Source: Bimastos eiseni
Lineage: Eukaryota > Annelida > Clitellata > Crassiclitellata > Lumbricidae
Length of the DNA: 64,000 nucleotides
NCBI GenBank assembly: GCA_959347315.1
Contig: OY365822.1
Location: forward strand, 6,373,367 to 6,437,366
Direction of reading: 5' to 3'
Shown: in pieces, positions 1-64,000 of the stretch
Position numbering within the stretch: position 1 is the stretch's first letter
Layout: every line of letters starts with the position of its first letter
The notes under the pieces: generated by a model
The model's input: only the letters and a program-made list of their open reading frames with translations
Databases searched by the model: none
What the model was told of the DNA's origin: nothing
Position numbers and translations under genes: made by a program

Positions 1-215
1 ACTTACATAATTATGTAGGTCAGGGCATTTGATTCAGCAAATGAAAATTAGCAGCGAAATGCATCCGATCAGTTAGAGACCTGACCTATAAATGTGACCA
101 GTTGTGCAGCAAATGATTTTGATCCATAAGAATGCATAAATTGTATGTCAGCCTACAGCCTGACCCAAATATGTAACCAATGACAATGACCCCTGAAATG
201 CTGTCGTGAACCGAC

Positions 216-3200
216 CTTATTCTGTCGACATTGTTCTTCCAGTAGGAGCACATGTTTCCGAACTTAAGAACAGTCTCTGCCTCGTTATCCGTCGTCAGGG
301 AACGCAAAACTCCCTGCTCAATCTTAGTCCGAAAGTCCTTTGCTAACGGATTGCCAACTCTCTTCCCTGCACCATCCTACAAGTAGAGGCACCAAATGAT
401 CATTTGGGTGGAACACTTGGTCTGTGACTTAACAGTTATAAGTTCGAGCCCGCGATTGGGGACTATCAGCGATCACAGATAAGCTTTAAACAAATATGTA
501 ACCAATATATAACAAAATAAGAAAGTTGCTTCTGTACATTTCTTGGGGATGGATGGAACAATGGTAAAACTCTGGCAAGAAAAGAGGAACATAATCACAA
601 ATCGGGATTGATACCCTCTACCCCATAAAGGTCAACTCAGCCTTCAACTCCCTAGGTGGTGTTGGAAGTATTAACAGTCGGACGTCTTGCATTGGTGCCA
701 TACAGTTAAATTTGACTCGTGTTGAACTTGTTAAAATATGTTACTACCGTAGTCTAACTGCAGATTGTCAGTTCGAATAAACAAGCATGACAATCATAAT
801 TATTATTCAACATCGTCAAGTAGAACTTGGTACCAGCACAAGTACGAGGTACAACTCTTGCCATTCATTGAATATCACTTTCAGGACCTTTGACAACTTA
901 AGGACCCAACAAAAGATGATACATTGTCAAGAGCTTCATAAATGACGCAAACCTTGTGAGGTAGTTTGTAGAACTCACAGCCAGGAACAACATCGAGAAA
1001 GGGACCTTCGCCCAAATGCTCTGATGAAAGTTTTTTCTAATATAAGAATTCAAACACAAATAACAATAAATGGAATATAAGATATCAGGATTAAGTTAAA
1101 TGCAGACTACTATCAATAAGTGAACTGATTTAATATTCCATGGTTATTTTTCGATTTGCAGCTTCATTTTAAAATTTTATAATTCACTGATTAGTTAAAC
1201 TGTAAAACTTACGAGATAATTTTTATCAAACACTGCATGTATTTCTATAAAAGACTTTAAATGTTTAAGTAATGCAATCGATTATTGTAAATCAATAATA
1301 ATAATAATAAAAATAGTAATAATAATAACTGAATTGCTTTGTTTTCAGTTACTTCAAGTGATTAATTCTGAGCTGGGTAAAAAGTACTAAACATCTTGGA
1401 TTGACTACTTAACTTATTAATAAATCATATAATCATTGCTGCACAATATGTTATCGAGAAATCATCTAGAATTGACTACTACTGTCAGCATCTCAGCAAG
1501 AAGATTCTAGAATCTCTGAGAACAAAACAGCATGAGAGAAAAGCAAGGATTACCATACTTCACCAGACAAGTTAAAGAGGTATTCCAAGACAATTTGCCT
1601 TTACCACACTTTGGCTAAGATGCTAAAGAGTTGTAAACCACATTAAGGAAAACACTTCAAACTGTGCATTGTCTGGGCCATTAACAAGCCTAGCCTAAAT
1701 ATACTGAACAAACCTAGCCTAAATATACTGAACAAACCTAGCCTAAATATACTGAACAAACCTAGCCTAAATATACTGAACAAACCTAGCCTAAATATAC
1801 TGAAGAGCCATCTGGAGTAGGCATACCATATCCAACAAACTCGCAGTATTAAGGTTTGACATGCTGTATCCAAAACACAAGCTCACTGACAACATCTCTA
1901 TCCATGGCTCAATCCTTGCATTGACCTACGCTGTGGCATGAACTCCTGTTCTCAGTTCAAACTACGATTCTGTCACGGTTCGATTTGATGTGCCATCGAC
2001 TGATGCACTCAGCAATAGACACGGGCTCAATAAAAGTGCTGATTAATAATAATAATAATAATCCTTCCGCCATCTTAAATCTGGTCTATTCTCTTGGGTA
2101 AATCACACTAAGTCTTGAAATACAATAGTTCTTCTTTTTCTTCTTTTCGTTCTGGCTAGGATTAGCCCTTGCTGGGGATATACAATACAATGCAAATGCA
2201 ATACAATCCATTATAATTCATTTAGCTTCACAACACAGTATAAATAGTCATTTATTACATTTGCAATTACCGATACAAGTAGACTTGCCTGAGTTCTGGA
2301 CGGATGGATCTCGCGCAGATGCTCCCAGAGGTGACTGGCCCCTTCCGACTGATCGGTGGAGTTCTGGATCTGGAGAATGACGTCCTCCAGAGCTTTCTCG
2401 TTCACCGGTAGAGCCCGGGATTGGGCCAGCTCAATCCAGTCTGGTTTAGTCTTCATGCAGACATCAATGAGTGACCTACAGTCATCATATGTCGTCTGAT
2501 TTATATTATCTAAGACTAGACTGGTGCAAAATGTTACAACTCAAGACTGGTGCAAAATGTCACAATGCAAAACTGTTGTAAAATGTTACCATGCCCAGCG
2601 TGGACACACCATCATGGAAAATTACCGTTATTAATTAGAAACTTCTTCATAATATTCAGTTTTGTGATATCACTGTGTAGTTTTCAGTTCAATATGAAGT
2701 GAATATTATGCATCTTAAGCAACCTTGACCATTGACGGACCATTGAATGATCAATTGACCATTGAATTTAAACATTTTGCCAAACTAACATATAGACGTT
2801 CTGAACGATAGAGGTTAGTACAAATCATGAAAGAACCTACTCAAATGGAAAGTCGGCTTTGGATGCGGATGCATCCTCCGACGACTTTCCCTGTGACAGC
2901 TCAAGTTCCTGTCTCATCAGCTCAAGTTCCTCCTCCCTGTAATTGATGCAGGGCACCAGATAACCCCAGCCGTGGGTGGCATTGTAGTGAAGCGGGAAGC
3001 CATCCCACAGCAGCCTCAGCAGCTTTGGCGCCACTCGTCTCTGCATCGTCAGCTTCGATGGCGTCGGAGCAGATTCGCTCCACTCTCGTGTGCACAGCTC
3101 AGAGAACCACCTGTCACAAAATAGCATCTACCCAATAAGCAGGGTGCTCTATTACATTAAGTTCCATCAGCGGTCCTCGACCTTGCTAGTCCAAGTCATA

Positions 3201-6200
3201 AGTAAAGATTAATTAGTTGTTATAGTGTAAGTAGTGTAGTAATCTAATATGAGAAACTGATGACACATATATATATATGTATATAAGATTTAGAACTGTT
3301 TTTTTAATACAAATTCCAAATCGTGAGTCGACCACGTAGGGTCATGATGACCCACAGTTTGAGAACTGCTGCGCTACATGTTAATTCTGTCTGTGTCTGC
3401 TGAAAAATCAAATACTTACGTCCCAATGGCAGGTTTTGGACCACACGGCTAAGTGGCTAACATGCTGGATTGTCAAATCAGCATTAAAGGTTCAAATTCT
3501 CAACAGGAAAATTTTTTTTAACAACTTCAGCTTCATCCCAATTCACTACTGAACTCAGCTACAAATGAGTGCACTGCTGGTGGGAGGCTCAGACAGCAAG
3601 GGATCAAAATGGCAATCTACACTCTAGTGCTGAGAATTTTAATTGAAATGTCATTCATTTGTTTGATAAATATAATTATACACATTTTTGTGATTTAATC
3701 AAAATTAACTACTAATTAAGCGTTAATTTTTCAAAGTTAACCGTTAAAATTAAATTAATTGTTAACAGCCCTAATCTTAATCAAACTCATAGGGTTGGTA
3801 GCAATGTGGAACTTAAGGAGCTGGGAAAGTGATAAAAGTGATGTCGCTATACCCAAGAAAATCGTCTTCTCTAACACTATTAAGAAAAATGTTTAATGTC
3901 ATTTACATTATTGTGGCCAATATGCATCAGACACTTTTTCATCCTCTGGGACCTCTTTAAACACAGACAAATGTGATGTTATGTAATAGAGCACCATGAG
4001 TAGCAAGTTACTTCAAAGTCACTTTCAATGTCAATGAAAGCAAATAGCTAGATAAACGAGACTTTTAATTGTAATACAACAATGGCAATTAGATTAGAAA
4101 TTACATAGCATCATCAATATTGAGCTACTTTTTGGTTGCGATTCAAATTTGATTAAATTCATTCATCATAATTAACAAGTTAATCTATTCAAATTCAAGA
4201 GATAAGCACAGGCTTAGTCTCATCTGGTGACATAAGCACCCCTGTAGCGGCATCGCCTGTGTTACAGCGCTCTAGAAATTGTCCATTTAATAATAATAAT
4301 AATAATAGCAACAATCATTCTGACGTACTTTGGATACAACTGGTCAGACGGATGCTTGGAACCACCATCACTCGATTTGGCCTTTGAGATTTTAGATTTT
4401 GCAGATTTTAAAGACGAATTCTCCTCGCTCTCATCATCATTCTCCTATATAAGACAGTTCTGAATTTGTTATGACTTTTATTAAATTTTTACCTGAAGTT
4501 ACTCAACACTGCTTCATCCGTGCAATACCGGGCTTTCTCGGCTGTAGGCCCAAACATATGTTGCAGTTAAGGACCAATTCCTCTGCCTTTAACTTATCTC
4601 TTAAAATCTCACTTTCAGTTGTGGGTGGGCCAGCAGTGCCATTGGGTAATGTATCTTGAAGGGGCACTATACATTCATTCATTACGAAGATTTATATAGC
4701 ACCCTATCAAGGCTACTACTCAGGAGTGCTCCCGACCAAAACATGGCTGAACAGAACAGTTTTAATGCGAGTATAAAATGAGTTATTGTTTACTGTTAAA
4801 AATAGTAATGTGAATGTCAAAATAATAATGTTAATTTAAAAACTAATACATGTACCAATTGATTGATTGACTTTTCTCTAAGGCAAAGGCACCAAATCTG
4901 CTTGATGCCCAAACACAGAATCCATTATACGAGTACACTTATCTGTTTTCCTTCAGCAAAACAGACACAAAACCGAACAACAGCAAATTGAACGAAACTT
5001 CATGTAAGTCAGACTGTTTAATTGTCTGCGAAAACAAACCTGTGACTTCTTAAATTTAATCTTCTTAGCAGACCAATCCAAATCCCAGAGCCACACGTCC
5101 TTCTTGTAACTATGATCGCAAAACAAAAAAGAAATAACTAGCAAGGCATTATCTCAATTATTACACCCATCCTGTGCAATCAAATCTAATTACCTCAATT
5201 GTTTCCTAATCAGGCAGAGGTTGTCAACACTTTTTTAATGGTGGGCCAGTGGCAATATTTTTCACCAAGTGACAGGCCATAGGTCCAGGGTGCTGAAGGA
5301 GCCTAAGCCAAATAGAGTGGAGGTCTGGAAGGGGCTTGGCAAGCATGTCCCCAGAAACATTTTAAAAATTAAATCTGAAATGGCATATTTTTAGCAGTCA
5401 AACAGTCAATTAGAAGAGGAGGCACTATATAAATTATTAAATGAATGAATGAATGAATTAGGCTTGTAAAATATAAAATCCTCATTTTGATCGTCATTAT
5501 TAATCACAAACATCACATAAAACTCATTAAGCCTCAACAATCACAAATCTAAAATTGTATTCTCAAACTATATAATGTAAAAGAACGACTCTGCTGACCA
5601 GAAAAACATTCTTGGCCGCCATGGCCTAAGATACCAATTGACAACAGCCTCTGATGATATCATTAAAAAATTCAGGTTAAACTCAAATGGATAAGTGAAG
5701 CTATTCAATTTATCATTGTCAACTATGAAATAATAATTACAAGCAGTCATATTAATCAAAATCATAGGGGTTGGTAGAAATAGGGAACCCCTGTAGGTTT
5801 AGGGTGGGTGCCAACTTAATGGCTGCTCTTCCTTTTTATTTAATTTAATTTAAAAAATAATACATGTACCAATTGATTGATTAAACTTTCTCAGTTGATT
5901 GAACATATTCAAATTTGGCACTATAGAATTATACAATAATTAATCATAAACAGTAATCTGTAACTAATACAAATAATCGCACAGGCAGCAACAACTGGCC
6001 GGCCCGCTCACGTCTGGTCCCACGGCTATAGACTCACGGTCACAATGTTATACTATAAAACAACTAGAATTTATGTAACAAAGACAGAATAATATTTCCC
6101 AATAACACTTATCACGAAGGATAACGATAAACCATTCAGCAGACTCAAATGAGGTCATCAGATCGTGGCTTGGCAATGTCTGGTCGGGAGCACCGAGGAG

Positions 6201-9200
6201 CTACATAAATTCACTTACCCTTATAACAACCTGTCTGAAAAAGAAGAGCAGCCATTAAGTTCGCAACCACCCTCATCCTAAACGAACCTTTCGTCTTCCA
6301 AAAGACTGCGAGCATTGTCCGCTAATCGATAGAGCATAGTGTTCACTTCTTGCCGGAGTTCATCAAACTTGGCCTGCGATTGGTCGATATACTTCTTCCA
6401 GTTGTGATTGACAGGTAGGTAGGCCGTCCCCATTTCTAGCATTCCAGCCAAAGTCACTGGATGCGGAAATCTGAATCAACAGGCAGATATTAAAGCTCGA
6501 TGGTAGTCCATTGAAATGAATGTAGTGCATCTGGTTCATAAATGTGCCGCATAATTTACACAGAACCCACTCATGTATTGGACCAACTTCGTGGAATCAC
6601 TTGATATGAAACTTTACAACCATAAATTGCTCTGAAAACGTTCCATGCTCATCGTAGGATGCACCGTTCAGTAGATCTCCTATGTTGATGCATGACAGTT
6701 TTTGTGAGTTAAGACCTACATCTATAAATATGCATAATTACATTTAATCTAAATTGCCTGTCATCGTAAGGTCACCCTTTTGCCTATGTTCCTTTCTCAT
6801 CCCGGCCCTGTTCATGTTATTTTCGTTTTCTCATTATTACCCACTTGTGTGTGGATTCGATATGAATGGTTGAAAATGAACATTTTCCTTTACAAATTTA
6901 TATAACTTATATATAAAAACTGTTTCTTATGTTTTTTCTATTGTAACCATAGCGCATCTGCAGATGGTAATAAAGAATGTACTTACTTATTTACTTATAT
7001 ATACATATATGCAGACCTACACACATACAAGCATATATTTAAAAGTATTGTCACGAACATCAAACTAAACCAGAAAATAAATTATTTGTAAAATCGAAGC
7101 CTGAAAGTTATGGAACCTTAATACGAAGACTTATTACAGCTAACCCAAGACAGAGGAGCATGGAGAACAATGGTCAGATGTGCAGTGGACACCTACGGGC
7201 TTTCAGCCCATGGATCCTGATGATGGTGATAATGATGGTGATGATAATGAATACAATGGAAAACATAGAGCATTACCGCAGCTTAAACTCCGGCCAGATC
7301 TGTTGAAAGACGGCATGGGTGGCCCTCACGTCCTCGGAACAGTAACTCATCAGTAACTGAATAATAGGAAACCAACACACACATTCACCTTCTATCGTCA
7401 TAACAGCAAAACATTTTCCATTCAAAAATGAGAATAACTCGCAAACGTTGTAAATTTTAATTGTCATTGGAAATTTATATAGCACCATCTCAAGAGAAAA
7501 CTAATGAGTCTATAAAGATGTTGAGTGTCGTCAAAACGAGGATTTCACCTGTAATCAAAACAATGCAAAAAGTGGAAGAGTTTGTTTGGTATATTTTCCA
7601 AGAGTACTTTCAATTCGTGAATGCTATATGACCTTGTTCAAAATTGATGCTGTTGTTTATACCTTTTGTGAGCTGCTGTGTGTTTGCTGGTAGTCTAGTA
7701 AAGAATATTCTTACTCGCTTAATTATATTAAACGAAAATGCAACTATTTGATGCAAATCCTAATTAAAGCTTAATACTGCAGCAGACGTCTAAACCAATC
7801 AGCACCAATGCCTCTGTACTGACAAAAGAAAAGTTCTGCCACAAACTTGAGCCAGTTCATGACACAGAAATTGTTAGACTACATCTATTAACAGGCATAT
7901 TTTACTCGTAAACTATGACATTTAAAATCATTTAGACCAGCGGATAGAGCCCTCTGAGTAGATATCTTAAAGGGGCACTATATAAATGCTTGATTACATT
8001 ACATTATCAGTGCTTAGCACTGTAAGATGATTTAGGCAAAAAAGCTATTAGGAAAATAAACAAGTCACTCTATATCTATGCCATCTGCAGATGGGAATCC
8101 ATTGGTTGGTTCCACGTTTGTGCATGGGCCCACCACTGGTCACTCCCTTCAGCTTATTGTGCATAGTTTTGCTAACTAAAGTTAGCAAAAAAAACTAAAA
8201 ATGTCAGATGTCATTTTGTAATGACATCTGACATCATATTGCCCAGCACAGATAAGGGGCGCTGCAAAAATTCTCAAATTAAAATCAAATGAAAATTAAA
8301 ACAGCATAAAAATAAATGCACTCAGATCACAGTGACAAAAACGTCTCCGCTAACAACAAAACCGGAGTTAAAACCGAGAACATCACAGCGACCTGGAAAT
8401 TTTCCTTTACGTCTTCGATGTTGCCAGTGATGAAGACTTCACGAAGATGTTTCTCAAGTGGCTCCCCCTTGCAGTACAGCTGATAGACATCACTCAGGTT
8501 GTTCAGGCTACTCTCTTTCGTCCATTCGAAACTCTGCAACGAGAAACCTCACCCTGACAACTCCCAAACATTGATTATTACTTGCAAACATTGATTATTG
8601 CTCGCAAACATTGGTTATTACTCCCAGACATTGATTAATGCGCATCAACTATGGCAATTGAATGCTATACAGCGCATTAGCACAATTTTATAATTATAAT
8701 TATTATTAGCTAAATTTAAAATGCGCACACGGTCACACTAAACTGTTGATCTCAGATGCAAGTAGTCAGCTACTGGGAGAAGACACTCTATAGTGCCTAG
8801 GGCATAAGAGTACTTTCAAATTAAGACTAATCAGACTAATTCACAGGTACAGCTGTAGTTATCATTTGCTCCTTTTCTCTTTACACGGAGAGCTGTGGTA
8901 ATGTAATGCAGTATTTATATAGTGTCCCATCAAGAAATCAACTCAGAGGCATTCTCTGCACTGGCTTAAATGATGTTAAAGCACAGCGAATGAATAAAAT
9001 ACAACTGCTGGCAAAACTATGCACAGTAAGCCAAAAAGAGTATCCATTGGTTGGCTCATGCACAAACGTGAAACCAACCAACGGATTCCCATCGACAGCT
9101 GACAGATGGCATGGATGTATACTCTTACGCAACATCGTAAATTGGGTGCAAAAAGTCTTGTATCGTACGGAAAATGTTCCACGTTTCGTGTTTTCTTCCT

Positions 9201-10953
9201 CGTGCTCCAACACCTCCTTCCGCTTGCTGCCGGCCTTCTTGGCAACGTACAGGACTCTCTGGAGACTCGTCAGACCAGACACGGCAATGTGCAGAGACAT
9301 CGTATCAAGAAAACGAGTCTTTGGACCCTAAACAAACCCACAAGGGACAGTAATGTAAGACATCGGTACTACATGTAATCAGTCGATTACCACATACCTC
9401 CAAAAGTCACAACTTTGGTTAATTATATAGAAAACATTCAAAAGTCCTACAAATACATTACAACCAAAAGTAACAAGCCTCTGATTTGCATTATTGTTCC
9501 TCTGATGTTAATTTTCGCATTTCCAGACCTTCGATTCACATTTATGCATGACCTTTCATGCTTTAAAAAGGTTGATGATGCTCCTTTATAAAGTTCAGAA
9601 GCACACACTGATACCGACAATAGGAAACATTATCAACCACAAAAAGACCTAAAGACACTCTAAAAAAAATCCACTTACCACAAGAATGCAGAAATTCAAA
9701 TCAATGAAGTATTCATCAACCAAAGTTACCCCTTTCTACTAATCCTATTTATGCACTTTAACTCATCCCATGAATGTCATTTTCCACTAAGTTAGTATGC
9801 ATTGTTATATCCGAAATTTCTTTCTTTCTACAATGTTCTAATTAAATAAACATATAACTGATTCAATTTAAACACACCGAGATTAAATCGATGACACCTA
9901 GTGTGTTAAATCCTGCATTAAAATGAGCCCAAGAAGCAAATAGAATTGTGAACATTCAAGAAAATATCATTATCATTACATAAATGAAACTTTGAGATTA
10001 CACCATTTACCATGAAAATAAACTGTGAGATCATATCATTTATATAGTGTTTATGTAGTGCACACATTGTTACATAAACAAAACTGAAAGATTACAGCAT
10101 TTACCATTACGTAGTACTGTTCACGTATAAACGATCGGTCAAATCCTACGTTGTGGCCAATGACAACGCGAGGACGCCAATGATTCTCCATTCCAGCACG
10201 AAAGCTTCCAGAAGTTTCGAGCGGCAGCAAGTCTTCGGGGACGAGATCTCCCGACTGCCTTGCTCCATCCACACCATCCTCAAACAACTGAGCACCACAC
10301 CATGAGTACCTAGAAGCCAGAAAGTTTTGTACATGTGTAACCAACTGCAGTGCACAGCAACTGCACTAATGTGCAATGATTCAGCTTACTAATGGATGGA
10401 ACGAGCATTGCAACAGCAGCACCATAGCAGTTCATTGACTGCAATAATTTCCATTCAACAGAAGCTGTATGCAAAGGCTACAACCAGTAGCCTTAACTTA
10501 ACTACATACACACACTCACACACACACATAAAAACACACACACACACCCACCCACACACACATGCACTCATACACACACACATATACACACACATGCACA
10601 CACACATATATAATAAAGACAATTTATATTGCGCCGTAACACAACCATACCGCTACAAGGGCGCCTAATTATATAATTTCTTCATGGCGGAGTCATATAT
10701 ATATACATATATATAATATACACAGACCTCTATCATGCAGTGTCATGCATTTTCGGCTTTGGCCCAACTGCTTGGAATGGCTCCCATTGCATTTTCGGCT
10801 TATGCCTAGGATCTCACTATCCGCTTTCTATTCTACTTTGAAATCTGTCTCCTTCGGCCAAAGCTGGTATTCTTGAAGATGCCCTATATCATGTTTCATA
10901 GATTGATTGACATATATTTATAACAGATATTCGACAACAAGCTTACCAAGAAT

Positions 10954-11009
<56 letters not shown>

Positions 11010-11688
11010 TGTATTCCTGGATATAAATATCAACAGCATACGACACTATGATGTTCAATATATAATCAGCATACCAAGCTGTTTTAGAGACGGCTGTGGC
11101 AATCGTAGGACGTGAACCGGCCGTCATAAGCACTTCAACGTCGAACACCAAGCCGTCTTCATCCGGGTAAGGAACAGCATAACATTGCCTCTTGGCGGAG
11201 TCATACTTCGTCCATCCTGGACGCAGTATCCAGCGTCTGGGTCTCAGAGGCAGGGCGCACTCTGCCAGGGCGTCGGCATAGTCCCCGTATGGTCTGATCT
11301 GTTGCAGGGCCAGCGTTCGAAAATGTTCGTCAATATTTTTGCCAAAAAGGGGGGGCAGCGGAAGGGTTGCTTCCGCCATAACGGTCGTCTTTTTATCGTG
11401 GAGGCCGTGCTTTCGGAGGTGAGCGTCGATCTCGGATTTCTTTTTGCTGTCAAGAGATGCCATTGGACAGTCCTTGAAGATCTGTTCGTGAAGTGCACTC
11501 GATAGCATCTGAATGCCGATCGCGTTGAACCGATCCTGCGACGTACAAGTTTTGTCGGTGACCTTGGGTCTGTCGATAGTGGCATCTTGCTGGTTGACTG
11601 CTCGACAGTACCTTGGAAACGAAAACTGAGTGCCTCTTCTGGAACAGAGCTGTAACGACCCATTCAACTGGTTCGCGATACGAAACAT
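216..11688 (-). CDS. POLG: DNA polymerase gamma catalytic subunit, 5' two thirds (runs off left edge)
   Basis: Mitochondrial replicative polymerase (family A, with 3'-5' proofreading), acting in the matrix. Eleven coding exons read right to left with compatible splice phases: 11075-11688, 10105-10309, 9169-9327, 8393-8533, 7277-7356, 6288-6470, 5040-5109, 4329-4444, 2841-3110, 2289-2475 and 216-376, about 728 codons. The start at 11688 gives an acid-free Arg-containing N-terminus ([19 protein letters not shown]) typical of a mitochondrial presequence. Exonuclease motifs are visible: Exo I FDVEV, Exo [17 protein letters not shown], Exo [13 protein letters not shown]. Spacer-domain landmarks [15 protein letters not shown] and GWGYLVP follow. 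Exon 216-376 matches the region VGNPLAKDF of the family. Polymerase motifs A, B and C are outside the window. Exon 2289-2475 is the least certain and would use a GC donor (CAG/gcaagt). A stretch expected between it and 216-376 was not found. Order and motifs make the family call firm. Confidence 0.95.
388..480 (+). mobile_element. tRNA-derived SINE head relic
   Basis: Contains a B-box-like stretch (AGTTCGAGCCC) about 45 bases after a weak A-box-like stretch, immediately beside a POLG exon acceptor at 376. It does not fold as a proper tRNA by eye, so I read it as a SINE relic. Low certainty. Confidence 0.3.
1684..1804. repeat. 24-bp minisatellite, about 5 copies, POLG intron
   Basis: Five near-identical tandem copies of a 24-bp unit containing CTAGCCTAAATATACTGAAC. 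The minus-strand reading (LFSIFRLG repeated) is a by-product of the unit being a multiple of three. It lies in the intron between the 2289-2475 and 216-376 exons. The rest of that interval (377-2288) holds AAT microsatellites near 1290-1330 and 2046-2062 and no exon I could recognise. Confidence 0.9.
3433..3530 (+). mobile_element. tRNA-derived SINE head in POLG intron
   Basis: ACGGCTAAGTGGCTAAC resembles an RNA polymerase III A box and GGTTCAAATTC, some 45 bases on, resembles a B box. An A-rich stretch follows (near 3510-3520). The layout fits a decayed tRNA-like SINE head rather than a functional tRNA. It sits in the 3111-4328 intron. Confidence 0.45.
5805..6280. repeat. inverted-repeat (MITE-like) element in POLG intron
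   Basis: AACTTAATGGCTGCTCTTC near 5814-5832 recurs inverted near 6240-6265, with a matching AGGGTGG side on each outer flank. The arms are about 35 bases with a few mismatches and enclose about 400 bases of AT-rich sequence. The right arm touches the donor side of the 6288-6470 exon. Probably a non-autonomous DNA element; family not recognised. Confidence 0.55.
10505..10612. repeat. CA/CACACG-type microsatellite
   Basis: Imperfect CA repeat of about 105 bases in the first POLG introns, followed by a segment (10617-10670) sharing CTACAAGGGCGC with 16675-16716. No coding content. Confidence 0.85.
10953..11010. repeat. compound CA/TA microsatellite
   Basis: CA repeat running into a TA repeat, about 65 bases downstream of the donor of the first POLG exon (minus strand). 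Likely assembly-length uncertain. Confidence 0.85.
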
Positions 11689-13579
11689 TGCGGTGTAGAT
11701 AAATCTTTCAAATCATGTTTTGGCGGACGACTGTATACCTGTAGAGTCTACAAAACAAGGATGGATGGATCCAGGGTCTAACGACAGCTTTTGACAACAA
11801 AGGCCATTGCGGTCGACAGAAATTTGTTTGGCATATTGCAGCACTAAAACAAGGAACAGTTTATCCGTCAGTTTATACTGTATACACGTAGTACAGATCC
11901 ACATTTTTGGTTATAAAGTATCAATATATCATGCATGCACCAGTTAATGGATTTTAAGAAGGTGCAACTCAACAGTGTATCTAACTGTTAATGTACTGCA
12001 CGCATCTATTATTCTTAGTCTGAAAGCATCAAGATAAATGCGTGTCTCAATATCGTATTTGAAATAATGCAACTTTTACATGACAAACTATCATTAGTTC
12101 TGCTACAATAATATTGTGCTAATTGTGTAAGTTGTGTATACTGTACACAACCTCATCACGCCAAATCAGTTTCAATGGACTCAATCAGATTGCAATCTAA
12201 CATTTTAGAAAGTACTACTTTAAGATCAAACTCATCCATTGTGCTCCATGCCCGAACCAGTGAGATTACTAACGAATAATACAGACTTCAAGCGCTAGTT
12301 TTTAATCCGAACGGTTGATTCTGCGATGGAGAAAATAACGATTTATAGCAATGAAATTCACCCGAAGCCCTCTCTAAGCGTACTTATTAACCGTACCCGG
12401 TTTGTAACTCGGAACGTGGGTTTGCAAGTCACGTGTAGTAAACAAATGTTTAAATATAGTTTATCGTGCCTCTTAAACACCCCGTGCACGATATGTTTAT
12501 TAAGTTACTGTTCGGGACACTGTTCTGTAATAAACCATCTACATTCGTTAACATATTTCACATTTCAGTTAAGTAAAAGTAACTTATACTATTAGTTGTA
12601 TTATGCAGCAAGTAGATATTACTTCGAGATTCTACACAGATTAGTTATGAATCAATACTAAAGAGGGACACGGAGGATGACGATCCAGGCACGCTCGGTT
12701 TTACAATAATTGCCAATTAACAGCATTTTGATTTCGACGCTAATGATTTAACTTACTGGTGTTATAAAACTGTAGGGCATGCCGCTAAGTCTTTAAAAGC
12801 AGGCATAACGAGGTCAAAAAACAAAAACCGACAAGTCTGAGCTAAACGGATTGATGGAAACGTTGTAAAGAGCGGCAAATCCAGGCTTAGAGCCAAGGTA
12901 GAACGAAGCTGCTAAACACGAACGATAAGGATATAATGTTTGGTCCTTGGGTATAATGACATATTATGCCACAATATTCTTTGTCGACGCTGCTGCATTT
13001 GTTGCCATGGGACGTCGTTAATAAAACTTCGGATCGCTGACTAGTCCAAGGAAGATGGGCGAATAAACTTATTTTAGTGTAATGAATCACATAATTTTCG
13101 TCGCCAAAGCGTCGCATCTAGATTTCTATGCATAGGCCTACGTATGTTAATTTTCACAGATATCTATGGTTGTCACTGAAGATCTGAGTGGTTTTGGTTG
13201 GCAGACGCCGGCCTCTGATTGGCTGAGGGCGTGTGTGCTGTTGACGCTTCAGCCAACCAGGCAGCTTCTTCCTTGACTGACCACCAGATGGCGTTTCGAA
13301 CGTATGATGTTGCAAACGCTCGCTTAGCCGGGATTGCATCGCGTGCAAGATAGAACCATTCACGGAGGTTTAAAATATAACCTGTCGGCACAGTGTCAGT
13401 TGATATGGTAGAACGGAAGATGTCGGGTATAGTAAGCATGACTGGGCGACATAGGCTGGAACTAATAACATTAGTCCAAGGTATAGACAATAATCTTATT
13501 TTATATGACGAGCGTTAGATGCAGCCTTCGACGTTGTACCGTGTCCTTGTCTGAAGGTACCTTACCAATCACCCCAACC
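11689..13579. other. POLG / squalene synthase head-to-head spacer
   Basis: About 1.9 kb between the POLG start codon (minus) and the first squalene synthase first exon (plus). No exon was recognised. Inverted CCAAT motifs (for example ATTGG at 13218-13222) lie in a GC-richer patch at 13200-13350, suggesting promoter sequence for the plus-strand exon, possibly serving both directions. Small open frames here have no recognisable protein features. Confidence 0.5.
13565..13577 (+). promoter_or_regulatory. candidate overlapping CCAAT box and sterol response element
   Basis: CCAAT at 13565-13569 overlaps ATCACCCCAA at 13568-13577, a 9 of 10 match to the classical SRE-1 core ATCACCCCAC bound by SREBP, which needs a nearby NF-Y (CCAAT) site in cholesterol genes. 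It lies only 2 bases before the ATG at 13580, so it may be untranslated-leader sequence that matches by chance. Seen in sequence; function is inference. Confidence 0.3.
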
Positions 13580-13681
13580 ATGGAGCTACTGAGGTCTTGG
13601 AAAAACCCTGAGGAAGTCTATGCCCTACTCAGGTTTAAGCTTGGAGCGGGAAACAAAGCCCTTTCCAGGAACGATGATTCG
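13580..13681 (+). CDS. FDFT1: orphan/alternative squalene synthase first exon
   Basis: 102-base exon, 34 codons, starting [20 protein letters not shown] and ending at a strong donor (TCG/gtaagt). It matches the first exons of copies A, C and D in length, phase and sequence, but no exons 2-8 follow before copy A's own first exon at 18336. It has a good start context (ACCATGG). Two readings: an alternative, perhaps ancestral, first exon that splices into copy A exon 2 at 18990, or the remnant of a lost fifth copy. Its clean frame and donor favour use. The leader differs from the A/C/D leader, so it has a different promoter. Confidence 0.8.
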
Positions 13682-14448
13682 GTAAGTAAATTCTAATAGG
13701 TTCAAATAAAAACAATGGGACTGAAACGACTCAAAGGGAAAGAGACAATTCATTTATTTTGCATATTAAACTGCAAGTTAGGCCTACTCAGCTTTAACAG
13801 GCTAGACTATAATTCAGTACATTCCGGAGCCAACAACAGTGTAGACGGAACAGTGGCGTCGCCAGAGCTTCGAGGCTAGGAGGAGGCAAAAAGCCTCTAA
13901 CGACTACAGCGGACATAGGGAAGCGTCGTAAGTTTCACTATCGGGTCTGCAGAATTTTAAGCATTTGATGCCAACTGGAGTACAGTTTGGACCATTGTTT
14001 GCCTCACATTTTCAACTATTCTTTCTAAATAAAAGTACCTAAAATTTGTGACAGAGTTTGACTTTATAATAATATTCAGAGGATGTTAAATATGAAATTG
14101 CAAATCACAAACCACATGGGGCCCCCTCCACTCCCATGTAAATGCTCATCGTATTTGCTTGAATCCTAAGACTTAGCCTGGCCAGGGACGGGGGGGGGGG
14201 GCAACCGCCCTCCTTGCCCCAGTGGCGACGATAATAAGACGGAGCATAGGCCCAATACAGAAGAGTCAGTGAATCTTGCTATAATGCTGATGGCCGGTCC
14301 TATCCCTCGCCGTCTCATCTTCCCACTGACAGTGTACGGTCAATGTACTCATCATAGCTGTGTTTTGTTAGGGGCGAAGAAATCTCGAATAAAATTTGTT
14401 CGACTGCTGGAATTTTAACCCTAACCTCTCGATTTACAGTCAAGCACG

Positions 14449-14492
<44 letters not shown>

Positions 14493-14539
14493 TCAATTTC
14501 TACAATGATAAACTACTGAAGTCTAGGAACACTCTGAAG

Positions 14540-16716
14540 AGGGCTATGACCTATGACCTAGGTAATTGTGGCGTACACCGTTCGGACGCTACCAGGTCGC
14601 GCAACGGTGTCGGCTCCAGCCCTCTTCTGTGTCTGGAGCCACTCGAGTCACTTCTAAGTCGATTTTTAGTATAGCCTGACTGTTCTCCATCTCTGCCTAT
14701 CGTAGCAGTGACTGTCAGAGGAGAATCGGGGTTGACCGTTTCTCTAAAAGAGGCAACAGTATATGACTCTGTCTCGGGATCAGACTCTATCTCTTCCGCG
14801 GTCGCCGGATGGGCAACGTCCTGAGGATGGCCTTTATTCAGAACAGGGTGCGCTCTTTTACCGACCGGAGTCTTCCCTCGCTCTTTTACCGACCGGAGTC
14901 TTCCCTCGCTCTTTTACCGACCGGTGTCTTCCCTTTCTTGTTTGCCCGCTTAGAGACGGTTTTCCTCTTTCTCTCTACCTGACCTGAGCTTCGTCGTATC
15001 ATTCTACATCTCGTGACTCTTAAACAATCGCCAACAGGGGGCATCAAACGTTCTCCCTGTTCCGGAGAGCAGAAATATTTGTAACAAGTCCCTTCGTCAC
15101 TTTGCCATAGGCAATACTGGTCAATGATCTTAACGTCGCGTTTTCCCAGACACTTATCCACCGGAAATCGTACCTTCCACTCTTCATGTACCTCTCGCTC
15201 CATGTCCGTGTGTGGGATACCGGCCTCACACGTATAAATTATCATGCACCACGATTGACCGTCCTCTGTGTTATGCAGTTGTCCACCAACACCGTAATAT
15301 ATACTGAGACTTCGGGAAAACTCGGTGAGTATCTATGACCACGTTAGGTAGCCAAGAAGAATATTTATCGAAAAACCGTAATACAATCAAGAAGAGATAA
15401 CGCGGGGAAACCGCGATTATAGATACTGCGATCAGACACACAAGTAAAGATATCGCGGAGAAACCGCGAGTAAATATATTGTTGTGATCAGACACACAAG
15501 TCAAGAAACCACGGAAGACCACGGGAGTAAGTATGACCACGTTAGGTAGCCTAGTATATATATTACAGGGAAAAGAATATGAGGAAACACCCACAATTAT
15601 TGAGGTCTTCGGCACCAGTCACGACCGTTTCTTGTAATCGTTTTAAGCACCAATGGGGTCACCTTCCTCGTATTTATCGAACGTATACACTGGGAAACTT
15701 TCCCCGTATTTATCGAACGTATTCAATGAGAAACTTTCCCCGTATTTGCCGACGGTTCCACCGGCCTCTCTCTCGGTCTGTACGGTTGCTACTACGGGAA
15801 TCTAGCCGGCGTGTATCTCTAGCGGCCACCCTAATTTTCTCGATCTCGGCCACCGAAACTTTCGATTGCGGCCACCCGAAACTTTCACGTATCCAACAAC
15901 CTGCTGGAAAACGGTAGGATTAACTATGACCGGGCTAGGTAGCCAACATTTATATTTCTTGGTTACTCTCACGGTGCGCGGTCGGGGATTTTTCCCAGTC
16001 TATCTGTCTGTCGGCCGCCGAGGCCTCTCTCTCGGTATATGCGGTCGGTCCCTTCTGGGACTCACCCAGTCTGTATCACTCTCGGCCACCCGAGATCCTT
16101 CTCGGTCTATACGAACGGCTAACCCGGGCTTTACCCGGTCTTTACACAGACCTGTGATTTCTTTATTTCACTGTCGGATCTTCCCGAGGAAGCAACCTCA
16201 CAATCGGCTGCAGACTTTCTCGCGATCGATAACAGGGTGGGACCCCAGCCCTATCAGATCGGCGGAGTCGGTCTCAACACCAGACGCTCGGCTGTAGCTC
16301 GGACTAGTTTTTGGACACCCTCTCGTCCGCAACTACATTTGTTTCGCAACTTGCCGTGAATCAGGCTTTGAACGAACGCTCACCGACCACACGGGTGTGC
16401 GGTATTAATCGCTAACCAAAGAATTCAATGCACCGTATATGCAGAGCAGTCGTCACCACTCTACAATATAAGCGACGCACCACATGTCAGGCTATACTCA
16501 ACCCGATTCATGCGTCTGCACGCTATGCACAGAACTACAAACCGCCGATCGGTCTTCCCTCCAATAACAACACCGAAAGTAAATTAAGCGCTATGGCGAG
16601 CCGATTATTTACGAACTAATTCTTTAAACCAAGCCTTGTGGCCTGTCCGCCACATAATTATTAAACGGACAAATTCTAGAGCGCCGCAATACAGCCATGC
16701 CCCTACAAGGGCGCTT
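14540..16716. mobile_element. unrecognised GC-rich repeat block, possible retroelement relic
   Basis: Base composition differs sharply from the surrounding AT-rich DNA. It contains a 28-bp tandem triplication with GACCGGAGTCTTCCCTC at 14853-14935, three copies of a motif like TATGACCACGTTAGGTAGCC (near 15333, 15531, 15925) and two GATCAGACACACAAG segments (near 15430 and 15486). GATCAGACAC also occurs at 43582 and 44093, suggesting family relation to the GC-rich stretch at 43750-44330. No reverse transcriptase or transposase motif was seen, so the class is open. Confidence 0.4.
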
Positions 16717-16894
16717 GAACGATGACAAACCTCTAAAGTCCATGGCCTAAATGACAGGGCATATGATTGACGGTTTATGTTACGGTAGAAACAATGTCAA
16801 GTCGAGTTAGTTGAGGAATGCGAGGACTGGATTAAAACCAAGGCCAGACCAGGACACCGCATCGGATGCGACAATATCTTTACTAATTACAAGT

Positions 16895-17184
16895 TTTTCT
16901 ACTTCTTCTCCTCCTTCTTGTTCTTTTTCTTTTTTATTCTTCTAATTCTAATTCTTCTAATTCTAATTCTTCTAATTCTAATTCTTCTTCTTTTTCTTCT
17001 TCTTCTTCTTCCAATTCTAATTTTTCTTCATCTTCTCCTTTTATAATTCCAATTTTAATTCTTCATCTCTTCTCATTCTAATTCTAATTCTTCTTCTTCT
17101 AATTCTTCTTCTTCTAATTCTTCTTTTTCTTTTTCTTCTTCTTCTTCTTCTTTTAATTCTTCTTCTAATTCTTCCTCTTCTTCT

Positions 17185-17216
<32 letters not shown>

Positions 17217-17292
17217 CTGCTCCTCGTCCTTTTCTACGTCTTCTTCTTCTTCACCGCCGCCGGCGTCGTCGTAATCACCACCACCACCACCG

Positions 17293-17333
<41 letters not shown>

Positions 17334-17372
17334 GTCATCGTCATCGTCGTCGTCGTCGTCATCGTCATCATT
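16895..17372. repeat. polypyrimidine tract followed by CAC/CAT/CGT microsatellite
   Basis: About 330 bases almost entirely C and T on the plus strand (TTC, TTCTAA and TCC units), then trinucleotide repeats to 17372. Such mirror-symmetric tracts can form triplex DNA. Short minus-strand frames made of Met or Asp runs here are repeat artefacts. Confidence 0.85.
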
Positions 17373-17939
17373 ATATTTTCGCCATGAGGTACTTCGTTTC
17401 CCAGGGACTTACTGATCATTGGCGTGTTAAATTAGTTGTCCATGGTCTGGCCTCATCTTCGTGGCGAGGCGCCCTTGAAGTTAATATTATACATGTAATT
17501 GTTTTATTATTATCATTATCATCGTTATCATCATCATCATTAGGCCTATTGTGATTCTCATCAGCATAATTTATTATTATCAATCACTGTAGTTAGGCCT
17601 ACTTGAACTTCCTTGGGGTAGGCCTAGAAGGTATCAACCGAGATCCCACAAAAAGTGATTCCATTAACAGGTCAATAGGCCTACCCGCTGGAGATTATCC
17701 CGTCATGACGGAAAGGCAGCCGATGGTTGCGAAGGATAAGCAATTTGTGACCTTGTAAATTCAACACGAAGTGAATTACAGTAATCGACACGAATTGAAC
17801 CTAATGCTATTTTAAGGATTTCACATGGTAAACACGTGCTACTATAGGCCAATTAGGCCTATAATAATACGCAGGAGACGTGTAGAATAAGTTTAGCCTT
17901 CAATATTGGCCTAGACCTACTTGCCGCGACTGAGACAAC

Positions 17940-18335
17940 CTTCACAACTATTAGGCTGATGATGAGTCTGTGATGGAGTGGCCTATGATATCGGTCGCTT
18001 TGCAGACAATGTGATCGCTATTTATTATCTAGCTGCCTGCGATCTTGTGACGTCATGGGATATAGGCCTACGTGCGGTGTGGCTGCATGTGTCTATCCAT
18101 CGCAATATAAACTTTCTAACTTGGTTTAATCGTTCAATTCTAATGCCTCTTGCATAGATCAGCGCTGTTCTAGGCTACACTTTCAGCCATATTTGCCAGT
18201 TTAAGACCATTGCGAAGTGATTAGTGATATTTTTAAAGGATTAGGTCGCTTCCATCGACTGGTGCTAGATCAAAACGTCCTCTTCCCATGCGTCTATAGG
18301 CTCTACCTAAGGATACCGGCTCAATTTCTACATCG
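17940..18335 (+). promoter_or_regulatory. copy A promoter and 5' leader
   Basis: Aligns by eye with the regions upstream of C and D. A shared core CATCGCAATATAAAC holds a TATA box at 18106-18111. About 55 bases upstream is the palindrome TGACGTCA (18048-18055), a CRE/ATF-type site; the same position in C is TCACGTGA and in D TCACATGA. The leader to the ATG is about 200 bases and, in the coding frame, carries a stop before the ATG, which supports the start at 18336. Confidence 0.6.
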
Positions 18336-21300
18336 ATGGAACTACTGCAGTCTTGGAAATACTCTGAAGAGGTTTATGCCTTGCTCAGATATAAGTTTGG
18401 AGCGGTAGGCAAAGCCTTTTCAGAGAGCGATAGCTCGGTGAGGAAATTGAATTAAGTTGAAATTTCAAACTGAAGGGCATTAAGTGAAGTTGAGGAGTAG
18501 AATCTGCCTGGAATGTGTAGACCCAGACAAATGTTTTATGACCATTTACCTAAATTTGGATGAGCGCGAACGGTGAAATGTACATATACCACGTTGTTTT
18601 TAAAGTTGATGATGTGCGCTATATAGCCTATATATAAAAGTCAAGAGGAAGAGAGGGAAGTGGATTGAGGAAGAACAGGACATGCCGACAGACGAATTCG
18701 CCGACTTACATTTGTAATTAAAGTAACTGATTTTTGACAAAAATAGGCATCGATTCAGACCGTACTCAAGCCTCCTATTCACAATTATTAGGCAACGTAC
18801 ATTGTAGATGCAGGCAATAAATGCATATTCACAATTATTAGGCAACGTACATTGTAGATGCAGGCAATAAATGCCTATTCACAATTATTTGGATGCGGAC
18901 ACAATGATAAACCTTATAATTAGTTGTTGATTATGCTAATTGGACAAGCATCGTAACATACTAATTAATTATTAATTTTGTGTTTGTAGAAGTGTTTTTC
19001 GTCTCAGCTGAATAAATGCTACGAATATCTCGATAAAACGAGTCGAAGTTTCGCTGCTGTTATTCGAGCACTTGATGATGAATTAAGGTTTGAAGATATA
19101 TAAGTATTCATTTTGTTTCATCTTCATTTAATTTGTGCATTGTGTTTGACTGTTACCTGTCATTCAGAAAAAACAATTGATATTTCACACAGATCTTCCA
19201 TGGCGTCGATAATGTTAGGGGCCGTTCACATATTATATAACGCTCAAGGGGTAGGTGGGTGGGTTCCGGTTTTGTTAGCGTTATATTGTGTAGGGTGGGG
19301 GTAGGTTGAAGGTTTTGTTATATAACAAACTTTTTTCAACTCATGCTATTTTGCCTGTTTGCGTGCCAATTGGAAATTCCATGTACTACGGACCTTCATT
19401 GTTTAATCGAAGTTCACAACACGTTGTGAACCAAAACTAGCACCATTAGCTGCCACGTAGTGAATTGATTTGAAGTTCTTAGTTATTATTTTATAAATCC
19501 ACTTTAACAATATGCTGTTTACAATTTTAACAATTTCCTGTGCATAGCTCTAAACGCTCTAATAATTCAATTCGGTGAGCTGTGTTTTGATTCTGGTTTA
19601 AATTAAATTAATTCACTTGAAATAATTATTTTGGTAGGTATTACAATGATGTTTAATTTCATTTTCTATAATATGTGTAAATAGTTTATGTTTAGGGCCA
19701 TTTAAATTGCGATTATTAAGTTGCAGAGGAGCTCCATACATGCGGTCTAATCATCATTGGCACGAGAGAGTACACAATTTTAAGGCAGCTTTTGTTACAT
19801 AGCTAATTGGGGATATGATGATTTTTACTGCAGTTCTTGAATTGGATAAAGGCAATTATCAGTTGAATCACTACTACTAAAGTGCTAACTAAAGTCATAT
19901 TGTTATAAAAGTGTCAAATTGTGCAATAAAATTATGTCTATTGTATGTCTTTTAATGTGCTTATAGGCTGGGGTGGGGTGGAGTATGGGGTGGGTAGCAT
20001 ATCTGTTATATAATATAGGGGTGGGGGGGGTCACAGCTGCTGTTATATAACGTTATTGGGGGTAGGTGTGGGTCAAAAATTGTGATTTTATGCTTTATAA
20101 AATATGTGAACGGCCCCTTAAACACCTCATCCTCATTTCTTTCCTGATCTATTGGGATAATGCCCTCATCTCCAGCCATCTTGACTACTGCAACACTCTT
20201 TTGACTGGCAGTTCAAAGGTAAATTATGAAACTTCAAAGAGTCCAAACATCCTTGGTATATTATGGTTATCGAGTTTTAAGTGAAACTATCAAATCCTAG
20301 CAGTGCTTTATTTGATTATTCGCTATATTGATCTCTCATTCATTCCATGATGCACTTAGAGATTGTAGGTTCAATCGATCACCTCTAAAATGATTGATAT
20401 GATTGGTTGGATGTTTCTCACATTCATTGATTTTTCATTTACAAATTATATCATGTATTCTCTAGGGATGCAGTCTGTATCTTCTATCTGGTTTTACGAT
20501 CCCTCGACACCGTGGAAGACGATATGACGATCCCACATGATGAGAAAGTCACACTGCTCCAGGAATTTTACACTTTCCTTGAGGATCCATCTTGGAACTA
20601 CACGAAATGCAATGACAAGGATCGCATTGTTCTCGAGAACTTTACGACGGTCAGTGTAAACTGTGGTCTTCAATTCTAAGGTTTGAATTTGTGCGTGCCT
20701 ACTCTACGCTTTCTTGGCAATATAGGTCCTACTCTGTTTGAATTTTAATCCAGTTCATGCCGGATAACTTGTTGATGGAAGCGTAAAGTTTCTTGGCTGA
20801 ACATTACAATTACACAATGCTGTAGCGTGATATTTGCCGCTAAAAGCAAGTTTTCATGCGGCTTTATTATTGTGTTTTTCTGCAGATATCTGCTCAGTAT
20901 CGTCTGCTGAAGCCAGTCTTTCGAGACGTGATATCTGACATCTGTAAGCGGATGGGAAGGGGCATGACGGTCTATTTGACAAGATCTCCTGGTTCTAGTC
21001 AACAGTGGGACGAGGTGAGGTTTATATTCAAAGTAGGTTAGTGCTTTTTAATGCATCTCCTGCTATTCCAATTATAAAGTGACTTAAATAAACTTATTAC
21101 ATAATATTTTATAATTAAATGCTGATTAAGTAATATAATTGAAATATCATTAATAATATGATTAAAGTAAGTAAAAAAGTATGATTTGCATTACGATTCA
21201 ATAGGTATGCGCATTATATATGCGTTGGTACGCACTAAACCGTATAAAATTGTATGGCTGCTTCTCAATGGTGACTTCGGTTAACTTGCAGTATTGTCAC

Positions 21301-23636
21301 TATGTTGCTGGACTCGTTGGTATTGGCCTCTCACAGCTGTTCTCAGCCTCTGACTTGGAGGACAGATTGGTTGGCGAGGACTCTGCTCTTTCCAATTCGA
21401 TGGGGCTTTTCCTTCAGAAGACAAATATCATCAGAGACTACCTGGAGGATGTCATTCAGGGTCGTCAGTTCTGGCCAAAAGAGGTGATTTATCTGACGGA
21501 AATCTTAGTATGATGTGATCTTAATCAAATTCAACTCTTGTTTAATCTGAACGTTCCTCGTTCTTTTCTCTAGTTAATATAACCAAAATCTTGAAAGGAT
21601 CAAATGTGTGTTCAACTTAGACGACCTTTAACAAGATAGAACAAGGTTGCTACATAAATTCTAGATATGCAAGAATGCATTCACGATGCACGTAAGCTTA
21701 TACATCTATAATTGTGAATTTGTCTAAGCGATTTATATAGGGTCTTTGGTATTTCATATAAATGATGCCTCTGTTGACCCACCTGAAGTTCTATAGTCTT
21801 TGAAACAGAGTTCATAATGACAACCATAGTTTCGAGATCTCGACGGTCCCCCAAAAAGATGGCACTAAGACAGTCAAAAAATAATCACTGCACAGACACC
21901 TGTTGTGTAACGTTACTGTAATTATGCTCACATTTTTACATCGCCTTTTCAAGAGAGTCCCGTCAGTGCAATGCTTATTTTGCATGTGGTGATTGAGTTC
22001 AATATGCGTTCTAATGAACTGAGGTGTTCCTCTTTCTAGGTGTGGAGCAAGTATTCCGAGAAACTACTTGAACTTTCTGACCCAGAGAGAATCAACGACG
22101 CCGTCAGTTGCCTAAACGAATTAATCACAAATGCACTAATGCACATTCCAGACGTTATGAAGTACCTGTCTCGCATTCAGAACGAGTCCGTCTTCATCTT
22201 CTGTGCCATTCCACAGGTGAATGAGAAGCAAAGTTAATGGTTAAGCTTAATTCTAATATGTTGCAAAATTGACCCTCACGCTGCTGTATGTGCGTGAGTC
22301 CGTCATGTTTAAAGATCATGAGTTGTACACACAGCGTTGAACTAAGTGCACGCACATACATGTACATTGTAACCCAAATGTAAGCTAACATTAACTGCCT
22401 TGTCAAGTATGAGTTTTTTAGCATTGACAAGATTGTCATTTTTAACAAGTCACGCATCTGTCTGCTTGTGCATTGCATAAGCGGAATATTAATTGATTGA
22501 TTGATTGGTTGGTTGATTGATAATTGATTCTTTCCCATTGTTTTCTGGTCGCTTTGTTGTGTAGGTCATGGCTGCGGCAACATTGGACAGATGCTATAAC
22601 AATCGACAGGTGTTCCGTGGAATAGTAAAGATTCGCAAGGGTGAAGCAGTTCGGTTGATGATGCAAGCATCAAACATGGACAATGTCAAAGCAATCTTTT
22701 TGCATTATCTCAAGCAGGTGGGTGACATTGCACACAAGAAGTTGGAAGATAAAATTGGCAGCTGTTGCTGCTGATGTTGGTTACAGATGAATGTAGATTT
22801 TGCAATTATGGTTAGGATGTTTGTGGAGTGGGATGTGGATAAAATTAATAAGCTTGTCAAGTTTAAAGGATTCAAGTATGCTTTACTTACCAGGATCTCC
22901 AACAGCTGACGGTGTTGACATCGACAAATGAAGTAGAACAATAGATATAATTATAGCCTTTAAACTGTCTTTGTTTAGGTCTTAATCACGCGATATGTGT
23001 TAGGATAAACATAAATATATCCTAAACCTAGATGCATGGATTAATCGATAGGTCTATACATTCACGGAGATGCAGTCTGCTCGTGATCGAATTAGGGATG
23101 ATAATGATGACAACAACAGCAACAACTATAGGTGATGATAACAACTGTACATTTGTATATAATAAATGATTAATTTTTATAGGGTGACCGTAACTAAGTG
23201 AGTTGTGGTCCTTCTTAGTTCTTCCTATTGACATAAGGACTTCATCCTTCCTGACGTGGCCTTTGTGGGCGTAGATTTATTTTCAAAGATGTTAATTGCA
23301 ATTGTCAAATAAATTTATTGATTTACTGTGAATTCAAATGATGGCCTTTGCAATATAAAGTAATGCCAGAAAATACAAGATTTCTCCTTATAGTTATATA
23401 GTTAACTCTACTTTGATTGTATCTGTGTTTTGTAGATTGAAAGTAAAATTCCCTCTTCAGATCCATCTGCACACGTCACTCGTCAGGCGATAGAAGTTGC
23501 GCTGAGTAAATGTGAAACCGATCAGGTCTACAGTTCAACCACTTCGATATATTTGCCGATCTACCTGTCATTTGCAATGCTGGTAATTGCTATCGTTTAC
23601 CACTATTGCACAACTTTTCTAGCATCCGTCCAGTGA
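18336..23636 (+). CDS. FDFT1: squalene synthase, copy A (canonical)
   Basis: Farnesyl-diphosphate farnesyltransferase: two farnesyl diphosphates to presqualene diphosphate, then NADPH-dependent reduction to squalene, on the ER membrane; first committed sterol step. Exons: 18336-18437, 18990-19087, 20466-20649, 20886-21014, 21292-21483, 22040-22216, 22565-22717, 23436-23636; 411 residues against 417 in human. All junctions are GT-AG and in phase. Seen: first Asp-rich motif DTVEDD (residues 81-86), catalytic Tyr in [17 protein letters not shown] (172 on), second Asp-rich motif DYLED (220-224), [14 protein letters not shown], and a C-terminal membrane segment about 384-402 ([19 protein letters not shown]). 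The pocket residues match the human enzyme, unlike C and D. The start follows homology with the other copies; an alternative first exon may be 13580-13681. Confidence 0.96.
18781..18886. repeat. 50-bp direct duplication in copy A intron 1
   Basis: A 50-base unit beginning ACAATTATTAGGCAACG occurs twice head to tail (18781-18830, 18831-18880) and a third copy begins at 18881. The two copies differ by about one base, so the duplication is recent. Confidence 0.9.
19218..20117. mobile_element. 900-bp inverted-repeat element, PIF/Harbinger-like MITE, copy A intron 2
   Basis: Both ends carry GGGGCCGTTCACATATT as inverted termini, and TTA stands directly outside each end (19215-19217 and 20118-20120), the 3-bp target duplication typical of PIF/Harbinger elements. 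Inner G-rich patches (GGGTGGGGG) lie next to both ends. No transposase frame. It is not in the corresponding introns of C and D, so it arrived after duplication. Confidence 0.75.
20121..20282 (+). mobile_element. LINE reverse-transcriptase fragment in copy A intron 2
   Basis: Encodes [16 protein letters not shown], which fits the conserved LDYCNSLL block found in CR1/L2/jockey-type reverse transcriptases, followed by a degraded continuation. Homologous pieces lie in intron 2 of copy C (about 37190-37390) and copy D (about 52435-52520), so the insertion predates the duplications. Confidence 0.7.
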
Positions 23637-24290
23637 ACTGACGAATTTCAATGTTCGCTGTGTACCTGAACATATTTTACTGTATCAGACATTTTTGTAT
23701 TGTGTAGTTTCATGATATATGTGATATTTATGCACGAATTATGTGATGAAGTTTTGTAACCTAGCTAAAATTGGCTTACATGGCTTTATTTTAGCCTCTG
23801 AGGTTAACTGGTGGGCCTTCATTTGTGCTGGAGTCATAACACTAAACCCTAGATTTCTGGTGCATCACTTAAGATCCAAGCGCAGGACCCGGATCATTCA
23901 GGAACGCTGTGGCGAGTATAAGGGGTTGTAGAAATTTTGTCAAAAGGACATAAGACATGTGCACCGGTTGCCAGAAGGTCAGACGGGGCAGAGTTGATAT
24001 TGTAAGTGGGTGTACGGAGTCATTGCTGTTTTGTCCACAACAGGTATATAGTCTACGCCTATTATCACTCGAGAGGACGCGGCGGGGACGTTGCGTGTCC
24101 CTACCGCTATCCCCTCCATCCAAGTCGTCGCTTCCCTTGAGCGGCGGAAGTTTAGCGGAAAACTGGGACTAACACGAGGTCTTGCTATATACTATTATAT
24201 AATATAAGTATTTTCAATACTGTGAATTGCATTTATTCGTTTAAATGTCGGTTTAGTTCCGCGTCTGCTTTATCGACGGCGGATAAGAAT

Positions 24291-24409
24291 CTCTACTCGG
24301 ATCATTTTCCACGCTTCACTCGCCAGGTAGCAGAAGCTGCGCTGATTAGACCTACATGTGAAACCTATTACACATGTCCGCCTTTCCACTTACCTGCCAT
24401 TTACAACGC
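24291..24409 (+). pseudogene. decayed squalene synthase exon 8 relic
   Basis: Reads SDHFPRFTRQVAEAALIRPTCET, recognisably related to the start of exon 8 in copy A ([21 protein letters not shown]), then loses similarity through the membrane segment except for CTGCCATTT. A small insertion (near 24345) interrupts it. Same strand as A and only 650 bases past A's stop, so it is probably the tail of a lost tandem copy. Confidence 0.6.
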
Positions 24410-24796
24410 AACTCGTGGTCACCATTCACGCTACTGGATAAAATGGGTAGGCCTAACAGTAGGTGATTGCGACTGTATTACAACAAACTCACAAAACAAC
24501 GTAGAAGTAATCGAAAATGTGCTATGTTTAAAGCGTCCCGATGCATGCATGAATACCACCTTCAGGTCGTAGAGCCAACTGTTAGGTAGCTTCGGTAAGC
24601 GACCTCGTCAGGTTCTTGCAGGACGCTATATAAATGTTCAAAAACACACCTACCATACAAGTGAAGACTGCTTGGAAGTTGGAACCTATTCCTCTCTTTG
24701 CCCACATTTCACATCACTCTCTCCACCAATCTTTGCCCACAAATGCCCTTAAACGGAGCAAGACCTTACTAACGTTTAGGCCTGGATAAGTTGACT

Positions 24797-25083
24797 GGCA
24801 ACTGGCATAGGACCAATATATATATATTATATATATATATATACAATATATATATATATATATGGTATGATGAATGACAGTACTTAGCTATATAACAGGC
24901 AATAGAAGCTAAACAACGGAGTTTAGGCATATTGAATTGCGATGGCTCAACATATGCACCCTGGCAGCACGTTATATCTCAAGCCGTCGTATGACGGATA
25001 AACATTACATAGGCGATTACATTGGTTGTAAAAACACAAAAATCAATTGAAAATTCGTCATCGGCCTTATCCTTTTGACAGGG
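24797..25083 (-). pseudogene. relic of a squalene synthase promoter region, minus-oriented
   Basis: Reverse complement aligns with the D and C promoter regions: AGGCCGATGACGAATTTTCAA, then ATATAACGTGCTGCC, then CCATCGCAATTCAATATG in place of the TATA core CGTCGCAATATAAAC, then TATTGCCTGTTATATAG. A short insertion breaks the TATA core. No first exon follows to its left, so it is an orphan fragment of a further lost copy. Confidence 0.5.
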
Positions 25084-25215
25084 AACTCGTGACCACTTGC
25101 GGAAAGAATAAAATTAACGTCAACTATTCTACAGTTCACGAAGTTTATATTTCGGACAACGGAATTACGGACCATTTTATTGGCATTTGTAGCCCAAAAG
25201 TCTTGATATAGGTTA

Positions 25216-25681
25216 ATGATGATGATGAAGATGATAACGTTAAACAAAATAATAATAATAATAATAATAATAATTATTATTATTATTATTATTATTGCTT
25301 TTACTATTATTATGTGTCAAGGGCACCTTCCTCTGGCCTCCGGAAGACGAAGTCTAACCATCCGGACAACTAATTTTAATGATTATGATGATGATGATTA
25401 TGATGATGATGATGCTAATGCTACAATAATAGTTGCATCAAGAACGCATTGAATCAGTCGAGTTAATGAGAGTTTAATATGCACAAATGGACGAATTAAT
25501 TAATTTACATGTGGGCTAAGGAAATTGAGTGGCGAATAATCCATACCTATGGCAGCTTTAGACCTTACTTAAAGGATTGCTCTTCTTTTTCAGCATCTTT
25601 TTCTTCCTCCTTCTCCTCCTCCTCCTCCTCCTCATCTTCCTCCTCCTCCTCCTCATATTACTCCTCCTCCTCCTCTTCCTT
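25216..25681. repeat. AAT, GAT and TCC microsatellites
   Basis: AAT/ATT run at about 25240-25300, GAT run at about 25380-25420 and a TCC/TTC tract at 25590-25681. Frames through them are repeat artefacts. Confidence 0.85.
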
Positions 25682-26178
25682 ATCTTGAATTAGTCTTAGT
25701 ATGGTTAGAACCGTCATTTTGACCTTCGCCATAAGATTTCTTAGTCTTCACTCCTTGAGAAAGTAATGAAGTTCTTACAACGAAAAGAAGATATCCGATG
25801 TTTCACGTGCAAGATAAGTCTCCAGCGTTTCTGTTGTTTTCGTGGCTTCAACGTTAAAATTACCATACATGGCCACCTTACCCTGTTCTGCATCGGACTT
25901 AAATTACAATATTTCTCGCAATCTTATTAAGTATAAATTCTTAATAATCAGAGAAAGACACATGCAGACATTGTCAGTATCAAACTGATCCTAAAAGCCG
26001 TTGTGATGCATTCAGAATAAGGGTCAGGCCCGTCATGTGTTGACATTTAGTAACTCTGGCCCGCTTACAAAACTCAACGACGAAGTTTTCCTTTCCTATG
26101 CTCCTTTTTTTGACAAATTTGACCTTAATTGACACACATACAAACTCACAAACGCACACGAGCATAGTTACAGGACAG

Positions 26179-26251
26179 TTTAACCCTTTAACGACCAGCG
26201 TGCTCTAGAATGCATGGGAAAACCTACGTAGCTGGTCGTTAAAGGGCTAAA
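26179..26251. mobile_element. short hairpin element with CCCTTTAACGACCAGC termini
   Basis: ACCCTTTAACGACCAGC at the left recurs inverted at the right as GCTGGTCGTTAAAGGGC around a 31-base middle. Flanks TTTAA and CTAAA resemble the TTAA targets of piggyBac-type elements, so a very short non-autonomous element is likely. Confidence 0.5.
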
Positions 26252-27777
26252 CGGTTCTGTTCAAATCTGTTGACGCTTGCTACTGTCATCTGCATGATCA
26301 ATTGTCGCGTGATGAAATATGGCACGGTGAAATGAACTCGAACTCTTCCGTCAGTCAGCAGAATGAAGTTTCATTGCTTTGAGCTTTATTAGAATTTCTT
26401 TGTTCGATGCGGCCGTATTAAAATAATACACATTGTCCTAGGATAACGTCCAAAAAAGACCAGGGTCACCGTATCCAGGCCTAACTACAATTAAGGGCGT
26501 GCTCCGTTTGAGTGCATATGTGGGTAAAGAGGGTGGGGAAAGTGAAAGGAGGTTTCAAGTAAGTCCTGTCTGCGGACTTTTTTGACAGAAGGCGGGACCG
26601 AGTAGCCCGCCTCCTCTGACTGACCAGGCTCGCCGAGAGGGGATGTGGGACAAGGGTGAAGGCCCTGGAACTTGGCGACTTTCTAGATGCCCGCAATCCG
26701 GTTTCTCAGCCTGATTCTCTGGCAAACCGTTGTCTAATATCCTCTAGACTAAATTTCGACAATCATTTTACTCGACTTAGCGCTACTGAATGATGTGACG
26801 CTCTCTATTTCTTGGGACGCATTGCGGCACTATAGACGTCCAGAGTTTACTGTTATCACTCTGGGACATATGAAGGCCCACCAGCCGACTTCAGAGGCTA
26901 AAATAAGGAACGACGTCACGTCAATCTTCAGCTAATTTACATAGCTTCATCACACATAATTCGTCCTTAAATATCACAGCATATATCACGAAACTACATA
27001 TTTAAAAAAAATTTCTAATACACCAGTAAAATATGTTCAGTCATATAGAATGAAAGCTGAAATTCATCAGGCCGCTTGAAGGGTATCATAAAACGTTGTG
27101 CAATAGCGGTAAATGATAGCAATTACCAGCATTGCAAATGACAGGTAGATCGGCAAATATATCGAAGTGGTCGAACTGTAGACCTGATTGGTTTCACATT
27201 TACTTAGCGCAATTTCTATCGCCTGACGAGTGACGTGTGCAGATGGATCTGAAGAGGGGATTTTATTTTCAATCTACAAACACAGGCAGATTCTAAGTAG
27301 TGTTTAATGTAAATATGAAAAAGAGCAATCTTATATTTGCTGCCATTTATGTCCATCCCAAGAAACCAATTTTGATTTCACAACAAACTAACAGATTTGT
27401 TGACAATATTATTGTTGTTCAGATATTTGAAAAGTTCTCTATTCTCACAAACCAACGTTTGTTAAACCGTTTGTTTGTTACACGTTTGCCCGCTTGTTAA
27501 ATGGATGAACCACAAGGAATCATAACCCGCTTAGTTATGGTCACCTTACAAAAACTGTTGAATGACAGGCACTAGAATATTATATGCAGTGATTGAAAAA
27601 TATGCCAGGTCTTACGCGGTTTGGAATTTTACAAATCGACGAATATTTACAATTTATTTTCATAATATCATTAGGTATCCCTATATTTCCAAACACAGTG
27701 TATATGTAGGAATAATGAGCAGACGTAATATAAATGTAAATATATAGATATATTCAAGGAAAGAAATAAGCCCACAT

Positions 27778-27993
27778 GATTCGGACACATTGTCAGAGCG
27801 GACAGTTTGCCAACCTTCATACTACAGGGCTACGTGGATGGTAAAAGAGCACGGGGTAGACCTAGAAGATGGTGGATGGATGAGATCGAGGAGTGGATGA
27901 GACTGCCAAGAGCGGATTGCATCAGGAGTGCGCGGTACAGAGTGAGATGGAGGAAAATGACGACTTTGGCTCTGGCCTCCGATCCGCAGTAAT
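27778..27993 (+). mobile_element. LINE 3' end fragment where copy B exon 7 should be
   Basis: Open frame reading FGHIVRADSLPTFILQGY, GRPRRWWMDEIEEW and VRWRKMTTLALASDPQ then stop, the typical C-terminus of a non-LTR retrotransposon polyprotein (after the reverse transcriptase domain). It lies between B exons 8 and 6, opposite to B's strand, in the place of the missing exon 7. Confidence 0.8.
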
Positions 27994-29044
27994 GAGGAAG
28001 GACAAGTCAAGTCAAGTAAAGTATCATTTAAGCATGACAGACTAAAATACGTACAGCAACGTGAAGGTTAAATACGAAATGCTTCACCCATTAGTTTTTG
28101 CTTCACCTGTGGAATGGCACAGAAGTTGAAGATTGACTCGTTCCCAATGTGAGACAGGTGCTTCATAACGTCGGGAATATGAAAAAGTGCGTTTGTGATC
28201 AATTCGTTTAGGCAACTGACGGCGTCGTCGATTCTCTTTGGGTCAGAAAGTTCAATTAGTTTATCGGAATACTTGCTCCACACCTGAGAAGAGGAAAACT
28301 TCAGTTAGTCAGAACAGAGGTTGAACTCGATTACTTCTCTCAACAGGGTGAATTGCTGAGATAGTTCACGTAAAATAAGGCCAAAGATAGTCTCTATGAA
28401 AAAGGCGTTGCATCATTGTGATATCAATTAGGTCACACAACATGCACGCAGACGCAGATCGTTGAGGACTTTTCTAATTATATGCTTATAAACGGGTGCT
28501 CTTAAAGACTGTATGACTTCAGTCAGATTTGCATGGGCAGCAGTTATCTTCTTAAAGTGTTCTCGCTCTTTTAGAATCTGTTACGACATCTCTCTGTCCA
28601 TCTCTACCTTTCCTCCGTTTCCCTCACTCTCCTTAAATCCTGTTTATTCTCCGGTGGTACTGAATGGCCGCTACATAAGTTAAAGCTAATATATACATTA
28701 CATCAGCCTAAGAGCTACATTCTTCGCATACAAACATGCGCAAATACAGAATAAAGCATCTATCTGATTGTTAATCCAGACAATTGTATAGTGTCACTTC
28801 TCGGTCGAATTGGAAACATCTGGATCCTCAACCACAATTTTCTTCTCCAAACCCGATGCTAAAATTAGCTGTGAGAAGCCAACACCAGTGATTCCGATCG
28901 CGTAGTGACAGAACTGAAAAGTAACCGCAGCGACCCAATATGACACAGCTGATCATTATGTACACACCAACATATATACGGTGCGCATATCATATGTTGA
29001 ACTATCTATGGCCGTTGAAAAGACAAAGGGGGAGATACAGGTTA

Positions 29045-29135
29045 AATAGACCGTCATGCCACTTCTCATCTTCCTTCAGATGTTAGTTACGAATTGCACT
29101 GGAGCAGCAGGAAGGGAAGACCACGAAGACACGAG
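29045..29135 (-). pseudogene. exon 4 relic inside copy B intron 4
   Basis: Reverse complement contains AACATCTGAAGGAAGATGAG then GTGGCATGACGGTCTATTTAA, a degraded second copy of exon 4 (ISDICRQMGGGMAVYLT). In-frame stops are present. The same relic is in C (38985-39062) and D (49920-50000) but not in A. Confidence 0.65.
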
Positions 29136-31252
29136 GAGGTATCATGGTCACCTATACAGGGGTGTCTATCCCCCTCTTAGTCATTGGAACAGCTTAATCC
29201 CCCCTAAGTCATTGGAACAACTTCCCCTCCCCAAAATATTTACTGGCTAACGAACTAATGCACATATTATTCAAGGACGAATAATAGATTGAATTATGCT
29301 AACGACACCGTAGAATAAGACAGAGTGGGTCAACTGGAAAAACCCCAAAATTATTTATGGCATAATACCTAACAAAATTAACTTCCCCTCCTAATTTCGC
29401 AATGAGATCTTCCCTCTTACTTCTTGGATGGAGCATTTGCTACACGGTTTCTATGGCGCAGACGCCTCTGCACATACAGCGTTCTCAGTGTTCTACCTGT
29501 CGTTTTCAAAGATATAAAAAGTAGGTCTATTTAAGGGAACAGATAAATCTGCATTATTGCCAAAAGCTTCGTGACCTGTACACTCCACAGCCATTTACTT
29601 TGAAGAATAGCTTACGCTAGAATGAATATAAATTTCACCTCATCATACTACTGAATAGAACCAATAGACTTTGTTAAATAGACCGCCATGCCACCTCCCA
29701 TCTGCCTACAGATGTCAGATATCACGTCCCGAACGGTGGGCCTCAACAGACGAAACTGCGAAGATATCTGCAGGTTAACAGGCAAACATTATGATAGATC
29801 TGCAAGAAAAGTCGATTTAAAACGCGACTATTATGTAATGGTATTATAGTTGCAAAGTTCAGTTTAGCAATTTTACACCTCGTTTTTTAATATTTCATGA
29901 AAATGTAATTGCAAATTCCATCACGACACGGATCAAAATTCAATCAGAATAATTATGGCCTCGCCTTCCAACAAAGGCCAGCGTTGAGTAGGCCTAGGCC
30001 TTGACCACAGAAATGCACAGTTTAGAATGGTAGACCACAATTTTCACTGACCGTCGAAAAGTTCTCTAGAACAATGCGATCCTTGTCATTGCATTTCGTG
30101 TAGTTCCAGGATGGGTCATCAAGGAAAGTGTAAAATTCCTGGAGCAGTGTAACTTTCTCATCATGTGGAATCGTCATATCATCTTCCACGGTGTCGAGAG
30201 ATCGCAAAACCAGCTAGAAAATACAGACTTTATCTCTAAACAATACATAATAAAGAATCTGTAAATGAAAAATCATATATATATATATATATGAACCAAC
30301 GTCAAACCAATCAAATCAATCATTAAGAAGATGATTGATTGTTGGCTGATATCTCTAGGACTGGTCACCTCTCCCTCTATATTGCGTGACGTAATTCACT
30401 GGCTATCTCTCCCGCATCGTATTGCGCACAGGGTTTTTACCTTCAAAAGATGTGTCGACTTGTTTACTGTTAATGTCGGTCGAAGATCTCACCGATCTGC
30501 AACTTGGGGAACTTGACTGCCCCTCTGCCCGAACTTATGTGATGCAGATTCGGGCCTGCGCAATGGTAGGTTCAACCACATGGAATGGACAACCACTAGG
30601 GCTTCGCCTTCTGCACAAAACCTCCTTCATTCTAATCATTACTGGATACTGCACTTTATAGTCGCAGTCGGACCGAGAGCGCCTCTGAGTGGATATATTG
30701 AAGGGGCGCTATATTAAGTATCATTGATTGACTGATTGATTGAGCCTATGATCTCTCAGTTCATACTGGAGTGAATGAGACAGCAGGCAAGTGAGCAGTC
30801 AATCAAAGTGATGCTCAAATTTGAAGGTTTTACCTTACATGGAATATCAGTCCCAGGTTATATTTGTAGCTACATATGACAAGAAATCAAGAAATTCTGG
30901 ACATTTATAAATTTCATCATTTACTTTTTAAATGCCAATCAGAAGAGAATTGCAGTAGACGAGATGGCAAACAATGAGGGCATTATCCAAAATTAAATCA
31001 ATTAAGAAAAGATGATGTTGCGTTTAATTCCAACGAAGCCATGGCAGATCTGCGTGGAATATTAATTGCTATGTTGAGTGACAGGTCACAATTAAATATA
31101 ATGCAAAAATTAAGTGAAAATGAAACATAAAGATTACTTATATCTTCAAACCTCAATTCATCGTCAAGTGTTCGAATAACAGCAGCGAAACTTCGACTCG
31201 TCTTCGACTTGGAATCTGATCGAGGTATTCGTAGCTGAGACGAAACACACTT

Positions 31253-32198
31253 CTGCAAACAGAATTTACGCCTCTGGAAATAATTAGTCAACATGTTACG
31301 ATACTTGTTCAATTATTTGTAGCTAAAATAAAATCATCAAAGCATCACCCTGCCAAAAACGTTAAAATCAGTTTAATACATTTAAAGTCAGTTCAAAGTA
31401 AGTTTTTTAATAATGTAACTCAAATTATTTTTTGAGCAAGCATGAACTCGGCAATTTAAATTTTCAGGAATGTCTGTTGGTCGGCACAAGGAGTAAAAAA
31501 GGAAAGATGCATTGTGTCTACTCATCATTACGTCCTAACAATTATTTCGTTGCACCAACTCTAGCTTTGATCACAGATTGATGCAATAATTATATCCTAC
31601 ACTGTATTTGTAGCTAAAATATAGTCATTTTGTCTTAATTTACATTATATTATGAATACGCTGGTGGAGATATGCAACTTCAAGGACTTGAGCAGCTGCT
31701 GTCCAGAACTGTGCGGCTGGGATATCTCTGCGAAGGTTGCTTCACAATGGAGTACCGTGTAAGATGGGCTGGGAACCGTCTCGTATACGGAGCATCATAT
31801 ACATGGCCATGTGCTGAGCCCTCTGTTTCCACTGCCCATTAGACGCCACCATGGCCTGAGATCGCGGTCCCAAAGTTATGAACTGCCTATAAAAACAGCA
31901 TCAGCACCAGCGTCAACGTCATCGTAATCGTCATCGTCAACGTCATTACCAACACCACCACCACCAACACCACCCTCATCATCATCAGCAGCAGCATCAT
32001 CATCGTCGTCGTCGACAGTAAAGTCTTCCATGCGATGTATACATTGATGTAAAAGAATCAATTATTCACAACTAAGTCCATGAATCTTCTTTCTACTTTC
32101 TTTCAATGCTTCTCCGATAATCACATCGTCGTCTCCGCATCTGACGATGTGATTATCGGATTATGGCCGGATTATGGCCGGATGTTTATATCTTAAAA
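31253..32198. other. copy B intron 1 remnant and breakpoint
   Basis: From 31253 to about 32075 this matches, in inverted orientation, intron 1 of copy C (about 36050-36580), including the segment ATTGATTCTTTTACATCAA and a trinucleotide tract at 31905-32010. The match stops near 32075, just where exon 1 of B should lie. A perfect 17-bp hairpin follows (32114-32159), then the shared B/C promoter. No exon 1 sequence remains. Confidence 0.65.
32114..32159. repeat. perfect 17-bp inverted repeat with 12-base loop
   Basis: CCGATAATCACATCGTC at 32114-32130 pairs exactly with GACGATGTGATTATCGG at 32143-32159. It lies between the end of B intron 1 homology and the B/C promoter. A GGATTATGGCC duplication follows directly. 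It could be a rearrangement scar or a small element end. Confidence 0.85.
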
Positions 32199-32506
32199 CA
32201 GTTTATAGTTATATATCAGGCATTAGAATTGAACAACGAAGTGTAGGCCTGTATATATTTATTGCGACTCCAGGCTGTCACAAAGATTAGTCCGATGATG
32301 AGTTTGCAATTGATATTAGTCGTTTTACAACCAATGTGATAGTTAAATTAATATCTAGTCACGTGACGCCATGTGTGATATAATGTGCTGCCCGGATGTA
32401 TGGCTCCATCCGTCGCAATATAAATTTCGTTGCTTAACTTTATCGTTAAATTCTAATGTCTCATACATAGGCCTAACAAAGCATTGTTCTATGCTATATA
32501 TAATGA
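32199..32506. promoter_or_regulatory. shared divergent promoter region of copies B and C
   Basis: Plus-oriented core CGTCGCAATATAAAT (TATA 32419-32425) faces copy C. A minus-oriented core at 32251-32266 (reverse complement AGTCGCAATAAATATATA) faces copy B. Flanking leader sequence AATTCTAATG is present next to both in the right orientation. The palindrome TCACGTGA (32359-32366) lies about 55 bases upstream of the C TATA box, at the site occupied by TGACGTCA in A. CACGTG is an E-box that SREBP or MITF-type bHLH factors can bind. Layout is seen; activity is inference. Confidence 0.55.
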
Positions 32507-32870
32507 AGGAATTAATTGGGCAAGACTTAGTGTATTTATTATTCTAAGATGTTATAACCACATAACCTCATAACCACAGCATAGGCTGCTGTGGTTATGA
32601 GGCTATAAACCCACAATGACAATTTTGAGATTCGAGTAATTTATCGCGATGGTTGACAGATAGACAACGCATGCGTGTGGTGAGGCGTCGATAGCCATGT
32701 TTGACAGAAAGCATACGAATTCGCTGATCAGCGTTTCCCAAACTGTATTCCGTGGAACCTTTCAGTGTGAACGATAAGCTTTGTGCAATATATTATGAAT
32801 TAGGCCTATAAAAATTTTCATATAAGGCTTTTTGCTTAACATCAATTACCTCGATCAATGAACCCCGGAC

Positions 32871-33768
32871 AAAAATTCCCGTACAAATAACCACCGGATA
32901 ATAATCCCCAGTGCAAAAAACGGACATTAACCCCACCTGCACAGGCTGATTTGCAACACGCATGCGCCTCGGTTCTAGGACAATAACTCCAGACAAGTAT
33001 CCGGGACAATGAGCCCCGGACAACAACTCCTGTACAAATAACCCCTGGACAATAATCCCCAGTGCAAAAAACGGACAATAACTCCCCGAATAGTATAATG
33101 GTAAGTCACGAAAATCCCCTTACACCACTTATGCAAATAATTAAATTACTTTACAAATATTCTATAAAAAAAACCCAGAAGGTCATAATGATTTCATTAG
33201 ACGTATGTGTTGTATTAGTGAACCATTCAAACCGAGTATTAAATATAATCTCTCGAAAATGAAATTACTGCGTATTGTCAAGTAGTTGAGCGCACTTAAA
33301 AAGACAGGTTGTGAGCTATCCCACAGAGGTAGTCAATAAGATTGCGCTCCTTGTAGTTTCAGACGATGGTCAGAATCCGTTCGTGTGAATCAGCATACTC
33401 CTTTCTTGGAGGTTGTGATGGATGACCTGACAGAAATTGATCGCCTTGAACTTGTTGTAACGCCTGTTCTATCTGAATAAATGCAACGAATCTCCAAAAT
33501 GGGTTGGATGAATGCTTCCCACGTTCGACTGAAAACTCATGTGCCAATTATCTGCAACCTAATTTGAATCTTGTGGCAATTTGGATGTTAAGATAGGTTG
33601 AATCTTACGGTATTTATGTGATATTTTCTATAGTATTTAATTCGTACCATTTTACTATTTGGGAAGGGGGTTGTCAGGTTTTTTGTATGGGGGTTATTGT
33701 CCGGGGGTTATTTGTACGAGGGTGTTGTTGTCCGTGGGTAATTGTCCGCGGGTTATTGTCCGGGGGTC
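32871..33768. mobile_element. fold-back element FB1 with subrepeat arms and MULE-like core
   Basis: Left arm (32871-33104) is a run of degenerate units like CCCCGGACAATAAC; the right arm (33645-33768) is the inverted equivalent (GGGGGTTATTGTCCG). The inner edge of both arms has TAATGGTA. The core (33300-33560, minus strand) reads PFWRFVAFIQIEQALQQVQG and KEYADSHERILTIV, which resembles the C-terminal region of Mutator-like (MULE/FLYWCH) transposases. FB2 shares this core. Confidence 0.7.
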
Positions 33769-34128
33769 ACAATTCTATCACCATGCGCCGCGTATCTGTT
33801 TAATCAGAGTGATTTGCAACCCTAATATTGCGTTATTATGATTTAATCATCTGATAGCAGAAGACCTTTACATCGAGACTCAATATCTGACCATCTAAAC
33901 AATGATACTGCGCAACTGTAGGTTTATACAATAATCTGAATTCTATTCTAGTTCCGAACTTGTAAAGCGTCTCTCACAGTGCTGCCAGATCAGAGTCAGA
34001 CTGAGTTTAGAAAAGTGCTAAAAGATGAGATAAACATAACATAACGTAACGATGGTGATTTATAGTGGTTCAGGAGAATTGCTTCTGTGTAAGAACCAAT
34101 TTCCATTTTCATCCTTTTTGCTAATATC

Positions 34129-34290
34129 CAAATTTATTCAATTTCATCTTGAATGTTGCAACAGAGTTCATAGACACAGTCTCGTCATCAAGATCATTCC
34201 ATGGATTCACCAATCTGGCACTGAAGAACCTCTGTTTTATCGGCCCATCCGGTTACTTGAAGAACTTTATGACAGGAAGTTCAAAGATCA
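34129..34290 (-). mobile_element. LINE reverse-transcriptase C-terminal fragment
   Basis: Minus strand reads QRFFSARLVNPWNDLDDETV then SMNSVATFKMKLNKF before a stop, the common C-terminal signature of CR1/RTE-type reverse-transcriptase proteins. Degraded sequence of the same element extends to about 34400. Confidence 0.75.
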
Positions 34291-35427
34291 TTATTTAGCA
34301 AAGGGACAAGATCGGCATTGGGTATTGTCATCCAAGATGCTCAGCCCGAGGCCGAGGTCTCCGAAGATCACGAGTCTCATGACTGTCTATAATCTGTAGA
34401 TGACGTTCCGAGGTTGCTGAGATAACCTGGTTAGGTTACAGAAGTCGTACGATGCCCTGTACTGAGACAAAACATTCTTTGTAGCCATATATAGCAAGTG
34501 ATATTTGACCTGAGTCTGAGCAGTTATGATAAGTCCACGAAGATGGTCTTTTTTAAAATTTAAATAATTTATGGATGAAACGAAGAAGGCGGGTACTCAA
34601 GCGAGTACGGATCAGAACGTTTTGACGCATCCAGTGTGACGTTTTAGAGCAGAATTGCGCATATATCTGTTACAATACATAGTGTAATATAAGTAAGTAA
34701 GTTAATATATTCTTTACTGAACCAAATACTTAACCGCATCCTGGTGTACAATACATTTAAAAGTATACTATTATAATTTAAAGAAAATTTTCGTACCGTA
34801 TCATCGCTTTGGCGAGGCGGATCTTGCTGGGTCTCGCCTCTGCCTATCTTCGCAATCTCTGCTACTCTATTTTGATGGTATCTTCTGACTTATTGTGTAG
34901 ATCATACATGTAGACCCTATGTAATCCACCTCTGCTAACCAGCTGGAAAACTATTGAGATAGAAAAGACTATAGGCTGAGATGAGGAGAGGTTGAATTAT
35001 ATTGGAATAGGAAGAAGAGAGCCATTCAACGCCAAGCAATATAAGGTAGCATTGGAGTTAGATAAGTGAGCTACAACAGGATAAGAAATGTACAGTAATG
35101 TAACGTAATAAAGCGAGATAACGAAGATGTTATTTGAAACAGGTAAAGTAGTGACAGCAATTGAAAGGCAACGCACGGGAGGTAGATTGCAATTGCAAAG
35201 CTGCGTAAAGTAAAACAGCACAAGGTTAAGTTTGAACTAGCCTGAGAGTCGTATCCAAAAGAATATTAATTTTGTTGAAATATGAGAAGCAATAAAATGA
35301 TGCAATTAACAATATCATTGACAGGTTGCCGATAAAATATTGCAAGTTGAAGCTTGACACCTTATATCGGTAATGAATTGATATAAAAGAATGATAAAGA
35401 ATTATTAAATTGGTTGTAACAGTATTT

Positions 35428-35625
35428 ATATATCCAGCCATATATGGGCTGTGTGTCAGTTTAAGACAATCGTGGTCTGCGCATAGGATGATATGATCAT
35501 TGGAGAAGCATTGGAAGAAAGTCGACAGTTTTAAGGGGTTACATCAGACCCACTTCCATGGTGTCAGGTTAAACCTTCCTCTTCCCAAACGTATACCTAA
35601 AGATACCTGCTCAATTTCTACATCG
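35428..35625 (+). promoter_or_regulatory. copy C 5' leader
   Basis: Matches the D leader (GAAGAAAGTCGACAGTTTTAA in both) and ends CAATTTCTACATCG before the ATG, as in A and D. An in-frame Met at 35500 would add 42 residues, but the equivalent frame is closed in A, so the start at 35626 is preferred. Confidence 0.6.
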
Positions 35626-35909
35626 ATGGAGCTACTGAGGTCTTGGAACTACCCTGAAGAAGTCTATGCCCTGCTCAGATATAAGTTTGGAGCGGGAGGA
35701 AAAGCCATTTCAGAGAACGAGAGCTCGGTGAGTTAATTCCTATCTGTTCAATTTTAGAACTAGGCCACTTTAAGTGAATTAGACGAAGAGGGACACTAAG
35801 GGGAACGAGTTGACCTAGGCAATTGTATTTATTAATCCGAATTTGCAACCTCGATGGGCGTGAAATGTGTGTGCATCAGATGGCTTGGAAGTTCATGGAA
35901 CACGACGTA

Positions 35910-35948
<39 letters not shown>

Positions 35949-38900
35949 CGTATGGTTGTATGTATACACACACGTCTAGACGTCCAGATGAAGAGAGGGA
36001 AGTGGGATCGATTGGGAAAGGGTGGACAGCCGGATTCACGGAATAAATTGTGACGTAATTGATTCTTTTACATCAAAGTGTACACCACATGGAAGACTTT
36101 ACCGTCGACGACGACGTCGATGATGATGATAATAATATTCCTTTATTGTTACGTAGCAACATGCCAGATGTCACACCGCATCGCGGCTTAAAAGAAAATA
36201 GACTAGATAATTTCTAGAATGTAGTTCAATCAGTTCTTGATAACCATGGGACCGCGGTCTCTTATAAGCCACGGTGGTGTCTAATGAGCGGCTAATGGGC
36301 GGTGGAAACAGAGGCCTCAGTACTTGGTTATGCTTATTCTCGATGTTCTGAAGGAGACGGTCCTCAGCAGATCATACACGGTAGTCTACACCATTATGGG
36401 GTTACCTTCACACCCGCGCAATGCAGGTCCTTGGCGCTCCGATAAATTTATATATCTCCACCACCATATAATAATAACGTAAATTAAGACAAAGGAACTA
36501 TATTTTAGCTACAAATAATTGGACAAGTATCGTGACATGTTGATTAATTATTTCCAGAGGCGTAAATTCTGTGTTTGTAGAAGTGTGTTTCGTCTCAGCT
36601 AAAGAAATGCTACGAATATCTCGATAAAGCAAGTCGAAGTTTCACTGCTGTTATTCGAACACTTGACGATGAATTGAGGTTTGAAGATATAAGTATCTTT
36701 TTGGCTTCATTTTCATTTAATTTTTGCATTGTATTTTATTGTAAATTGACATTCAGCACAAAAATTAAAAATTTCACGCAGATCATTTAGGCATCGATGG
36801 GACTAAACACCACATCCTCTATTGGCCCTCTTTTATTTAACTTGGCTTTCGTAAAGTTTGTCATGGACGGATCGTCGGATTGTCGGATTCTTTCAACTCT
36901 TTTTTAGGTATGTCTCCGTCGACCTATAGAGCTGAAAATTTGCATACATTTCAAGCTTGCATGACAAATTGTTTGCGGACATAACTTAAAAATTGAGAAA
37001 AAAATGACAGAAATCCCAAAAATAAAATATCGTTTAACCACTCGAATGAGTCCTCCTTGACGAGCTCCACTCCTTTAAGGTTACATCATTAACGATATAT
37101 AGTCAAAAATCTCTTAAGAAAATGGAACGATCGCGCCATCTACCAGATAAACAAGGACCCAAAGATCTATGTTTTTATTTTAATTTGTCTTTCCTGATTA
37201 TCCCTTGGGATAATGCCCGTCTCTCCAGCCATATCTCTCCAGCCATATCTTACCAGCCATGTATCTCCAGCCACGTCTCTCCAGGAATGTCGCTCCAGCC
37301 ATCCCGACTTTTGCAGCTGTCTTCTGACTGGCATTTCGAAGGTAAATTATGAAACTTCTAAGAGTCCATAATTTCTTCATTTATTGTTATATATAGGTAA
37401 AATTAAAACCTGGGACTAATATGCGATATTAATATTCCAAGTGAAACCTTCAAATTCAATTATTATTTTAATTGACTGCTTAATTGCTTGCTCTCTCATA
37501 CACTTCATGATGCACTGAGATACTATAGTCGCAATCAATATATCAATAAATGAAACTTCACCAATAGCGCCCCTTCAAGATATCTACTAATAGGCGCTAC
37601 CGATCAGACTAAGGCTAAAAATTGTAGTTTTCAGTAATGAATAGAATGCAGATTAGGAAGTGTTGGGGAGACGGCGAATCACTTTTAAAATTTTTTTTAC
37701 TTATTTCAAAATTTGATATTGCTTTTCTTCCGACATTTTTGCTCAGAGGTGCACACGCCTCGACTGCGCAATTGCAGTTGTACTGCAGAGCAATTGCGCG
37801 CGAAGGACTTGCTCAAGGTCCCTACAGTGGCGCTTCGGACGAGAATCAAATCCGTTCATTCAGAGCACACTGAGCTCTAACCAATCGGCCACCGTGTCAC
37901 TCAACGATGGTTACTCTTGGGGGTAACCCATTCCTCGTGGTTGGACCTACCACTGCATAAACCCGGTTCTGCATCATGGAAGTGCGAAAGAAGGGGATAG
38001 TCAAGCCCCCACTCCCCAGTAGCAGATCGGAGAGACCAACTTTGACCGATATTGACAGTTACAGGTCGACACAGCTACCGATGATTAATAGGAGGTGTGC
38101 CACAGAGGCAGCACCAAACCAATCGATACGCTTTATAATGATTGAATTGATTGATTGAATGATTGGTACATTCGCTGATTTTTAGGTGAAAGATATTATT
38201 ATGCATTCTTTAGCGATGCAGTCTGTATAGGCTATCTGGTTTTACGAGCTCTCGACACCGTGGAAGACGATATGACGATCCCACATGATGAGAAAGTCAC
38301 ACTGCTCCAGAAATTTTACACTTTCCTTGAGGATCCATCTTGGAACTACACGAAATGCATTGACAAGGATCGCATTGTTCTCGATAACTTTTCGACGGTC
38401 AGTGAAAATTGCTGTCAATCATTCTAAACTGTGAATTTGTGTAGGTCTATACTCTACGCTGGCCGTTGGTGGAAGTCGAGGTCATATTCTGTTTGAATTT
38501 TGATCTGGGAAATGTTGGGAATTACAATCGCTTACTGGTGTGAAATTGCCAAACTGAACTTAGCAATTGCACAATGTGCTAGTACATCAGGATTGCGCAT
38601 TAAAGCTACTTTTCTTGCGATTGTGTTTTCCTGCAGATATCTGCGCAGTATCGTCTGCTGAAGCCAATCTTTCGAGAAGTGATATCTAACTGCTGCAGGC
38701 AGATGGGAGGTGGCATGGCTGTCTATTCAACAAAGTCTATCGGTTCCCTTGAACAGTATGATGAGGTGATGTTTATATTCGTACTAGCATAACTTTCCTT
38801 TAAAGTTGATCGCTTGACATGTCACAAGCTTATTGGCAATAATGCACTTTTGTCTGTTCCCTTAATCACATGTTCGTTTATATCTTTAATAAAGATAGAC

Positions 38901-41371
38901 AGAAGACTGAGAGCGCTATTTTACCTGAGCTCATCTTGTCTTCGTGGTCATCCCTTCCTGCTTCCGTGCTGCTCCAATACAATTCATATCTGACATCTGA
39001 AGGCAGATGGAAAGTGGTATAACAGTCTATTTAATTTGAATCTCCTAAGTCTATTGAACAGCTGCTGGTTCAACATATAATAATGCGCTTTGTATGGTGT
39101 TATGTAAGTGCTAAGCTGTGTCATATTGCATTACTGCGGTTACCATCCAGTACTGTCACTACGCTATCGGAGTCCCTGGTATTGGCCTCTCGCAGCTGTT
39201 CGTAGCATTGGGCTTGGAGAACAGGATTCTGGCTGAGGAACCAGATCTTACCAATTTGGGCTGGCTTATCCTTCAGAAGGCGAATGTTATCCGAGACTAC
39301 CTGGAAGATGTCACGGAGGGTCGTCAGTGGTGGCCAAAAGAGGTGACTGTTCTTATTACAATAGCATGATTAATCTAAAATCAGCTCTAGCTAAATATGA
39401 TCCTTACTGACTATTTTCGCATAATTTTATTGTGTTACCCAGTATTAAAAAAGAACCCCGAATTTAATTAACATAGGCCATCTTCAGGTGAAGTGATGAA
39501 GTAGCGCTATATGTATAAATGTCTGGATTTGACAAGTGATGCGTAATTCTCTACTTTCTATGGGCTTTGTATATGCAATGAAGGAGCGCTTTGGTTGGTG
39601 TTATGTGTTTAGTAACTTCTATCTAGTAGAAGTTCAGTTGCGCTCTTATATAGCGCAGGTACACCGGGAGAAGGAACAGCTTTGAGGAAAGTGCGGGAGA
39701 GAGTGGAAAGGTAGAGAGGAAAGATAGATTCTGAAAGAGTGGGAGCACTTGAAGAGGGTGGGTGCTTCTTAGAAGATTAATTGATTGATTACAAATTCTG
39801 CTTATGCTATGACCTAATTGAAGTTCCAGTCCTCAATTTAGAGTAAACCTAGAGTTCATCCAGCACATAATTAGAAAACTCCTCAACTATGTACGTCTAC
39901 ACGTACGTAGCGTGACCGGTAACAGGACAGTAACCCCCGGACAATAATCCCTGGACAACAAACCCTTTTGCAAGTAACCCCCGGACAATGACCCCGGAAT
40001 CCCGGATAGTAATGGTAAGACAAGAGAAGGCTTTAGAGTTATACCAACAATCGGAATGTAATTATTACATAATAATTAGCAGATAATTAGGTAATTTGGC
40101 ATTTTATAGTCGCAATCAATATATCAATCAATGACACTTCATCAGTAGCGCCCCTTCAAGATATCTACTAATAGGCGCTACCGATCAGACTAAGGCTAAA
40201 CAGTGTTGTTTTCAGTAATGAGTAGAATGCAGATCAGAAAGTCTTGGGGAGACGGCGAATCACTTCTAAATTTTTTTTAAATTTATTCCAAAATTTGATA
40301 TCGCCCTTCTTCCGACATTTTTGCTCAGAGGTGCACACGCCTTGACTGCGCAATTGCAGTTGTACTGCAGAGCAATTGCGCGCGAAGGACTTGCTCAAGG
40401 TCCCTACAGTGGCGCTTCAAACACCAGGCTTTTAAAAGTTAACCAAACATCAAAAGTAATTATTAAGAGAGAACAAGCGTTGCAACAACTTCACTGCGAC
40501 TTTCATCACAGCCTCCAACAAACAATTTTGCTGAATGAAATGCACGGATTCTGACCGTATTTTGAAACTACAGGTAGCGCAATGTTATTACTTACGTAGA
40601 AAAGCACGCAACTTGTCATTTTAAGTGCTCTTAACCATTTGACAATAAACAGCATTTGCGTCGTGAGATTTAATAAAACATTTACTTTGGATGGTCCTCT
40701 AATATAAGACTCATGTCTAATAAAATTATTGTAAATGTATAGTTATTTTGCAATATTTGTAAAATAATATAATTTTTTTAATAGTGGTGTGTATGGATTT
40801 TTCATGTCTTACCATTACTTTCCGGGAGGGAGTTAATGTCCTGGGTGTTGTTTGCACGAAGGTAATTGTCCGGGGTTATTGCCCGGGGGTAATTGTCCTA
40901 GTCCGCGTGACCTAATTGTAGTCAAATTTATATGACGCCTTTTCAAGAGAAACTATTTATGAACTGATCTTTCATGGGCTACTTCTGCAATTTACCCTAT
41001 TATGAGAAGTAATCGAGTTCAACCTCTGTTTTGACTGAAATTGTAGTTTTCCTCTTTCCAGGTGTGGAGCAAGTATTCCGATAGACTAATTGAACTTTCT
41101 GACCCAAAGAAAATCGACGACGCCGTCAGTTGCCTAAACGAATTGATCACAAACGCACTTTTACACATTCCAGACGTTATAAAGTTCCTGTCTCACATTC
41201 AGAAAGAGTCAATCTTCAACTTCTGTGCTATTCCACAGGTGAAGCAAAAACTAACGGGTGAAGCATTTTCTATCTGACATTCACGTTGCTCCACGTATTT
41301 AAGTCTGTCAAGCTTAGATGATACATGTGGGGCCAACACGTAGGCCAATCATTTAAGCATGTAAGCATTAC

Positions 41372-41409
<38 letters not shown>

Positions 41410-43241
41410 GAAGCTAACTTTGACCACCTCGTCAAGTATGAGTATTGATTTAGCGCCACCATTATTGTATTTGTTTATAAGTTGCCTCGGTGTGAACTTG
41501 GACCATGAATACAAAAGGATATTGATTGATTGATCGATTGATTACTACTACTGTTTTCTGGTGGCTATGTTGTGTAGGTGATGGCTGTGGCAACTTTGGA
41601 CAGATGCTATAACAATCGACAGGTGTTCCGTGGAATTGTAAAGATTCGTAAGGGTGAAGCGGTTCGGTTGATGATGCAGGCATCAAACATAGACAATGTC
41701 AAGGCTGTCTTTGGGCATTATCTTAGACAAGTGGGTGACATTGCTAGAGATCGTCATGATAAATCTTCTCCGTTTCTTTCTTTCCGAAGTCGCGTCACTT
41801 AGTTCCTCCGGGTTCATTCCGGTTTTTTCCTGTATCTCGTCCATCCGTTTATACATTGGGCGCCTTCGTTTCTTCCTTCCTTCTCCACACGCCAGCATCA
41901 TTTCCTTTTCCAATCCATTTGATCGCATAACAAGTCCAAAGAAGCCCAGCTTCATTCTCAACGCTGTTTGTTGTAACGTCTCAACATTCTCAACTCCAAA
42001 CTTCCTGCGCACCCCTTCGTTTGTCTTTCACTCTTTTTCTAGGTCTATAATATTCTCTGCATATTCGTCCATATCCACATTACGCATGCGTTCATCTTTT
42101 CTCTATATTCTTTGTCATTGTCCACGTCTCACAGACATATAGTACTGTATGGAAGACCATTTCCATCACTAGCCTTTTTTGTGTCTATGCTCACGTGTTT
42201 GTCCATCCATATCTTTTCCAGTTCATTTATTCTATTCTATTCTATTCCCGGATTATTTATAAATCGCCTCTCACAGTACAACGTAATCAGAGGCGCTCCC
42301 AGTGAGAAGGCCCCCTATAGAGAAAAGAAGTTTTAAGAAATTGAGCAGACACAGTTGTGCTACCGGTTAGGGTTGTAGTGCTAGTTATTCCAGCTTTCCC
42401 TATCGCCACGCTTCTTTTTATTTCCGAATCGCATTTTCCATCTTTTTCTATTAATAACCCCAGGAATGTGAATTAACTAGTCATTGTCCTCAATTTTGAG
42501 AACTTTCTTTGTGTTTTTTGGCCCGAAGTATAGGCCTTACGTGATCTCTCAGGGACTAGAATATGAAGAATTAGATAATGTAGTTTGGAATAGCCGTATG
42601 CTCGTCAGTCTCACAAATGGCGAAAGAGCGCTCTATGATGAGCGAAATTCGTTGGAACTTAGTTAGTTTATAGTGAACTTAAATTTGGTTTTGAGATTGG
42701 TTTTTTGACAAAATAGACAGAAACTACCAGATTGCTCTTTATACGCGCACATTTAACACTGATTCTGTCCGAGTTTAGTAAATGATAAACTTTCTATCAG
42801 GTGACCCCAGCTTAGCGAGTTATGGTTCTTCGTGGTTCTTATTTTTAACAAACGGGCTTCTACTCTGCTGGCGTGACTTTTTTGTGGGCAAAGAGATATT
42901 TTCAGTGATTTAACTTACAATTATCATCAAGATTTATTAGTCTTTAGTGGATTTAATTTGGTTTTTGGGACATACAGTAATGACAGAAAATCCAAGATTG
43001 CTTCTTACACCTATGCATTTAACACCACTTTGGTTCTGCCTGTGTTTTGTAGATTGAAAGCAAAATTCCCTCTTCTGATCCATCTGCACACGCCACTCGT
43101 CAGGCGATAGAAATTGCGCTAAGTAAATGTGAAACTGATCGGGTCTACAGTTCAGCCACTTCGATCGATTTACTGATCTACATGTCGCTTGCAGTGCTGC
43201 TTATTGCCATCATTTTGTATCCTGTGGGATCGTTTATTTAG
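35626..43241 (+). CDS. squalene synthase-like protein, copy C (pocket remodelled)
   Basis: Intact eight-exon frame of 407 residues: 35626-35727, 36581-36678, 38214-38397, 38637-38765, 39151-39342, 41062-41238, 41578-41730, 43053-43241; all GT-AG, in phase. Both Asp-rich motifs are present (DTVEDD, DYLED), as are the catalytic Tyr and FCAIPQ, so head-to-head prenyl coupling chemistry is plausible. Changes against A and human (human numbering, my alignment): Phe72 to Gly (CIGYLVLR), [10 protein letters not shown] to YCHYAIGVPG (Val175Ala, Ala176Ile, Val179Pro), Gly208 to Trp and Phe210 to Ile (LGWLILQ), Phe230 to Trp. The C-terminal anchor is altered: IAIILYPVGSFI, ending inside a repeat. Upstream, its promoter is separated by a 2.9-kb insertion. 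Could be a neofunctionalised enzyme or a gene beginning to decay; the frame favours function. Confidence 0.9.
35911..35945. repeat. TA microsatellite, copy C intron 1
   Basis: Pure TA run of about 35 bases. A similar run is in copy C intron 6 (41376-41405). Slippage-prone sequence. Confidence 0.85.
37190..37390 (+). mobile_element. LINE fragment with internal minisatellite, copy C intron 2
   Basis: Homologue of the 20121-20282 LINE fragment in copy A (shared CCTGATTATCCCTTGGGATAA-type start and AAGGTAAATTATGAAACTTC end). The middle is expanded into about six degenerate copies of a unit like CTCCAGCCATAT, absent from A. So the expansion happened within C. Confidence 0.65.
37690..37910 (-). 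mobile_element. tRNA-derived SINE, copy C intron 2
   Basis: Reverse complement starts with ACGGTGGCCGATTGG and runs through GTAGGGACCTTGAGCAAGTC and TTGCTCTGCAGTACAACTGC to AATTTTG next to an A/T tail. Same family as 55768-56017. The ACCTTGAGCAAG segment recalls the central domain of several deuterostome SINEs. Confidence 0.7.
38985..39062 (+). pseudogene. exon 4 relic inside copy C intron 4
   Basis: ATATCTGACATCTGAAGGCA then GATGGAAAGTGGTATAACAG repeats the exon 4 sequence in degraded form, with stops in the coding frame. It lies 220 bases after the true exon 4 (38637-38765). Confidence 0.65.
39913..40909. mobile_element. fold-back element FB2, copy C intron 5
   Basis: Left arm (39913-40020) carries ACCCCCGGACAATAATCCC-type units; the right arm (40810-40909) carries the inverted units (GGTAATTGTCCGGGG). 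Both inner edges read TAATGGTAAGAC or its complement. The plus-strand core at 40440-40600 (EQALQQL, then GGATTCTGACC and GAAACTACA) matches the FB1 core in opposite orientation. A SINE fragment is nested inside. Confidence 0.7.
40270..40420 (-). mobile_element. SINE fragment nested in FB2
   Basis: Same family as 37690-37910, lacking the tRNA-like head: it breaks off at GTGGCGCTTC, where FB2 core sequence begins. The flanking segment 40100-40200 is also a near copy of 37530-37625, so a larger unit of SINE plus flank is duplicated between introns 2 and 5 of copy C. Confidence 0.65.
41750..42190 (-). mobile_element. LINE C-terminal fragment, copy C intron 7
   Basis: Minus strand reads VCETWTMTKN, then FGVENVETLQQTALRMKLGF, FGLVMRSNGLEKEMML and MDEIQEKTGMNPEEL, the usual tail of endonuclease/reverse-transcriptase LINE proteins. 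It is frameshifted around 42020, so it is inactive. It lies antisense to C, directly after exon 7. Confidence 0.85.
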
Positions 43242-46232
43242 ATTTACATAGCGCCTCTCGTGGATTAGCTATTCAGAGCCACTCTTAGCGCGGATACTCC
43301 TAAATTATCTTGCAACTTGAAAAATTGGTTTCCTGTTGATCTGAGAAGGGTCTTCATAGCTTACTTTTGACTTTAATTCTAGTCAGAAATTTATCGTGCG
43401 ATGCTTCAAAAGAACTAATCTGATATCATTAGCTTTAATGGCGCTTTATAAAATATAAAATACGGATATCTTAGGTAGGCCGATGCGATAGATTCTGAAA
43501 TTGTACTTTGTCAATGCCTAGGCTTTATTAAGGAAATTAGTTGAACCTATACAATATTAGAACAATGTGAGATACTCTGTCGATCAGACACAATCGTTGA
43601 TTATAATTTGCTTAGCAGTGTTGAAAGTTTTTCTGTCCTTAGGATTTGAATAGAGTATGTTCACGTTCATAGTTGTATTGGAAATTTGATATAGTTGCTT
43701 TTCACAAGAAGTTTTGGTATTATTATTTATTAAATAAGCTGCTTCTTTTCATATTGTGGCGAACCCCTCTTAGGTCCGGCACCGGGCGTTCACGTATCAG
43801 CAGCAGTTGGGGCGAACGTCCAGGGAAAACCTTGAGTTCCTTCCCGTCTTCTTCTGGTACCCCGGAAGGCCGAGTCCGAGATTCTTCCTTCTTCTTGACT
43901 GTCCGCTGAGTAAGACCTGCCCGGTCTGGCGCAGGATTTCACGACAGCTACTAATTCGAAAGTCACTAGCTAGAGACAGAATCAATCGTTGTTCGACAAA
44001 TATCTTTTAATATGAAGTAAAGGCAGCAGCCAACATTTAGCTCATTTAACATAATCAACATGTATCGACCAAAGTCATTGTCGCATTCCTTGATCAGACA
44101 CGCAGTAGTCCCTTATATAGCTTCCTGAGGGAGCACAGATTGCTACCATAGGAGCATAAACTGCTCCCACAGGGAGTATTAAATGCTCCCACTCGGGTGC
44201 ACAGGCAAAAGCCGCAATAATATAGAAGTGTTATTGTGCAAATCATTGTCTCCAAAACAAAGCACGATGATACATATATGGACCAGCTCTTGAATATCAC
44301 ACTGCATAGAGCGCCTTAGTTGTGAAAGAGTTCGGGTTCAGCGCCATTGTTTGTTATAACCTCTATCGCCGAGTAACTAATGGCGTGTTGGGGGTCAAGT
44401 CATGACTCTAGCGCACTTTTATGACATCAATGGTCTTTCTCTCAGTGCGTAGAGTGTAGAAAACTATGCCATTCTGTTCGCTAAGGTGGCAGTTATTATG
44501 CTATGGAGCCGTGACTGAGCCACCAGCGAAAAGAAGTTACGAAATAGTTTGAATTAGCTATTAAGGCTAAAGTGGAATACTTCAGTCTTCCACCCCTTAC
44601 TACCGTAGGTCTATCCGTAGACTTCAAACCCGAGCTCTCAGTGTTAGGCCTACATGATGTTTGCTCTCACCAATCAGCCACTGTGTCCCAGAGAACCGTT
44701 CATATCCTCACACTCACCCAGGAGCGTCTACACCATAGAAATCTTTGTGTGCACCATTAACTTAGTCCAATCTATTATTCATCCTTGAATAATTTTTATT
44801 CCGTCTGTCAGTCAAAATGGAGGGGCGGGGGTGAAGTTGCTTCATTTACTTAAGGGAAGATTAAGTTGATCAAATGACTTAGGGGTATAGACGCCCTATA
44901 CTCATCTTAGTTGAACGCAAACTTATATGTTTTGGCGTTTAGACCAGAATTCTTCGAGCCATTCAATCAATCAAATCAAAAATACTTGATATAACGCCCC
45001 TTGGCTGTAGTGTCTTTTAAACGATACCATACAGAAGGACTTAAAATGTTGTCCTATTGGTCCGGGAATCATAGACGATACATTGTACAAACACGAGTGC
45101 TGCGATTATGGTATGGTATTAATAGGTTTATAGCTTTTACACACGCCGTAGAAGTGCTTGCATTTTGGCAAAAAGTTGTCCCCTTGGAATTCTAACACTC
45201 ATAACGATCCTAAGAGCCCATCCATATATTACGTAGGCTACAAAATTAATCGTATTATCCGATCCCCTCCCCTGTTTCTCCGCTCACATTTTGTTGCCCT
45301 CCCCTACGCGTAAGTTCATCTGAGCTCTAACCCCCTTTCATTGGTTAAATTGCTAAATATATCTATAAGATATTGATCCTACCGTAGGCTATTTATTTAT
45401 ATTTATTTTAAGCATCATATTTCACAGCTTAAATTAATTTACTGTAATGAAAAAAATAGTAACAATACTTGCATTTAAATTTTTTAATGCCACATAAAAT
45501 GGACTAAGCAAGAATATGGCCTAGTCCATTATTGGGTTTCAGTTCAAATTTTAATATTCCATAATGTGAACGTCATAATTAGACATCAATATTTTGTACA
45601 TGCACTTTCTTCGAAACCCCTCTCCGCTACACGCACCCGTACGCAACATAGCCGAAATTCTAAACCACCTGCCCTCCTTGCGTACGCAACATGCTGATGG
45701 GCCCTTACGGGAAACAGCGTCGCAATGGAACATTCTGAAATGTTACAAAGGTGGAATTGATGTTCAAATTGAAGCTGCCTATACATGCAGTGCATGATCT
45801 ATTTGTTCCAGAATATGCCACGCCCGTTAACTCTTATATAGTCTAACGGCTATGAAATGAAGTACTGCGTTTCTTGAGCTTTTGTCGTCCGTTTCGTAAA
45901 CAAATCCAGATCACATTGTATTATAACAATAATTATCTGTGTCATTAATACTTATTGTATTGTATCACGTCAGGTTATATAGTTGGTAGGCTCATGCATG
46001 TAACGGTTGTCATTGTGCTCGTGAATAAACTGGTGCCCAGCGTTTGTCTATTGAGAGGGGCTTTCAAAGTTTGGAGTCTACGGATACAATAGTTGTGGAT
46101 GGAAGTGTTCCACATTAGCCTTAATAAATAATTCTGACTCTTATCACTGAGTATAATCATTAAATTACACCTTTAAAAAATGTCTGATACATGTATCTGT
46201 AAAATACGTTCAGACAATGAAGGCTGAAATTG
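43242..46232. other. C/D tail-to-tail spacer
   Basis: No gene recognised. It starts inside a repeat family (ATAGCGCCTCTC at 43249, also at 42264, which is related to sequence at 33963). A GC-rich stretch at 43750-44330 shares GATCAGACAC with the block at 14540-16716 and may be a retroelement piece; it contains four GCTCCC(A)-type repeats at 44120-44200. A second inverted-repeat element is at 45214-45705. The region next to 46232 is homologous to the 3' flanks of A and B. Confidence 0.6.
45214..45705. mobile_element. inverted-repeat element with GGGCCCATC ends
   Basis: Left end GAGCCCATCCATATATTACG and right end (reverse complement GGGCCCATCAGCATGTTGCG) are related inverted termini, flanked by TAA and TTA. 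No coding core. A homologous but more decayed copy is at about 56625-57030, sharing TTATTTATTTAAGCATCATA and ATTGGGTTTCAGTT. Confidence 0.6.
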
Positions 46233-46700
46233 TCAGGCCGCTGGAAGGAAGTCAGAAAATTTTGTGCAATAGTGGTAAATTATAGCAATTACCAGCATTG
46301 CAAATGACATGTAGATCAGCAAATATATCGAAGTGGTTGAACTGTAGACCTGATCGGTTCCACATTTACTTAGCGCAACTTCTATCGCCTGACGAGTGAC
46401 GTGTGCAGATGGATCTGAAGAGGGAATTTTATTTTCAATCTTCAAAACACAGACAGAATCATAGCAGCGTTAAATGCATTAGGGAAAAGAACATTCGTGT
46501 AGGTTGTGGAACTTTTGTCTTTTCCAAGACCAAGTTAAGTTCACTTTAAACTGTAACTGATGCTTTTGAAAATTGAAACTTAAATCTTTGAAAATGTCTC
46601 TACGTCCACAAAGGCAAAGTCAGCAGAATTTGATCATCTATCATTATTGTTTACAAATGATAACTGTTATTGTTATCTATTGTTGTCATCGTCGTCGTTG

Positions 46701-46736
<36 letters not shown>

Positions 46737-49700
46737 CATTCGCATTATAAGCAGACTTGGCATAGATCTGCACGCATTTATAACGATTTGATTTTAGGAC
46801 GTTTGATCAACGGACGATTCCTCAACGGACGATTGGTCAAGCGGACTATTCGTGAAGGAAACTGTTAACCAAGGGTCATTCCGTCAACAAGACGGCTGAT
46901 CAGAAAATTTTATTTTCTATATTGGAGACGCCTTTAAAATAAATCAGTTCTCCTATCAGCATAGGCCTACAAACAACTGCACAGTAACGCGTTAAAATGA
47001 ACTCAACGCCCATGTCAGTTCTCTTAACAGTTTGCTATACATGAAATCGATGAACATACTTACGTGTGTTGTTTTTAAGAATAACAATACTTATTTATTT
47101 CATGCTTTATTTTCAACTATGAACTTATAAATTTATGAATTTATCTATCTATGAATCACTTCACCTGTTTTTACAGATATTTTTTGACCAACCGCATTGC
47201 GTGCTTTGTAAACTATTAACTTCATAGCCTTAGTAATTGCTTTATAAACTATAAAATTTATAACCCAATTGATTGCTCTATAAACTATACATCTCTTAAA
47301 ACGTCACATTTTTATCAAATATTTCTTGAACAACCTCATTGACTGCTCTGTAGTGGACTAGTGATCAACCGTCCCCTTGACGAACAGTCCGCTTGATCAA
47401 TCACTATTGACCATGCGTCCGTGATCAACCGTCCTTTGAACAAACGTCCGTTGACCAAACGTCCGCATACCATCGATTTATTAATGCATTCAGGTCTAAG
47501 CCTATGGCCTACATCTATGTTTGTCCTAACATAACGCTCGATAACGACCTAATCAAAGAAAATATTTTGGCTACTATTCTTCATCACTTCTGTCGATGTC
47601 AATATCACGAAGGTAGGTAGAACAGGCTCGAAATCCTTAAACTTGCCGAGATCATTATTGTCATCCACATCCCACTCCAACAACATCCTAACCTTAATTG
47701 CAAAACCTGCATCCATCTGTTACCATCAGCAGCAGCAGCAGTAGCTATACGTTTTATCTTCCATCCTCCTGTATCTGTATGCAATGTTACCCACCTGCTT
47801 GAGATAATGCAAAAAGATGGCCTTGACATTGTTCAAGTTTGATGCCTGCATTATCAAGCGAACCGCTTCACCCTTACGAAGCTTCACCACTCCACGGAAC
47901 ACCTGTCGATTGTTATAGCATCTGTCCAAAGTTGCCACAGCCATCACCTACACAACATAGCCACCAGAATGCAATAGTAATAAATCTGTCAATCAATCAA
48001 TTAATCAATCAACCCATCAATCAATCAATCCATCAATCAATTAATCAATCAATTAATCAATCAATCAATTAATTAATCAATCCATCAATATCCCTTGTAT
48101 TCATAGTGCAAGTTGACGCCTATTCACTTAAAAACAATGACAATAATGGTAGTGCTAAAACATAACTCCTAAGTCATAATTACTGACGAAGTGGTCAAAG
48201 TCAGCTTCACTATACACATACATATATATATGTATGTATACAGTGAACCTATATATATATATATATATATAACGATGAACGGATAAAAAGCGAACCTCTA
48301 GAAAAACTCGTAACGTTCAGTGTGTGCTGAGTGAGCGGGTTCAACCCTCGTCCGAGGCGTCAGTCACCGAGTAGGGACCTTGAGCAAGTCCTTCGTGCAC
48401 AATTGCTCTGCAGTACAACTGCCATTGCCCCGTCGAGGCATGTGCACTTCTGAGCAAGAAATGTTGGAAGAAGGGCGATATCAAATTTCGGCAATAATAA
48501 AAAAAAATCTATATATTTGCTTTTATCCGTTCACCGTGTATTTAATAGACACGTAATATAGGAAAAAGCAGACGCAATGTAAATTTATTATGTGAGCAGA
48601 TAGATATATTCAAGGAACAAAAAGCCAATGTGTATCATTTAAGCACAGCAGACTTAAATACGTACAACAACGTGAAGGTCAGATAGAAAATGCTTCACCC
48701 GTTTGTGTTTGCTTCACCTGTGGAATGGCACAGAAGTTGAAGATTGACTCGTTCTCAATGTGAGACAGGTGCTTCATAACGTCGGGAATATGAAAAAGTG
48801 CGTTTGTGATCAATTCGTTTAGGCAACTGACGGCGTCGTCAATTCTCTTTGGGTCAGAAAGTTCAATTAGTTTATCGGAATACTTGCTCCACACCTGAGA
48901 AGAGGAAAACTTCAGTTGGTCAGAACAGAGATTGAACCCGATAACTTCTCATAATAGGGTAAATTGCAGAAATAGCCCATGAAAAATAAAGCTTTGATAG
49001 TCTCTCTGGAAAAGGTGCTACATAAATTTTATTACAATTAGGTCACACAACGTAGGCTTACATGTAGACGTGCATCGTTGAGGAGTTATTAAATTATATG
49101 CTTATGAACGCTTTAGGTCTACTCTTAAAGACTAGAAGTTCAGTTAGGTTAGCATAAGCAGCAATTATGAAAGAGTCACCCATCCTCTTCAAGTGCTCAA
49201 ACTCTTTTGGGATATCTCTTTCCCACTCTAGTCTTCCACTGTCTCTCTCGCACTTTTCTCAAAACCTGTTTCTTCTCCCGGTGTACTTGCGCTATAGGAG
49301 CGCTCCTGAAGGCCACACTGGCCAATATAGAAGTTGCTAAATACATTCATTACATCAACCAAAACGCTACATTCATTGCATATACAGAAGCTCAATTACA
49401 GAATTATGCATCTACCAGATTGCAAAATTGTGTCATCACTTCACCTGAAGATGAATACATTCATCTTCAGTTGAAAATACTCGTGATTCTTTGTGAATAC
49501 TGGGTCATAGGCCAACAATCAAATTATGCGAAAAGAGTAAGTAGGGATGATACTTAGCTAGAGCTGAATTAGATTAGGACTATACCATGCTAGGATTGCA
49601 ATAAGAACAGTCACCTCTTTTGGCCAAAACTGACGATCCTCCGTGACATCTTCCAGGTAGTCTCGGATAACATTCGTCTTCTGAAGCATAAGCCAGCTCG

Positions 49701-52700
49701 AATTGGTAAGATCTGTATACTCAGCCACAATTTTGTTCTCCAAGCCCGATGCTACGAACAGCTGCGAGAGGCCAATACCAGGGACTCCGATAGCGTAGTG
49801 ACAGTACTGGAAGGTAACCGCAATAATGTAATAATTTATGACACAGCTTAGCACTTACATAACACCATACGACGCGCATTACTATATGTTGAACTAGTTG
49901 TACAATAGACTTAGGAGATTCGGATTAAATAGACTGTCGTGCTACTTGCACTTACCTACATAGGCTATATATGTCCGATTTGAACTGCACTGGAGCAGAG
50001 GGAAGGGAGAACTAAATTGGTAAACGACAGCAATTAGCAGCATTGCAAATGACAGGTAGATCGGCAAATATATCGAAGTGGTCGAACTGTAGACCAGATC
50101 GGTTTCTATGAAGACAAGAGGAAGAATCAGGATAATTATGATGTCAATATTCACATAACATAGCGTTCTCAGTGTTCTGTCTATCTTTATTAAAGACATA
50201 AACGAACATGTGATTAAGGGAACAGACAAAAGTGCATTATTGCCAATAAGCTTGTGACATGTCAAGCGATCAACTTTAAAGGAAAGTTATGCTAGTACGA
50301 ATATAAACATCACCTCATCATACTGTTCAAGGGAACCGATAGACTTTGTTGAATAGACAGCCATGCCACCTCCCATCTGCCTGCAGCAGTTAGATATCAC
50401 TTCTCGAAAGATTGGCTTCAGCAGACGATACTGCGCAGATATCTGCAGGAAAACACAATCGCAAGAAAAGTAGCTTTAATGCGCAATCCTGATGTACTAG
50501 CACATTGTGCAATTGCTAAGTTCAGTTTGGCAATTTCACACCAGTAAGCGATTGTAATTCCCAACATTTCCCAGATCAAAATTCAAACAGAATATGACCT
50601 CGACTTCCACCAACGGCCAGCGTAGAGTATAGACCTACACAAATTCACAGTTTAGAATGATTGACAGCAATTTTCACTGACCGTCGAAAAGTTATCGAGA
50701 ACAACGCGATACTTGTCATTGCACTTTGTATAGTTCCAGGATGGATCCTCAAGGAAAGTGTAAAATTTCGGAAGCAGTGTGACTTTCTCATCATGTGGGA
50801 TCGTCATATCGTCTTCCACGGTGTCGAGAGCTCGTAAAACCAAATACAGGATACAGACTACATCCCTAAAGAATAGAATATTATCTGTCAATGAAAATCG
50901 GCGAATGAACCAAATATCCACTCAATCAAATCAATCAATTCAATCATTAGAAAGCTGATCGAATGGTTTGGTGCTGCCTCTGTGACCTGTCACTGCCAAT
51001 ATCGGTCAAAGGTCTCTCCGATCTGCTACTTGGGAGGGGGTTGACTGTCCTCTTCGCCAACACTTCTATGATACAGAACCGGGCCTTTGCTGTGGTATGT
51101 CCAGTCCCATGAAATGGGTTACTCCTACGAGCTTCGACTTCTGCCCAAAACCTCCTCATATGCATTCTATTCATAAAAACTGCGCTTTATAGCCGTAGTT
51201 TGATCGGGAGCGCCTATGAGTAGATATCTTGCAGGGGCGCAATATTAAGTTTTATTGATCGATATATTGATTGCGCCTATAATATCTCAGTGCATCATGG
51301 AGCGTATGAGAGAGTGAGTAATCATTTTTAGTGATGCTCACATTTGAAGGTTTTACCTGGGACTAATATGGCTTATAAATTACAGATTTTACTTGTAGCT
51401 ATATATGACAATAGGTCGAGAATTTGTGGAAACTTAGAAGTTTCATCATTTAATTTAGAAATCCAGTCAGAAGATAGCTGCAGTAGTCGAGATGGCTGCA
51501 GAGAAGGGCATTACGAAAGAAAGAAAGAGGATAGGGTGTTTAATCCCATCAATACCATGGAAGATCTGCGCGAAATTTTTAATACAATGCAAAAATTAAG
51601 TGAAAATGAAACAAAAGAAATACTTATATATCTTCAAACCTTAATTCATCGTCAAGTGTTCGAATAACAGCAGCGTAACTTCGACTCGTTTTATCGAGAT
51701 ATTCGTAGCATTTCTTTAGCTGAGACGAAACACACTTCTGCAAGCACAGAATTTAATCAGCTGGAAATAATTAATCAACATGTTTCGATACTTGTCCAAT
51801 AATATGTGACTAAAATAGAGTTCCTTTGACTTAGGTTAATTTACATTAGTTCGAATACGCTAATTTATCTGACATTTTTCAAATATATCTAACGGCTAAT
51901 TATACATGACAGTCATAGACGGTCCATAAATATTCAATTATCTTGATTTACCTGTCGCAAATTGGTCGATAACGTTATCAAAATTTGTTTTCTCCAATGG
52001 TTCTCGTTCGATGCTAAGAAGAGCAAGATCGCTGAGACAATCTTGTCTCATTGAAGCCAGTAAATACGACATAATTAGCTTCAATTTCTAAAGGACCTCT
52101 CACAGCTTGCCATTCAAGCTTTTATTGGAAGGATCTGCAGTGAAAGGCGTTGGTTTGAAAATATGTCATGAGTATTATGTCGTTCCTTGCGGGTTCTTAG
52201 TGATTACTGATCAGTGGGGCCCTGGGGCGCCAAAATCATGCGCGACAACCTTTAAGTAATGAGGATATTTGGGGGGCGCCTAAATTGAATCTTACAAACT
52301 TAGCTGGGATAAAATAGTTTGCAACACAACAAAAGTGATAGTTTAAATTCTCATTTTGCCACCCCCTTCTAACTTTGCGCCCGGAGACACGTGTCCCCTC
52401 TGACCCCCTACCCTAGCTACACCGCTGCTCTAAACATCTGGACTACTGCAACTCTCTTCTGACAAAGTTAATCATGAAACTTCAAAAGTCCAAATTTTCT
52501 TGGTTTACTGTTATATGGCTATAAGTTTTATTGTGCGGATTGCACTCAGTGTGCGTTGAGTGAGCGGGTTCTGCCCTCGTCCGATGAGACACTGTCAAAT
52601 ATAATCATTATTTGATTTTCCTGCTCACTCACTCCATGATACTGATAAAGAGAGAGAGAGAGAGATTGCAAACTCAATCAATAATGATTGATTTGATTGA

Positions 52701-53665
52701 TTCTGTGTTTGTTTTTATCTGAATTGCATCCTTCTCCCTAGCTACGCCTCTGTTGTTATGTTTTCTTTGGACATTATCTCTAGTTTTGAATATCTTTATA
52801 CTTAAACTAACAAAGAACGGTGTATTTATTAAAGAGAAGGAACCGACGAATGGTAAATTAAGCTAACTGCACTCTGTATGTATACCTCAGTCTTGGGATA
52901 CCACCCCGCAAGCAGAGTTAACTCATCAAGGCTGCAGCGGGAAACTTCGGTAAGTGCGTACGTAGTTTGCCATGATTAAACGAACATCCAAAGAGCGTTG
53001 TGAGACCCGCCGCCGACAGATGGCAAACGGATTTTTAGGTGGTGGTTCTTTGTTAGGTGGTGGATCTCAAAATACAGGTGGCGTATCTCATTTGGTCAGG
53101 AGGTGGATCTCAAAACCGAAGTTGCCGGATCTCAGATCTGGCAAGGTTCGGTTGAAGTTAACCACTGTATGTAATGTTCTCTACAGAGCTCATACCGCCA
53201 ATCTATTCAGTGATGAAAGAAGTTCGCCTTTCGAATCTATTAACAGAAGGGTTGGTTAAAATTTTTAATGATGTTTTTTATCGAGAATCGTAGCGAATTT
53301 AATCATCATATAAACGAATTACTATTAACAAGCTCCAGGTTGGGGTATTCATTTACACGTTCCACCACAGTCCATTACCTAGCAGATTCCAGCCTTGGTT
53401 TTATAAAAATCTGAGCTACACAACTATTTAACACGCTCATTCGATAACTATTACGGATTTAGAAATGCAATTGCCTAGGTCAATTCATTCCACCTATTTC
53501 TCTTCCTCGTCTAATTCGCTTAGTCACCTAGTTCTAAATTTGAACAGATATGAATTAACTCACCAAGCTCTCGTTCCCGGAACTGGCTTTTCCACCCGCT
53601 CCAAACTTATATCTGAGCAGGGCATGGACTTCTTCAGGATAGTTCCAAGACCTCAGTAGCTCCAT
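46233..53665 (-). CDS. squalene synthase-like protein, copy D (pocket remodelled)
   Basis: Intact eight-exon frame of 413 residues on the minus strand: 53564-53665, 51640-51737, 50682-50865, 50314-50442, 49615-49806, 48718-48894, 47795-47947, 46233-46439; all GT-AG and in phase. DTVEDD, DYLED, YCHY and FCAIPQ are kept, and the C-terminal membrane segment ([19 protein letters not shown]) is complete. Changes against A and human (human numbering, my alignment): Phe54 to Tyr (SRSYAAVI), Phe72 to Leu (CILYLVLR), Val175Ala, Ala176Ile, Val179Pro, Met207Ser, Gly208Trp, Phe210Met, Asp118 to Tyr (NDKYR). It shares the AIGVPG helix change with C and exons 6 and 8 closely with B. Intron 3 and exon 4 are identical to C. 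Probably functional, with changed substrate pocket. Confidence 0.92.
46700..46735. repeat. CAT microsatellite, copy D intron 7
   Basis: Run of about 12 CAT units; His and Ser frames through it are artefacts. Confidence 0.85.
46796..47466. mobile_element. fold-back element FB3, copy D intron 7
   Basis: Left arm (46796-46905) has units such as GATCAACGGACGATTCCTC and GGTCAAGCGGAC; right arm (47350-47466) has the inverted units (GATCAACCGTCC, TTGACCAAACGTCCG). The core is AT-rich without a frame. Same construction as FB1 and FB2 but a different unit. Confidence 0.7.
47978..48092. repeat. ATCA/ATTA tetranucleotide repeat, copy D intron 6
   Basis: About 110 bases of (TCAA)-type repeats. The same tail (ATTGATTG) stands at the matching place in C (41520-41545) and A (22490-22520), so it predates the duplications. 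Confidence 0.8.
48310..48515 (+). mobile_element. tRNA-derived SINE, copy D intron 6
   Basis: GCGGGTTCAACCCTCGTCC (B box), then AGGGACCTTGAGCAAGTCC, TTGCTCTGCAGTACAACTG and a poly-A-like AATAATAAAA end. The 5' part with the A box is missing. Same family as 55768-56017. Confidence 0.75.
49920..50130 (-). pseudogene. exon 4 relic invaded by an exon 8 relic, copy D intron 4
   Basis: The exon 4 relic known from B and C (here 49920-50005) is preceded, in minus-strand order, by a 105-base fragment of exon 8 (about 50005-50110) reading [20 protein letters not shown]. The fragment starts after TCTTCATAG and ends in TTTACCAATTT. The minus-strand frame is open for 107 codons but does not join exon 4 in phase at the visible AG. 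Confidence 0.75.
52212..52437. mobile_element. non-autonomous DNA element with CAGTGG/CCGCTG ends, copy D intron 1 side
   Basis: Begins CAGTGGGGCCCTGGGGCG and ends CCTAGCTACACCGCTG, the familiar short imperfect inverted ends (CAGTGG...CCACTG type) of animal hAT-like non-autonomous elements. No frame inside. It lies in the 51738-53563 intron. Confidence 0.55.
52545..52600 (+). mobile_element. short SINE head fragment
   Basis: TCAGTGTGCGTTGAGTGAGC then GGGTTCTGCCCTCGTCCGA matches the head/B-box part of the 55768 SINE family; the body is missing. Confidence 0.6.
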
Positions 53666-54075
53666 CGATGTAGAAATTGAGCAGATATCTTCAGGCAAGC
53701 ATGGGAAAATGAAAGTCTAATCTCACACCAATCGATGAAAGCGATCTAACCCTTTAAAACTGTCGACTTTCTTCCAATACTTCTGCAATAATGAAATCGC
53801 CTGACGCGGAGACCACAATGGTTTTGAACTGGCACAGGACCTAGGCCTATATGGCTGGATGTAAAGCTTAGACCAGTGCTGAACTGTGTAACAGGCATTA
53901 GAATTGAAACATTGAGCCAAGCGACGGAGTTTATATTGCGACGGATTAAGGCCTGCATCCAGGCAACACATTATATTCCATGGAGTCATGTGATTGCCGG
54001 ATAATAAATAAGCAATTGATCGTAAAGCGACTAAAATAAATTGCAAATTCGTCATCGGTCTAATCTTTATCTTTG
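53666..54075 (-). promoter_or_regulatory. copy D promoter and 5' leader
   Basis: Reverse complement holds the shared core CCGTCGCAATATAAAC (TATA at 53930-53935) and, upstream, TCACATGA (53986-53993) at the position of the palindromes in A and C. The leader ends CAATTTCTACATCG next to the ATG, as in A and C. Upstream homology stops near 54075, 45 bases before FB4. Confidence 0.6.
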
Positions 54076-54662
54076 TGACAGCCAGGAGCGTCACCCCGAG
54101 TGCTCTGTATCAGTTGGTTCTAGGTTAAAAAAAACCTCTGGCCAAAAACTCAAGGCCATAAACTTCCCGGACATTGACCCCCAGCCTGCAACCCTAAGAA
54201 AATAACCCCCGTGCCAATAACCCCATGGCCTAATCGTTGATAGAAGAGAAAAAAATATTATTCGTCAAAATAGGGTAAAATGGGGTATTATGGACCACTT
54301 GACTTATTTGTGCATTTCTAAGCAAAATATAATGCACCCATGCCGTCCAATTAAATTGCATTCAAATACTTCCATCATAACGAAATAAAAACACTATTGT
54401 TTGTAAACAATATGCATCAATTTATTTAATAAAATAGATTAAATGAAATCCTGCGAGGTGGTCCATCTTGCCCCATAGTCGGAGTAATATGGGCATAACA
54501 GAACGGGATAATATGGACCAAGATGGGGGCAATATTGACCAGCTTCATATTTCCCCTATCCATTGAACCTAATAGGGCATCTAGTTAGAAAATTTCTTAT
54601 GCAACACCAAATAGCTTAAAGTCTGCAGAAGTCTTCGACTGGTTAAATGATTGGATCTAGCC

Positions 54663-55020
54663 CAGTAGTTCCCAACCTTTTTAGGCTTGGGGTCAATTTT
54701 ATTTAGTTCGAGTTCATGATGGGCCACAAGGTGAAAAATAATTAAGCTTATATTAAATTTTAGCAGATTTTTATTTTAGAATAAAATCAAATATTAATTC
54801 ATATGGATAAATTCCGGTTTAATCATTTTAAATTGGTAATAAAAGTCAACAAAATTTATTGATTTATGATAGAAAATAATTATTCTGTCAACTATTCATT
54901 TTTTCAAGTATATTTTTATATCACTTGACTTAATATCACTTGACTTGATAGGTCGAGGACCACTTTTTGGGGTCCTGCTGGGCCACTTTTGGCCCACGGG
55001 CCACAGATTGGGAACCGCTG
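54663..55020. mobile_element. hAT-like MITE nested in FB4
   Basis: Starts CAGTAGTTCCCAACC and ends with the inverted equivalent (reverse complement CAGCGGTTCCCAATC), the well-known ends of hAT-type non-autonomous elements; GGGCCAC stretches lie near both ends. AT-rich middle without a frame. Confidence 0.75.
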
Positions 55021-55071
55021 TTAGCCTATAAATAGCCTACAACGTGCACACACAAAACTAACTCAGTCACG

Positions 55072-55121
<50 letters not shown>

Positions 55122-55767
55122 GATAATAAAAATAACAACAATAATTATTATTATTTAATACAACAGACCAAATGGGGCCTGGCAGAAATAGTGTCAATAA
55201 TTTTTGTATTAAAAAGTAAGATTTCAGCGCAGATATGCTTTATCGGGTAGCATGGACCACGGTAGGCTACATGTATTAAACCCCTTCAGAGTGGGTCCAT
55301 ACAACCCCAAACTATGAACAGGAGTGCAACCACAGCTAATCACCATATCATCGCAATAACTACATGAAAATTAATAAAATTTGCAAGCGCGACATTTCTT
55401 CGAAAAAATGATTTATTGGTTATATTAATCTGCCTTTAGCCACTTGAATAATTGTAGATGGTAACAACAAAAATAATAATTTACGAACTTAATACGCGCT
55501 ATCGTACATCGGCCAAACAACAGCCGTAGCAACATTTGTGGCACGCCCACAGCATAGAGTAGTGTTATAAACTAGAGCATTGATGAAGTTAAACGTCATA
55601 AAACGTCAGTAACTAATTACGTTAGCCGATATCTCCCAATGGTCCGTAATTATAATCTCAAGGTCCATGCAACCCCAAATTACCTAGTCTTCAAAAGGTA
55701 AAGTATCCGTAATGTACACTAATATTTGCCGAAGTAGGAAAAGCATCTACGGTGTATACGTGCACTT

Positions 55768-56017
55768 GTGTAGCACAGTGGCCGATCGGTTAGAGTGGTC
55801 AGCCTGTAACGTTCAGTGTGTGCTAAGCGCGCGGGTTCGACCCTCGTCCGAGGCGTCAGTCATTGTGTAGGGACCTTGAGCAAGTCCTTCGCGCACCATT
55901 GCTCTGCAGTACAACTGCAATTGCACCGTCGAGGCGTGTGTATGCACTTCTGAGCAAAAAGATGTTGGAAGAAGGGCGGTATCAAATTTCGGTATTAATA
56001 ATAATAATAAATAATAA
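55768..56017 (+). mobile_element. full-length tRNA-derived SINE nested in FB4
   Basis: Best copy of the family: A box GTGGCCGATCGGTTAGAGTGG, B box GGGTTCGACCCTC, then AGGGACCTTGAGCAAGTCC, GCTCTGCAGTACAACTGC, CGAGGCGTGTG and a TAATAATAA-type tail. Multiple copies in the window argue against a genuine tRNA gene. Confidence 0.8.
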
Positions 56018-56219
56018 TTTGTCTTCCTAATGTTAATGTCCTCCTCCTTCTTCATCCTGTCTACCTCTCACTCTCTGTCACTGTACGTTCCCCTCTCGCT
56101 GTCGACCCTAATGACAGATGAGCGGATAAAGTATTGCACTGCAGTGTCTGATTAATTAAAGCAATTAACAAAGTCATTAGCGCGGCGATTAGGAAAGCGG
56201 TTAGGTGTCCTGTCACCTG

Positions 56220-56345
56220 AAGTCCATATAGTAATATATATATATATATGCATATATATATAGTAGGTTTAAATACTATGATACCATATAATGTATACCA
56301 TATGTATATACACCATATATATATACATATATATATATGTATAAG
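56220..56345. repeat. TA-rich repeats
   Basis: Several TA/ATATAC runs within FB4; no other content. Confidence 0.7.
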
Positions 56346-56624
56346 GTTTAAATGCTAGATTCAAATATTCTCGGCGTTTCCTACAAGTCACGTGTTCGTA
56401 GGAACGAATAATAGTTACAATTATAACTAATTATTACATTATTACAATGTAATAACACTATAATCGCCGTTGATTGCACAGCTCAGCTGTCCGCTGTGCC
56501 ATTATTTGCGCCACATTTGGCCTAGGTGTTACTTGCATGAGGGGTTATTTTCCTAGGGGGTTGCAGGCCTGGGATTTATGGTCAGGGTTGTTGCCCAGGG
56601 GTTAAATGCTGGACGCTGTATCAG

Positions 56625-57030
56625 TTTGTGCGTGCTCCTTATGTATGTAGGCCCTATGCAAAGACATCTATAAGATAGGCCCCTATTAAAATTACCGTAT
56701 GCTATTTATTTAAATTTTTATTTATTTAAGCATCATATTCATAGCTTAAATTTGTTAACTGCTATGAAGAAATAAAACACTAACAACACTTAACAACACT
56801 TGCATTTTGAAAAGTTTTCATGCTGCATAAAATTTACTAATCAGAAATATAGTCCGCTATTGGGTTTCAGTTCTGATTTTAATGTTCCATAATGTGGACA
56901 TCATAATTTGACAGTTATATTTATGTACACACACATTTTCGAGGCCCTACCCAACATACCCACCCGTACGCAAAATCGCCGAAATTCTAAACTTCCCTCC
57001 TTGTGTACGCAGTATGCGGATGTGCACTAA
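56625..57030. mobile_element. decayed relative of the 45214-45705 element
   Basis: Shares TTATTTATTTAAGCATCATA, ATTGGGTTTCAGTT and CGCCGAAATTCTAAAC with the earlier element in the same order and orientation. Its ends are eroded. Confidence 0.6.
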
Positions 57031-57186
57031 AGTATAGTGGTGCAAAATAGCTATTCAATTATTACATACTTGTGTCGATACTGTACTGATAATAGGCTAA
57101 ACATGTTCTTAATTGCATTTCAACATGATTTAACTTCACCCGTAAATAATACAGAGCAATTAGACAGTCAGACAATCTATTCACTA

Positions 57187-57566
57187 GGGTACTTGAGTAC
57201 TCGCGAGTACTCGACTCCAAAAGTTACTCGAGTATATTTTTAGTACTCGAGTACTCGTTTAATTCCACTTCCGGTCGGAAAATTGCAATTTGATCTTTTG
57301 TTGTGTAACAAAAAGCTTTTAAATTTTCTGTTTCTTACCAAGATGTTTAGTAGCTTCGTAATTGTTACATTTGAGATTTAACTTTATTTAGTTAGAACAT
57401 AACTTTGCTATACATGCCCTAGTCTATCTATAGTCTATGGTAGAAGCCATGCAGTTTGTATTAAGCAGCTCGTATTAAGCATTTCCGGTATTAACGAGTA
57501 CTCGAGTACTCGCTAAGTTACTAGACCGAGTACTCGACTTCAAAACTACTCGTTGGCGGCCGTCCT
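57187..57566. mobile_element. inverted-repeat element with GAGTACTCG-rich ends
   Basis: Both ends are packed with the palindrome GAGTACTCG (left GGGTACTTGAGTACTCGCG; right CGAGTACTCGACTTC) in inverted arrangement, around an AT-rich core of about 220 bases. A non-autonomous DNA element is the likely reading. Confidence 0.6.
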
Positions 57567-57614
57567 ACCATTCACACAGATATGGGGCTGTCCATAAATG
57601 AGGTCATGCACCTG

Positions 57615-58054
57615 GTGACCGGACAGTTCGGCGCGGACAATTCGGCGCCTGGATAATATGGTAAACACTATTTCGCTTCCATCCTGAATTTAAATAAAAT
57701 GCCAGTTACTACATACCGACATCAGGTCGAAATACACTTACAAACTCATCCGTCGCCGAATTGTCTGCGCCGAATTGTCCGTCGCCGAATTGTCCGTCGC
57801 CGAATTGTCTGCGCCGAATTGTCCGTCGCCGAATTGTCTGCGCCGAACTGTCCGGCGCCGAATTGTCCAGGCGCCGAACTGTCCGGCGCCGAATTGTCCA
57901 GGCGCCGAACTGTCCGGCGCCGAATTGTCCAGGCGCCGAACTGTCTGGCGCCGAATTGTCCAGGCGCCAAACTGTCCGGCGCCGAATTGTCCAGGCGCCG
58001 AATTGTCCAGGCGCCGAACTGTCCGGCGTCGAATTGTCCGGGAACCCATGCGCC
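57615..58054. repeat. fold-back minisatellite FB5 (GGCGCCGAATTGTCC units)
   Basis: From 57749 to 58054 about 18 units of 15-18 bases alternate between CGCCGAATTGTCC and CGCCGAACTGTCC. A short inverted stretch of the same units (GGACAGTTCGGCGCGGACAA) lies at 57617-57650, so it folds back on itself across about 90 bases. All three frames on both strands are open, producing spurious repeat proteins. The unit GGACAA resembles the FB1/FB2 arm unit. Confidence 0.85.
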
Positions 58055-59171
58055 TAGGGGATGGGTTCATACATTTGTGGCGATGGGTGAATTACTGACA
58101 AGCGGAGGGATCGACGAAATGTGACGTCACACCATCTCATCAAACATCAAAATGCGTAATTTTATTATAACTTTCACTCAATTAAACAAGTTTCGCGTAT
58201 CTTACAATGTATTACAACTTCCAATTAACGCGTCGTTAATTGGAAGTTGTAGCGCAATCCTCGAGTACTATATTAGCTGCTTCTACGGACTTAGTCGACG
58301 AACAAGAGGATTATAATATATTGCGCACGTGCCGTTGTCTTTTTTTGCGGTGACCTTTCTGGTTAGTGGCCTTGCTGGGTGTTGACCATTTCGCACTAAG
58401 CGCTCTGTAGGCTTATAATAGTCTCTCCGGAAAACGATCCATATGGAGACAATGACCTGTCTCAAGAAGAACTTGATGAATGTTCGACCTGTTATAAATA
58501 AATCATGTTTCGCCTCATTGAGGGAATACACCATCAACGCTCGTGTTCTGACGGTGCCAGTCCCAAGCCGGGAGAAAGGAAGAGGGCGACACAAAATCAT
58601 CTTATATATGCTGCGGTGTCGTTAAGAGACCAACAACGGCCTGACTGAGGGAATATACCGCCACTGCTAACACTTAGACAGTGTCAGTCCCAAGCCTGAA
58701 TAAAGGAGGAGGGCGACGCTAATGATCTTTGCAATCACACAGCGAAGTGTAGTTCAATTTTTGTAGCGCTGCATTGAGCAGGGTGGGTTTAGCGATGGGG
58801 CGAGGGAGTACCCATAAAGTGATGTGGTATAAAAAAATGCGCAAGCACGCACCCACTTACACACACCTACACACACCCACAACACCTACACACACCCACG
58901 CACACACACAAACGAACACGCATACAAACAGACATATATACATTGTGCACATAGCGCCCCTCAATAGATGGTACTGAGAGAGGCGCTATATAAATTCTCA
59001 GATACGATGCGATGCATATCACAGACGCACAGACGCTGACGGACTAACAGATTGCATCGGCAGCAACCGACAGACATGCATACAGACTGACTGACAGACG
59101 TATAGATGGACATCTAGACGGAATGACAATTACACAGACTGACAGACCGAGACAAACCGGTCTCCTCTGCT
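58055..59171. other. intergenic, no gene recognised
   Basis: Contains a short hairpin at 58215-58252 (CCAATTAACGCG with CGTTAATTGG), two related 90-base segments (58500-58590 and 58640-58720, both with GGGAATA and CAGTCCCAAGCC) suggesting an old tandem duplication, and a CACA-rich repeat (58850-58930) leading into a GCGCTATATAAA-type repeat end. Confidence 0.5.
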
Positions 59172-59285
59172 CAGTTACGGTTACGTCATCGTCATAGTTA
59201 CGGTTACGCCATCGTCATAGTTACGGTTACGTCATCGTCATAGTTACGGTTACGTCATCGTCATAGTTACTGTTACGCCATCGTG
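59172..59285. repeat. 23-bp tandem repeat containing TTACGTCA
   Basis: About five copies of a 23-base unit with AGTTACGGTTACGTCATCG; some copies have TTACGCCA instead. TTACGTCA is one base from the CRE/ATF palindrome TGACGTCA. It stands 2.1 kb upstream of the lectin gene start, beside the assembly gap. Confidence 0.85.
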
Positions 59286-59360
59286 AGAATGGATGGTTTC
59301 GGATGGGCTTAAGAGTTGGCCGACTGCCAAGTGGGTCGGTCGTAAGTGCTTCCCCTCTCT

Positions 59361-59560
59361 NNNNNNNNNNNNNNNNNNNNNNNNNNNNNNNNNNNNNNNN
59401 NNNNNNNNNNNNNNNNNNNNNNNNNNNNNNNNNNNNNNNNNNNNNNNNNNNNNNNNNNNNNNNNNNNNNNNNNNNNNNNNNNNNNNNNNNNNNNNNNNNN
59501 NNNNNNNNNNNNNNNNNNNNNNNNNNNNNNNNNNNNNNNNNNNNNNNNNNNNNNNNNNNN
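59361..59560. other. assembly gap, 200 N
   Basis: Run of exactly 200 N, the usual placeholder for a gap of unknown length between contigs. True distance across it is not known; frames crossing it are meaningless. Confidence 0.99.
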
Positions 59561-61129
59561 AGCAGCCAATGGCAACGGAGGATGAAGGCACCAGCATCGC
59601 TCTCTCTCCCTGGCAGAAACATCAACCATGCAAGCAACAGCAGCCAGGCGTGGCTGCCGCGGTTGTTTCTCCTGATGACACAGAAGCAGCCAACCTAACA
59701 GGCAGGCAGGTAGGCAGGCAGGCAGGCAGTCTTGTTCATCTGCTCGATACTGACAGACAGACAGACCGACCGACAGACAGGCACAACAGGGACTCGCACA
59801 CAGCATAACAGATAGATACGCAGTCGGTCGAACAAATACACAGAAACCCCCAAGCGGAAGCATAGATACGGAGAGAGCGTACACGGTTCCAGAGACACCG
59901 GCGCAGACAGAAACACGTACGCACAGATCCAGCCAGACGGACAAAGCGCACAACGACCGAGTTGCGAGGAAGTAGGCAGAGACACGAAACCACACTCACA
60001 CAGTCACAAACAGAAGGCCATCAGGACAGAGGCAGACCGATTCCACGCGCGCTTGCAGGCAGGCCACCAAGATGGCAGTGACTAAACCCTTCATCGCGCG
60101 CCTGTACGGCCGGCCTGAACCACCACCACGCTCAGCAACTACCCGTCCGTCCGTAGCAGGCAGGCTTGCAGGCACACGGGCAAGGACGACGGAGATGGGA
60201 GGCCAAGAAGGGAAGCGGGTCGTTAGCTGCAGTGGCAGCAGACCACAGATAATATACATACAATTCAGGCCTGCAGCAGCCGGAGAAGAAGCGGACGAGA
60301 ATTAATGCGCACGATAGCAGCAGCTGTCGCGTATGAATCTTCGACGGGGTGAAGCGGTCCATTGAGCCTGCCATCTCTCGTTCAGGGTCTCGCTCGCCTG
60401 GGGTGAGTTTCGACGAACGTTTGAACCGTAATGACGCCCCATCTACGAAGGGATCTTTGAACGGAGGAAGCCTACGTCCAATATAACCCCGGAATCTTAT
60501 CGGCGCAACGCGCAAATCGGCCGCAGACGTATCACGGATTTATCGATCGCAGAGGAAAGTAGTCCGCGCGCGCGCCGCGGTCATCATTCGGCGGATGTTC
60601 CTACGTCTTCTGGCGTACAGGAAACGTAGGCCGTGGATGTCACGTGCTTGGCGAAAAAGGCCGAATTACAGAGTAGGCCTAATTACGACGCAGGACGAAT
60701 AATCACAGCGAAACTACGATTCGCGCTACCCATGTATCAGATCTCAAATGGCATAAACGACACATCGCTTGGTAGGGTCTGGTCTTATGACGTACCTACG
60801 AGACAACGAGAATTTTGTCGATAGAGGTCGCTCGCTCGTCTTTCGATGCTGGCGCTAGATGAAGTACTTCGCTGTTGCTCGTCTGCATATATCGCTTCCA
60901 TCGGGAGCTTTCAACTGGAGAGATGGAAGTGTAAAGCTGGCATTGAGCGAATCTGGTAGCGATATGCCTGATGATTGGGATAAATTAGTCGGCCTGGATA
61001 ATTGGTGTTGGTCGACGGAATGATAATACCGATGGGAAAGAGGTAGCTCGGAATATTAAAACCTGTGGATCGGGATTTGTTGGACGAGAGCGGTCGCTCT
61101 TTGGAAGACGCCGAGAATCAGGTGAGATT

Positions 61130-61166
<37 letters not shown>

Positions 61167-61393
61167 CGATGATGGTCGAAGGAATTGTCTCAGCAACAAC
61201 ACCAGCAGAGGCAACAGACGGATGATGTGGACAGCATTAGCAGCAGCAGCCGCATCGGAGGCTGCGCATTGATTGGAGTGTCCATCACTGCTGAGCGAGT
61301 AGCGGCAGCCTTCGCAGCCTGTGGCGGTGTTGGTGCTGTTGTGTTGCGGACGGTGCCGTGTCTGGCTGTAGGACTCGCCTGTTAGCCGTTGAG
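59561..61393 (+). promoter_or_regulatory. GC-rich region upstream of the SUEL-lectin gene
   Basis: GC- and CpG-richer than the rest of the window, with GGCA and GACA tetranucleotide repeats (59699-59790), a CGCGCGCG patch (60567-60578) and a GAT repeat (61131-61165). Likely holds the promoter and 5' leader of the gene that starts at 61394; a transcription start cannot be fixed. Open frames on both strands here show no recognisable protein features. Confidence 0.45.
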
Positions 61394-62696
61394 ATGGGTA
61401 ATTGGCGGAGGAGGAGGAGGAGGAGCCTTGTCCCTCTTCTGCTTGTCCTCTGCTGCTCTGTTCTGGCGAAGGACATCGCTGCCTCGATGACGACCACTAC
61501 GCTGGCCTCGTCGCCCGTCGAACGAGGTGAGTGAGGACGAGGTGAGAGGACGAGGGATGGAGAGGGAAGAGAAGGAAGGGGTAGGAGGAGGTGGAGGAGG
61601 ATGAGCATGAAGGGTGGGAGGAAGGGAGTGGAGGAGAAAGAGGAGGAGGAAGGGAGGAGGTAGAAGAGGAGGAGAAGGAGGAAGATGAGGAGGGGAGGAG
61701 GAAGGGATGGAAAGAGGTAGGGAAGGAAGCGGAAAAGGAGGAGGAAAGGGAGGAGGTGGAGGATAGAAGGGAGGTAGGAAGCAGAAGAGGACGAGGAAGA
61801 GCTGGAGGAGGAGAATGATGAGGAACTGGAGGATGAGGTAGGAAAACCAGAGGAAGGACGAGGAGGAAGAGTAAAATAAGGGGACGAATTTGCATAAAAA
61901 TAACGATAAAAATAACGATATAAATAACGATAAAATAACGATAAAATAACAGCAATAACTATAATAGTTATTACAATAATGTCTGCGTAGGCTTTTGTCT
62001 CGTTTGTTCTGCAAATGTCTGGTGGCAAGCCACAGTTCGTGATGTGATTATCATAAGAGGCCAAGGAACGGCTTGGCATGTAGCACATCTCGTGTTAGAA
62101 ATGCTATGTTCGCGTTTAAGCCCAATCTTAAACTCAGACCATTGAGCAGTTTCGCTAACTGTGCAATATCCCATCATAATCATCATCATCAGCAGCAGCA
62201 TCATCATCACCACTACCACCAGTAGCAGCAGCAGCAGCCGCTGTCATTCCTAGCTGTTTGGCGGCGATGTGTACAAATAAATTATCTCCGTTGTCCTTCC
62301 TCGGTTGTAGTATGTTATTGTCCTCGTTAATATTTTCTATCCAGATTCTCCAAATAATTATTATTATGTCCTATTAGGTCCTACAAATTATAATTATGTC
62401 CTTTAAGTCCATGCATTGGATGAAGAATTAGCCAAGAACACGATCCATTTCATATTCTATAGCAACGCAATTTATGTAGCGCAATTTCTTTGTCTTACAA
62501 AAACACTCTGCTCCATTGTAGGGAGTTGGTAACTTCAGCAAATGACCAGCAGGGCTCCATCCTTATTCATTATCGGAATCTCTAATTTACATAAATCCAC
62601 TTCAGCTCTCTGAGTCATACGGCTATTGTCATTGCAAGACCATTATTATGATTATTATTATGATTATTATTATGATTATTATTATGATTATTATTA

Positions 62697-62728
<32 letters not shown>

Positions 62729-63286
62729 GATTATTATTTTTATTATTATTATTATCGTCGTCGTCGTCATCATCATCATCATCAGTGTTATTAATGTTAT
62801 TATAATCATCATTATGATCAGGATTATTATTATCGTTATCATTATCATCATCGTCGTCGTCATCATCATCATCATCATCATCACACCACAACCCCACCAA
62901 CATCATCGTCATCATCATCATCATCATCTTTAAATGTAGATGATGCCTAAGGTTAATATGAAACTAACCCAACGTCGTCCACATTACAGATCCTCGTGAG
63001 TACTGTGCTGCTGAGGAGTTCAAGCCTAAATGTCTATCGAACGAGGTCGTCCTGATAACCGAGGCCCAGTACGGTCGGATGGAGGTAGGGGAGTGTGTCA
63101 AAACGAACTATGGATACATCGGATGCGGAGTTGACGTCATCGGTATCCTTGACGACGAATGCTCCGGGAAAAGATCGTGCAGCATCAGGATACCGGATAC
63201 ACGGCTCGAGGATGCGGTCACAACAAACAATATATGCCCAAAGGAGTTCAAGGCCTACCTGAACGTTTCCTACGAGTGCATCCCAG
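61394..63286 (+). CDS. SUEL-type lectin domain protein, EVA1C/latrophilin-like, first two exons (continues past right edge)
   Basis: Exons 61394-61526 and 62990-63286, joined in phase 1 (CGAG/gtgagt, ttacag/AT). Residues 1-25 form a clear signal peptide: six Arg (5-10), hydrophobic LVPLLLVLCCSVLA, cleavage likely after Ala25. A Thr/Ser-rich linker follows. Residues about 49-142 are one galactose/rhamnose-binding SUEL lectin domain with eight Cys, the YGR motif (EAQYGRMEVGEC), DDECSGKRSC and the closing AYLNVSYEC. The exon ends in phase 1 at a GT donor, so more protein follows outside. The spacing DEC..RSC...CP..KAYL.VSY.C is closest to EVA1C-type domains (cell-surface heparin/Slit-binding proteins), but latrophilin or other multi-domain lectin proteins cannot be excluded. 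Confidence 0.85.
61540..61880. repeat. polypurine tract in intron 1 of the lectin gene
   Basis: About 340 bases almost wholly A and G on the plus strand, starting 14 bases after the exon 1 donor. Minus-strand frames rich in Pro, Ser and Leu are by-products. It is followed by an ATAACGATAAA repeat (61894-61950). Confidence 0.9.
62632..62935. repeat. ATT/CAT/CGT compound microsatellite
   Basis: About 300 bases of trinucleotide repeats ending 55 bases before the exon 2 acceptor at 62990. Frames of Met, Ile, Asn or Asp runs are artefacts. Confidence 0.9.
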
Positions 63287-64000
63287 GTGCGTTGGAGAAT
63301 AATGCAGGTGTACGGAGATATGGCGCTATAGAAATATGCTGATTCATACGAGGATGCGTTCTTGCGTGATGAGCAAACACTTTTCAATCAGTCAATATGC
63401 TTTTCAATCAATCAATCAATATACTTTTCAATCAATCAATCAATATGCTTTTTAATCGTTCTATTACAATTTGAATCAATCGATGTACTTATTTCCATGA
63501 ACACGTGACAACTTCAAAATGAACGTTGGTCAAGAAAGATCTTGCCTAACTAGTTAGGAGATGTTCCTGTCGAAAATAGTCCTTGCGTTCTAATAGTCAT
63601 AATGATGAAAAGATTGAAGTTTTTAAACTTAAAAAAATGTCTGGGTAGAGCATAATGCTCCCTCTGCGGTCGGCCATGACCTCTTGGGTTTCTGCCTCCC
63701 ATCTCAAGAGATCAATGTGGCATTGCACCCCAGAACAGTCTAGCTAATCCGTCGGGCAACTTGGCAATCTTAGGTGCTGTCCTCTTGGTTCCTCGCTTAT
63801 AAATGCGTCTCTTGTTGGCTTGGCTTTTCTGCGATGGTCACATCATTATGGCTGCTGGCCTTATCCTTGCTTGGAAGCATAATCATTGCTTCGCACAAGA
63901 AAGACGTCCAGTTGACTTCGTCCTGTTGGCTATTTCCGGCGCCAGTCTCGCCTCAGAGTCTGTCTATGCATATACGGAACCATTCCTCCCACTGCCTCTA
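63287..64000. other. start of lectin gene intron 2
   Basis: No further exon seen to the edge. A 28-base unit with TTTTCAATCAATCAATCAAT is repeated about three times at 63378-63460; the rest is unique-looking. Confidence 0.5.

Follow-up and report, generated by a model that had tools for sequence, protein, structure and literature searches.

The enzyme squalene synthase commits its substrate to sterol synthesis. Among the 132 reference sequences examined in this study, the substrate cavity hardly varies. Changes of its product have so far been shown in plants and algae. In Euphorbia, the peplusol synthase EpSS-L1 is described in PMC12219392 as a neofunctionalized squalene synthase, and squalene and peplusol synthases are interconverted there by seven swapped positions, among them F69, A173, and T208. 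The algal examples, in PMC4823828, are the squalene synthase-like enzymes of Botryococcus braunii, namely the lycopaoctaene synthase LOS and SSL-1, SSL-2, and SSL-3. Among titles and abstract openings in the open-access literature we found no example of an animal squalene synthase with a new function, and nothing was found in this literature on squalene synthase duplication in echinoderms.

Here we analyze a cluster of four copies of the squalene synthase gene FDFT1, denoted A, B, C, and D, within a stretch of 64,000 nucleotides (below, the window; contig C17, positions 6373367-6437366) from the genome of the earthworm Bimastos eiseni. By its sequence, copy A represents a canonical squalene synthase. 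Copies C and D are intact paralogs with a changed substrate pocket, and copy B is a pseudogene.

Organization of the FDFT1 cluster

The copies, identified by tblastn with a human FDFT1 query, are arranged as A> <B C> <D at positions 13580-53665 (Table 1). A search of the whole genome (660,451,143 bases) with a 176-residue piece of human FDFT1 yielded 11 matches, every one inside the cluster, and the E-values of individual exons reach 3e-28, which excludes a chance match. A PF00494 match at C1:529674-529802 (34 bits, with the cut-off of 26) was considered as a fifth copy, and is not counted since it was not recovered by the FDFT1 protein search. The minus-strand open frame at this place looks NDUFAF6-like and presumably represents another member of the PF00494 domain family.

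Table 1. Features of the FDFT1 cluster of B. eiseni, in window coordinates
Feature	Position	Strand	Basis or remarks
Copy A, canonical squalene synthase, 411 aa	13580..23636	+	tblastn, spliced model
Copy A, exons 1-4	13580-13681, 18990-19087, 20466-20649, 20886-21014	+	
Copy A, exons 5-8	21292-21483, 22040-22216, 22565-22717, 23436-23636	+	stop included
First-exon relic, flanked by exon 1 and exon A1b of copy A	14511..14548	+	85% to A1b (38 bases)
Second first exon of A (A1b)	18336..18437	+	same phase, GT donor
Weak exon 8 relic behind A	24284..24368	+	68%, E 8e-4
Second promoter-like relic	24936..25081	-	72% to 32419-32275
Copy B, pseudogene	27067..31252	-	tblastn, exon comparison
Copy B, exons 2-4	31252-31152, 30229-30052, 29767-29639	-	exon 2 damaged; stops in exons 3 and 4
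Copy B, exons 5, 6, 8	28911-28805, 28283-28107, 27273-27067	-	exon 5 truncated; exon 6 99% to D
Partial second exon 4, intron 4 of B	29031..29089	-	80% to A exon 4
Promoter-like relic near the expected B first exon	32268..32470	+	opposite to B
Copy C, intact, 407 aa, changed pocket	35626..43241	+	spliced model
Copy C, exons 1-4	35626-35727, 36581-36678, 38214-38397, 38637-38765	+	
Copy C, exons 5-8	39151-39342, 41062-41238, 41578-41730, 43053-43241	+	
507-bp C/D identical tract, C side	38375..38881	+	runs from the last part of exon 3 through intron 3 and exon 4 into intron 4
Partial second exon 4, intron 4 of C	38986..39061	+	76% to A exon 4
Exon 5 of C, diverged	39151..39342	+	DYLED kept
Copy D, intact, 413 aa, changed pocket	46233..53665	-	spliced model
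Copy D, exons 1-4	53665-53564, 51737-51640, 50865-50682, 50442-50314	-	
Copy D, exons 5-8	49806-49615, 48894-48718, 47947-47795, 46439-46233	-	
Exon 5 of D, diverged	49615..49806	-	DYLED kept
Exon 8 fragment, intron 4 of D	50018..50106	-	96% to A exon 8
507-bp C/D identical tract, D side	50198..50704	-	50704-50198

Copies A, C, and D each consist of eight exons that splice into an open frame, every intron being bounded by GT..AG, and exons 1 to 7 have the same lengths in all three (102, 98, 184, 129, 192, 177, and 153). The sole N run of the window (59361-59560) lies outside the cluster. The frames, the splice sites, and the stops in B confirm the preliminary description of this locus as three intact eight-exon copies and one pseudogene, while tblastn and sequence comparison within the window bear out the alternating arrangement within 40 kb and the accompanying extra first exon, exon relics, and promoter-like relics. 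The squalene synthase equivalog profile TIGR01559 (cut-off 287) is matched by A, C, and D with 486, 433, and 451 bits, respectively, so that C and D exceed the cut-off by about 150 bits; all three also match PF00494 (152 bits for A). A C-terminal hydrophobic stretch, a candidate membrane anchor as judged by eye, is present in both C and D; that of C is shorter and changed, and still looks hydrophobic.

Copy B carries stops in exon 3 (F*LVLR) and exon 4 (IQ*YDE), and its exon 5 ends after approximately 109 of 192 bases. Comparison of exons within the cluster detected neither exon 1 nor exon 7 of this copy. The start of its exon 5 has the changed form HYAIG, common to B, C, and D. The promoter-like relic near the expected first exon of B resembles the DNA upstream of A (17942-18157, 66%) and D (54088-53884, 73%).

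The second first exon of copy A, A1b, is more similar to exon 1 of C (87% identity) than to exon 1 of A (80%), and the first exons and upstream DNA are alike among A1b, C, and D. The region around the first-exon relic (14474-14552) is 78% identical to positions 35592-35672 at copy C. A candidate sterol-response element with one mismatch was seen at 13568-13577, directly in front of the first exon of copy A. The window contains eight such sites, against a mean of 6.5 in shuffled sequences, 30 of 100 of which had at least eight, and this element is not counted, as the number of sites is near chance.

Substrate pocket and catalytic residues

The residues of the copies, given below in human FDFT1 numbering, were compared with 132 references, that is, 131 database matches picked by similarity to A and D, one of them a Brassica fusion (P0004) trimmed to 410 residues, and human FDFT1. 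According to PMC4106277, 16 residues are in contact with the tails of the two FPP molecules. All of them are retained in A, whereas six are changed in C (F72G, V175A, A176I, V179P, M207G, and Y276F) and seven in D (F54Y, F72L, V175A, A176I, V179P, M207S, and Y276H), and the conserved hydrophobic prenyl-tail pocket is found in A and in neither C nor D. None of these residues is changed in 93 references, one in 26, two in four, three in eight, and four in a single reference. The codon of F72 is TTC in A and B; copy C has GGC here and copy D has CTG, so that each differs from TTC by its own two-base change.

The catalytic residues show the opposite picture: A, C, and D each keep all 16, as do 118 of the 132 references, the remaining 14 having one or two changes. 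Six of them, K117, N215, R218, R228, K315, and R317, are residues that we take to be catalytic. The DxxED pairs, S51, S53, Y171, and Q212 are named as such in PMC4823828. Both DxxED motifs, S51, S53, Y73, R77, Y171, Q212, and K315/R317/K318 of the JK loop are kept in all three intact copies. In D, there are single changes in the flap (F54Y) and in the JK loop (I316L); the JK loop of C is unchanged, and F54 of D is the only altered residue among the proposed cofactor-site positions.

Many of the replacements fall in exon 5. Those of C are V175A, A176I, L178V, V179P, M207G, G208W, F210I, T214A, I216V, and F230W, and those of D are V175A, A176I, L178V, V179P, M207S, G208W, F210M, and I216V. Of the 101 alignment columns whose conservation among the references is 97% or higher, A breaks three, C 13, and D 11; exon 5, which was chosen for testing after inspection of the data, contains eight of those broken by C (hypergeometric p 0.007) and six of those broken by D (p 0.045). 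At most one of the 101 columns is broken in 121 of the 132 references, and only two reach the count of D, the Brassica fusion P0004 with 16 and the 356-residue P0119 with 11. The excess of pocket residues among the broken conserved columns at three thresholds gives p 0.014-0.021 for D and is not significant for C (p 0.10-0.13). By sequence, C and D stay members of the squalene synthase family, while the pocket changes make it less likely that they function as squalene synthases. One of these changes, V179P, could damage a helix instead of reshaping the pocket.

Selection on copies C and D

Outside exons 4 and 5, copies C and D are jointly under purifying selection, as measured with a three-taxon codon model for the first 400 codons, exon 4 being left out of the partitions. 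The pooled omega of the two branches is 0.48 (p 0.003 against 1), that of D alone is 0.40 (p 0.018), and that of C alone is 0.55 and not significantly below 1 (p 0.085). Relaxed selection on C and D, named in the preliminary description among the conditions that would refute its reading, is therefore at odds with the pooled estimate, C alone being not significant.

Exon 5 behaves differently from the rest of the gene. Its omega on the C and D branches is 4.9, which does not differ significantly from 1 (p 0.067) but does from 0.444 (p 0.002), the latter value coming from a fit with fixed kappa. Copies C and D differ from each other in this exon by 13 replacement changes and one silent change, a replacement-rich pattern compared with the remaining exons except exon 4 (Fisher p 0.015).

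Gene conversion and duplication history

In global alignments, the introns of A are 43-72% identical to those of the other copies and the introns of B are 48-78% identical to those of C or D, the low values including stretches that are not truly alignable. Between C and D, the identity is 79-86% for introns 2, 4, 5, and 6, 53-59% for introns 1 and 7, and 100% for intron 3. Informative sites favor the pairing of C with D in intron 6 (19:2:2), intron 2 (14:9:5), and intron 4 (15:6:7), and do not favor it in intron 5 (9:9:6).

The identical tract of 507 bp that embeds intron 3 points to a recent gene conversion between C and D. Together with the near-identity of exon 6 in B and D and with dS values near 0.05 for exon 3 of A and C and for exon 8 of A and D, compared with 0.25 overall, we read this as patchwork gene conversion among the copies. 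Exon 5 is one of several exons staying apart: its dS of 0.41-0.45 for the comparison of A with C or D is similar to the values of exon 7 (0.34-0.41) and exon 4 (0.33).

The changed start of exon 5 that B has in common with C and D suggests a history in which A came first and the other three copies arose from a common ancestor, C and D likely being the closest pair. The copies lie on the chromosome in this same order, as expected if the cluster grew by inverted duplication, the explanation offered for the alternation in the preliminary description. Orientation in itself is weak evidence, as four randomly oriented genes would strictly alternate with a chance of 1 in 8.

Host organism and genomic context

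The preliminary description, prepared from the letters of the sequence, had placed the cluster in an echinoderm and, as a conjecture, connected it with triterpenoid saponins. The source is the earthworm B. eiseni, and several observations agree with this. A 46-row FDFT1 tree unites the three intact copies (100/100) within an 11-row group (96/91) that includes the annelid Lamellibrachia, whereas seven named echinoderms and two further rows form a separate group (100/98). The COX1 gene on contig C118 is 97% identical to that of Eisenia nordenskioldi and 94% to that of Amynthas, and has an AAA codon at the conserved lysine of the STNHKDIG motif, which would be read as asparagine in the echinoderm code. 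As the host is not an echinoderm, the link to the saponin pathway has no footing.

The closest relatives of C and D elsewhere do not exceed 57% identity among the best 120 of 2812 matches. No lumbricid squalene synthase is recognizable by name among the matches listed, so that they do not indicate the age of C and D.

The cluster is preceded by exons of a mitochondrial DNA polymerase exonuclease (10054-11712) and followed by a SUEL lectin exon (62968-63339), and, FDFT1 aside, nothing in the 20 open frames scanned points to a metabolic gene cluster. In the genome, there is at least one cyclase locus (PF13243), with an exon that looks lanosterol-synthase-like by eye; a profile search gave no match to PF13249. 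Polyprenyl synthase matches (PF00348) occur in at least three places, on contigs C1, C3, and C6. These counts give no sign of a wider expansion of the triterpene pathway.

Predicted roles of copies C and D

We suggest that the locus is a lineage-specific FDFT1 cluster in which A would be the housekeeping squalene synthase. Exon 5, the part that lines the substrate cavity, may have changed in an early duplicate from which B, C, and D then descended; B died, while C and D would have stayed intact under purifying selection outside exons 4 and 5, swapping sequence by gene conversion. Since the diphosphate machinery of C and D is kept and the pocket for the prenyl tails is changed, the most likely use of these proteins would be with an altered substrate or an altered outcome of the intermediate. 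With their two DxxED motifs they would still hold a pair of prenyl diphosphates and join these head-to-head via a cyclopropyl intermediate, the reshaped pocket altering either the prenyl diphosphate that is accepted or the way in which the intermediate is resolved. The product may be a squalene analog or a mixture, and not simply more squalene. Because the JK loop is unchanged in C and differs in D only by I316L, and the cofactor site differs only by F54Y in D, an alcohol is a less likely product than a reduced compound. We give about an even chance to this reading, in which A makes squalene and C and D are retained squalene synthase-like enzymes with an altered substrate or product. The new prenyl coupling proposed in the preliminary description is a possible outcome that gains evidence from the pocket changes.

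A more specific proposal is made tentatively, and we consider it possible rather than probable: C and D could be the first animal squalene synthase-like enzymes with a new product, a head-to-head coupled hydrocarbon other than squalene, evolved by substitutions in the pocket of a duplicate while gene conversion homogenizes parts of the other exons. If this is true, the product might bear on the long-standing question of which "squalene" earthworms make (Wootton and Wright 1960; Voogt and others 1975; both as cited in PMC10077716).

Alternatively, C and D could be extra squalene synthases, retained for dosage or for tissue-specific expression, with tolerated drift in the pocket and squalene as the product. 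Their TIGR01559 scores, the complete set of catalytic residues, an omega below 1 outside exon 5, and the similarity of A1b, C, and D in first exons and upstream DNA are all in line with this, but the replacement of six and seven near-fixed pocket residues, when 93 of 132 references have none replaced, is not, nor is the replacement-rich divergence of exon 5, unlike the rest of the gene. We regard this explanation as rather unlikely.

A still lower probability is assigned to the possibility that catalysis is impaired in C and D and that these proteins serve in regulation or binding, for instance by holding FPP or by interfering with A. V179P and G208W could block or distort the cavity, as this explanation would have it, whereas the retention of all 16 catalytic residues in both copies would be unexpected if catalysis had been lost long ago.

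Slightly less probable again is that decay is turning the duplicates C and D into pseudogenes, as has happened to B in the same cluster. The shortened and changed C-terminus of C and the omega of this copy taken alone would agree with decay; the pooled omega argues against it, and so does a neutral simulation, in which 0.12 changes per site per lineage left only 14 (C) and 12 (D) of 2000 frames open, counting stops only. At 0.08 changes, 52 and 44 of 2000 frames, respectively, remained free of stops, and at 0.05 changes, 195 and 162.

Finally, an assembly artefact, in the form of the collapsed or misjoined haplotypes that the preliminary description had foreseen, is highly improbable: although the contig N50 is 0.5 Mb and the phasing incomplete, the assembly was made from HiFi reads at 32x with QV 57.4 and eight haplotypic duplications removed by curators (PMC11408909), the cluster contains no N gap, and the introns of any two copies differ by at least 14%, mostly by more than 20%, the one exception being intron 3, which was converted between C and D. 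Differences of this size are far above allelic divergence and exclude haplotypes or a misjoin as the origin of the copies.

Comparison with known systems

Animal FDFT1, represented by the human structures 1EZF, 3WEF-3WEK, and 3VJ8, shares its domain with D, along which it is matched by phmmer (E 6e-123). Compared with animal FDFT1, the B. eiseni locus is distinguished by the swap of six (C) and seven (D) of the 16 prenyl-tail contacts and by the presence of four copies in 40 kb. Altered FDFT1 duplicates do occur in other animals: copies from turtles, a gecko, and a frog also carry pocket changes, which suggests that such duplicates are not peculiar to this earthworm, and the turtle and gecko exceptions among the matches listed qualify the earlier statement that animals normally carry one copy. 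In second copies or isoforms from five turtles (Chrysemys, Emys, Macrochelys, Pelodiscus, and Carettochelys), A176 is changed in all five and F72L is present in three. Unlike C and D, the same turtle sequences have Q212 replaced by E in all five cases and N215 by I in four.

The Botryococcus LOS is also a duplicated squalene synthase in which the listed catalytic residues are kept and the substrate and product differ, but it is 52.5% identical to the squalene synthase of the same alga (PMC4823828), a far greater distance than that of C and D from A (79% identity for D). The Euphorbia EpSS-L1 resembles C and D in being a duplicate of squalene synthase with the DxxED motifs kept and pocket sites changed. 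Its swap positions F69, A173, and T208 correspond to human 72, 176, and 214 when mapped via Brassica motifs rather than Euphorbia sequences. Three of the seven positions are changed in C (F72, A176, and T214) and two in D (F72 and A176), and at these common sites C and D carry amino acids different from those of EpSS-L1. The other four, N215, T299, C303, and K318 in mapped human numbering, are unchanged in both, which does not suggest a loss of reduction of the peplusol synthase type.

As in the neofunctionalized systems, C and D are paralogs that share their genome with a canonical squalene synthase. Two rebuilt cavities next to the normal one of A constitute a natural test of product change in squalene synthase.

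Exon fragments and repeats in and around the cluster

Several introns of the squalene synthase (FDFT1) copies contain exon-like sequence (Table). The exon 8 fragment in copy D, 96% identical to exon 8 of copy A, may have been inserted recently or may serve as an alternative last exon, and the additional partial exons 4 of pseudogene B and copy C probably stem from an old internal exon duplication. Dispersed repeats of 78-93% identity occur in the introns of C and D, as well as in the DNA past the first exon of D, and are possibly mobile elements. Elsewhere in the B. eiseni genome, the COX1 domain is matched full length (profile positions 1-435 of 436) by six nuclear stretches in addition to the mitochondrial contig C118; these stretches are long nuclear mitochondrial insertions in this earthworm.

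Table. Features of the cluster, its surroundings and the nuclear COX1 stretches
Feature	Location	Position in window	Orientation
Exon 8 fragment	Intron 4 of D	50018-50106	Sense to D
Partial second exon 4	Intron 4 of B	29031-29089	
Partial second exon 4	Intron 4 of C	38986-39061	
Dispersed repeat pair		37524-37836, 40105-40418	
Dispersed repeat, three places		37690-37873, 48310-48508, 55806-56008	
Mitochondrial DNA polymerase exonuclease exons	Neighbouring gene	10054-11712	-
SUEL lectin exon	Neighbouring gene	62968-63339	+
Gap (200 N)	Adjoins low-complexity repeats	59361-59560	
Nuclear COX1 domain matches	Contigs C15, C16, C6 (two), C5, C4		

Altered squalene synthases in other animals

Among the reference FDFT1 sequences, changes in the pocket are present in turtles (P0042, P0063, P0071, P0089, and P0102), the gecko Paroedura (P0073), and the frog Pelodytes (P0050). 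All five turtle sequences carry A176V, L211I, and Q212E, with N215I found in four of them and F72L in three. For Macrochelys, Carettochelys, and Paroedura, there is a normal copy or isoform as well. Altered squalene synthase duplicates may have had several separate origins within animals.
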